Assembly (NCBI GenBank): GCA_916610825.1
Contig: OU744454.1
Coordinates: 8,868,922 to 8,932,921, forward strand
Direction: 5' to 3'
DNA: 64,000 bases
DNA from: Haliclystus octoradiatus
Taxonomy: Eukaryota; Cnidaria; Staurozoa; Stauromedusae; Haliclystidae
Both the position numbers and the translations under genes were made by a program. Shown piece by piece: positions 1-64,000 of the stretch. The notes beneath the pieces are model-generated. The model did no database searches and was not told the origin of the DNA. It was given only the letters and a program-made list of their open reading frames with translations. The stretch's first letter is position 1. The number at the start of each line of letters is the position of its first letter.

Positions 1-1735
1 AAAGGACCAAAAACGGACCAAAAGCAATATCTTCTTCTCTTGGGAACTAAAAATTACAAAAAACAATGCCCAGTTCCCTTGCTAATTGAAAATTATAAAA
101 AACAATGCTAAATTCTCTTGGGAAATGAAAATTTCAAAAACAATGCCTTTTTCTTAAGGGTATTCAAAAAAAACAAAAATATTGCCTAATTCTCAAGGAA
201 TTTGAAAACGACCAAAAACGGACCAAAAACAATACCTACTTCCTTTGGGAACCAAAAATGACCACAAAAATGCCCATTGCTCTTGAGAAATGAAAATTAC
301 AAGAAACAGATCCCAATTCACTTGGGAATTGAAAATTATAAAAAACAATGCAAAATTCCCAAGAGAATTAAAAAAGACCAAAAACAATGCCTAATTCTCA
401 AGTCATTTTAAAATTACTAAAAATGGACCAAAAACAAACCAAAAACAATACCTAATTCCCTTGGGAAATAAAAATTACAAAAAACAATTTCCAGTTCCCT
501 TGTAAATTAAAACTTATAAAAAACAATGCAAAAATCCCTTGAGAATTGAAAACTTCAAAAAACAATCCTTTTTTTCCAAGGGAATTGATAAAGACCAAAA
601 ACAATGCCTAATTCTCAAGGAATTTTCAAACGACCAAAAATGGACAAAAAACGGACCAAAAAAATACCTAATTCCCTTGAGAAATTAAAATTACAAAAAA
701 CAATGCCCAGTTCCCTTGTAAATTGAAAATTATAAAAAACAATGCAAAAATCCCTCAAGAATTGAAAATTTCAAAAAACATTACTTAATTCCCTTGGGAA
801 TTTAAAATTACAAAAAACAACGCCTAATTCTCAAGGAGTTTTAAAACGACCAAAAATGGACCCAAAACGGACCAAAAACAATACCTTATTCCCTTGGGAA
901 ATAAAAATTACAAAAAACAATGCCCAGTTCTCTTGTAAATTAAAAATTATAAAAAACAATGCCAAAATCTATTGAGAAATGGAAATTTCAAAACACAATC
1001 CTTTTTTTCCAAGGGAATTGATAAAGACCAAAAACAATGCCTAATTCTCAAGGAAATTTAAAATGACCAAAAATGGACAAAAAACGGACCAAAAAAATAC
1101 CTAATTCCCTTGAGAAATTAAAATTACAAAAAACAATGCCCAGTTCTCTTGTAAATTAAAAATTATGAAACACAATGCCAAAACCCCTTAAGAATTGAAA
1201 ATTGCAAAAAACAATGCCTTTTTTCCAAAAGAACTGATAAAGACCAAAAACAATGCCTAATTCTCGAAGAACTTTGAAACGACCAAAAAAGGACCAAAAA
1301 CGGACCAAAAGCAATATCTTATTCTCTTGGGAACTAAAAATTACAAAAAACAATGCCCAGTTCCCTTGCTAATTGAAAATTATAAAAAACAATGCTAAAT
1401 TCTCTTGGGAAATGAAAATTTCAAAAAACAATGCCTTTTTCTTAAGGGTATTCAAAAAAAACAAAATATTGCCTAATTCTCAAGGAATTTGAAAACGACC
1501 AAAAACGGACCAAAAACAATACCTACTTCCTTTGGGAACCAAAAATGACTACAAAAATGCCCATTGCTGTTGAGAAATGAAAATTACAAGAAACAGATCC
1601 CAATTCACTTGGGAATTGAAAATTATAAAAAACAATGCAAAATTCCCAAGAGATTTGAAAAAGACCAAAAACAATGCCTAATTCTTAAGTCATTTAAAAA
1701 GACCAAAAATGGACCAAAAACGAACCAAAAACAAT
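1..1735 (+). repeat. Left-edge duplicated satellite segment, 1287-bp offset
   Basis: The first roughly 440 bases recur from 1288 with an offset of 1287 bp and few substitutions (for example TTGCTCTTGAG near 289 against TTGCTGTTGAG near 1564). The copies part where one continues into AATTCCC and the other into ATTTTCTCGGG. A segment of the same family at 193-387 also recurs at 4576-4770, 4383 bp away. The leftmost 7 kb is a patchwork without one dominant higher-order period. Confidence 0.6.
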
Positions 1736-4700
1736 ACCTAATTTTCTCGGGACTCAAAAGTGACCACAAAAATGCCCATTTCTCTTGTGAAATGAAAATT
1801 ACAAAAAACAATTCACATTTCACTTGGGAATTGAAAATTACAAAAAACAATGCTTTTTTCTTAAGGGTATTAAAAAAAACCAAAATAATGCCTAATTCTC
1901 AAGGAATTTGAAAACGACCAAAAATTGACCAAAAATATTACGTAATTCTTTTGGGGATAAAAAATTACAAAAAACAATGCTCAGCTCCCTTGAGAATTGA
2001 AAATTATCAAAAACAACGCCAAATTCCCTTGAGAATTGAAAATTTTCAAAACAATGCCAAATTCACTTGGGAATTGAAAATTCAAAAAACAATGCCTTTT
2101 CTCAAGGGAATTGATAAAGACCAAAAACAATGCCTAATTCTCAAGGAATTTTAAAGCGACCAAAAATGGACCAAAAGCGGACCAAAACAATACATAATTC
2201 CCTTGGGAAATAGAAAGTACAAAAAACAATGCCCAGTTCCCTTGTAAACTAAAACTTATAAAAAACAATGCCAAATTCCCTTGTGAATTGAAAATTATTA
2301 AAAACAACGCCAAATTCCCTTGGGAATTGCAAATTTTCAAAACAATGCAAAATTCCTCCATGGGAAAATAAAATTTTAAAAAACAATGCCAAATTGACTT
2401 TTGAAGTGAAAATTCCAAAAAACATTGCCTCTTTCCTAAGAAAATTGAAAAAGACCAAAAACAATACCTTATTCTCTTGGGAACTATAAATTACAAAAAA
2501 CAATGCCCAGTTCCCTTGCTAATTGAAAATTATAAAAAACAATGCTAGATTCTCTTGGGAAATGAAAATGTCAAAAAGCAATGCCTTTTTCTTAAGGGTA
2601 TTCAAAAAAACCAAAATAATGCCTAATTCTCAAGGAATTTCAAAACAAGCAAGAACGGACCAAAAACAATACTTAATTCCCTTGGGAATTAATAATTAAA
2701 GAAAACAATGCCATTCTTTGTCAAGGAATTTTAAAACGACCAAAAATGGACCAAAAACGAACCAAAAACAAAACGTAATTCCCTTGCCAAATAAAAATTA
2801 CAAACAACAATGCCCAGTTCCCTTGTAAATTAAAAATTATAAAAAACAATGCCAAAATCTCTTGAGAAATGAAAATTTCAAAACACAATGCCTTTTTTTG
2901 AAGGGAATTGATAAAGACCAACAACAATTCTTAATTCTCGAAGAATTTCAAAACGACCAACAACGGATCAACATCGGATCAAAAACAATACTTAATTCCT
3001 TTTGGAATCAATCATGACCACAAAAATGCCCATTTCTCTTAGGAAATGAAAATTACAAAAAACAATTTCAAATTCACTTGGGTCTTGAGATTTACTAAAA
3101 ACAATGCCCAATTATCTTTAGAATTGAAAATTAAAATATACAATGCCAAATTCCGTTGGGAATTAATAATTACAAAAAGAATACATGATTCACAAGGAAT
3201 TTAAGCACGACCTAAAACGGACCAAAAACGGACCAAAAACAATACTTAATTTTCTCGGGACTCAAAAGTGACCACAAAAATGCCCATTTCTCTTGTGAAA
3301 TGAAAATTACAAAAAACAATTCACATTTCACTTGGGAATTGAAAATTACAAAAAACAATGTTTTTTTCTTAAGGGTATTAAAAAAAACCAAAATAATGCC
3401 TAATTCTCAAGGAATTTGAAAACGACCAAAAATGGACCAAAAATATTACCTAATTCTTTTGGGGATAAAAAATTACAAAAAACAATGCTCAGCTCCCTTG
3501 AGAATTGAAAATTATAAAAAACAACGCCAAATTCCCTTGAGAATTGAAAATTTTCAAAACAATGCCAAATTCCCCCCCATGGGAAATTAAAATTTTAAAA
3601 AACAATCCCAAATTCACTTTTGAAGTGAAAATTTCAAAAAACATTGCCTCTTTCCTAAGAAAATTGAAAAAGACCAAAAACAATACCTTATTCTCTTGGG
3701 AACTAAAAATTACAATAAACAATGCCCAGTTCCCTTGCTAATTGAAAATTATAAAAAACAATGCTAAATTCTCTTGGGAAATGAAAATGTCAAAAAGCAA
3801 TGCCTTTTTCTTAAGGGTATTCAAAAAAACCAAAATAATGCCTAATTCTCAAGGAATTTCAAAACAAGCAAGAACGGACCAAAAACAATACTTAATTCCC
3901 TTGGGAATTAATAATTAAAGAAAACAATGCCATTATTTGTCAAGGAATTTTAAAACGACCAAAAATGGACCAAAAACGAACCAAAAACAAAACGTAATTC
4001 CCTTGCCAAATAAAAATTACAAACAACAATGCCCAGTTCCCTTGTAAATTAAAAAATATGAAACACAATGCCAAAACCCCTTAAGAATTGAAAATTGCAA
4101 AAAACAATGCCTTTTTTCCAAAAGAACTGATAAAGACCAAAAACAATGCCTAATTCTCAAAGAACTTTGAAACGACCAAAAAAGGACCAAAAACAGACCA
4201 AAAGCAAATCCTTATTCTCTTGGGAACTAAAAATTACAAAAAACAATGCCCAGTTCCCTTGCTAATTGAAAATTATAAAAAACAATGCTAAATTCTCTTG
4301 GGAAATGAAAATTTCAAAAAACAATGCCTTTTTCTTAAGGGTATTAAAAAAAAACAAAAAATTGCCTAATTCTCAAGGAATTTGAAAACGACCAAAAACG
4401 GACCAAAAACAATACCTACTTACTTTGGGAACCATAATTGACTACAAAAATGCCCATTGCTCTTGAGAAATGAAAATTACAAGAAACAGATCCCAATTCA
4501 CTTGGGAATTGAAAACTATAAAAAACAATGCCTTTTTCTTAAGGGTATTAAAAAAACCAAAATATTGCCTAATTCTCAAGGAATTTGAAAACGACCAAAA
4601 ACGGACCAAAAACAATACCTACTTCCTTTGGGAACCAAAAATGACCACAAAAATGCCCATTGCTCTTGAGAAATGAAAATTACAAGAAACAGATCCCAAT

Positions 4701-7700
4701 TCACTTGGGAATTGAAAATTATAAAAAACAATGCAAAATTCCCAAGAGAATTGAAAAAGACAAAAAACAATGCCTAATTCTCAAGTCATTTTAAAACGAC
4801 CAAAAATGGACCAAAAACAAACCAAAAACAATACCTAATTCCCTTGAGAAATTAAAATTACAAAAAACAATGCCCAGTTCCATTGTAAATTGAAAATTAT
4901 AAAAAACAATGCCAAAATCCCTCAACAATTGAAAATTTCAAAAAACAATACTTAATTCCCTTGGGAATTAAAAATTACAAAAAACAATGCCTAATTCTCA
5001 AGGAGTTTTAAAACAACCAAAAATGGACCAAAAACGGGCCAAAAACAATACCTAATTCCCTTGGGAAATAAAAATTACAAAAAACAATGCCCAGTTCCCT
5101 TGTAAATTAAAAATTATAAAAAACAATGCCAAAATCTCTTGAGAAATAAAAATTTCAAAAAACAATCCTTTTTTCCAAGGGAATTGATAAAGACCAAAAA
5201 CAATGCCTAATTCTCAAGGAATTTTAAAACGACCAAAAATGGACAAAAAACGGACCAAAAAAATACCTAATTCCCTTGAGAAATTAAAATTACAAAAAAC
5301 AATGCCCAGTTCCCTTGGGAATTGAAAATTACAAAAAACAATGCCTAATTCTCGAAGAATTTTAAAACGACCAAAAATGGACCAAAAACGGACCAAAAAC
5401 AATACCTAATTCTCTTGGGGATAAAAAAATTACAAAAAACAATGCTCAGTTCCCTTGAGAATTGAAAATTATAAAAAACAATGCCCAGTTCCCTTGTAAA
5501 TCAAAACTTATAAAAAACAATGCAAAAATCTCTTGGGAATTGAAAACTTCAAAAAACAATCTTTTTTTTCCAAGGGACTTGATAAAGACCAAAAACAATG
5601 CCTAATTCTCAAAGAACTCTAAAACGACCAAAAATGGACCAAAAACGGACCAAAAACAATACCTAATTCTCTTGGGAAATAAAAATTACAAAAAACAATG
5701 CCCAGTTCCCTTGTAAATTAAAAATTATAAAAAACAATGCCAAAATCCCTTAAGAATTGAAAATTTCAAAAGATAATACTTAATTCCCTTGGGAATTAAA
5801 AATGACAAAAAACAATACCTAATTCTCAAAGAATTTTAAAACGATCAAAGATGGACCAAAAACGGACCAAAAACAATACCTAATTCCCTTGGGAAATAAA
5901 AATTACAAAAAACAATGCCCAGTTCCCTTGTAAATTAAAAATTATAAAAAACAATGCCAAAATCCCTTAAGAATTGGAAATTTCAAAAAACAATACTTAA
6001 TTCCCTTGGGAATTAAAAATTACAAAAAACAATGCCTAATTCTCGAAGAATTTTAAAACGACCAACAACGGATCAACATCGGATCAAAAACAATACTTAA
6101 TTCCTTTTGGAATCAATCATGACCACAAAAATGCCCATTTCTCTTAGGAAATGAAAATTACAAAAAACAATTTCAAATTCACTTGGGTCTTGAGATTTAT
6201 TAAAAACAATGCCCAATTATCTTTAGAATTGAAAATTAAAATATACAATGTTGGGAATTAATAATTACAAAAACAATGCATGATTCACAAGGCATTTTAA
6301 AACGACCAAAAATGGACCAAAAACGAACCAAAAACAAAACGTAATTCCCTTGCCAAATAAAAATTACAAACAACAATGCCCATTTCTCTTAGGAAATGAA
6401 AATTACAAAAAACAATTTCAAATTCACTTGGGTCTTGAGATTTATTAAAAACAATGCCCAATTATCTTTAGAATTGAAAATTAAAATATACAATGTTGGG
6501 AATTAATAATTACAAAAACAATGCATGATTCACAAGTCATTTTAAAACGACCAAAAATGGACAAAAAACAAACCAAAAACAATACCTAATTCCCTTGAGA
6601 AATTAAAATTACAAAAAACAATGCCCAGTTCCCTTGTAAATTGAAAATTATAAAAAACAATGCCAAAATCCCTCAAGAATTGAAAATTTCAAAAAACAAT
6701 ACTTAATTCCCTTGGGAATTAAAAATTACAAAAAACAATGCCTAATTCTCGAAGAATTTTAAAACGACCAAAAACGGACCAAAAACAATACCTAATTACC
6801 TTGGGAAATAAAAATTACAAAAAACAATGCCCAGTTCCCTTGTAAATTGAAATTATAAAAAACAATGCCAAAATCTCTTGAGAAATGAAAATTTCAAAAA
6901 ACAATCCTTTTTTTCCAAGGGAATTGATAAAGACCAAAAACAATGCCTAATTCTCAAGGAATTTTAAAACGACCAAAAATGGACAAAAAACGGACCAAAA
7001 AAATACCTAATTCCCTTGAGAAATTAAAATTACAAAAAACAATGCCGAGTTCCCTTGGGAATTGAAAATTACAAAAAACAATGCCTAATTCTCAAAGAAC
7101 TCTAAAACGACCAAAAATGGACCAAAAACGGACCAAAAACAATACCTAATTCTCTTGGGAAATAAAAATTACAAAAAACAATGCCCAGTTCCCTTGTAAA
7201 TTAAAAATTATAAAAAACAATGCCAAAATCCCTTAAGAATTGAAAATTTCAAAAGATAATACTTAATTCCCTTGGGAATTAAAAATTACAAAAAACAATG
7301 CCTAATTCTCGAAGAATTTTAAAACGACCAAAAATGGACCAAAAACGGACCAAAAACAATACCTAATTCCCTTGGGAAATAAAAATTACAAAAAACAATG
7401 CCCAGTTCCCTTGTAAATTAAAAATTTCAAAACACAATGCCTTTTTTCCAAGGGAATTAATAAAGACCAACAACAATTCCTAATTCTCGAAGAATTTTAA
7501 AACGACCAACAACGGTTCAACATCGGATCAAAAACAATACTTAATTCCTTTTAGAATCAATCATGACCACAAAAATGCCCATTTCTCTTAGGAAATGAAA
7601 ATTACAAAAAACAATTTCAAATTCACTTGGGTCTTGAGATTTACTAAAAACAATGCCCAATTATCTTTAGAATTGAAAATTAAAATATACAATGCCAAAT

Positions 7701-10700
7701 TCCGTTGGGAATTAATAATTACAAAAACAATGCATAATTCACAAGGAATTTAAACACGACCTAAAACGGACCAAAAACGGACCAAAAACAATACCTAATT
7801 TTCTCGGGACTCAAAAGTGACCACAAAAATGCCCATTTCTCTTGTGAAATGAAAATTACAAAAAACATTTCACAATTCACTTGGGAATTGAAAATTACAA
7901 AAAACAATGCTTTTTTCTTAAGGGTATTAAAAAAAACCAAAATAATGCCTAATTCTCAAGGAATTTGAAAATGACCAAAAATGGACCAAAAATATTACCT
8001 AATTCTTTTGGGGATAAAAAATTACAAAAAACAATGCTCAGTTCCCTTGAGAATTGAAAATTATCAAAAACAACGCCAAATTCCCTTGGGAATTGAAAAT
8101 TTTCAAAAACAATGCCAAATTCCCCTATGGGAAATTAAAATTTTAAAAAACAATGCCAAATTCACTTTTGAAGTGAAAATTTCAAAAAACATTGCCTCTT
8201 TCCTAAGAAAATTGAAAAAGGCCAAAAACAATACCTTATTCTCTTGGGAACTAAAAATTACAAAAAACAATGCCCAGTTCCCTTGCTAATTGAAAATTAT
8301 AAAAAACAATGCTAAATTCTCTTGGGAAATGAAAATGTCAAAAAGCAATGCCTTTTTCTTAAGGGTATTCAAAAAAACCAAAATAATTCCTAATTCTCAA
8401 GGAATTTCAAAACAACCAAGAACGGACCAAAAACAATACTTAATTCCCTTGAGAAATTAAAATTACAAAAAACAATGCCCAGCTCCCTTGTAAATTTAAA
8501 ATTATAAAAAACAATGCCAAAATCCCTCAAGAATTGAAAATTTCAAAAAACAATACTTAATTCCATTGGGAATTAAAAATTACAAAAAACAATGCCTAAT
8601 TCTCAAGGAGTTTTAAAACGACCAAAAATGGACCAAAAACGGACCAAAAACAATACCTAATTCCCTTGGGAAATAAAAATTACAAAAAACAATGCCCAGT
8701 TCCCTTGTAAATTAAAAATTTCAAAACACAATGCCTTTTTTCAAAGGGAATTAATAAAGACCAACAACAATTCCTAATTCTTGAAGAATTTTAAAACGAC
8801 CAACAACGGATCAACATCGGATCAAAAACAATACTTAATTCCTTTTAGAATCAATCATGACCACAAAAATGCCCATTTCTCTTAGGAAATGAAAATTACA
8901 AAAAACAATTTCAAATTCACTTGGGTCTTGAGATTTACTAAAAACAATGCCCAATTATCTTTAGAATTGAAAATTAAAATATACAATGCCAAATTCCGTT
9001 GGGAATTAATAATTACAAAAACAATGCATGATTCACAAGGAATTTAAACACGACCTAAAACGGACCGAAAACGGACCAAAAACAATACCTAATTTTCTCG
9101 GGACTCAAAAGTGACCACAAAAATGCCCATTTCTCTTGTGAAATGAAAATTACAAAAAACATTTCACAATTCACTTGGGAATTGAAAATTAAAAAAAACA
9201 ATGCTTTTTTCTTAAGGGTATTAAAAAAAACCAAAATAATGCCTAATTCTCAAGGAATTTTAAAACGACCAAAAATGGACCAAAAATATTACCTAATTCT
9301 TTTGGGGATAAAAAATTACAAAAAACAATGCTCAGTTCCCTTGAGAATTGAAAATTATCAAAAACAACGCCCAGTTCCCTTGTAAATCAAAACTTATAAA
9401 AAACAATGCAAAAATCCCTTGAGAATTGAAAACTTCAAAAAACAATCTTTTTTTTCCAAGGGAGTTGATAAAGACCAAAAACAATGCCTAATTCTCAAAG
9501 AACTCTAAAACGACCAAAAACGGACCAAAAACAATAGCTAATTCCCTTGGGAAATAAAAATTACAAAAAACAATGCCCAGTTTCCTTGTAAATTAAAAAT
9601 TATAAAAAACAATGCCAAAATCCCTTAAGAATTGAAAATTTCAAAAGATAATACTTGATTCCCTAGGGAATTAAAAATTACAAAAAACAATGCCTAATTC
9701 TCGAAGAATTTTAAAACGACCAAAAATGGACCAAAAACGGACCAAAAACAATACCTAATTCCCTTGGGAAATAAAAATTACAAAAAACAATGCCCAGTTC
9801 CCTTGTAAATTAAAAATTTCAAAACACAATGCCTTTTTTCCAAGGGAATTAATAGAGACCAACAACAATTCCTAATTCTCGAAGAATTTTAAAACGACCA
9901 ACAACGGTTCAACATCGGATCAAAAACAATACTTAATTCCTTTTAGAATCAATCATGACCACAAAAATGCCCATTTCTCTTAGGAAATGAAAATTACAAA
10001 ACACAATTTCAAATTCACTTGGGTCTTGAGATTTACTAAAAACAATGCCCAATTATCTTTAGAATTGAAAATTAAAATATACAATGCCAAATTCCGTTGG
10101 GAATTAATAATTACAAAAACAATGCATAATTCACAAGGAATTTAAACACGACCTAAAACGGACCAAAAACGGACCAAAAACAATACCTAATTTTCTCGGG
10201 ACTCAAAAGTGACCACAAAAATGCCCATTTCTCTTGTGAACTGAAAATTACAAAAAACATTTCACAATTCACTTGGGAATTGAAAATTACAAAAAACAAT
10301 GCTTTTTTCTTAAGGGTATTAAAAAAAACCAAAATAATGCCTAATTCTCAAGGAATTTGAAAACGACCAAAAATGGACCAAAAATATTACCTAATTCTTT
10401 TGGGGATAAAAAATTACAAAAAACAATGCTCAGTTCCCTTGAGAATTGAAAATTATCAAAAACAACGCCAAATTCCCTTGGGAATTGAAAATTTTCAAAA
10501 ACAATGCCAAATTCCCCTATGGGAAATTAAAATTTTAAAAAACAATGCCAAATTCACTTTTGAAGTGAAAATTTCAAAAAACATTGCCTCTTTCCTAAGA
10601 AAATTGAAAAAGGCCAAAAACAATACCTTATTCTCTTGGGAACTAAAAATTACAAAAAACAATGCCCAGTTTTCTTGCTAATTGAAAATTAAAAAAAACA

Positions 10701-12000
10701 ATGCTAAATTCTCTTGGGAAATGAAAATGTCAAAAAGCAATGCCTTTTTCTTAAGGGTTATTCAAAAAAACCAAAATAATGCCTAATTCTCAAGGAATTT
10801 CAAAACAAGCAAGAACGGACCAAAAACAATACTTAATTCCCTTGGGAATTAATAATTAAAGAAAACAATGCCATTATTTGTCAAGGAATTTTAAAACGAC
10901 CAAAAATGGACCAAAAACGAACCAAAAACAAAACGTAATTCCCTTGCCAAATAAAAATTACAAACAACAATGCCCAGTTCCCTCGTAAATTAAAAAATAT
11001 GAAACACAATGCCAAAACCCCTTAAGAATTGAAAATTGCAAAAAACAATGCCTTTTTTCCAAAAGAACTAATAAAGACCAAAAACAATGCCTAATTCTCG
11101 AAGAACTTTGAAACGACCAAAAAAGGACCAAAAACGGACCAAAAGCAATACCTTATTCTCTTAGGAACTAAAAATTACAAAAAACAATGCCCAGTTCCCT
11201 TGCTAATTGAAAATTATAAAAAACAATGCTAAATTCTCTTGGGAAATGAAAATTTCAAAAAACAATGCCTTTTTCTTAAGGGTATTCAAAAAAAAAAAAA
11301 ATATTGCCTAATTCTCAAGGAATTTGAAAACGACTAAAAACGGACCAAAAACAATACCTACTTCCATTGGGAACCAAAAATGACCACAGAAATGCCCATT
11401 GCTCTTGAGAAATGAAAATTACAAGAAACAGATCCCAATTCACTTGGGAATTGAAAATTATAAAAAACAATGCAAAATTCCCAAGAGAATTGAAAAAGAC
11501 CAAAAACAATGCCTAATTCTCAAGTCATTTAAAAACGACCAAAAATGGACCAAAAACAAACCAAAAACAATACCTAATTCCCTTGGGAAATAAAAATTAC
11601 AAAAAACAATGCCCAGTTACCTTGTAAATTAAAACTTATAAAAAACAATGCAAAAATCCCTTGAGAATTGAAAACTTCAAAAAACAATCCTTTTTTTCCA
11701 AGGGAATTGATAAAGACCAAAAACAATGCCTAATTCTCAAGGAATTTTAAAACGACAAAAACTGGACAAAAAACGGACCAGAAAAATACCTAATTTTCTT
11801 GAGAAATTAAAATTACAAAAAACAATGCCCAGTTCCCTTGTAAATTTAAAATTATAAAAAACAATGCCAAAATCCCTCAAGAATTGAAAATTTCAAAAAA
11901 CAATACTTAATTCCCTTGGGAATTAAAAATTACAGAAAACAATGCCTAATTCTCAAGGAGTTTTAAAACGACCAAAAATTTACCAAAAACGGACCAAAAA

Positions 12001-12216
12001 CAATACCTAATTACCTTGGGAAATAAAAATTACAAAAAACAATGCCCAGTTCCCTTGTAAATTGAAATTATAAAAAACAATGCCAAAATCTCTTGAGAAA
12101 TGAAAATTTCAAAAAACAATCCTTTTTTTCCAAGGGAATTGATAAAGACCAAAAACAATGCCTAATTCTCAAGGAATTTTAAAACGACCAAAAATGGACA
12201 AAAAACGGACCAAAAA
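12001..12216 (+). repeat. Representative five-subunit block of the satellite
   Basis: This block shows the grammar of the array. Subunit a (12001-12039, CAATACC start, right half of the dyad complete) is followed by b (12040-12077, TTCCCTTGTAAATT, right half lost; here 38 bp). Then come c (12078-12116, TCTCTTGAGAAATG), d (12117-12155, starting CAATCC with a T run, then TTCCAAGGGAATTG) and e (12156-12216). Subunits a, c and d are exactly 39 bp. Subunit e is 61 bp, which is 39 plus two extra 11-bp words of the form GACCAAAAAYG. The same a-b-c-d-e order recurs throughout, with subunits skipped or duplicated. Confidence 0.85.
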
Positions 12217-12479
12217 AATACCTAATTCCCTTGAGAAATTAAAATTTTAAAAAACAATGCCGAGTTCCCTTGGGAATTGAAAATTACAAAAAACAATGCC
12301 TAATTCTCAAAGAACTCTAAAACGACCAAAAATGGACCAAAAACGGACCAAAAACAATACCTAATTCTCTTGGGAAATAAAAATTACAAAAAACAATGCC
12401 CAGTTCCCTTGTAAATTAAAAATTATAAAAAACAATGCCAAAATCCCTTAAGAATTGAAAATTTCAAAAGATAATACTT

Positions 12480-12495
12480 AATTCCCTTGGGAATT
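12480..12495. promoter_or_regulatory. Example of the satellite dyad, a match to the COE/EBF palindrome
   Basis: The 16 bases AATTCCCTTGGGAATT form a 7-bp inverted repeat around a TT centre. They contain ATTCCCNNGGGAAT, the recognition palindrome known for the COE (Collier/Olf/EBF) family of metazoan homodimeric factors. An identical copy lies at 787-802, and many others occur across the array, along with half-degraded forms such as TCTCTTGGGAA and TTCCCTTGTAA. The motif match is seen directly. Binding in the cell is inference, since satellite DNA may be inaccessible. The same dyad could also form a short hairpin. Confidence 0.5.
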
Positions 12496-12707
12496 AAAAA
12501 TTACAAAAAACAATGCCTAATTCTCGAAGAATTTTAAAACGACCAAAAACGGACCAAAAACAATACCTAATTCCCTTGGGAAATAAAAATTACAAAAAAC
12601 AATGCCCAGTTCCCTTGTAAATTAAAAATTTCAAAACACAATGCCTTTTTTCCAAGGGAATTAATAAAGACCAACAACAATTCCTAATTCTCGAAGAATT
12701 TTAAAAC

Positions 12708-13080
12708 GACCAACAACGGTTCAACATCGGATCAAAAACAATACTTAATTCCTTTTAGAATCAATCATGACCACAAAAATGCCCATTTCTCTTAGGAAAT
12801 GAAAATTACAAAAAACAATTTCAAATTCACTTGGGTCTTGAGATTTACTAAAAACAATGCCCAATTATCTTTAGAATTGAAAATTAAAATATACAATGCC
12901 AAATTCCGTTGGGAATTAATAATTACAAAAACAATGCATAATTCACAAGGAATTTAAACACGACCTAAAACGGACCAAAAACGGACCAAAAACAATACCT
13001 AATTTTCTCGGGACTCAAAAGTGACCACAAAAATGCCCATTTCTCTTGTGAAATGAAAATTACAAAAAACATTTCACAAT
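12708..13080 (+). repeat. Divergent satellite segment with GGATCAACATCGGATC, example copy
   Basis: This copy represents a recurring segment that departs most from the 39-bp consensus. It opens with GACCAACAACGG and ACATCGGATC words, then CCTTTTAGAATC, ATGACCACAAAAATGCCC, GGGTCTTGAGATTTACT, TTATCTTTAGAATTG, CCGTTGGGAATTAATAATT and a CTCGGGACTC word. Roughly thirty copies, some truncated, are spread over the array, for example near 2960, 7515, 14590, 17225, 31525, 37135, 46745 and 56400. It is still satellite (CAATG starts and A-rich tails are visible), probably an old variant block carried inside most higher-order repeats. Confidence 0.7.
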
Positions 13081-16000
13081 TCACTTGGGAAATGAAAATT
13101 ACAAAAAACAATGCTTTTTTCTTAAGGGTATTAAAAAAAACCAAAATAATGCCTAATTCTCAAGGAATTTGAAAACGACCAAAAATGGACCAAAAATATT
13201 ACCTAATTCTTTTGGGGATAAAAAATTACAAAAAACAATGCTCAGTTCCCTTGAGAATTGAAAATTATCAAAAACAACGCCAAATTCCCTTGGGAATTGA
13301 AAATTTTCAAAAACAATGCCAAATTCCCCTATGGGAAATTAAAATTTTAAAAAACAATGCCAAATTCACTTTTGAAGTGAAAATTTCAAAAAACATTGCC
13401 TCTTTCCTAAGAAAATTGAAAAAGGCCAAAAACAATACCTTATTCTCTTGGGAACTAAAAATTACAAAAAACAATGCCCAGTTCCCTTGCTAATTGAAAA
13501 TTATAAAAAACAATGCTAAATTCTCTTGGGAAATGAAAATGTCAAAAAGCAATGCCTTTTTCTTAAGGGTATTCAAAAAAACCAAAATAATGCCTAATTC
13601 TCAAGGAATTTCAAAACAACCAAGAACGGACCAAAAACAATACTTAATTCCCTTGAGAAATTAAAATTACAAAAAACAATGCCCAGCTCCCTTGTAAATT
13701 TAAAATTATAAAAAACAATGCCAAAATCCCTCAAGAATTGAAAATTTCAAAAAACAATACTTAATTCCCTTGGGAATTAAAAATTACAAAAAACAATGCC
13801 TAATTCTCAAGGAGTTTTAAAACGACCAAAAATGGACCAAAAACGGACCAAAAACAATACCTAATTACCTTGGGAAATAAAAATTACAAAAAACAATGCC
13901 CAAGTCCCTTGTAAATTGAAATTATAAAAAACAATGCCAAAATCTCTTGAGAAATGAAAATTTCAAAAAACAATCCTTTTTTTCCAAGGGAATTGATAAA
14001 GACCAAAAACAATGCCTAATTCTCATGGAATTTTAAAACGACCAAAAATGGACAAAAAACGGACCAAAAAAATACCTAATTCCCTTGAGAAATTAAAATT
14101 ACAAAAAACAATGCCGAGTTCCCTTGGGAATTGAAAATTACAAAAAACAATGCCTAATTCTCAAAGAACTCTAAAACGACCAAAAATGGACCAAAACGGA
14201 CCAAAAACAATACCTAATTCTCTTGGGAAATAAAAATTACAAAAAACAATGCCCAGTTCCCTTGTAAATTAAAAATTATAAAAAACAATGCCAAAATCCC
14301 TTAAGAATTGAAAATTTCAAAAGATAATACTTAATTCCCTTGGGAATTAAAAATTACAAAAAACAATGCCTAATTCTCGAAGAATTTTAAAACGACCAAA
14401 AATGGACCAAAAACGGACCAAAAACAATACCTAATTCCATTGGGAAATAAAAATTACAAAAAACAATGCCCAGTTCCCTTGTAAATTAAAAATTTCAAAA
14501 CACAATGCCTTTTTTCCAAGGGAATTAATAAAGACCAACAACAATTCCTAATTCTCGAAGAATTCTAAAACGACCAACAACGGATCAACATCGGATCAAA
14601 AACAATACTTAATTCCTTTTAGAATCAATCATGACCACAAAAATGCCCATTTCTCTTAGGAAATGAAAATTACAAAAAACAATTTCAAATTCACTTGGGT
14701 CTTGAGATTTACTAAAAACAATGCCCAATTATCATTAGAATTGAAAATTAAAATATACAATGCCAAATTCCGTTGGGAATTAATAATTACAAAAACAATG
14801 CATGATTCACAAGGAATTTAAACACGACCTAAAACGGACCAAAAACGGACCAAAAACAATACCTAATTTTCTCGGGACTCAAAAGTGACCACAAAAATGC
14901 CCATTTCTCTTGTGAAATGAAAATTACAAAAAACATTTCACAATTCACTTGGGAATTGAAAATTACAAAAAACAATGCTTTTTTCTTAAGGGTATTAAAA
15001 AAAACCAAAATAATGCCTAATTCTCAAGGAATTTGAAAACGACCAAAAATGGACCAAAAATATTACCTAATTCTTTTGGGGATAAAAAATTACAAAAAAC
15101 AATGCTCAGTTCCCTTGAGATTTGAAAATTATCAAAAACAACGCCAAATTCCCTTGGGAATTGAAAATTTTAAAAAACAATGCCAAATTCACTTTTGAAG
15201 TGAAAATTTCAAAAAACATTGCCTCTTTCCTAAGAAAATTGAAAAAGGCCAAAAAAAATACCTTATTCTCTTGGGAACTAAAAATTACAAAAAACAATGC
15301 CCAGTTCCCTTGCTAATTGAAAATTATAAAAAACAATGCTAAATTCTCTTGGGAAATGAAAATGTCAAAAAGCAATGCCTTTTTCTTAAGGGTATTCAAA
15401 AAAACCAAAATAATGCCTAATTCTCAAGGAATTTCAAAACAACCAAGAACGGACCAAAAACAATACTTAATTCCCTTGGGAATTAATAATTAAAGAAAAC
15501 AATGCCATATTTGTCAAGGAATTTTAAAACGACCAAAAATGGACCAAAAACGAACCAAAAACAAAACCTAATTCCCTTGCCAAATAAAAATTACAAACAA
15601 CAATGCCCAGTTCCCTTGTAAATTAAAAAATATGAAACACAATGCCAAAACCCCTTAAGAATTGAAAATTGCAAAAAACAATGCCTTTTTTCCAAAAGAA
15701 CTGATAAAGAGCAAAAACAATGCCTAATTCTCGAAGAACTTTGAAACGACCAAAAAAGGACAAAAACAGACCAAAAGCAATACCTTATTCTCTTGGGAAC
15801 TAAACATTACAAAAAACAATGTCCAGTTCCCTTGCTAATTGAAAATTATAAAAAACAATGCTAAATTCTCTTGTAAAATGAAATGTTCAAAAAACAATGC
15901 CTTTTTCTTAAGGGTATTCAAAAAAAACAAAAATATTGCCTAATTCTCAAGGAGTTTGAAAACGACCAATAACGGACCAAAAACAATACCTACTTCCTTT

Positions 16001-17449
16001 GGGAACCAAAAATGACCACAAAAATGCCCATTGCTCTTGAGAAATGAAAATTACAAGAAACAGATCCCAATTCACATGGGAATTGAAAATTATAAAAAAC
16101 AATGCAAAATTCCCAAGAGAATTGAAAAAGACCAAAAACAATGCCTAATTCTCAAGTCACTTTAAAATTACCAAAAATGGACCATAAACAAACCGAAAAC
16201 AATACCTAATTCCCTTGGGAAATAAAAATTACAAAAAACAATGCCCAGTTACCTTGTAAATTAAAACTTATAAAAAACAATGCCAAAATCCCTCAAGAAT
16301 TGAAAATTTCAAAAAACAATACTTAATTCCCTTGGGAATTAAAAATTACAAAAAACAATGCCTAATTATCAAGGAGTTTTAAAACGACCAAAAATGGACC
16401 AAAAACGGACCAAAAACAATACCTAATTCCCTTGGGAAATAAAAATTACAAAAAACAATGCCCAGTTCCCTTGTAAATTAAAAATTATAAAAAACAATGC
16501 CAAAATCTCTTGAGAAATGAAAATTTCAAAAAACAATCCTTTTTTTCCAAGGGAATTGATAAAGACCAAAAACAATGCCTAATTCTCAAGGAATTTGAAA
16601 ACGACCAAAAATGGACAAAAAACGGACCAAAAAAATACCTAATTCCCTTGAGAAATTAAAATTACAAAAAACCATGCCCTGTTCCCTTGGGAATTGAAAG
16701 TTACAAAAAACAATGCCTAAGTCTCGAAGAATTTTAAAACGACCAAAAATGGACCAAAAACGGACCAAAACAATACCTAATTCTCTTGGGGATAAAAAAT
16801 TACAAAAAACAATGCTCAGTTCCCTTGAGATATGAAAATTATAGATAACAATGCCCAGTTCCCTTGTAAATCAAAACTTAAAAAAAACAATGCAAAAATC
16901 TCTTGAGAATTGAAAACTTCAAAAAACAATCTTCTTTTTCAAAGGGAGTTGATAAAGACCAAAAACAATGCCTAATTCTCAAAGAACTCTAAAACGACCA
17001 AAAATTGACCAAATACGGACCAAAAACAATACCTAATTCTCTTGGGAAATAAAAATTACAAAAAACAATGCCCAGTTCCCTTGTAAATTAAAAATTATAA
17101 AAAACAATGCCAAAATCTCTTGAGAAATGAACATTTCAAAACACAATGCCTTTTTTCCAAGGGAATTAATAAAGACCAACAACAATTCCTAATTCTCGAA
17201 GAATTTTAAAACGACCAACAACGGATCAACATCGGATCAAAAACAATATTTAATTCCTTTTGGAATCAATCATGACCACAAAAATGCCCATTTCTCTTAG
17301 GAAATGAAAATTACAAAAAACAATTTCAAATTCACTTGGGTCTTGAGATTTACTAAAAACAATGCCCAATTGTCTTTAGAATTGAAAATTAAAATATACA
17401 ATGCCAAATTCCGTTGGGAATTAATAATTACAAAAACAATGCATGATTC

Positions 17450-20400
17450 ACAAGGAATTTAAACACGACCTAAAACGGACCAAAAACGGACCAAAAACAA
17501 TACCTAATTTTCTCGGGACTCAAAAGTGACTACAAAAATGCCCATTTCTCTTGTGAAATGAAAATTACAAAAAACAATTCACAATTCACTTGGGAATTGA
17601 AAATTACAAAAAACAATGCTTTTTTCTTAAAGGGTATTAAAAAAAACCAAAATAATGCCTAATTCTCAAGGAATTTGAAAACGACCAAAAATGGACCAAA
17701 AATATTACCTAATTCTTTTGGGGATAAAAAATTACAAAAAACAATGCTCAGTTCCTTTGAGAATTGAAAATTATCAAAAACAACGCCAAATTCCCTTGAG
17801 AATTGAAAAGTTTCAAAAACAATGCCAAATTCCCCCATGGGAAATTAAAATTTTAAAAAACATTGCCAAATTCACTTTTGAAATGAAAATTTCAAAAAAC
17901 ATTGCCTCTTTCCTAAGAAAATTGAAAAAGACCAAAAACAATACCTTATTCTCTTGGGAACTAAAAATTACAAAAAACAATGCCCAGTTCCCTTGCTAAT
18001 TGAAAATTATAAAAAACAATGCTAAATTCTCTTGGGAAATGAAAATGTCAAAAAGCAATGCCTTTTTCTTAAGGGTATTCAAAAAAACCAAAATAATGCC
18101 TAATTCTCAAGGAATTTCAAAACAACCAAGAACGGACCAAAAACGGACCAAAAACAACCAAGAACGGACCAAAAATGGACCAAAAACGGACCAAAAACAA
18201 TACCTAATTCCCTTGGGAAATAAAAATTACAAAAAACAATGCCCAGTTCCCTTGTAAATTAAAAATTATAAAAAACAATGCCAAAATCTCTTGAGAAATG
18301 AAAATTTCAAAAAACAATCCTTTTATTCCAAGGGAATTGATAAAGACCAACAACAATTCCTAATTCTCGAAGAATTTTAAAACGACCAACAACGGATCAA
18401 CATCGGATCAAAAACAATACTTAATTCCTTTTTGAATTAATAATGACCACAAAAATGCCCATTTCTCTTAGGAGAGGAAAATTACAAAAAACAATTCCCA
18501 ATTCACTTGAGTCTTGAGATTTACTAAAAACAATGCCCAGTTCCCTTGTAAATCAAAACTTATAAAAAACAATGCAAAAATCTCTTGGGAATTGAAAACT
18601 TCAAAAAACAATCTTTTTTTTCCAAGGGAGTTGATAAAGACCAAAAACAATGCCTAATTCTCAAAGAACTCTAAAACGACTAAAAATGGACCAAAAACGG
18701 ACCAAAAACAATACCTTATTCTCTTGGGAAATAAAAATTACAAAAAACAATGCCCAATTCCCTTGTAAATTAAAAATTATAAAAAACAATGCCAAAATCC
18801 CTTGAGAAATGAAAATTTCAAGAGATAATACTTAAGTCCCTTGGGTATTAAAAATTACAAAAAACAATGCCTAATTCTCAAAGAATTTTAAAACGACCAA
18901 AAATGGACCAAAAACGGACCAAAAAAATACCTAATTCCCTTGAGAAATTAAAATTACAAAAAACAATGCCCAGTTCCCTTGTAAATTAAAAATTATAAAA
19001 TACAATGCCAAAATCCCTTAAGAATTGAAAATTTCAAAAAACAATACTTAATTCCCTTGGGAATTAAAAATTACAAAAAACAATGCCTAATTCTTGAAGA
19101 ATTTTAAAACGACCAACAACAGATCAACATCGGATCAAAAACAATACTTATTTCCTTTTGGAATCAATCATGACCACAAAAATGCCCATTTCTCTTAAGA
19201 AATGAAAATTACAAAAAACAATTTCAAATTCACTTGGGTCTTGAGATTTACTAAAAACAATGCCCAATTATCTTTAGAATTGAAAATTAAAATATACAAT
19301 GCCAAATTCCGTTGGGAATTAATAATTACAAAAACAATGCATGATTCACAAGGAATTTAAAAACGACCTAAAATGGACCAAAAACGGACCAAAAACAATA
19401 CCTAATTTCCTCGGGACTCAAAAGTGACCTCAAAAATGCCCATTTCTCTTGTGAAATGAAAATAACAAAAAACAATTCACAATTCACTTCGGAATTGAAA
19501 ATTACAAAAAACAATGCTTTTTTGTTAAGGGTATTAAAAAAACCGTCATAATGCCTAATTCTCAAGGAACTTGAAAACGTCCAAAAATGGACCAAAAATA
19601 TTACCTAATTCTCTTGGGGATAAAAAATTACAAAAAACAACGCCAAATTCCCTTGGGAATTGAAAATTTTCAAAAACAATGCCAAATTCCCCCATTGAAA
19701 TTAAAATTTTAAAAAACAATTCCAAATTCACTTTTGAAGTGAAAATTTCAAAAAAACATTGCCTCTTTCCTAAAAAAATTGAAAAAGGCCAAAAACATTA
19801 CCTTATTCTCTTGGGAACTAAAAATTACAAAAAACAATCCCCAGTTCCCTTGCTAATTGAAAAATATAAAAAAACAATGCTAAATTCTCTTGGGAAATGA
19901 AAATGTCAAAAAGCAATGCCTTTTTCTTAAGGGTATTCAAAAAAACCAAAATAATACCTAATTCTCAAGGAATTTCAAAACAACCAAGAACGGATCAAAA
20001 ACAATACTTAATTCTCTTGGGAATTAATAATTAAAGAAAACAATGCCATTATTTGTCAAGGAATCTCAAAACGACCAAAAATGGACCAAAAACGAACCAA
20101 AAACAAAACGTAATTCCCTTGCCAAATAAAAATTACAAACAACAATGCCCAGTTCCCTTGTAAATTAAAAATTATGAAACACAATGCCAAAACCCCTTAA
20201 GAATTGAAAATTTCAAAAAACAATCCTTTTATTCCAAGGGAATTGATAAAGACCAAAAACAATGCCTAATTCTCGAAGAACTTTGAAACGACCAAAAAAG
20301 GACCAAAAACGGACCAAAAGCAATACCTTATTCTCTTGGGAACTAAAAATTACAAAAAACAATGCCCAGTTCCCTTGCTAATTGAAAATTATAAAAAACA

Positions 20401-23400
20401 ATGCTAAATTCTCTTGGGAAATGAAAATTTCAAAAACAATGCCTTTTTCTTAAGGGTATTCAAAAAAAACAAAAATATTGCCTAATTCTCAAGGAATTTG
20501 AAAACGACCAAAAACGGACCAAAAACAATACCTAATTCCCTTGGGAAATAAAAATTACAAAAAGCAATGCCCAGTTCCCTTGTAAATTAAAAATTATAAA
20601 AAACAATGCCAAAATCTCTTGAGAAATGAAAATTTCAAAACACAATGCCTTTTTTCCAAGGGAATTAATAAAGACCAACAACAATTCCTAATTCTCGAAG
20701 AATTTTAAAACGACCAACAACGGATCAACATCGGATCAAAAACAATACTTAATTCCTTTTGGAATCAATCATGACCACAAAAGTGCCCATTTCTCTTAGG
20801 AAATGAAAATTACAAAAAACAATTTCAAATTCACTTGGGTCTTGAGATTTACTAAAAACAATGCCCAATTATCTTTAGAATTGAAAATTAAAATATACAA
20901 TGCCAAATTCCGTTGAGAATTAATAATTACAAAAACAATGCATGATTCACAAGGAATTTAAACACGACCTAAAACGGACCAAAAACGGACCAAAAACAAT
21001 ACCTAATTTTCTCGGGACTCAAAAGTGACCACAAAAATGCCCATTTCTCTTGTGAAATGAAAATTACAAAAAATAATTCACAATTCACTTGGGAATTGAA
21101 AATTACAAAAAACAATGCTTTTTTCTTAAAGGGTATTAAAAAAAACCAAAATAATGCCTAATTCTCAAGGAATTTGAAAACGACCAAAAATGGACCAAAA
21201 ATATTACCTAATTCTTTTGGGGATAAAAAATTACAAAAAACAATGCTCAGTTCATTTGAGAATTGAAAATTATCAAAAACAACGCCAAATTCCCTTGAGA
21301 ATTGAAAAGTTTCAAAAACAATGCCAAATTCCCCCATGGGAAATTAAAATTTTAAAAAACAATGCCAAATTCAGTTTTGAAGTGAAAATTTCAAAAAACA
21401 TTGCCTCTTTCCTAAGAAAATTGAAAAAGACCAAAAACAATACCTTATTCTCTTGGGAACTAAAAATTACAAAAAACAATGCCCAGTTCCCTTGCTATTT
21501 GAAAATTATAAAAAACAATGCTAAATTCTCTTGGGAAATGAAAATGTCAAAAAGCAATGCCTTTTTCTTAAAAGTATTCAAAAAAGCCAAAATAATGCCT
21601 AATTCTCAAGGAATTTCAAAACAAGCAAGAACGGACCAAAAACAATACCTAATTCCCTTGGGAATTAATATATGAAGAAAACAATGCCATTATTTGTCAA
21701 GGAATTTTAAAACGACCAAAAATGGACAAAAAACGAACCAAAAACAAAACCTAATTCCCTTGCCAAATAAAAATTACAAACAACAATGCCCAGTTCCCTT
21801 TTCAATTGAAAATTATGAAAAAACAATGCCAAAATCCCTCAAGAATTGAAAATTTCAAAAAACAATACTTAATTCCCTTGGGAATTAAAAATTACAAAAA
21901 ACAATGCCTAATTCTCAAGGAGTTTTAAAACGACCAAATATGGACCAAAAACGGACCAAAAACAATACCTAATTCCCTTGGGAAATAAAAATTACAAAAA
22001 ACAATGCCCAGTTCCCTTGTAAATTAAAAATTATAAAAAACAATGCCAAAATCTCTTGAGAAATGAAAATTTCAAAAAACAATCCTTTTATTCCAAGGGA
22101 ATTGATAAAGACCAACAACAATTCCTAATTCTCGAAGAATTTTAAAACGACCAACAACGGATCAACATCGGATCAAAAACAATACTTAATTCCTTTTTGA
22201 ATTAATAATGACCACAAAAATGCCCATTTCTCTTAGGAGAGGAAAATTACAAAAAACAATTCCCAATTCACTTGAGTCTTGAGATTTACTAAAAACAATG
22301 CCCAGTTCCCTTGTAAATCAAAACTTATAAAAAACAATGCAAAAATCTCTTGGGAATTGAAAACTTCAAAAAACAATCTTTTTTTTCCAAGGGAGTTGAT
22401 AAAGACCAAAAACAATGCCTAATTCTCAAAGAACTCTAAAACGACCAAAAATGGACCAAAAACGGACCAAAAACAATACCTAATTCTCTTGGGAAATAAA
22501 AATTACAAAAAACAATGCCCAGTTCCCTTGTAAATTAAAAATTATAAAAAACAATGCCAAAATCCCTTGAGAAATGAAAATTTCAAGAGATAATACTTAA
22601 GTCCCTTGGGAATTAAAAATTACAAAAAACAATGCCTAATTCTCAAAGAATTTTAAAACGACCAAAAATGGACCAAAAACGGACCAAAAACAATACCTAA
22701 TTCTCTTGGGAAATAAAAATTACAAAAAACAATGCCCAGTTCCCTTGTAAATTAAAAATTATAAAATACAATGCCAAAATCCCTTAAGAATTGAAAATTT
22801 CAAAAAACAATACTTAATTCCCTTGGGAATTAAAAATTACAAAAAACAATGCCTAATTCTTGAAGAATTTTGAAACGACCAACAACAGATCAACATCGGA
22901 TCAAAAACAATACTTATTTCCTTTTGGAATCAATCATGACCACAAAAATGCCCATTTCTCTTAGGAAATGAAAATTACAAAAAACAATTTCAAATTCACT
23001 TGGGTCTTGAGATTTACTAAAAACAATGCCCAATTATCTTTAGAATTGAAAATTAAAATATACAATGCCAAATTCCGTTGGGAATTAATAATTACAAAAA
23101 CAATGCATGATTCACAAGGAATTTAAAAACGACCTAAAATGGACCAAAAACGGACCAAAAACAATACCTAATTTCCTCGGGACTCAAAAGTGACCTCAAA
23201 AATGCCCATTTCTCTTGTGAAATGAAAATTACAAAAAACAATTCACAATTCACTTCGGAATTGAAAATTACAAAAAACAATGCTTTTTTGTTAAGGGTAT
23301 TAAAAAAACCGAAATAATGCCTAATTCTCAAGGAATTTGATAACGTCCAAAAATGGACCAAAAATATTACCTAATTCTCTTGGGGATAAAAAATTACAAA

Positions 23401-24880
23401 AAACAACGCCAAATTCCCTTGGGAATTGAAAATTTTCAAAAACAATGCCAAATTCCCCCATTGAAATTAAAATTTTAAAAAACAATTCCAAATTCACTTT
23501 TGAAGTGAAAATTTCAAAAAACATTGCCTCTTTCCTAAGAAAATTGAAAAAGGCCAAAAACAATACCTTATTCTCTTGGGAACTAAAAATTACAAAAAAC
23601 AATCCCCAGTTCCCTTGCTAATTGAAAAATATAAAAATCAATGCTAAATTCTCTTGGGAAATGAAAATGTCAAAAAGCAATGCCTTTTTCTTAAGGGTAT
23701 TCAAAAAAACCAAAATAATGCCTAATTCTCAAGGAATTTCAAAACAACCAAGAACGGATCAAAAACAATACTTAATTCTCTTGGGAATTAATAATTAAAG
23801 AAAACAATGCCATTATTTGTCAAGGAATCTCAAAACGACCAAAAATGGACCAAAAACGAACCAAAAACAAAACGTAATTCCCTTGCCAAATAAAAATTAC
23901 AAACAACAATGCCCAGTTCCCTTGTAAATTAAAAATTATGAAACACAATGCCAAAACCCCTTAAGAATTGAAAATTGCAAAAAACAATGCCTTTTTTCCA
24001 AAAGAATTGATAAAGACCAAAAACAATGCTAAATTCTCTTGGGAAATGAAAATTTCAAAAAACAATGCCTTTTTCTTAAGGGTATTCAAAAAAAACCAAA
24101 ATATTGCCTAATTCTCAAGGAATTTGATAACGACCAAAAACGGACCAAAAACAATACCTAATTTTCTCGGGACTCAAAAGTGACCACAAAAATGCCCATT
24201 TCTCTTGTGAAATGAAAATTACAAAAAACAATTCACAATTCACTTGGGAATTGAAAATTACAAAAAACAATGCTTTTTTCTTAAAGGGTATTAAAAAAAA
24301 CCAAAATAATGCCTAATTCTCAAGGAATTTGAAAACGACCAAAAATATTACCTAATTCTTTTGGGGATAAAAAATTACAAAAAACAATGCTCAGTTCCCT
24401 TGAGAATTGAAAATTATCAAAAACAACGCCAAATTCCCTTGAGAATTGAAAAGTTTCAAAAACAATGCCAAATTCCCCCATGGGAAATTAAAATTATAAA
24501 AAACAATGCCAAATTCACTTTTGAAGTGAAAATTTCAAAAAACATTGCCTCTTTCCTAAGAAAATTGAAAAAGACCAAAAACAATACCTTATTCTCTTGG
24601 GAACTAAAAACTACAAAAAACAATGCCCAGTTCCCTTGCTAATTGAAAATTATAAAAAACAATGCTAAATTCTCTTGGGAAATGAAAATGTCAAAAAGCA
24701 ATGCTTTTTTCTTAAGGGTATTCAAAAAAGCCAAAATAATGCCTAATTCTCAAGGAATTTCAAAACAAGCAAGAACGGACCAAAAACAATACTTAATTCC
24801 CTTGGGAATTGATATATGAAGAAAACATTGCCATTATTTGTCAAGGAATTTTAAAACGACCAAAAATGAACCAAAAACGA
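17450..24880 (+). repeat. Higher-order repeat of about 3.5-3.8 kb, two copies
   Basis: Matching segments lie at 17691 and 21190 (3499 bp apart), 18468 and 22233 (3765 bp) and 19368 and 23134 (3766 bp). The jump from 3499 to 3765 shows an insertion of about 266 bp between the first and second markers in the second copy. The same family resumes at about 31.5 kb: 21190-21675 and 31990-32475 are nearly identical across 10.8 kb. The 2.1-kb repeat block lies between them. Confidence 0.65.
18122..18210 (+). repeat. Local expansion of the 11-bp GACCAAAAA word
   Basis: Elsewhere subunit e carries three GACCAAAAA-type words. Here the run is longer: GGACCAAAAACGGACCAAAA, then an interposed ACAACCAAGAACGG segment, then three more GGACCAAAAA words. 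This shows that the 11-bp word is a slippage or unequal-exchange unit of its own inside the 39-bp system. Confidence 0.8.
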
Positions 24881-26299
24881 ACCAAAAACAAAACGTAATT
24901 CCCTTGCCAAATAAAAATTACAAACAACAATGCCCAGTTCCCTTGTAAATTAAAAAATATGAAACACAATGCCAAAACTTCTTAAGAATTGAAAATTGCA
25001 AAAAACAATGCCTTTTTTCCAAAAGAATTGATAAAAACCAAAAACAATGCCTATATCTCGAAGAACTTTGAAACGACCAAAAAAGGACCTAAAACGGACC
25101 AAAAGCAATACCTTATTCTCTTGGGAACTAAAAATTACAAAAAACAATGCCCAGTTCCCTTGCTAATTGAAAATTATAAAAAACAATGCTAAATTCTCTT
25201 GGGAAATGAAAATTTCAAAAAACAATGCCTTTTTCTTAAGGGTATTAAAAAAAAACCAAAATATTGCCTAATTCTCAAGGAATTTGATAACGACCAAAAA
25301 CGGACCAAAAACAATACCTACTTCCTTTGGGAACCAAAAATGACCACAAAAATGCCCATTGCTCTTGAGAAATGAAAATTACAAGAAACAGATCCCAATT
25401 CACTTGGGAATTGAAAATTACCAAAAACAATGCCTAATTCTCAAGTCATTTTAAAACGACCAAAAATGGACCAAAAACAAACCTAAAACAATACCTAATT
25501 CCCTTGAGAAATTAAAATTACAAAAAACAATGCCCAGTTCCCTTGTAAATTGAAAATTATAAAAAACAATGCCAAAATCCCTCAAGAATTGAAAATTTCA
25601 AAAAACAATACTTAATTCCCTTGGGAATTAAAAATTACAAAAAACAATGCCTAATTCTCAAGGAGTTTCAAAACGACCAAAAATGGACAAAAAACGGACC
25701 AAAAACAATACCTAATTCCCTTGGGAAATAAAAATTACAAAAAACAATGCCCAGTTCCCTTGTAAGTTAAAAATTATAAAAAACAATGCTAAAATCTCTT
25801 GAGAATTGAAAATTTCAAAAAACAATATTTTTTTTCCAAGGGAATTGATAAAGAACAAAAACAATCCCTAATTCTCAAGGAATTTTAAAACGACCAAAAA
25901 TGGACAAAAAAAGGACCAAAAAAATACCTAATTCCCTTGAGAAATTAAAATTACAAAAAACAATGCCCAGTTCCCTTGTAAATTGAAAATTATAAAAAAC
26001 AATGCCAAAATCCCTCAAGAATTGAAAATTTCAAAAAACAATACTTAATTCCCTTGGGAATTAAAAATTACAAAAAACAATGCCTAATTCTCGAGGAGTT
26101 TTAAAACGACCAAAAATGGACCAAAAACGGACCAAAAACAATACCTAATTCCCCTGGGAAATAAAAATTACAAAAAACAATGCCCAGTTCCTTTGTAAAT
26201 TAAAAATTATAAAAAACAATGCCAAAATCTCTTGAGAAATGAAAATTTCAAAAAACAATCCTTTTTTTCCAAGGGAATTGATAAAGACCAAAAACAATG

Positions 26300-27086
26300 C
26301 CTAATTCTCAAGGAGTTTGAAAACGACCAAAAATGGACAAAAAACGGACCAAAAAAATACCTAATTCCCTTGAGAAATTAAAATTACAAAAAACAATGCC
26401 CAGTTCCCTTGGGAATTGAAAATTACAAAAAACAATGCCTAAGTCTCGAAGAATTTTAAAACGACCAAAAATGGACCAAAAACGGACCAAAACAATACCT
26501 AATTCTCTTGGGGATAAAAAATTACAAAAAACAATGCTCAGTTCCCTTGAGATATGAAAATTATAAAAAACAATGCCCAGTTCCCTTCTAAATCAAAACT
26601 TATAAAAAACAATGCAAAAATCTCTTGAGAATTGAAAACTTCAAAAAACAATCTTTTTTTTCCAAGGGAGTTGATAAAGACCAAAAACAATGCCTAATTC
26701 TCAAGGAATTTGAAAACGACCAAAAATGGACAAAAAACGGACCAAAAAAATACCTAATTCCCTTGAGAAATTAAAATTACAAAAAACAATGCCCAGTTCC
26801 CTTGGGGATTGAAAATTACAAAAAACAATGCCTAAGTCTCGAAGAATTTTAAAACGACCAAAAATGGACCAAAAACGGACCAAAACAATACCTAATTCTC
26901 TTGGGGATAAAAAATTACAAAAAACAATGCTCAGTTCCCTTGAGATATGAAAATTATAAAAAACAATGCCCAGTTCCCTTCTAAATCAAAACTTATAAAA
27001 AACAATGCAAAAATCTCTTGAGAATTGAAAACTTCAAAAAACAATCTTTTTTTTCCAAGGGAGTTGATAAAGACCAAAAACAATGC
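26300..27086 (+). repeat. 393-bp tandem duplication inside the first 2.08-kb repeat copy
   Basis: Segments at 26308-26490 and 26701-26883 match with a 393-bp offset and only a few differences. The duplication fully explains why the first copy of the surrounding higher-order repeat is 2470 rather than 2076 bp long. Its end points fall in CTAATTCTCAAGG words, which are very common in the array, so exchange between misaligned subunits is a likely cause. Confidence 0.8.
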
Positions 27087-30000
27087 CTAATTCTCAAAGA
27101 ACTCTAAAACGACCAAAAATTGACCAAAAACGGACCAAAAACAATACCTAATTCTCTTGGGAAATAAAAATTACAGAAAACAATGCCCAGTTCCCTTGTA
27201 AATTAAAAATTATAAAAAACAATGCCAAAATCCCTTAAGAATTGAAAATTTCAAAAGATAATACTTAATTCCCTTGGGAATTAAAAATTACAAAAAACAA
27301 TGCCTTATTCTCAAAGAATTTTAAAACGACCAAAGATGGACCAAAAACGGATCAAAAACAAAACGTAATTCCCTTGCCAAATAAAAATTACAAACAACAA
27401 TGCCCAGTTCCCTTGTAAATTAAAAAATATGAAACACAATGCCAAAACTTCTTAAGAATTGAAAATTGCAAAAAACAATGCCTTTTTTCCAAAAGAATTG
27501 ATAAAAACCAAAAACAATGCCTATATCTCGAAGAACTTTGAAACGACCAAAAAAGGACCTAAAACGGACCAAAAGCAATACCTTATTCTCTTGGGAACTA
27601 AAAATTACAAAAAACAATGCCCAGTTCCCTTGCTAATTGAAAATTATAAAAAACAATGCTAAATTCTCTTGGGAAATGAAAATTTCAAAAAACAATGCCT
27701 TTTTCTTAAGGGTATTCAAAAAAAACCAAAATATTGCCTAATTCTCAAGGAATTTGATAACGACCAAAAACGGACCAAAAACAATACCTACTTCCTTTGG
27801 GAACCAAAAATGACCACAAAAATGCCCATTGCTCTTGAGAAATGAAAATTACAAGAAACAGATCCCAATTCACTTGGGAATTGAAAATTACCAAAAACAA
27901 TGCCTAATTCTCAAGTCATTTTAAAACGACCAAAAATGGACCAAAAACAAACCTAAAACAATACCTAATTCCCTTGAGAAATTAAAATTACAAAAAACAA
28001 TGCCCAGTTCCCTTGTAAATTGAAAATTATAAAAAACAATGCCAAAATCCCTCAAGAATTGAAAATTTCAAAAAACAATACTTAATTCCCTTGGGAATTA
28101 AAAATTACAAAAAACAATGCCTAATTCTCAAGGAGTTTCAAAACGACCAAAAATGGACAAAAAACGGACCAAAAACAATACCTAATTCCCTTGGGAAATA
28201 AAAATTACAAAAAACAATGCCCAGTTCCGTTGTAAATTAAAAATTATAAAAAACAATGCTAAAATCTCTTGAGAAATGAAAATTTCAAAAAACAATATTT
28301 TTTTTCCAAGGGAATTGATAAAGACCAAAAACAATCCCTAATTCTCAAGGAATTTTAAAACGACCAAAAATGGACAAAAAAAGGACCAAAAAAATACCTA
28401 ATTCCCTTGAGAAATTAAAATTACAAAAAACAATGCCCAGTTCCCTTGTAAATTGAAAATTATAAAAAACAATGCCAAAATCCCTCAAGAATTGAAAATT
28501 TCAAAAAACAATACTTAATTCCCTTGGGAATTAAAAATTACAAAAAACAATGCCTAATTCTCGAGGAGTTTTAAAACGACCAAAAATGGACCAAAAACGG
28601 ACCAAAAACAATACCTAATTCCCCTGGGAAATAAAAATTACAAAAAACAATGCCCAGTTCCCTTGTAAATTAAAAATTATAAAAACAATGCCAAAATCTC
28701 TTGAGAAATGAAAATTTCAAAAAACAATCCTTTTTTTCCAAGGGAATTGATAAAGACCAAAAACAATGCCTAATTCTCAAGGAATTTGAAAACGACCAAA
28801 AATGGACAAAAAACGGACCAAAAAAATACCTAATTCCCTTGAGAAATTAAAATTACAAAAAACAATGCCCAGTTCCCTTGGGAATTGAAAATTACAAAAA
28901 ACAATGCCTAAGTCTCGAAGAATTTTAAAACGACCAAAAATGGACCAAAAACGGACCAAAACAATACCTAATTCTCTTGGGGATAAAAAATTACAAAAAA
29001 CAATGCTCAGTTCCCTTGAGATATGAAAATTATAAAAAACAATGCCCAGTTCCCTTGTAAATCAAAACTTATAAAAAACAATGCAAAAATCTCTTGAGAA
29101 TTGAAAACTTCAAAAAACAATCTTTTTTTTCCAAGGGAGTTGATAAAGACCAAAAACAATGCCTAATTCTCAAAGAACTCTAAAACGACCAAAAATTGAC
29201 CAAAAACGGACCAAAAACAATACCTAATTCTCTTGGGAAATAAAAATTACAGAAAACAATGCCCAGTTCCCTTGTAAATTAAAAATTATAAAAAACAATG
29301 CCAAAATCCCTTAAGAATTGAAAATTTCAAAAGATAATACTTAATTCCCTTGGGAATTAAAAATTACAAAAAACAATGCCTTATTCTCAAAGAATTTTAA
29401 AACGACCAAAGATGGACCAAAAACGGATCAAAAACAAAACGTAATTCCCTTGCCAAATAAAAATTACAAACAACAATGCCCAGTTCCCTTGTAAATTAAA
29501 AAATATGAAACACAATGCCAAAACTTCTTAAGAATTGAAAATTGCAAAAAACAATGCCTTTTTTCCAAAAGAATTGATAAAAACCAAAAACAATGCCTAT
29601 ATCTCGAAGAACTTTGAAACGACCAAAAAAGGACCTAAAACGGACCAAAAGCAATACCTTATTCTCTTGGGAACTAAAAATTACAAAAAACAATGCCCAG
29701 TTCCCTTGCTAATTGAAAATTATAAAAAACAATGCTAAATTCTCTTGGGAAATGAAAATTTCAAAAAACAATGCCTTTTTCTTAAGGGTATTCAAAAAAA
29801 ACCAAAATATTGCCTAATTCTCAAGGAATTTGATAACGACCAAAAACGGACCAAAAACAATACCTACTTCCTTTGGGAACCAAAAATGACCACAAAAATG
29901 CCCATTGCTCTTGAGAAATGAAAATTACAAGAAACAGATCCCAATTCACATGGGAATTGAAAATTATAAAAAACAATGCAAAATTCCCAAGAGAATTGAA

Positions 30001-30329
30001 AAAGACCAAAAACAATGCCTAATTCTCAAGTCATTTTAAAACGACCAAAAATGGACCAAGAACAAACCTAAAACAATACCTAATTCCCTTGAGAAATTAA
30101 AATTACAAAAAACAATGCCCAGTTCCCTTGTAAATTGAAAATTATAAAAAACAATGCCAAAATCCCTCAAGAATTGAACATTTCAAAAAACAATACTTAA
30201 TTCCCTTGGGAATTAAAAATTACAAAAAACAATGCCTAATTCTCAAGGAGTTTCAAAACGACCAAAAATGGACAAAAAACGGACCAAAAACAATACCTAA
30301 TTCCCTTGTAAATTAAAAATTATAAAAAA

Positions 30330-30407
30330 CAATGCTAAAATCTCTTGAGAAATGAAAATTTCAAAAAACAATGCTAAAATCTCTTGAGAAATGAAAATTT
30401 CAAAAAA
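30330..30407 (+). repeat. Exact duplication of one 39-bp subunit
   Basis: A c-type subunit starting CAATGCTAAAATCTCTTGAG at 30330 is repeated immediately at 30369 without change. This is the clearest place where exactly one 39-bp unit has been copied, and it confirms 39 bp as a natural exchange unit. The neighbouring 2.08-kb copies have a single subunit at the matching position. Confidence 0.9.
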
Positions 30408-33099
30408 CAATATTTTTTTTCCAAGGGAATTGATAAAGACCAAAAACAATCCCTAATTCTCAAGGAATTTTAAAACGACCAAAAATGGACAAAAAAAGGA
30501 CCAAAAAAATACCTAATTCCCTTGAAAAATTAAAATTACAAAAAACAATGCCCAGTTCCCTTGTAAATTGAAAATTATAAAAAACAATGCCAAAATCCCT
30601 CAAGAATTGAAAATTTCAAAAAACAATACTTAATTCCCTTGGGAATTAAAAATTACAAAAAACAATGCCTAATTTTCGAGGAGTTTTAAAACGACCAAAA
30701 ATGGACCAAAAACAATACCTAATTCCCTTGGGAAATAAAAATTACAAAAAACAATGCCCAGTTCCTTTGGGAATTGAAAATTACAAAAAACAATGCCTAA
30801 GTCTCGAAGAATTTTAAAACGACCAAAAATGGACCAAAAACGGACCAAAACAATACCTAATTCTCTTGGGGATAAAAAATTACAAAAAACAATGCTCAGT
30901 TCCCTTGAGATATGAAAATTATAAAAAACAATGCCCAGTTCCCTTGTAAATCAAAACTTATAAAAAACAATGCAAAAATCTCTTGAGAATTGAAAACTTC
31001 AAAAAACAATCTTTTTTTTCCAAGGGAGTTGATAAAGACCAAAAACAATGCCTAATTCTCAAAGAACTCTAAAACGACCAAAAATTGACCAAAAACGGAC
31101 CAAAAACAATACCTAATTCTCTTGGGAAATAAAAATTACAGAAAACAATGCCCAGTTCCCTTGTAAATTAAAAATTATAAAAAACAATGCCAAAATCCCT
31201 TAAGAATTGAAAATTTCAAAAGATAATACTTAATTCCCTTGGGAATTAAAAATTACAAAAAACAATGCCTTATTCTCAAAGAATTTTAAAACGACCAAAG
31301 ATGGACCAAAAACGGACCAAAAACAATACCTAATTCCCTTGGGAAATAAAAATTACAAAAAACAATGCCCAGTTCCCTTGTAAATAAAAAATTATAAAAA
31401 ACAATGCCAAAATCTCTTGAGAAATGAAAATTTCAAAACACAATGCCAATTTTTTCAAAGGTAATTAATTAAGACCAACAACAATTCCTAATTCTCGAAG
31501 AATTTTAAAACGACCAACAACGGATCAACATCGGATCAAAAACAATACTTAATTCCTTTTGGAATCAATCATGACCACAAAATTGCCCATTTCTCTTAGG
31601 AAATGAAAATTACAAAAAACAATTTCAAATTCACTTGGGTCTTGAGATTTACTAAAAACAATGCCCAATTGTCTTTAGAATTGAAAATTAAAATATACAA
31701 TGCCAAATTCTGTTGGGAATTAATAATTACAAAAACAATGCATGATTCACAAGGAATTTAAACACGACCTAAAATTGACAAAAAACGGACCAAAAACAAT
31801 ACCTAATTTTCTCGGGACTCAAAAGTGACCACAAAAATGCCCATTTCTCTTGTGAAATGAAAATTACAAAAAACAATTCACAATTCACTTGGGAATTGAA
31901 AATTACAAAAAACAATGCTTTTTTCTTAAAGGGTATTAAAAAAAACCAAAATAATGCCTAATTCTCAAGGAATTTGAAAACGACCAAAAATGGACCAAAA
32001 ATATTACCTAATTCTTTTGGGGATAAAAAATTACAAAAAACAATGCTCAGTTCCTTTGAGAATTGAAAATTATCAAAAACAACGCCAAATTCCCTTGAGA
32101 ATTGAAAAGTTTCAAAAACAATGCCAAATTCCCCCATGGGAAATTAAAATTTTAAAAAACAATGCCAAATTCACTTTTGAAGTGAAAATTTCAAAAAACA
32201 TTGCCTCTTTCCTAAGAAAATTGAAAAAGACCAAAAACAATACCTTATTCTCTTGGGAACTAAAAATTACAAAAAACAATGCCCAGTTCCCTTGCTATTT
32301 GAAAATTATAAAAAACAATGCTAAATTCTCTTGGGAAATGAAAATGTCAAAAAGCAATGCCTTTTTCTTAAGGGTATTCAAAAAAGCCAAAATAATGCCT
32401 AATTCTCAAGGAATTTCAAAACAAGCAAGAACGGACCAAAAACAATACTTAATTCCCTTGGGAATTAATATATGAAGAAAACAATGCCATTATTTGTCAA
32501 GGAATTTTAAAACGACCAAAAATGGACCAAAAACGAACCAAAAACAAAACCTAATTTCCTTGCCAAATAAAAATTACAAACAACAATGCCCAGTTCCCTT
32601 TTCAATTAAAAATAATAAAAAAACAATGCCAAAATCCCTCAAGAATTGAAAAGTTCAAAAAACAATACTTAATTCCCTTGGGAATTAAAAATTACAAAAA
32701 ACAATGCCTAATTCTCAAGGAGTTTTAAAACGACAAAAAATGGACCAAAAACGGACCAAAAACAATACCTAATTCCCTTGGGAAATAAAAATTACAAAAA
32801 ACAATGCCCAGTTCCCTTGTAAATTAAAAATTATAAAAAACAATGCCAAAATCTCTTGAGAAATGAAAATTTCAAAAAACAATCCTTTTATTCCAAGGGA
32901 ATTGATAAAGACCAACAACAATTCCCAATTCTCGAAGAATTTTAAAACGACCAACAACGGATCAACATCGGATCAAAAACAATACTTAATTCCTTTTTGA
33001 ATTAATAATGACCACAAAAATGCCCATTTCTCTTAGGAGAGGAAAATTACAAAAAACAATCCCAATTCACTTGGGTCTTGAGATTTACTAAAAACAATG

Positions 33100-36000
33100 C
33101 CCAGTTCCCTTGTAAATCAAAACCTATAAAAAACAATGCAAAAATCTCTTGGGAATTGAAAACTTCAAAAAACAATCTTTTTTTTCCAAGGGAGTTTATA
33201 AAGACCAAAAACAATGCCTAATTCTCAAAAAACTCTAAAACGACCAAAAATGGACCAAAAACGGACCAAAAACAATACCTGATTCTCTTGGGAAATAAAA
33301 ATTACAAAAAACAATGCCCAGTTCCCTTGTAAATTAAAAATTATAAAAAACAATGCCAAAATCCCTTGAGAATTGAAAATTTCAAGAGATAATACTTAAG
33401 TCCCTTGGGAATTAAAAATTACAAAAAACAATGCCTAATTCTCAAAGAATTTTGAAACGACCAAAAATGGACCAAAAACGGACCAAAAAAATACCTAATT
33501 CCCTTGAGAAATTAAAATTACAAAAAACAATGCCCAGTTCCCTTGTAAATTAAAAATTATAAAATACAATGCCAAAATCCCTTGAGAATTGAAAATTTCA
33601 AAAAACAATACTTAATTCCCTTGGGAATTAAAAATTACAAAAAACAATGCCTAATTCTTGAAGAATTTTAAAACGACCAACAACGGATCAACATCGGATC
33701 AAAAACAATACTTATTTCCTTTTGGAATCAATCATGACCACAAAAATGCCCATTTCTCTTATGAAATGAAAATTACAAAAAACAATTTCAAATTCACTTG
33801 GGTCTTGAGATTTACTAAAAACAATGCCCAATTATCTTTAGAATTGAAAATTAAAATATACAATGCCAAATTCCGTTGGGAATTAATAATTACAAAAACA
33901 ATGCATGATTCACAAGGAATTTAAAAACGACCTAAAATGGACCAAAAACGAACCAAAAACAATACCTAATTTCCTCGGGACTCAAAAGTGACCACAAAAA
34001 TGCCCATTTCTCTTGTGAAATGAAAAATACAAAAAACAATTCACAATTAACTTCGGAATTGAAAATTACAAAAAACAATGCTTTTTTGTTAAGGGTATTA
34101 AAAAAACCAAAATAATGCCTAATTCTCAAGGAATTTGAAAACGTCCAAAAATGGACCAAAAATATTACCTAATTCTCTTGGGGATAAAAAATTACAAAAA
34201 ACAACGCCAAATTCCCTTGGGAATTGAAAATTTTCAAAAACAATGCCAAATTCCCCCATTGAAATTAAAATTTTAAAAAACAATGCCAAATTCACTTTTG
34301 AAGTGAAAATTTCAAAAAAACATTGCCTCTTTCCTAAGAAAATTGAAAAAGGCCAAAAACAATACCTTATTCTCTTGGGAACTAAAAATTACAAAAAACA
34401 ATCCCCAGTTCCCTTGCTAATTGAAAAATATAAAAAACAATGCTAAATTCTCTTGGGAAATGAAAATTTCAAAAAGCAATGCCTTTTTCTTAAGGGTATT
34501 CAAAAAAAACAAAATAATGCCTAATTCTCAAGGAATTTCAAAACAACCAAGAACGGATCAAAAACAATACTTAATTCTCTAGGGAATTAATAATTAAAGA
34601 AAACAATGCCATTATTTGTCAAGGAATCTCAAAACGACCAAAAATGGACCAAAAACGAACCAAAAACAAAACGTAATTCCCTTGCCAAATAAAAATTACA
34701 AACAACAATGCCCAGTTCCCTTGTAAATTAAAAATTATGAAACACAATGCCAAAACCCCTTAAGAATTGAAAATTGCAAAAAACAATGCCTTTTTTCCAA
34801 AAGAATTGATAAAGACCAAAAACAATGCCTAATTCTCGAAGAACTTTGAAACGACCAAAAAAGGACCAAAAACGGATCAAAAGCAATACCTTATTCTCTT
34901 GGGAACTAAAAATTACAAAAAACAATGCCCAGTTCCCTTGCTAATTGAAAATTATAAAAAACAATGCTAAATTCTCTTGGGAAATGAAAATTTCAAAAAC
35001 AATGATTTTTCTTAAGGGTATTCAAAAAAAACAAAAATATTGCCTAATTCTCAAGGAATTGGAAAACGACCAAAAACGGACCAAAAACAATACCTACTTC
35101 CTTTGGGAACCAAAAATGACCACAAAAATGCCCATTGCTCTTGAGAAATGAAAATTACAAGAAACAGCTCCCAATTCACTTGGGAATTGAAAATTATAAA
35201 AAACAATGCAAAATTCCCAAGAGAATTGAAAAAGACCAAAAACAATGCCTAATTCTCAAGTCATTTTAAAATTACCAAAAATGGACCAAAAACAAACCAA
35301 AAACAATACCTAATTCCCTTGGGAAATAAAAATTACAAAAAACAATGCCCAGTTCCCTTGTAAATTAAAACTTATAAAAAACAATGCAAAAATCCCTTGA
35401 GAATTGAAAACTTCAAAAAACAATCCTTTTTTTCCAAGGGAATTGATAAAGACCAAAAACAATGCCTAATCCTCAAGGAATTTTAAAACGACCAAAAATG
35501 GACAAAAAACGGACCAGAAAAATACCTAATTCCCTTGAGAAATTAAAATTACAAAAAACAATGCCCAGTTTCCTTGTAAATTGAAAATTATAAAAAACAA
35601 TGCCAAAATCCCTCAAGAATTGAAAATTTCAAAAAACAATACTTAATTCCCTTGGGAAAATAAAATTACAAAAAACAATGCCCAGTTCCCTTGGGAATTG
35701 AAAATTACAAAAAACAATGCCTAAGTCTCGAAGAATATTAAAACGACCAAAAATGGACCAAAAACGGACCAAAAACAATACCTAATTCTCTTGGGGATAA
35801 AAAATTACAAAAAACAATGCTCAGTTCCCTTGAGAATTGAAAATTATAAAAAACAATGCCCAGTTCCCTTGTAAATCAAAACTTATAAAAAACAATGCAA
35901 AATTCCCAAGAGAATTGAAAAAGACCAAAAACAATGCCTAATTCTCAAGTCATTTTAAAATTACCAAAAATGGACCAAAAACAAACCAAAAACAATACCT

Positions 36001-39000
36001 AATTCCCTTGGGAAATAAAAATTACAAAAAACAATGCCCAGTTCCCTTGTAAATTAAAACTTATAAAAAACAATGCAAAAATCCCTTGAGAATTGAAAAC
36101 TTCAAAAAACAATCCTTTTTTTCCAAGGGAATTGATAAAGACCAAAAACAATGCCTAATCCTCAAGGAATTTTAAAACGACCAAAAATGGACAAAAAACG
36201 GACCAGAAAAATACCTAATTCCCTTGAGAAATTAAAATTACAAAAAACAATGCCCAGTTTCCTTGTAAATTGAAAATTATAAAAAACAATGCCAAAATCC
36301 CTCAAGAATTGAAAATTTCAAAAAACAATACTTAATTCCCTTGGGAAAATAAAATTACAAAAAACAATGCCCAGTTCCCTTGGGAATTGAAAATTACAAA
36401 AAACAATGCCTAAGTCTCGAAGAATTTTAAAACGACCAAAAATGGACCAAAAACGGACCAAAAACAATACCTAATTCTCTTGGGGATAAAAAATTACAAA
36501 AAACAATGCTCAGTTCCCTTGAGAATTGAAAATTATAAAAAACAATGCCCAGTTCCCTTGTAAATCAAAACTTATAAAAAACAATGCAAAAATCTCTTAA
36601 GAATTGAAAACTTCAAAAAACAATCTTTTTTTTCCAAGGGAGTTGATAAAGACCAAAAGCAATGCCTAATTCTCAAAGAACTCTAAAACGACCAAAAATG
36701 GACCAAAAACGGACCAAAAACAATACCTGATTCTCTTGGGAAATAAAAATTACAAAAAACAATGCCCAGTTCCCTTGTAAATTAAAAATTATAAAAAACA
36801 ATGCCAAAATCCCTTGAGAATTGAAAATTTCAAGAGATAATACTTAAGCCCCTTGGGAATTAAAAATTACAAAAAACAATGCCTAATTCTCAAAGAATTT
36901 TAAAACGACCAAAAATGGACCAAAAACGGACCAAAAAAATACCTATTTCCCTTGAGAAATTAAAATTACAAAAAACAATGCCCAGTTCCCTTGTAAATTA
37001 AAAATTATAAAATACAATGCCAAAATCCCTTGAGAATTGAAAATTTCAAAAAACAATACTTAATTCCCTTGGGAATTAAAAATTACAAAAAACAATGCCT
37101 AATTCTTGAAGAATTTTAAAACGACCAACAACGGATCAACATCGGATCAAAAACAATACTTATTTCCTTTTGGAATCAATCATGACCACAAAAATGCCCA
37201 TTTCTCTTAGGAAATGAAAATTACAAAAAACAATTTCAAATTCACTTGGGTCTTGAGATTTACTAAAAACAATGCCCAATTATCTTTAGAATTGAAAATT
37301 AAAATATACAATGCCAAATTCCGTTGGGAATTAATAATTACAAAAACAATGCATGATTCACAAGGAATTTAAAAACGACCTAAAATGGACCAAAAACGAA
37401 CCAAAAACAATACCTAATTTCCTCGGGACTCAAAAGTGACCACAAAAATGCCCATTTCTCTTGTGAAATGAAAATTACAAAAAACAATTCACAATTCACT
37501 TCGGAATTGAAAATTACAAAAAACAATGCTTTTTTGTTAAGGGTATTAAAAAAACCAAAATAATGCCTAATTCTCAAGGAATTTGAAAACGTCCAAAAAT
37601 GGACCAAAAATATTACCTAATTCTCTTGGGGATAAAAAATTACAAAAAACAACGCCAAATTCCCTTGGGAATTGAAAATTTTCAAAAACAATGCCAAATT
37701 CCCCCATTGAAATTAAAATTTTAAAAAACAATGCCAAATTCACTTTTGAAGTGAAAATTTCAAAAAACATTGCCTCTTTCCTAAGAAAATTGAAAAAGGC
37801 CAAAAACAATACCTTATTCTCTTGGGAACTAAAAATTACAAAAAACAATCCCCAGTTCCCTTGCTAATTGAAAAATATAAAAAACAATGCTAAATTCTCT
37901 TGGGAAATGAAAATTTCAAAAAGCAATGCCTTTTTCTTAAGGGTATTCAAAAAAAACAAAATAATGCCTAATTCTCAAGGAATTTCAAAACAACCAAGAA
38001 CGGATCAAAAACAATACTTAATTCTCTTGGGAATTAATAATTAAAGAAAACAATGCCATTATTTGTCAAGGAATCTCAAAACGACCAAAAATGGACCAAA
38101 AACGAACCAAAAACAAAACGTAATTCCCTTGCCAAATAAAAATTACAAACAACAATGCCCAGTTCCCTTGTAAATTAAAAATTATGAAACACAATGCCAA
38201 AACCCCTTAAGAATTGAAAATTGCAAAAAACAATGCCTTTTTTCCAAAAGAATTGATAAAGACCAAAAACAATGCCTAATTCTCGAAGAACTTTGAAACG
38301 ACCAAAAAAGGACCAAAAACGGATCAAAAGCAATACCTTATTCTCTTGGGAACTAAAAATTACAAAAAACAATGCCCAGTTCCCTTGCTAATTGACAATT
38401 ATAAAAAACAATGCTAAATTCTCTTGGGAAATGAAAATTTCAAAAACAATGATTTTTCTTAAGGGTATTCAAAAAGAACAAAAATATTGCCTAATTCTCA
38501 AGGAATTTGAAAACGACCAAAAACGGACCAAAAACAATACCTACTTCCTTTGGGAACCAAAAATGACCACAAAAATGCCCATTGCTCTTGAGAAATGAAA
38601 ATTACAAGAAACAGATCCCAATTCACTTGGGAATTGAAAATTATAAAAAACAATGCAAAATTCCCAAGAGAATTGAAAAAGACCAAAAACAATGCCTAAT
38701 TCTCAAGTCATTTTAAAATTACCAAAAATGGACTAAAAACAAACCAAAATCAATACCTAATTCCCTTGGGAAATAAAAATTACAAAAAACAATGCCCAGT
38801 TCCCTTGTAAATTAAAACTTATAAAAAACAATGCAAAAATCCCTTGAGAATTGAAAACTTCAAAAAACAATCCTTTTTTTCCAAGGGAATTGATAAAGAC
38901 CAAAAACAATGCCTAATCCTCAAGGAATTTTAAAACGACCAAAAATGGACAAAAAACGGACCAGAAAAATACCTAATTCCCTTGAGAAATTAAAATTACA

Positions 39001-39520
39001 AAAAACAATGCCCAGTTCCCTTGTAAATTGAAAATTATAAAAAACAATGCCAAAATCCCTCAAGAATTGAAAATTTCAAAAAACAATACTTAATTCCCTT
39101 GGGAAAATAAAATTACAAAAAACAATGCCCAGTTCCCTTGGGAATTGAAAATTACAAAAAACAATGCCTAAGTCTCGAAGAATTTTAAAACGACCAAAAA
39201 TGGACCAAAAACGGACCAAAAACAATACCTAATTCTCTTGGGGATAAAAAAATACAAAAAACAATGCTCAGTTCCCTTGAGAATTGAAAATTATAAAAAA
39301 CAATGCCCAGTTCCCTTGTAAATCAAAACTTATAAAAAACAATGCAAAAATCTCTTAAGAATTGAAAACTTCAAAAAACAATCTTTTTTTTCCAAGGGAG
39401 TTGATAAAGACCAAAAGCAATGCCTAATTCTCAAAGAACTCTAAAACGACCAAAAATGGACCAAAAACGGACCAAAAACAATACCTAATTCCCTTGGGAA
39501 ATAAAAATTACAAAAAACAA
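33100..39520 (+). repeat. Higher-order repeat of 3447 bp, two copies
   Basis: Markers at 34728 and 38175, 34945 and 38392, and 35051 and 38498 are all 3447 bp apart; 33932 and 37380 are 3448 apart. Identity is high, with shared rare variants such as ACCTGATTCTC at 33280 and 36727. The first copy also holds a 689-bp tandem duplication, after which the offset drops to 2758 bp. The repeat belongs to the same family as the 3.5-3.8-kb units further left. Confidence 0.8.
35216..36593 (+). repeat. 689-bp tandem duplication inside the first 3447-bp repeat copy
   Basis: The word AGAGAATTGAAAAAGACC occurs at about 35220 and 35909, and the following sequence, including rare variants such as CCTAATCCTCAAGG, is repeated with a 689-bp offset. 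The offset between the two large copies is 3447 bp before the duplication and 2758 bp after it, a difference of exactly 689. The second large copy at about 38.5-39.4 kb has one version only, so the duplication arose after the large one. Confidence 0.85.
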
Positions 39521-39522
39521 TG

Positions 39523-42500
39523 CCAAATTCACTTGGGTCTTGAGATTTATTAAAAACAATGCCCAATTATCTTTAGAATTGAAAATTAAAATATACAATG
39601 CCAAATTCCGTTGGGAATTAATAATTACAAAAACAATGCATGATTCACAAGGAATTTAAAAACGACCTAAAATGGACCAAAAACGGACCAAAAACAATAC
39701 CTAATTTCCTCGGGACTCAAAAGTGACCTCAAAAATGCACATTTCTCTTGTGAAATGAAAATTAAAAAAAACAATTCACAATTCACTTCGGAATTGAAAA
39801 TTACAAAAAACAATGCTTTTTTCTTAAGGCTATTAAAAAAAACCAAAATAATGCCTAATTCTCAAGGAATTTGAAAACGTTCAAAAATGGACCAAAAATA
39901 TTGCCTAATTCTCAAGGAATTTGAAAACGACCAAAAACGGACCAAAAACAATACCTACTTCCTATGGGAACCAAAAATGACCACAAAAATGCCCATTGCT
40001 CTTGAGAAATGAAAGTTATAAGAAACAGATCGCAATTAACTTGAGAATTGAAAATTATAAAAAACAATGCAAAATTCCAAAGAGAATTGAAAAAGACCAA
40101 AAACAATGCGTAATTCTTAAGTCATTTTAAAACGACCAAAAATGGACAAAAAACGGACCAAAAAAATACCTAATTCCCTTGAAAAATTAAAATTACAAAA
40201 AACAATGCCCAGTTCCCTTGTAAATTGAAAATTATAAAAAACAATGCCAAAATCCCTCAAGAATCGAAAATTTCAAAAAACAATACTTAATTCCCTTGGG
40301 AATTAAAAATTACAAAAAACAATGCCTAATTCTCAAGGAGTTTTAAAACGACCAAAAATGGACCAAAAACGGACCAAAAACAATACCTAATTCCCTTGGG
40401 AAATAAAAATTACAAAAAACAATGCCCAGTTCCCTTGTAAATTAAGAATTATAAAAAACAATGCCAAAATCTCTTGAGAAATGAAAATTTCAAAAAACAA
40501 TCCTTTTTTTCCAAGGGAATTGATAAAGACCAAAAACAATGCCCAATTCTCAAGGAAATTTAAAACGACCAAAAATGGACAAAAAACGGATCAAAAAAAT
40601 ACCTAATTCCCTTGAGAAATTAAAATTACAAAAAACAATGCCCAGTTCCCTTGGGAATTGAAAATTACAAAAAACAATGCCTAATTCTCGAAGAATTTTA
40701 AAACAACCAAAAATGGACCAAAAACGGACCAAAAACAATACCTACTTCCTTTGGGAACCAAAAATGACCACAAAAATGCCCATTGCTCTTGAGAAATGAA
40801 AATTATAAGAAACAGATCGCAATTAACTTGGGAATTGAAAATTATAAAAACAATGCAAAATTCCAAAGAGAATTGAAAAAGACCAAAAACAATGCATAAT
40901 TCTTAAGTCATTTTAAAACGACCAAAAATGAACCAAAAACGGACCAAAAACAATACCTAATTCTCTTGGGAAATAAAAATTACAAAAAACAATGCCCAGT
41001 TCCCTTGTAAATTTAAACTTATAAAAAACAATGCAAAAATCCCTTGAAAATTGAAAACTTCAAAAAACAATCCTTTTTTTCCAAGGGAATTGATAAAGAA
41101 CAAAAACAATGCCTATTTCTAAAGAAATTTGAAAACGATAAAAAACGGACAAACATCGGATCAAAAACAATACTTAATTCCTTTTGGAATCAATAATGAC
41201 CACAAAAATGCCCATTTCACTTGGGAATTGAAAATTACAAAAAACAATGCCCAGTTCCCTTGTAAATTGAAATTATAAAAAACAATGCCAAAATCTCTTG
41301 AGAAATGAAAATTTCAAAAAACAATCCTTTTTTTCCAAGGGAATTGATAAAGACCAAAAGCAATGCCTAATTCTCAAGGAATTTTAAAACGACCAAAAAT
41401 GGACAAAAAACGGATCAAAAAATACCTAATTCCCTTGAGAAATTAAAATTACAAAAAACAATGCCCAGTTCCCTTGGGAATTGAAAATTACAAAAAACAA
41501 TGCTTAATTCTCGAAGAATTTTAAAACGACCAACAACGGATCAACATCGGATCAAAAAAAAACTTAATGCCTTTTGGAATCAATAATGACCACAAAAATG
41601 CCCATTTCTCTTAGAAAATGAAAATTACAAAAAACAATTCCAAATTCACTTGCGTCTTGAGATTTACAAAAAACAATGCCCAATTATCTTTAGAATTGAA
41701 AATTAAAATATACAATGCCAAATTCCGTTGGGAATTAATAATTACAAAAACAATGCATGATTCACAAGGAATTTAAAAACGACCTAAAATGGACCAAAAA
41801 CGGACCAAAAACAATACCTAATTTCCTCGGGACTCAAAAGTGACCTCAAAAATGCACATTTCTCTTGTGAAATGAAAATTACAAAAAACAATTCACAATT
41901 CACTTCGGAATTGAAAATTACAAAAAACAATGCTTTTTTGTTAAGGGTATTAAAAAAACCAAAATAATGCCTAATTCTCAAGGAATTTGAAAACGTCCAA
42001 AAATGGACCAAAAATATTACCTAATTCTCTTGGGGATAAAAAATTACAAAAAACAATGCCCAGTTCCCTTGCTAATTGAAAAATATAAAAAACAATGCTA
42101 AATTCTCTTGGGAAATGAAAATGTCAAAAAGCAATGCCTTTTTCTTAAGGGTATTCAAAAAAACCAAAATAATGCCTAATTCTCAAGGAATTTCAAAACA
42201 ACCAAGAACGGATCAAAAACAATACTTAATTCTCTTGGGAATTAATAATTAAAGAAAACAATGCCATTATTTGTCAAGGAATCTCAAAACGACCAAAAAT
42301 GGACCAAAAACGAACCAAAAGCAATACCTTATTCTCTTGGGAACTAAAAATTACAAAAAACAATGCCCAGTTCCCTTGCTAATTGAAAATTATAAAAAAC
42401 AATGCTAAATTCTCTTGGGAAATGAAAATTTCAAAAACAATGCCTTTTTCTTAAGGGTATTCAAAAAAAACAAAAATATTGCCTAATACTCAAGGAATTT

Positions 42501-45500
42501 GAAAACCACCAAAAACGGACCAAAAACAATACCTACTTCCTTTGGGAACCAAAAATGACCACAAAAATGCCCATTGCTCTTGAGAAATGAAAATTACAAG
42601 AAACAGATCCCAATTCACTTGGGAATTGAAAATTATAAAAAACAATGCAAAATTCCCAAGAGAATTGAAAAAGACCAAAAACAATGCCTAATTCTCAAGT
42701 CATTTTAAAATTACCAAAAATGGACCAAAAACAAACCAAAAACAATACCTAATTCCCTTGGGAAATAAAAATTACAAAAAACAATGCCCAGTTCCCTTGT
42801 AAATTAAAACTTATAAAAAACAATGCAAAAATCCCTTGAGAATTGAAAACTTCAAAAAACAATCCTTTTTTTCCAAGGGAATTGATAAAGACCAAAAACA
42901 ATGCCTAATTCTCAAGGAATTTTAAAACGACCAAAAATGGACAAAAAACGGACCAGAAAAATACCTAATTCCCTTGAGAAAAAAGAATTACAAAAAACAA
43001 TGCCCAGTTCCCTTGTAAATTGAAAATTATAAAAAACAATGCCAAAATCCCTCAAGAATTGAAAATTTCAAAAAACAATACTTAATTCCCTTGGGAAAAT
43101 AAAATTACAAAAAACAATGCCCAGTTCCCTTGGGAATTGAAAATTACAAAAAACAATGCCTAAGTCTCGAAGAATTTTAAAACGACCAAAAATGAACCAA
43201 AAACGGACCAAAAACAATACCTAATTCTCTTGGGGATAAAAAATTACAAAAAACAATGCTCAGTTCCCTTGAGAATTGAAAATTATAAAAAACAATGCCC
43301 AGTTCCCTTGTAAATCAAAACTTATAAAAAACAATGCAAAAATCTCTTAACAATTGAAAACTTCAAAAAACAATCTTTTTTTTCCAAGGGAGTTGATAAA
43401 GACCAAAAGCAATGCCTAATTCTCAAAGAACTCTAAAACGACCAAAAATGGACCAAAAACGGACCAAAAACAATACCTAATTCCCTTGGGAAATAAAAAT
43501 TACAAAAAACAATGCCCAGTTCCCTTGTAAATTAAAAATTATAAAAAACAATGCCAAAATCTCTTGAGAAATGAAAATTTCAAAAAACAATCCTTTTTTT
43601 CCAAGGGAATTGATAAAGACCAAAAACAATGCCCAATTCTCAAGGAAATTTAAAACGACCAAAAATGGACAAAAAACGGACCAAAAAAATACCTAATTCC
43701 CTTGAGAAATTAAAATTACAAAAAACAATGCCCAGTTCCCTTGGGAATTGAAAATTACAAAAAACAATGCCTAATTCTCGAAGAATTTTAAAACGACCAA
43801 AAATGGACCAAAAACGGACCAAAAACAATACCTACTTCCTTTGGGAACCAAAAATGACCACAAAAATGCCCATTGCTCTTGAGAAATGAAAATTATAAGA
43901 AACAGATCGCAATTAACTTGAGAATTGAAAATTATAAAAAACAATGCAAAATTCCAAAGAGAATTGAAAAAGACCAAAAACAATGCGTAATTCTTAAGTC
44001 ATTTTAAAAAGACCAAAAATGGACCAAAAACGGACCAAAAACAATACCTAATTCTCTTGGGAAATAAAAATTACAAAAAACAATGCCCAGTTCCCTTGTA
44101 AATTTAAACTTATAAAAAACAATGCAAAAATCCCTTGAAAATTGAAAACTTCAAAAAACAATCCTTTTTTTCCAAGGGAATTGATAAAGAACAAAAACAA
44201 TGCCTATTTCTATAGAAATTGAAAACGATAAAAAACGGACAAACATCGGATCAAAAACAATACTTACTTCATTTTGGAATCAATAATGACCACAAAAATG
44301 CCCATTTCACTTGGGAATTGAAAATTACAAAAAACAATGCCCAGTTCCCTTGTAAATTGAAATTATAAAAAACAATGCCAAAATCTCTTGAGAAATGAAA
44401 ATTTCAAAAAACAATCCTTTTTTTCCAAGGGAATTGATAAAGACCAAAAGCAATGCCTAATTCTCAAGGAATTTTAAAACGACCAAAAATGGACAAAAAA
44501 CGGTCCAAAAAATACCTAATTCCCTTGAGAAATTAAAATTACAAAAAACAATGCCCAGTTCCCTTGGGAATTGAAAATTACAAAAAACAATGCTTAATTC
44601 TCGAAGAATTTAAAACGACCAACAACGCATCAACATCGGATCAAAAAAAAAACTTAATGCCTTTTGGAATCAATAATGACCACAAAAATGCCCATTTCTC
44701 TTAGAAAATGAAAATTACAAAAAACAATTCCAAATTCACTTGGGTCTTGAGATTTATTAAAAACAATGCCCAATTATCTTTAGAATTGAAAATTAAAATA
44801 TACAATGCCAAATTCCGTTGGGAATTAATAATTACAAAAACAATGCATGATTCACAAGGAATTTAAAAACGACCTAAAATGGACCAAAAACGGACCAAAA
44901 ACAATACCTAATTTCCTCGGGACTCAAAAGTGACCTCAAAAATGCACATTTCTCTTGTGAAATGAAAATTAAAAAAAACAATTCACAATTCACTTCGGAA
45001 TTGAAAATTACAAAAAACAATGCTTTTTTCTTAAGGGTATTAAAAAAAACCAAAATAATGCCTAATTCTCAAGGAATTTTAAAACGTTCAAAAATGGACC
45101 AAAAATATTGCCTAATTCTCAAGGAATTTGAAAACGACCAAAAACGGACCAAAAACAATACCTACTTCCTTTGGGAACCAAAATTGACCACAAAAATGCC
45201 CATTGCTCTTGAGAAATGAAAATTATAAGAAATAGATCGCAATTAACTTGAGAATTGAAAATTATAAAAAACAATGCAAAATTCCAAAGAGAATTGAAAA
45301 AGACCAAAAACAATGCGTAATTCTTAAGTCATTTTAAAACGACCAAAAATGGACCAAAAACGGACCAAAAAAATACCTAATTCCCTTGAAAAATTAAAAT
45401 TACAAAAAACAATGCCCAGTTCCCTTGTAAATTGAAAATTATAAAAAACAATGCCAAAATCCCTCAAGAATCGAAAATTTCAAAAAACAATACTTAATTC

Positions 45501-48500
45501 CCTTGGGAATTAAAAATTACAAAAAACAATGCCTAATTCTCAAGGAGTTTTAAAACGACCAAAAATGGACCAAAAACGGACCAAAAACAATACCTAATTC
45601 CCTTGGGAAATAAAAATGACAAAAAACAATGCCCAGTTCCCTTGTAAATTAAGAATTATAAAAAACAATGCCAAAATATCTTGAGAAATGAAAATTTCAA
45701 AAAACAATCCTTTTTTTCCAAGGGAATTGATAAAGACCAAAAACAATGCCCAATTCTCAAGGAAATTTAAAACGACCAAAAATGGACAAAAAACGGATCA
45801 AAAAAATACCTAATTCCCTTGAGAAATTAAAATTACAAAAAACAATGCCCAGTTCCCTTGGGAATTGAAAATTACAAAAAACAATGCCTAATTCTCGAAG
45901 AATTTTAAAACAACCAAAAATGGACCAAAAACGGACCAAAAACAATACCTACTTCCTTTGGGAACCAAAAATAACCACAAAAATGCCCATTGCTCTTGAG
46001 AAATGAAAATTATAAGAAACAGATCGCAATTAACTTGAGAATTGAAAATTATAAAAAACAATGCAAAATTCCAAAGAGAATTGAAAAAGACCAAAAACAA
46101 TGCGTAATTCTTAAGTCATTTTAAAACGACCAAAAATGGACCAAAAACGGACCAAAAACAATACCTAATTCTCTTGGGAAATAAAAATTACAAAAAACAA
46201 TGCCCAGTTCCCTTGTAAATTTAAACTTATAAAAAACAATGCAAAAATCCCTTGAAAATTGAAAACTTCAAAAAACAATCCTTTTTTTCCAAGGGAATTG
46301 ATAAAGAACAAAAACAATGCCTATTTCTAAAGAAATTTGAAAACGATAAAAAACGGACAAACATCGGATCAAAAACAATACTTAATTCCTTTTGGAATCA
46401 ATAATGACCACAAAAATGCCCATTTCACTTGGGAATTGAAAATTACAAAAAACAATGCCCAGTTCCCTTGTAAATTGAAATTATAAAAAACAATGCCAAA
46501 ATCTCTCGAGAAATGAAAATTTCAAAAAACAATCCTTTTTTTCCAAGGGAATTGATAAAGACCAAAAGCAATGCCTAATTCTCAAGGAATTTTAAAACGA
46601 CCAAAAATGGACAAAAAACGGATCAAAAAATACCTAATTCCCTTGAGAAATTAAAATTACAAAAAACAATGCCCAGTTCCCTTGGGAATTGAAAATTACA
46701 AAAAACAATGCTTAATTCTCGAAGAATTTTAAAACGACCAACAACGGATCAACATCGGATCAAAAAAAAAACTTAATGCCTTTTGGAATCAATAATGACC
46801 ACAAAAATGCCCATTTCTCTTAGAAAATGAAAATTACAAAAAACAATTCCAAATTCACTTGCGTCTTGAGATTTACTAAAAACAATGCCCAATTATCTTT
46901 AGAATTGAAAATTAAAATATACAATGCCAAATTCCGTTGGGAATTAATAATTACAAAAACAATGCATGATTCACAAGGAATTTAAAAACGACCTAAAATG
47001 GACCAAAAACGGACCAAAAACAATACCTAATTTCCTCGGGACTCAAAAGTGACCTCAAAAATGCACATTTCTCTTGTGAAATGAAAATTACAAAAAACAA
47101 TTCACAATTCACTTCGGAATTGAAAATTACAAAAAACAATGCTTTTTTGTTCAGGGTATTAAAAAAACCAAAATAATGCCTAATTCTCAAGGAATTTGAA
47201 AACGTCCAAAAATGGACCAAAAATATTACCTAATTCTCTTGGGGATAAAAAATTACAAAAAACAATGCCCAGTTCACTTGCTAATTGAAAAATATAAAAA
47301 ACAATGCTAAATTCTCTTGGGAAATGAAAATGTCAAAAAGCAATGCCTTTTTCTTAAGGGTATTCAAAAAAACCAAAATAATGCCTAATTCTCAAGGAAT
47401 TTCAAAACAACCAAGAACGGATCAAAAACAATACTTAATTCTCTTGGGAATTAATAATTAAAGAAAACAATGCCATTATTTGTCAAGGAATCTCAAAACG
47501 ACCAAAAATGGACCAAAAACGAACCAAAAGCAATACCTTATTCTCTTGGGAACTAAAAATTACAAAAAACAATGCCCAGTTCCCTTGCTAATTGAAAATT
47601 ATAAAAAACAATGCTAAATTCTCTTGGGAAATGAAAATTTCAAAAACAATGCCTTTTTCTTAAGGGTATTCAAAAAAAACAAAAATATTGCCTAATACTC
47701 AAGGAATTTGAAAACCACCAAAAACGGACCAAAAACAATACCTACTTCCTTTGGGAACCAAAAATGACCACAAAAATGCCCATTGCTCTTGAGAAATGAA
47801 AATTACAAGAAACAGATCCCAATTCACTTGGGAATTGAAAATTATAAAAAACAATGCAAAATTCCCAAGAGAATTGAAAAAGACCAAAAACAATGCCTAA
47901 TTCTCAAGTCATTTTAAAATTACCAAAAATGGACCAAAAACAAACCAAAAACAATACCTAATTCCCTTGGGAAATAAAAATTACAAAAAACAATGCCCAG
48001 TTCCCTTGTAAATTAAAACTTATAAAAAACAATGCAAAAATCCCTTGAGAATTGAAAACTTCAAAAAACAATCCTTTTTTTCCAAGGGAATTGATAAAGA
48101 CCAAAAACAATGCCTAATTCTCAAGGAATTTTAAAACGACCAAAAATGGACAAAAAACGGACCAAAAAAATACCTAATTCCCTTGAGAAATTAAAATTAC
48201 AAAAAACAATGCCCAGTTCCCTTGGGAATTGAAAATTACAAAAAACAATCCCTAATTCTCGAAGAATTTTAAAACGACCAAAAATGGACCAAAAACGGAC
48301 CAAAAACAATACCTACTTCCTTTGGGAACCAAAAATGACCACAAAAATGCCCATTGCTCTTGAGAAATGAAAATTATAAGAAACAGATTGCAATTAACTT
48401 GAGAATTGAAAATTATAAAAAACAATGCAAAATTCCAAAGAGAATTGAAAAAGACCAAAAACAATGCGTAATTCTTAAGTCATTTTAAAACGACCAAAAA

Positions 48501-49940
48501 TGGACAAAAAACGGATCAAAAAATACCTAATTCCCTTGAGAAATTAAAATTACAAAAAACAATGCCCAGTTCCCTTGGGAATTGAAAATTACAAAAAACA
48601 ATGCTTAATTCTCGAAGAATTTTAAAACGACCAACAACGGATCAACATCGGATCAAAAAAAAAACTTAATGCCTTTTGGAATCAATAATGACCACAAAAA
48701 TGCCCATTTCTCTTAGAAAATGAAAATTACAAAAAACAATTCCAAATTCACTTGCGTCTTGAGATTTACTAAAAACAATGCCCAATTATCTTTAGAATTG
48801 AAAATTAAAATATACAATGCCAAATTCCGTTGGGAATTAATAATTACAAAAACAATGCATGATTCACAAGGAATTTAAAAACGACCTAAAATGGACCAAA
48901 AACGGACCAAAAACAATACCTAATTTCCTCGGGACTCAAAAGTGACCTCAAAAATGCACATTTCTCTTGTGAAATGAAAATTACAAAAAACAATTCACAA
49001 TTCACTTCGGAATTGAAAATTACAAAAAACAATGCTTTTTTGTTCAGGGTATTAAAAAAACCAAAATAATGCCTAATTCTCAAGGAATTTGAAAACGTCC
49101 AAAAATGGACCAAAAATATTACCTAATTCTCTTGGGGATAAAAAATTACAAAAAACAATGCCCAGTTCACTTGCTAATTGAAAAATATAAAAAACAATGC
49201 TAAATTCTCTTGGGAAATGAAAATGTCAAAAAGCAATGCCTTTTTCTTAAGGGTATTCAAAAAAACCAAAATAATGCCTAATTCTCAAGGAATTTCAAAA
49301 CAACCAAGAACGGATCAAAAACAATACTTAATTCTCTTGGGAATTAATAATTAAAGAAAACAATGCCATTATTTGTCAAGGAATCTCAAAACGACCAAAA
49401 ATGGACCAAAAACGAACCAAAAGCAATACCTTATTCTCTTGGGAACTAAAAATTACAAAAAACAATGCCCAGTTCCCTTGCTAATTGAAAATTATAAAAA
49501 ACAATGCTAAATTCTCTTGGGAAATGAAAATTTCAAAAACAATGCCTTTTTCTTAAGGGTATTCAAAAAAAACAAAAATATTGCCTAATACTCAAGGAAT
49601 TTGAAAACCACCAAAAACGGACCAAAAACAATACCTACTTCCTTTGGGAACCAAAAATGACCACAAAAATGCCCATTGCTCTTGAGAAATGAAAATTACA
49701 AGAAACAGATCCCAATTCACTTGGGAATTGAAAATTATAAAAAACAATGCAAAATTCCCAAGAGAATTGAAAAAGACCAAAAACAATGCCTAATTCTCAA
49801 GTCATTTTAAAATTACCAAAAATGGACCAAAAACAAACCAAAAACAATACCTAATTCCCTTGGGAAATAAAAATTACAAAAAACAATGCCCAGTTCCCTT
49901 GTAAATTAAAACTTATAAAAAACAATGCAAAAATCCCTTG
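39523..49940 (+). repeat. Higher-order repeat of about 5.21 kb, two copies
   Basis: Markers at 39912 and 45119, 40387 and 45594, and 40550 and 45757 are 5207 bp apart; 41784 and 46993, and 42490 and 47699, are 5209 bp apart. Rare variants are shared, such as CACATCTCTTG-like changes in the divergent segment and GATCGCAATTAACTTGAG. An internal family also repeats at 2117 bp (43771 and 45888), so the 5.2-kb unit is itself composite. Confidence 0.75.
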
Positions 49941-50385
49941 AGAATTGAAAACTTCAAAAAACAATCCTTTTTTTCCAAGGGAATTGATAAAGACCAAAAA
50001 CAATGCCTAATTCTCAAGGAATTTTAAAACGACCAAAAATGGACAAAAAACGGACCAAAAAAATACCTAATTCCCTTGAGAAATTAAAATTACAAAAAAC
50101 AATGCCCAGTTCCCTTGGGAATTGAAAATTACAAAAAACAATCCCTAATTCTCGAAGAATTTTAAAACGACCAAAAATGGACCAAAAACGGACCAAAAAC
50201 AATACCTACTTCCTTTGGGAACCAAAAATGACCACAAAAATGCCCATTGCTCTTGAGAAATGAAAATTATAAGAAACAGATTGCAATTAACTTGAGAATT
50301 GAAAATTATAAAAAACAATGCAAAATTCCAAAGAGAATTGAAAAAGACCAAAAACAATGCGTAATTCTTAAGTCATTTTAAAACG
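46600..50385 (+). repeat. 1893-bp tandem higher-order repeat, two near-identical copies
   Basis: Markers at 46993 and 48886, 47699 and 49592, 48121 and 50014, and 48252 and 50145 all differ by exactly 1893 bp. Copy-specific variants are shared, for example TTGTTCAGGG in place of TTGTTAAGGG and CAATCCCTAATTC. The first copy starts near 46600, the junction is near 48490 and the second copy loses identity at about 50399. This is probably the youngest amplification in the window. Confidence 0.85.
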
Positions 50386-53300
50386 ACCAAAAATGGACCA
50401 AAAACGGACCAAAAACAATACCTAATTCTCTTGGGAAATAAAAATTACAAAAAACAATGCCCAGTTCCCTTGTAAATTTAAACTTATAAAAAACAATGCA
50501 AAAATCCCTTGAAAATTGAAAACTTCAAAAAACAATCCTTTTTTTCCAAGGGAATTGATAAAGAACAAAAACAATGCCTATTTCTAAAGAAATTTGAAAA
50601 CGATAAAAAACGGACAAACATCGGATCAAAAACAATACTTACTTCATTTTGGAATCAATAATGACCACAAAAATGACCATTTCACTTGGGAATTGAAAAT
50701 TACAAAAAACAATGCCCAGTTCCCTTGTAAATTGAAATTATAAAAAACAATGCCAAAATCTCTTGAGAAATGAAAATTTCAAAAAACAATCCTTTTTTTC
50801 CAAGGGAATTGATAAAGACCAAAAGCAATGCCTAATTCTCAAGGAATTTTAAAACGACCAAAAATGAACAAAAAACGGACCAAAAAATACCTAATTCCCT
50901 TGAGAAATTAAAATTACAAAAAACAATGCCCAGTTCCCTTGGGAATTGAAAATTACAAAAAACAATGCTTAATTCTCGAAGAATTTTAAAACGACCAACA
51001 ACGGATCAACATCGGATCAAAAAAAAAACTTAATGCCTTTTGGAATCAATAATGACCACAAAAATGCCCATTTCTCTTAGAAAATGAAAATTACAAAAAA
51101 CAATTCCAAATTCACTTGGGTCTTGAGATTTACTAAAAACAATGCCCAATTATCTTTAGAATTGAAAATTAAAATATACAATGCCAAATTCCGTTGGGAA
51201 TTAATAATTACAAAAACAATGCATGATTCACAAGGAATTTAAAAACGACCTAAAATGGACCAAAAACGGACCAAAAACAATACCTAATTTCCTCGGGACT
51301 CAAAAGTGACCTCAAAAATGCACATTTCTCTTGTGAAATGAAAATTACAAAAAACAATTCACAATTCACTTCGGAATTGAAAATTACAAAAAACAATGCT
51401 TTTTTCTTAAGGGTATTAAAAAATACCAAAATAATGCCTAATTCTCAAGGAATTTGAAAACGTTCAAAAATGGACCAAAAATATTGCCTAATTCTCAAGG
51501 AATTTGAAAATGTCCAAAAATGGACCAAAAATATTACCTAATTCTCTTGGGGATAAAAAATTACAAAAAACAACGCCAAATTCCCTTGGGAATTGAAAAA
51601 TTTTCAAAAACAATGCCAAATTCACTTTTGAAGTGAAAATTTCAAAAAACATTGCCTCTTTCCTAAGAAAATTGAAAAAGGCCAAAAACAATACCTTATT
51701 CTCTTGGGAACTAAAAATTACAAAAAACAATGCCCAGTTCCCTTGCTAATTGAAAAATATAAAAAACAATGCTAAATTCTCTTGGGAAATGAAAATGTCA
51801 AAAAGCAATGCCTTTTTCTTAAGGGTATTCAAAAAAACCAAAATAATGCCTAATTCTCAAGGAATTTCAAAACAACCAAGAACGGATCAAAAACAATACT
51901 TAATTCTATTGGGAATTAATAATTAAAGAAAACAATGCCGTTATTTGTCAAGGAATCTCAAAAAGACCAAAAATGGACCAAAAACGAACCAAAAACAAAA
52001 CGTAATTCCCTTGCCAAATAAAAATTACAAACAACAATGCCCAGTTCCCTTGTAAATTAAAAATTATGAAACACAATGCCAAAACCCCTTAAGAATTGAA
52101 AATTGCAAAAAACAATGCCTTTTTTCCAAAAGAATTGATAAAGACCAAAAACAATGCCTAATTCTCGAAGAACTTTGAAACGACCAAAAAAGGACCAAAA
52201 CCGGACCAAAAGCAATACCTTATTCTCTTGGGAACTAAAAATTACAAAAAACAATGCCCAGTTCCCTTGGTAATTGAAAATTATAAAAAACAATGCTAAA
52301 TTCTCTTGGGAAATGAAAATCTCAAAAACAATGCCTTTTTCTTAAGGGTATTCAAAAAAAACAAAAATATTGCCTAATACTCAAGGAATTTGAAAACCAC
52401 CAAAAACGGACCAAAAACAATACCTACTTCCTTTGGGAACCAAAAATGACCACAAAAATGCCCATTGCTCTTGAGAAATGAAAATTACAAGAAACAGATC
52501 CCAATTCACTTGGGAATTGAAAATTATAAAAAACAATGCAAAATTCCCAAGAGAATTGAAAAAGACCAAAAACAATGCCTAATTCTCAAGTCATTTTAAA
52601 ATTACCAAAAATGGACCAAAAACAAACCAAAAACAATACCTAATTCCCTTGGGAAATAAAAATTACAAAAAACAATGCCCAGTTCCCTTGTAAATTAAAA
52701 CTTATAAAAAACAATGCAAAACTCCCTTGAGAATTGAAAACTTCAAAAAACAATCCTTTTTTTCCAAGGGAATTGATAAAGACCAAAAACAATGCCTAAT
52801 TCTCAAGGAATTTTAAAACGACCAAAAATGGACAAAAAACGGACCAAAAAAATACCTAATTCCCTTGAGAAATTAAAATTACAAAAAACAATGCCCAGTT
52901 CCCTTGTAAATTGAAAATCATAAAAAACAATGCCAAAATCCCTCAAGAATTGGAAATTTCAAAAAACAATACTTAATTTCCTTAGTAATTTAAAATTACA
53001 AAAAACAATGCCTAATTCTCAAGGAGTTTTAAAACGACCAAAAATGGACCAAAAACGGACCAAAAACAATACCTAATTCCCTTGGGAAATAAAAATTACA
53101 AAAAACAATGCCCAGTTCCCTTGTAAATTAAAAATTATAAAAAACAATGCCAAAATCTCTTGAGAAATGAAAATTTCAAAAAACAATCCTTTTTTTCCAA
53201 GGGAATTGATAAAGACCAAAAACAATGCCCAATTCTCAAGGAAATTTAAAACGACCAAAAATGGACAAAAAACGGACCAAAAAAAACCTAATTCCCTTGA

Positions 53301-56300
53301 GAAATTAAAATTACAAAAAACAATGCCCAGTTCCCTTGGGAATTGAAAATTACAAAAAACAATCCCTAATTCTCGAAGAATTTTAAAACGACCAAAAATG
53401 GACCAAAAACGGACCAAAAACAATACCTACTTCCTTTGGGAACCAAAAATGACCACAAAAATGCCAATTACTCTTGAGAAATGAAAATTATAAGAAACAG
53501 ATTGCAATTAACTTGAGAATTGAAAATTATAAAAAACAATGCAAAATTCCAAAGAGAATTGAAAAAGACCAAAAACAATGCGTAAGTCTTAAGTCATTTT
53601 AAAACGACCAAAAATGGACCAAAAACGGACCAAAAACAATACCTAATTCTCTTGGGAAATAAAAATTACAAAAAACAATGCCCAGTTCCCTTGTAAATTT
53701 AAACTTATAAAAAACAATGCAAAAATCCCTTGAAAATTGAAAACTTCAAAAAACAATCCTTTTTTTCCAAGGGAATTGATAAAGAACAAAAACAATGCCT
53801 ATTTCTAAAGAAATTTGAAAACGATAAAAAACGGACAAACATCGGATCAAAAACAATACTTACTTCATTTTGGAATCAATAATGACCACAAAAATGACCA
53901 TTTCACTTGGGAATTGAAAATTACAAAAAACAATGCCCAGTTCCCTTGTAAATTGAAATTATAAAAAATAATGCCAAAATCTCTTGAGAAATGAAAATTT
54001 CAAAAAACAATCCTTTTTTTCCAAGGGAATTGATAAAGACCAAAAGCAATGCCTAATTCTCAAGGAATTTTAAAACGACCAAAAATGGACAAAAAACGGA
54101 CCAAAAAATACCTAATTCCCTTGAGAAAATAAAATTACAAAAAACAATGCCCAGTTCCCTTGGGAATTGAAAATTACAAAAAACAATGCTTAATTCTCGA
54201 AGAATTTTAAAACGACCAACAACGGATCAACATCGGATCAAAAAAAAAACTTAATGCCTTTTGGAATCAATAATGACCACAAAAATGCCCATTTCTCTTA
54301 GAAAATGAAAATTACAAAAAACAATTCCAAATTCACTTGGGTCTTGAGATTTACTAAAAACAATGCCCAATTATCTTTAGAATTGAAAATTAAAATATAC
54401 AATGCCAAATTCCGTTGGGAATTGAAAATTACAAAAAACAATGCCCAGTTCCCTTGTAAATTAAAAATTATAAAAAACAATGCCAAAATCTCTTGAGAAA
54501 TGAAAATTTCAAAACACAATGCCTTTTTTCCAAGGGAATTGATAAAGACCAACAACAATTCCTAATTCTCGAAGAATTTCAAAACGACCAACAACGGATC
54601 AACATCGGATCAAAAACAATACTTAATGCCTTTTGGAATCAATAATGACCACAAAAATGCCCATTTCTCTTAGAAAATGAAAATTACAAAAAACAATTCC
54701 AAATTCACTTGGGTCTTGAGATTTACTAAAAACAATGCCCAATTATCTTTAGAATTGAAAATTAAAATATACAATGCCAAATTCCGTTGGGAATTAATAA
54801 TTACAAAAACAATGCATGATTCACAAGGAATTTAAAAAAGACCTAAAATGGACCAAAAACGGACCAAAAACAATACCTAATTTCCTCGGGACTCAAAAGT
54901 GACCTCAAAAATGCACATTTCTCTTGTGAAATGAAAATTACAAAAAACAATTCACAATTCACTTCGGAATTGAAAATTACAAAAAACAATGCTTTTTTCT
55001 TAAGGGTATTAAAAAGAACCAAAATAATGCCTAATTCTCAAGGAATTTGAAAACGTTCAAAAATGGACCAAAAATATTGCCTAATTCTCAAGGAATTTGA
55101 AAACGACCAAAAACGGACCAAAAACAATACCTACTTCCTTTGGGAACCAAAAATGACCACAAAAATGCCCATTGCTCTTGAGAAATGAAAATTATAAGAA
55201 ACAGATCGCAATTAACTTGAGAATTGAAAATTATAAAAAACAATGCAAAATTCCAAAGAGAATTGAAAAAGACCAAAAACAATGCGTAATTCTTAAGTCA
55301 TTTTAAAACGACCAAAAATGGACCAAAAACGGACCAAAAACAATACCTACTTCCTTTGGGAACCAAAAATGATCACAAAAATGCCCATTGCTCTTGATAA
55401 ATGAAAATTATAAGAAACAGATCGCAATTAACTTGAGAATTGAAACTTATAAAAAACAATGCAAAAATCTCTTAAGAATTGAAAACTTCAAAAAACAATC
55501 TTTTTTTTTCAAAGGAGTTGATAAAGACCAAAAACAATGCCTAATTCTCAAAGAACTCTAAAACGACCAAAAATGGACCAAAAACGGACCAAAAACAATA
55601 CCTGATTCTCTTGGGAAATAAAAATTACAAAAAACGATGCCCAGTTCCCTTTATAAATTAAAAATTATAAAAAACAATGCCAAAATCCCTTAAGAATTGA
55701 AAATTTCAAAATATAATACTCAATTCCCCTGGGAATTAAAAATTACAAAAAACAATGCCTAATTCTCGAAGAATTTTAAAACGACCAAAAATGGACCAAA
55801 AACAGACCAAAAACAATACCTAATTCCCTTGGGAAATAAAAATTACAAAAAACAATACCCAGTTCCCTTGTAAATTAAAAATTATAAAAAACAATGCCAA
55901 AATCTCTTGAGAAATGAAAATTTCAAAAAACAATCCTTTTTTTCCAAGGGAATTGATAAAGACCAAAAACAATGCCTAATTCTCAAGGAATTTTATAACG
56001 ACCAAAAATGGACAAAAAACGGATCAAAAAAATACCTAATTCCCTTGAGAAATTAAAATTACAAAAAACAATGCCCAGTTCCCTTGGGAATTGAAAATTA
56101 CAAAAAACAATGCCCAAGTCTCGAAGAATTTTAAAACGACCAAAAATGGACCAAAAACGGACCAAAAACAATACCTAATTCTCTTGGGGATAAAAAATTA
56201 CAAAAAACAATGCTCAGTTCCCTTGAGAATTGAAAATTATAAAAAACAATGCCCAGTTTCCTTGTAAATCAAAACTTATAAAAAACCATGCAAAAATCTC

Positions 56301-57196
56301 TTAAGAATTGAAAACTTCAAAAAACAATCTTTTTTTTTCAAGGGAGTTTATAAAGACCAACAACAATTCCTAATTCTCGAAGAATTTCAAAACGACCAAC
56401 AACGGATCAACATCGGATCAAAAACAATACTTAATGCCTTTTGGAATCAATAATGACCACAAAAATGCCCATTTCTCTTAGAAAATGAAAATTACAAAAA
56501 ACAATTCCAAATTCACTTGGGTCTTGAGATTTACTAAAAACAATGCCCAATTATCTTTAGAATTGAAAATTAAAATATACAATGCCAAATTCCGTTGGGA
56601 ATTAATAATTACAAAAACAATGCATGATTCACAAGGAATTTAAAAACGACCTAAAATGGACCAAAAACGGACCAAAAACAATACCTAATTTCCTCGGGAC
56701 TCAAAAGTGACCTCAAAAATGCACATTTCTCTTGTGAAATGAAAATTACAAAAAACAATTCACAATTCACTTCGGAATTGAAAATTACAAAAAACAATGC
56801 TTTTTTCTTAAGGGTATTAAAAAAAACCAAAATAATGCCTAATTCTCAAGGAATTTGAAAACGTTCAAAAATGGACCAAAAATATTGCCTAATTCTCAAG
56901 GAATTTGAAAACGACCAAAAACGGACCAAAAACAATACCTACTTCCTTTGGGAACCAAAAATGACCACAAAAATGCCCATTGCTCTTGAGAAATGAAAAT
57001 TATAAGAAACAGATCGCAATTAACTTGAGAATTGAAAATTATAAAAAACAATGCAAAATTCCAAAGAGAATTGAAAAAGACCAAAAACAATGCGTAATTC
57101 TTAAGTCATTTTAAAACGACCAAAAATGGACCAAAAACGGACCAAAAACAATACCTAATCCTCTTGGGAAATAAAAATTACAAAAAACAATGCCCA

Positions 57197-58394
57197 CCCA
57201 GTAAACCAAAACCCGTCTTCAAGACGTCGTTATCTCGTCAGTCAACTCGTCCTATTGTCGTGAATTTATCTGATCCGAAAAGACGTGATGCCGTGTACAC
57301 CATATTAACGTCATAAAGTCGACATTTTTAGATGAGACTTGGATCAGTTTACGACGGAAATAAGACTAGTTTGGAATGACTGCGACAGGAATACGATTAG
57401 ATAATGACGTGCATATGTCAAGCATATTTCAATGCATTTCAGAAGTTGAAGTTCAAATGCTCCATGCAATGAGAAAACAGACAATATGAATAAGAAAGAT
57501 AAATTAACAAAAATATATGCAAGCGATATGATAATGAGATTTATTAATTTCCTTAACGAGAATACATCAAATATACGGCAACTAAAATATCATTATGAAA
57601 TTAAACATACAGTAAAGTACTGAATACCAGCTCCAGATTCAGAATTTACATACTTAAAGGCTATAACAATAATGATTGATGTTTGATGACAACCAAAAGG
57701 ACATTGTTCTAGTGAGAGGATAAAATGTAATGATCTTGCATCTTCATTTTCTTAATCATTTGAACTAAAACAAAAATCCACAATATTTTGTAGTATCATC
57801 CTTGATATTTACCAAGCATGTTATAAATACTTTACTTTATAGTATTCCAGGTTTACGAATCAGAATAATTTGAAAATCTTCTGCCAACCTTTGCACATAT
57901 ATCAATATAACATCTGTGTATATATATGTATGTATTATTGTAATTGATCAATTATTGTATGTGTGTATTCCTTAGTTAATTGTTACTTAAATCAGTCCTG
58001 TGAAAAAAAGTTACTATAGAAATTATCAGGATTCTGAATAAATGATGATGTTGATGATGATGTAACATTGGATTTGTATATAAGCCATGCTTGAGCAAGT
58101 CTGACAACAGCAGGAATCCTGGTAGGCTTGAAAAACTCAGAAGAACACATGTTCTAGGATTTAAGAAGGTTGATTATTTTTTCGAACTTCGTGCTCAAGC
58201 GAAAATTTAAATCATTTCTAACTATAGCCTATCAAGTAGGCTTCCACATATGCTCAAGGTATTCGTACTGCAGATCTTTTTGTTATTTTTAGGAAGTGAA
58301 CTATCTTTTTGAAAAAATTGATAGGGTTCAAAACAAGGTATGATCATGTTCGGATAGACTTGAGTTAAACTTGAAACAACATCATATAATAACA
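57197..58394. other. Unique flank next to the satellite, no gene seen
   Basis: Sequence character changes abruptly from A-skewed satellite to balanced DNA with CpG. The first 220 bases contain four ACGT-core words: GACGTC at 57223, GACGTG near 57282, TAACGTCATAA near 57305 and TGACGTGC near 57405. The rest is AT-rich, with a TATATATGTATGTAT stretch near 57920. I found no long open frame, RNA gene or transposon terminus. It may be intergenic or intron sequence of the minus-strand unit described further right. Confidence 0.6.
58041..58062. repeat. GAT/ATG trinucleotide microsatellite
   Basis: A short, slightly interrupted run of ATGATGATG and TTGATGATGATG words. Nothing suggests that it is coding. 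Confidence 0.8.
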
Positions 58395-59575
58395 AAACTA
58401 AATACCTTATGTCCATGATGTGTACATGCCAATCTGTATAATGTTTCAAATATCAAACCTCGAATGGCTAAAAATAAAAGATGAACAGACAGGATAGTGT
58501 TATATTGACAAAAAATAATACGTATGTGTCCTGCAGTCCGCAAAGGGCATTTAAGGACATACCTTTTGTTCATCATACAGTGTACATGTCAGCCTCTTGA
58601 TTTAATATACACAGCAATGTGTTTACGTAATTATTTGAATATTGCATTGTTGCCTAATGTAGCAGATATGAAAACATCAAACAGCTAAAAAGAAAAATAT
58701 GAACGTTAAAGTATTAGAATCATTGAAAATAATAGTAAAAGGGTACTGCATCCCATCAAGAGCATAGATACATACCTCAAGTTCATTATGTGTGAATGTC
58801 AACTTCTTTAATATAGCTAAGATTGAAAGTCAAATGACTAAGAAGAAAAATATGAACAGGATGGTATTATATTATCTCAACTGAAAATAATTGTTAAAAT
58901 CTTTAGACGCACTGCCGTCATCAAGAACATCTAGATAAATACCTCAAGTTAATTATGTGTAAATGTCACTCTCCTGTGTAATATATGCCAAGGTGTTTCC
59001 GTAAAGATTGCATATTGTAGCAGATATGGAAACATCAAACAGCTAAAAAGAAAAATATGAACAGGATAGTATTAAAATCATTGAGAATAATAGTAAAAGG
59101 GTACTGCAGCCCATCAAGAGCATAGATACATACCTCAAGTTCATTATGTGTGAATGTCAACTTCTTTAATGTAGCCAAGATTGAAAGTCAAATGACTAAG
59201 AAGAAAAATATGAACAGGATGGTATTATATTATCTCGACTAAAAATAATTGTTAAAATCTTTAGACATCCTGCCGTCATCAAGAGCATAGATAAATACCT
59301 CAAGTTCATTCATGTGTAAATGTCACTCTCCTGCGTAATATATGCCAAGGTGTTTCCATAAAGGTAGCATATTGTAGCAGCTATGAAAACATCAAACACC
59401 TAAAAAGAAAAATATGAACAGGATAGTATTAAAATCATTGAAAATAATAGTAAATGGGTACTGCAGCCCATCAAGAGCATAGATACATACCTCAAGTTTA
59501 TTATGTGTAAATGTCAGCCTCTTGCGTAATATATAGGAAGGCGTTTCCATATAGATTGTATATTGATATAACATA
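58395..59575 (-). repeat. 357-bp tandem repeat with two half-units and repeated splice-donor-like sites
   Basis: GTAGCAGATATG-type words at 58659, 59017 and 59374 give a period of 358 then 357 bp. Each unit has two related halves, each opening with AAGAAAAATATGAACAGGAT: A halves start at 58687, 59045 and 59402, B halves at 58840 and 59198, with spacings of 153 and about 205 bp. Two older diverged half-units lie at about 58395-58660. On the minus strand every half keeps an AG|GTAT donor-like junction, with the last exon-side base at 58406, 58563, 58776, 58943, 59134, 59299 and 59491. A T-rich stretch ending in AG lies upstream of several. The pattern fits tandem duplication of a short exon with its intron flanks, but stops in most frames argue against translation. 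Confidence 0.7.
59299..59399 (-). other. Possible short exon in the 357-bp repeat (example)
   Basis: On the minus strand an acceptor-like tract reading TTTTTCTTTTTAG ends at 59400. It is followed by 101 bases and then GAG|GTATTTATC. One frame reads through words such as YGNTLAYITQESDIYT before a stop, and related copies share that frame only partly. The copy ending at 58406 instead reads LYRLACTHHGHK, faintly like an ankyrin-repeat core (a TPLHLA..GH pattern). The evidence is splice-like signals and repetition only. It could equally be a non-coding exon, a decayed exon or chance. Confidence 0.25.
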
Positions 59576-60461
59576 TAACAGGATGGTAGCCTATTATATG
59601 GAACTGAAAATGACAGTAATCTGTGCTGCAGTCTACCAACAACTAAATGCAACAATTACTTAAATATTGAGATGAAGAAGTAGAAACGAGCAAACAGGCA
59701 ACACATTTACTGATGTTACCATGAAACAAAGTTATAATAAACGCTGTGGATATAGTTCCGGTTGCTGGAAGCCTGTTTTCAAAAGATAATGTTCTGTGCG
59801 TGCGTCCTCTGCGCATGGGTATGTAGATAGTAAACGTCGATCCATTTGATTTAAATCGTAAATACTAAATAGTTCGTAAAAGAATACATATCATTGTAGA
59901 TTTGATAAACTGTTTGGAATAAATATAAGACAGAAACGCAAACTGACGTTTTAATACTTGAATGTTGTGACATTCATTTGGCCAGTTGGCGCTCTTGAAG
60001 TTCAGAGAATATTTATGTAGGCCTAACAAATTTTCAAAACATCATTACTTTCGTGGTTTGTAATGGTGTGGGATAATTATCCTATCCTGTAACTGATGCT
60101 TTATGCCTACCAATTCTGATTTTTGTCGAATACCGAAAGTCAAAACTCAAAGCCAAAGCAGAGTTTGTTCGATTTTTCTAGAAGTTTTAGAGCACGGTTT
60201 GGTGTGGCATCTAACGTCATGAATCTCTCATATAAAGTGTTTTCAACCTTTCATTTTAAATTCTTTTAAATACTATTAAATTGACAAACAGAATTGTTAC
60301 TAACGTGATCCAGGAACATGACCATCCATCACCATTGCATGCCTATATGCATGCCCATGCGAATCGCAATTTCTAACGACAATAGCTAAACGATGTTATT
60401 GAGATGTTTAAACAAGGAAACAGCAGAGTCAATGGTCCATTTTTTGAAATTACCAACTTAC
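59576..60461. other. Non-coding stretch, possible intron
   Basis: No long open frame was found on either strand. Points of note are a GC-richer patch with TGCGTGCGTCC and TGCGCATGGG words at 59798-59820, resembling half of an NRF1 site, and a perfect GCATGC/GCATGC inverted repeat with a 6-base loop at 60337-60354. If the minus-strand unit starting near 60740 is real, this is its first intron, bounded on the right by the GTAAGT donor at 60456-60461. Confidence 0.4.
60456..60461 (-). other. Consensus splice donor GTAAGT
   Basis: The minus strand reads GAGCAAG|GTAAGTTGG, a full match to the metazoan donor consensus. The last exon base would be 60462. It lies 48 bases beyond the stop codon of the 76-codon ORF to its right. 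That is close enough for the stop to be tolerated by the usual exon-junction distance rule of nonsense-mediated decay. Confidence 0.45.
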
Positions 60462-60509
60462 CTTGCTCCCTGTTATGCCGGCTAGAAGGTTATATCCTTG
60501 CAAATTAGG

Positions 60510-60740
60510 CTACATAGGCCGAAGCCTACAATCTCTGCATCTTTGAGATTTTAACCAAACATATTGACACAAATTAGAATCGCATGGAGAGCTGTAAGAG
60601 GACATCGAGACTTCTTCATTGCTGCCAGTATAGTCACAGTAAAACATAATAACCATACTCCCAAGAAACATTAATATGGTAAGCCAATAAAAAGACAATT
60701 TTCCTTTGCCCTTGACGGTTGGTTTATGTAAGGTAAACAT
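60510..60740 (-). CDS. Hypothetical 76-residue single-span membrane protein or first-exon ORF
   Basis: Not recognised. The chosen start is the ATG at 60738-60740, in good context (GGCAAAATG); an upstream in-frame ATG at 60780-60782 would add 14 residues. The product has a basic N-terminus (Lys 6, 10, 12 and 14) and a hydrophobic span at about residues 15-35 starting LSFYWLTILMFLG. A polar Ser-rich part follows, then four cysteines (53, 58, 68, 71) before a TAG stop. By the positive-inside rule the N-terminus would be cytoplasmic, as in Golgi type II enzymes, but no catalytic domain is present. CCAAT and CRE-like motifs lie just upstream, and a perfect splice donor 48 bases after the stop. It could be a complete micro-protein, a leader ORF in a 5-prime exon, or the truncated start of a longer gene. 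Confidence 0.3.
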   Translation of the reverse strand: MFTLHKPTVKGKGKLSFYWLTILMFLGSMVIMFYCDYTGSNEEVSMSSYSSPCDSNLCQYVWLKSQRCRDCRLRPM

Positions 60741-60800
60741 TTTGCCGCCGAAAAAGATTTGACATGCACTCACACATGTCAAATTATCAGCGAACAGTTG

Positions 60801-60868
60801 ATTGGCTCAAGGATCAACATGGAACCGAGGATTTTGTGGTCTATTTGTAGACTCAGACAAAGACGTCA
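60801..60868 (-). promoter_or_regulatory. CCAAT box and CRE-like site, possible promoter
   Basis: On the minus strand GAGCCAATCA contains a CCAAT box (60801-60805), about 60 bp before the 60740 ATG. TGACGTCT at 60861-60868 matches the CRE palindrome at 7 of 8 positions. No clear TATA box lies between. Both motifs are short and could occur by chance. Their order and spacing ahead of an ORF with a consensus donor is what gives them weight. Confidence 0.3.
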
Positions 60869-60870
60869 TT

Positions 60871-61170
60871 ATCAAAGTTATCATTGCGGTCATCATACAT
60901 AATATAATACCCTGATACGATATATTTATAATAATTTTATTTTTTGTCAATAAACTTTATGTATTACACTTCTTCATACGCGAAAAGAAATATTATCATT
61001 GGTTAAAAGTTTCGAGTTAAAACGCTGGATCAACCTTGTATATTAGTCTACGTATAATCAACTGTGCAAAACTGTAAATTAAAATGATAAAACATGTTTA
61101 TTTATACATATGAATGTGATATAAGAATATCGTGAATAGTGGATATAGTGAATGGGATTTGTCCTTATAG
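60871..61170. other. AT-rich intergenic stretch
   Basis: No gene was found. A plus-strand AATAAA lies in TCAATAAACTTTATG near 60950, but no plus-strand gene ends here, so it is probably incidental. Confidence 0.6.
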
Positions 61171-61830
61171 TCCCAGCAAACACACTAGCTAGCAACAACG
61201 GTTGAACAACGCAACGTTGAAGTTGTGCAACGTCTTAGCTACCATATGCTACCTTTTCTCAACGTTGCTCAGAAGTTGGGAAATAGGTAGATCTTCTGAC
61301 GTTACTTTGTCCGTAGTTGCAACGCTGCTGCAAAAATGTAACAATTTTAACGAGAGTAGAGGTCATTTTTCTGTAATTTTTTTACGCTGCGTCAACAATA
61401 TGTTTTGCAAATCTCAATTTCACGAAATAGAATTCACGATAGAGGCTATTCTCAGATTCTCCATCTTGGCGTCCATTTTAGTTTTATTCCTTCGAAGTTC
61501 GATGCAAATTTGTATAATTTTTCAAGAAAATTTGACAAGTTTGGACGGTTATATTGGTATAGTTGTGGTTTACAAAGATAACCTTTATTTTTGCTGTTCT
61601 ATATTTTTACTGGTTTTGAACTATTTTATTTTATTCGATTTATGAGTGTCACCTTTCTGTCCTTTCAAACGTTGGTAAAGTAAATTAACAAACCAATCCG
61701 AAGGCGATGGCCTTGGCATACACCTATTTCGATGAATTTAGTTTGAAATAGCTTAGCGCCAAAGTGCGTGGCTCCGCCTACCAATTTATTCATGGAATAA
61801 GCAGATAGTTAACGTTGTTGTATGTGTTTT
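61171..61830. mobile_element. MITE-like dispersed repeat with CAACGTTG words
   Basis: The left side reads CCCAGCAAACACAC, then CAACAACGGTTGAAC, GCAACGTTGAAG, GTGCAACGTC and TCAACGTTGCTC, a cluster of CAACGTTG palindromes within 100 bp. The right side reads TTAACGTTGTTGTATGTG (61809-61826), which is inverted relative to CAACAACGGTT and AACACAC on the left. This gives an imperfect terminal inverted repeat of about 25 bp around some 650 bp. No transposase is visible. A 147-codon plus-strand frame at 61202-61645 lies inside and looks like read-through of the repeat rather than a gene. CAACGTTG arrays next to CCCAGCAAACAC are, from memory, common in marine invertebrate genomes. Ends and class are uncertain. 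Confidence 0.35.
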
Positions 61831-62871
61831 TGAGAGTTGATCTTATAATATGAATATATAAAGAAAATCCTGGCTGCCAACTAACTTACTATGCAAATCA
61901 ATTGTCATCAAACCAAGAAAAGCAAATGAGGTATGTGTATGTCAATTAGCTATAGGCTAACCTTTCAATCATTACTTTTAAGCGTGATTCAAAGTATGGC
62001 CTCAAACCATCAGAAAAGAGAGTGATTACAAAATACTACATTCAAATTAACAGCTACATGACATGTGCAAGTGCAATATTACAATAGAAAGTTTGTCACA
62101 ATACTGAGGTCATCACAATATTTACGTACATCTGATAAAAAATATTCTAATCAACCTTTAGAAAGTATGCCAAGTATATGTTTTCACTTATTTGTTGAAT
62201 GTTTTTTTAAAAAAAGAGTTTACACATTCAAAACATATGCGTAAACAATTAATTGTTTTCAAGACATCAATTATCAATCAATGAAGATTTTGAACTTTGA
62301 CTTGGCAGTTATTTGTTCGCTGACTTTGATTAGTTTCTAATTTTAGGGTGGCTGTTACGAAAATAATTATTGGAATTGAATAAATTAATTTGAATCGTTT
62401 CAAACAGATTGCTTTAGAAAGTCGTTAGACGCCCTTTCCCGATGTCAGAGGACCTTCAAATTTTGAATAACTTGTTATTTATGTTACTCAAACAAGAAAA
62501 TTGATTGTGAACGTGCTATGAACACTTCTTCCTTGTTTTTAACCAAGGTACAATGTAGGATATATTCATATAGACATAGTACTCTGCAGGATGCCTAGCA
62601 CTACTGATGTTATTCACTTTCAGTAGCAATTTTTCTTAAATCATCAGCTCAGCTAGTTGCAATAATGTTTATCAAGTTAATAATCAATGTTCTAATATTT
62701 GTCTTTGTAGAGCCTTGGTTGACCAACATTGGATTGCTTTTACCTATTAATGCTATCAATATTAACATTTTATTATAAATGTATTCTATCACCTGTAGTC
62801 TATTACTTCAAATGGCATTTACAAGATCAGAAAATCGAAGTAATAAACCAATACTAGAGTGGGATTTTATA
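61831..62871. other. AT-rich sequence without a recognisable gene
   Basis: No long open frame, RNA gene or repeat terminus was seen. A short TTTTTTTAAAAAAA self-complementary run lies near 62205. Confidence 0.6.
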
Positions 62872-62948
62872 AAATATACCATGGTTGCTACTAGTCTACT
62901 ACAGTTCATTTACAAATATACTATAGTTGCTACTACAGTTCACTTACA
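62872..62948. repeat. Short tandem duplication, about 42 bp
   Basis: A unit beginning AAATATACCATGGTTGCTAC at 62872 is repeated at 62914 as AAATATACTATAGTTGCTAC, with a 7-base deletion in the second copy before TACAGTTCA. It falls inside a 62-codon open frame (62779-62967), which the duplication keeps open by chance. Confidence 0.8.
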
Positions 62949-63293
62949 TGTAACTGTCAACCAATAGCTAATATCGTGGAAGTACAAAGATCTATCACTT
63001 ATATATGGTTGAGATCATGAATTTGGATATTTATTAAAATTGATATCGACGTCAAATATGGTATTCAACAAAAATCAATTTCAGTAATTTTTTAAAATAT
63101 ATTAGGATGATATATATCTAGGCTATCATTAACGTAATACGTAATTACTGCAATTGTGCAGAAAGATGATGTAGTAGATACTAGATACCTGCATTTGACA
63201 AAAGTTTTAACTGACATTTTGTTTCTGCAGTTTCTATAAAACACTAATTATGGTCCTGACACTGATTATTTTTTGACTGAAACTCCATCATTT
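62949..63293. other. AT-rich sequence grading into the 179-bp repeat
   Basis: No gene was found. From about 63193 the words CATTTGACAAAA and TTTTTTGACTGAAACTCC look like a badly decayed, shortened copy of the 179-bp unit that follows. Confidence 0.5.
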
Positions 63294-64000
63294 GACAAAA
63301 TCTCAAACAATCCAGACATATGCAGTTTTTGTAAACATGCCATTTGTTTACAAAAACTTTTTGAAAATTAAATGATGATTTTGATCAAAACTTTCACTGA
63401 AATTGATTGGCCTAGTTTATTAAAGATGTATATATCACATGGAGTAATTTTTATCTGAAATATCGAATTTTGACAAAATTGCATGGTACGTAACATATGT
63501 ACAATTTTTGAAAATATGCCATCTGTGTACAAAAACTTTTTGAAAATTAAATGATGATTTTGATCAAAACTTTCACTGAAATTGATTTGCCTAGTTTATT
63601 AAAGATGTATATATCACATGGAGTAATTTTTATCTGAAATATCGAATTTTGACAAAATTGCATGGTACGTAACATATGTACAATTTTTGAAAATATGCCA
63701 TTTGTGTACAAAAACTTTTTGAAAATTAAATGATGATTTTGATCAAAACTTTCACTGAAATTGATTTGCCTAGTTTATTTAAGATGTATATATCACATGG
63801 AGTAATTTTTTTCTGAAATATCGACATTTGACAAAATCGCATGGTACGTAACATATGTACAATTTTTGAAAATATGCCATTTGTGTACAAAAACTTTTTG
63901 AAAATTAAATGATGATTTTGATCAAAACTTTCACTGAAATTGATTTGCCTAGTTTATTAAAGATGTATATATCACATGGAGTAATTTTTATCTGAAATAT
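63294..64000 (+). repeat. 179-bp tandem satellite, about four copies, running off the right edge
   Basis: GACAAAA junctions at 63294, 63472, 63651 and 63830 give periods of 178, 179 and 179 bp; the fourth copy is cut by the window end. Copies two to four are almost identical, while the first is visibly diverged, so this is the edge of an array continuing to the right. Each unit carries a perfect 12-bp palindrome TTTTGATCAAAA (first at 63379-63390) and a GGTACGTAACATATGTAC stretch. It is unrelated in sequence to the 39-bp satellite. The unit length is close to one nucleosome repeat. Confidence 0.9.

What the first reader, a model, noticed from the sequence alone, without database searches (positions are those of the whole stretch)
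1..57196. Satellite saturated with a perfect COE/EBF binding palindrome
Seen: AATTCCCTTGGGAATT and close forms recur several times per kilobase over 57 kb (for example 787-802 and 12480-12495), alongside many half-sites. Known: COE/EBF factors bind ATTCCCNNGGGAAT as homodimers. Inference: the array could act as a large sink or nuclear hub for a COE factor, or could be silenced so that it does not. A satellite built around a developmental regulator's exact consensus is unusual and, to my knowledge, undescribed for this repeat.
Basis: partly seen in the sequence, partly recalled or inferred. Interest (0 to 1): 0.72.

Follow-up and report, generated by a model that had tools for sequence, protein, structure and literature searches.

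The report
Jellyfish mid-chromosome satellite with COE sites
A tandem-repeat DNA family in the middle of several stalked-jellyfish chromosomes carries tens of thousands of copies of the sequence that the developmental regulator COE/EBF binds in other animals; in this window most copies are decayed, so an accidental, amplified match is likelier than a working one, but the numbers make it worth a binding test.

Summary
The motif is real, but the window is a weak example of it. In 1-57196 the exact 16-mer occurs 45 times (0.79/kb; shuffles 0) and TTCCCNNGGGAA 111 times (shuffles 0.23). It is not a perfect palindrome (centre TT), and the array is not saturated: 110 of 1,188 complete-core monomers carry TTCCCTTGGGAA. 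The box is less conserved than the A-rich linker (0.795 against 0.910), and 36 of 45 exact sites fall into four monomer types.

The genome matches Haliclystus octoradiatus jrHalOcto1.1. It holds 35,802 ATTCCCNNGGGAAT sites, reversed control 0. Mapped ones cluster in single blocks, 43-59% along five of nine chromosomes, and on unplaced scaffolds; by extrapolation about 40 lie elsewhere. One COE locus with conserved DNA-binding exons was found.

Best reading: a (peri)centromere-like satellite superfamily (39- and 59-bp units) whose ancestral unit held the box, spread by array amplification. COE could probably bind intact boxes on naked DNA; nothing here shows selection for binding. A COE sink is not excluded, and is most plausible for the 59-bp arrays outside this window.

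The parts
1..57196 (+). Part of a 39-bp-unit satellite array with higher-order periods of 216-217 and 433 bp, one orientation throughout; it continues upstream of the window and resumes about 2.2 kb beyond the window end
   Evidence: (AAACAATGC 588 on + and 0 on -)
787..802 (+). Exact AATTCCCTTGGGAATT box (one of 45 in the array)
12480..12495 (+). Exact AATTCCCTTGGGAATT box (one of 45 in the array)
57197..64000 (.). Non-satellite island inside the chromosome-9 block (higher G+C, no box, no AAACAATGC linker motif seen); the array resumes at about C11:8,935,169
   Evidence: (0 exact boxes in the flank)

Best explanation
This is the chromosome-9 array of a satellite DNA superfamily that forms one mid-chromosome block on at least five of the nine chromosomes of the stalked jellyfish Haliclystus octoradiatus, most likely pericentromeric or centromeric heterochromatin (inferred from position alone). 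The ancestral unit held an inverted-repeat box identical to the COE/EBF consensus beside an A-rich AAACAATGC linker. Unequal exchange and higher-order-repeat amplification multiplied the unit by chromosome. In the window's 39-bp array the box has mostly decayed, and a few lineages that still carry it were re-amplified (shown: distribution, lineage structure, decay). The box is abundant because the satellite is abundant. The animal's COE would probably bind intact boxes on naked DNA (inferred from domain conservation), but in vivo the arrays are most likely silent and the match has no maintained COE function (inferred).
For: Box less conserved than linker: 0.795 vs 0.910 identity; exact 12-mers 107 TTCCCTTGGGAA vs 423 AAAAAACAATGC. 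Intact cores as expected from independent columns: TCCCnnGGGA 122 observed vs 132 expected, TTCCCnnGGGAA 120 vs 100, of 1,188. 36 of 45 exact boxes fall in four 42-mer types. 71.5% of array positions lie in a recurring 60-mer. 87 of 87 hits of the commonest box type are on C11, all + strand. Clustered mid-chromosome hits on C1, C4, C5, C6, C11. The 59-bp unit is the 39-bp unit plus a 20-bp insert.
Against: The box is one of two stretches shared nearly intact by the 39- and 59-bp units (14 of 16 positions; the linker AAAACAATGC is the other), which is what a bound element would also show. TTCCCnnGGGAA is slightly above the independence expectation (120 vs 100). In two C1 samples the box is marginally more conserved than the rest (0.965 vs 0.955; 0.957 vs 0.944). 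Chromatin state and centromere position were not tested. The C4, C5 and C6 blocks are known only from motif hits; their sequence was not read.
Confidence: 0.67

Rival explanations
1. COE sink or hub: the arrays, chiefly the box-dense 59-bp ones, bind COE in COE-expressing cells, buffering its free concentration or building a nuclear body, much as HSF1 gathers on human satellite III.
For: 35,802 perfect and 48,296 relaxed (TCCCNNGGGA) sites in the genome; extrapolation puts about 40 and about 1,500 of them outside satellites. One COE locus with conserved DNA-binding exons. About 10 perfect sites per kb in two C1 samples.
Against: Decay and lack of arm covariation in the window. Blocks in C2 and C10 use unrelated satellites. 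A SOX-type word is even more frequent. No binding data.
Confidence: 0.13
2. The box is the binding site of another satellite-binding protein, in the way the CENP-B box is in mammals, and the COE match is incidental.
For: Box and AAACAATGC linker are the shared parts of the 39- and 59-bp units; blocks are mid-chromosome.
Against: The CENP-B core pattern TTCGnnnnAnnCGGG is absent from the window array, L024 and L029 (0 in each). The box decays in the window, and C2 and C10 samples lack it.
Confidence: 0.12
3. The box matters as a dyad (hairpin or cruciform), not as a sequence, as proposed for centromeres lacking CENP-B boxes.
For: C2 and C10 central satellites are rich in inverted repeats (arm 7: 5x and 38x shuffles; only 550 and 750 bases tested, 20 shuffles). 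On C1 a higher-order repeat carries TACCC-GGGTA, a symmetric double change.
Against: The first 20 kb of the window array shows no excess of inverted repeats (1.08x at arm 5, 0.88x at arm 7), and the 59-bp samples (1.40-1.53x) do not exceed ordinary genomic stretches (1.24-3.69x). Arms in the window pair less than shuffled arms (3.22 vs 3.40 of 5).
Confidence: 0.08

Closest known systems
Human satellite III and HSF1 (passages of PMC9324158)
   Same: Pericentromeric tandem repeat carrying sites of one transcription factor, able to gather it
   Different: Binding is shown there and untested here; unrelated sequence; HSF1 is a stress factor, COE a developmental one
Mouse major satellite with PAX3/PAX9/FOXD3 (passages of PMC9324158)
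   Same: Transcription factors act on a pericentromeric satellite
   Different: There the factors are reported to regulate satellite transcription; no such evidence here
CENP-B-box satellites (alpha and minor satellite; passages of PMC8122249)
   Same: Mid-block satellite with a short protein-site-like box and higher-order repeats
   Different: CENP-B core pattern absent; centromere function unknown
Tribolium madens macro-dyad satellites (passages of PMC13081366)
   Same: Large central satellite blocks that change orientation (here C1 and C10)
   Different: Unrelated sequence; orientation switches here were not checked on reads and could be scaffolding effects

Membership tests
Satellite DNA with higher-order repeats | Long head-to-tail array of related monomers | tested here: met
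   39-bp units over 57 kb, periods 216-217 and 433
Satellite DNA with higher-order repeats | Chromosome-specific homogenised variants | tested here: met
   87 of 87 hits of one 42-mer on C11; 14 of 14 hits of a C2 unit on C2
COE/EBF binding site | Match to ATTCCCNNGGGAAT | tested here: met
   47 in the window array; 35,802 genome-wide
COE/EBF binding site | Bound by COE | not testable with these tools
   Needs gel shift or CUT&RUN
COE/EBF binding site | Site maintained by selection | tested here: not met
   In the window: no clear excess of intact cores over independence, box less conserved than linker. For the 59-bp arrays two samples show only a marginal difference, which is inconclusive
CENP-B-box satellite | CENP-B core TTCGnnnnAnnCGGG (core pattern recalled; full box in passages of PMC8122249) | tested here: not met
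   0 in window array, L024, L029 and the C2 and C10 samples
Centromeric satellite | One block near mid-chromosome | tested here: inconclusive
   Blocks at 43-59% on C1, C4, C5, C6, C11; C2 and C10 have other satellites there; none found in the samples of C7 and C8
Centromeric satellite | CENP-A chromatin or primary constriction | not testable with these tools
   No chromatin or cytology data
Dyad-rich centromeric satellite | Excess of short inverted repeats | tested here: not met
   First 20 kb of the window array 1.08x (arm 5) and 0.88x (arm 7) of shuffles

The most novel reading that the evidence does not exclude
Over 99% of all perfect COE/EBF sites of an animal genome sit in mid-chromosome satellites, and its COE is physically coupled to them: the arrays buffer COE or draw it to (peri)centromeric chromatin, tying a developmental regulator to chromosome architecture.
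Probability: 0.13. Interest if true: 0.82.

Novelty: new member of a known kind. Interest (0 to 1): 0.46.

Why it matters
If COE binds the arrays, this would be a natural case in which one developmental regulator has its best sites almost wholly in satellite DNA, a clean system to ask whether repeat arrays titrate transcription factors. If it does not bind, the case shows how a genome keeps tens of thousands of perfect sites away from a factor. Either way it gives a first partial map of chromosome-specific central satellites for a staurozoan; the listings of searches, and passages of the medusozoan genome review PMC9112765, showed no earlier one.

Tried and rejected
Rejected: 'saturated' and 'perfect palindrome'; selection for intact boxes in the window; compensatory arm changes in the window; inverted-repeat enrichment of the window, tested on its first 20 kb; a CENP-B box. 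The two longest open frames of the island gave no credible Pfam family (one match at E 0.0049 and 17.1 bits, below its cut-off of 25; the other none). A two-box pattern with a variable gap, meant to sample array positions sparsely, gave 2,971 matches; the first 100 listed were all on C1, so it did not map the genome. (ATTCCCATGGGAAT, 3,504 sites) likewise listed only C1. Sampling of C7 (20 stretches, two of them placed at known motif sites) and C8 (15 stretches) showed neither the linker word nor an array. The listings of paper searches showed no title on COE/EBF sites in satellite DNA; this does not prove that none exists.
Full report
Where the window lies. It is G000:C11:8868922-8932921 of a 261,861,806-base genome in 33 contigs. 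C33 (18,316 bases; first 10 kb read) is a mitochondrial genome: its frames look like a family-B polymerase, cox1, cox2, atp6, cox3, nad2 and nad5 (names are my reading), with two tRNAs found, a medusozoan layout (recalled). The nine longest contigs (C1 39,977,743; C2 38,981,262; C4 35,873,919; C5 28,991,210; C6 27,810,455; C7 26,960,693; C8 21,348,345; C10 20,733,292; C11 16,713,648) match the nine chromosomes of Haliclystus octoradiatus jrHalOcto1.1, exactly so for the longest, N50 and N90 lengths (section 'Genome sequence report' of PMC9975415, read). C11 is chromosome 9.

The observation. Against 30 dinucleotide shuffles of window 1-57196: AATTCCCTTGGGAATT 45 vs 0, ATTCCCNNGGGAAT 47 vs 0.03, TTCCCNNGGGAA 111 vs 0.23, TCCCNNGGGA 113 vs 0.8. 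The motif is real, but the exact form is 0.79 per kb, not several per kb. Its centre TT breaks the symmetry, and the AA-centred 16-mer is absent from the array. Cores number 7-14 in each 5 kb of the first 55 kb.

Anatomy. A wrap-around alignment to a 39-bp unit (AATTCCCTTGGGAATTGAAAATTACAAAAAACAATGCCT) gave 1,605 monomer pieces, 1,188 of them with a complete 12-column core; the other 417 were left out of core counts. Mean identity is 0.795 in the core and 0.910 in linker columns 27-38. Of the 39 ten-column windows the highest is AAAAACAATG (0.923) and the lowest lies over the right arm of the box (0.745). Exact copies of AAAAAACAATGC number 423, of TTCCCTTGGGAA 107. There are 132 different cores, TTCCCTTGGGAA being the commonest (110 of 1,188). 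Shifts of 216-217 and 433 bp stand out after 39, and 71.5% of positions lie in a recurring 60-mer. The 45 exact boxes with flanks form 13 types of 42 bases, four of which hold 36 (19, 7, 6 and 4): they are mostly copies of copies.

Is the box kept? If columns were independent, 99.7 of 1,188 cores would be TTCCCnnGGGAA and 132.4 TCCCnnGGGA; observed are 120 and 122. The arms of one monomer match at 3.22 of 5 positions, against 3.40 +/- 0.017 in 500 shuffles of arms between monomers; fully palindromic arms are 121 against 149 +/- 9.6. So the window array gives no sign that dyad or site is maintained; the excess of the longer core (120 vs 100) is the one hint the other way. In the first 20 kb of the array, inverted repeats are 1.08x (arm 5) and 0.88x (arm 7) of shuffles.

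Genome-wide. ATTCCCTTGGGAAT occurs 15,221 times forward and 16,301 reverse. ATTCCCNNGGGAAT occurs at 35,802 sites, reversed control 0. TCCCNNGGGA occurs at 48,296 sites, reversed control 640. Before the C1 block (first 20.6 Mb) there are 3 ATTCCCNNGGGAAT sites, which extrapolates to about 40 in the genome outside satellites. The first 8.78 Mb of C1 hold 50 TCCCNNGGGA sites, or about 1,500 genome-wide, so about 97% of even the relaxed sites would be satellite. These extrapolations rest on part of one chromosome. Complete lists of rarer centres agree: centres of two G/C bases, 9 sites, 2 in arrays and 7 in DNA without the linker word; centre GT/AC, 60 sites, all in the mid-chromosome clusters or on unplaced C13 and C15 (C13 is satellite in its first 300 bases, and C15 was not read); centre CA/TG, 36 sites, 33 in clusters and 3 elsewhere on C4 and C11.

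Blocks. C1 about 20.6-21.9 of 40.0 Mb, with a non-satellite stretch at 21.0; C4 15.5-16.3 of 35.9; C5 16.2-16.5 of 29.0; C6 16.28-16.38 of 27.8; C11 8.80-9.15 of 16.7. All lie at 43-59% of chromosome length. The C4, C5 and C6 blocks are known only from clustered motif hits (three hits for C6); I did not read their sequence, and the list is cut within C5. The commonest box type of the window has 87 hits, all on C11 and all + strand. On C1 the unit is 59 bp: the 39-bp unit plus a 20-bp insert. Two C1 samples hold the exact 14-mer in its main orientation 99 times in about 169 units (L024) and 87 times in about 152 (L029), about 10 per kb. There the box is only marginally more conserved than the rest (0.965 vs 0.955; 0.957 vs 0.944). 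C1 also carries a longer relative (unit about 117 bp, my estimate) in which AAACAATGCCCAATTCTC precedes a CTATAGAG-type core, so the linker is kept where the box is not. The middles of C2 (18.92-19.76 Mb) and C10 (11.1-11.35 Mb) hold other satellites, without the box in the samples read. Samples of C7 (20) and C8 (15) showed no block. Array orientation differs between 20.7-20.8 and 21.2-21.5 Mb on C1 and between 11.1-11.2 and 11.35 Mb on C10.

COE. The family PF16422 (COE DNA-binding domain) matches five exon-sized stretches at one place, C8:20,979,428-20,980,574. Frames there include VYEGQDKNPQMCRVLLTHEFMC, SRCCENKSCGNRNETPSDPVIADR, KCNQNCLKNAGNPKEMRRFQV and FVHNNSKHGRR, and pieces that I read as IPT and helix-loop-helix (these two labels were not tested). 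Four pieces searched apart each find transcription factor COE1 first (3mln, 3lyr, 3mlp; best E 1.4e-12 to 1.7e-4; one search also lists two unrelated weak matches). The consensus ATTCCCNNGGGAAT, the fly in vivo motif CCCnnGGGA and the single COE gene of invertebrates come from passages of PMC4512700. That this COE binds intact boxes on naked DNA is likely, not tested.

Reading. The evidence favours an ordinary satellite history, an ancestral unit with the box amplified chromosome by chromosome, over a maintained COE array in this window. A COE sink or hub stays possible, chiefly for the 59-bp arrays, where intact boxes are about twelve times denser than here. It deserves a binding test because satellites seem to hold nearly all perfect sites of the genome. 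Nearest known kinds are satellites on which transcription factors act (HSF1 on satellite III; PAX3, PAX9 and FOXD3 on mouse major satellite; passages of PMC9324158) and CENP-B-box satellites (passages of PMC8122249; the CENP-B core is absent here). A caution: AACAATG, a SOX-type site (recalled), occurs 608 times in the window array and 157 and 140 times in L024 and L029 against 120 and 107 COE cores.

Limits. Motif searches list only the first 100 places, so per-chromosome counts are incomplete.

Noticed in passing
G000:C2:18.92-19.76 Mb (L066, L067, L095): A different satellite with AGTCT...AGACT inverted repeats fills the sampled middle of chromosome 2; a 32-base word of it has 14 hits, all on C2.
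   Followed up: partly
G000:C10:11.1-11.35 Mb (L093, L114, L115): Another unrelated satellite (CAGACGTCTAGAC type) very rich in short inverted repeats, with opposite orientation at 11.1-11.2 and 11.35 Mb.
   Followed up: partly
G000:C1:20.7-21.5 Mb (L048, L049, L051, L052): The 59-bp family points opposite ways on the two sides of a non-satellite stretch at 21.0 Mb, a possible macro-dyad like those reported for Tribolium; could be a scaffolding effect.
   Followed up: partly
G000:C1:20.66-20.82 Mb: A higher-order repeat contains TACCC-AA-GGGTA in place of TTCCC-AA-GGGAA, a symmetric double change that keeps the dyad.
   Followed up: no
window 63326-64000: A 179-bp tandem repeat (3.8 copies, 97% matches) that runs on past the window end.
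   Followed up: no
window 58658-59523: A 358-bp tandem repeat, 2.4 copies; 358 is twice 179, relation not tested.
   Followed up: no
L045 (G000:C13:1-300): Unplaced 912-kb scaffold C13 begins with a diverged relative of the 59-bp unit.
   Followed up: no
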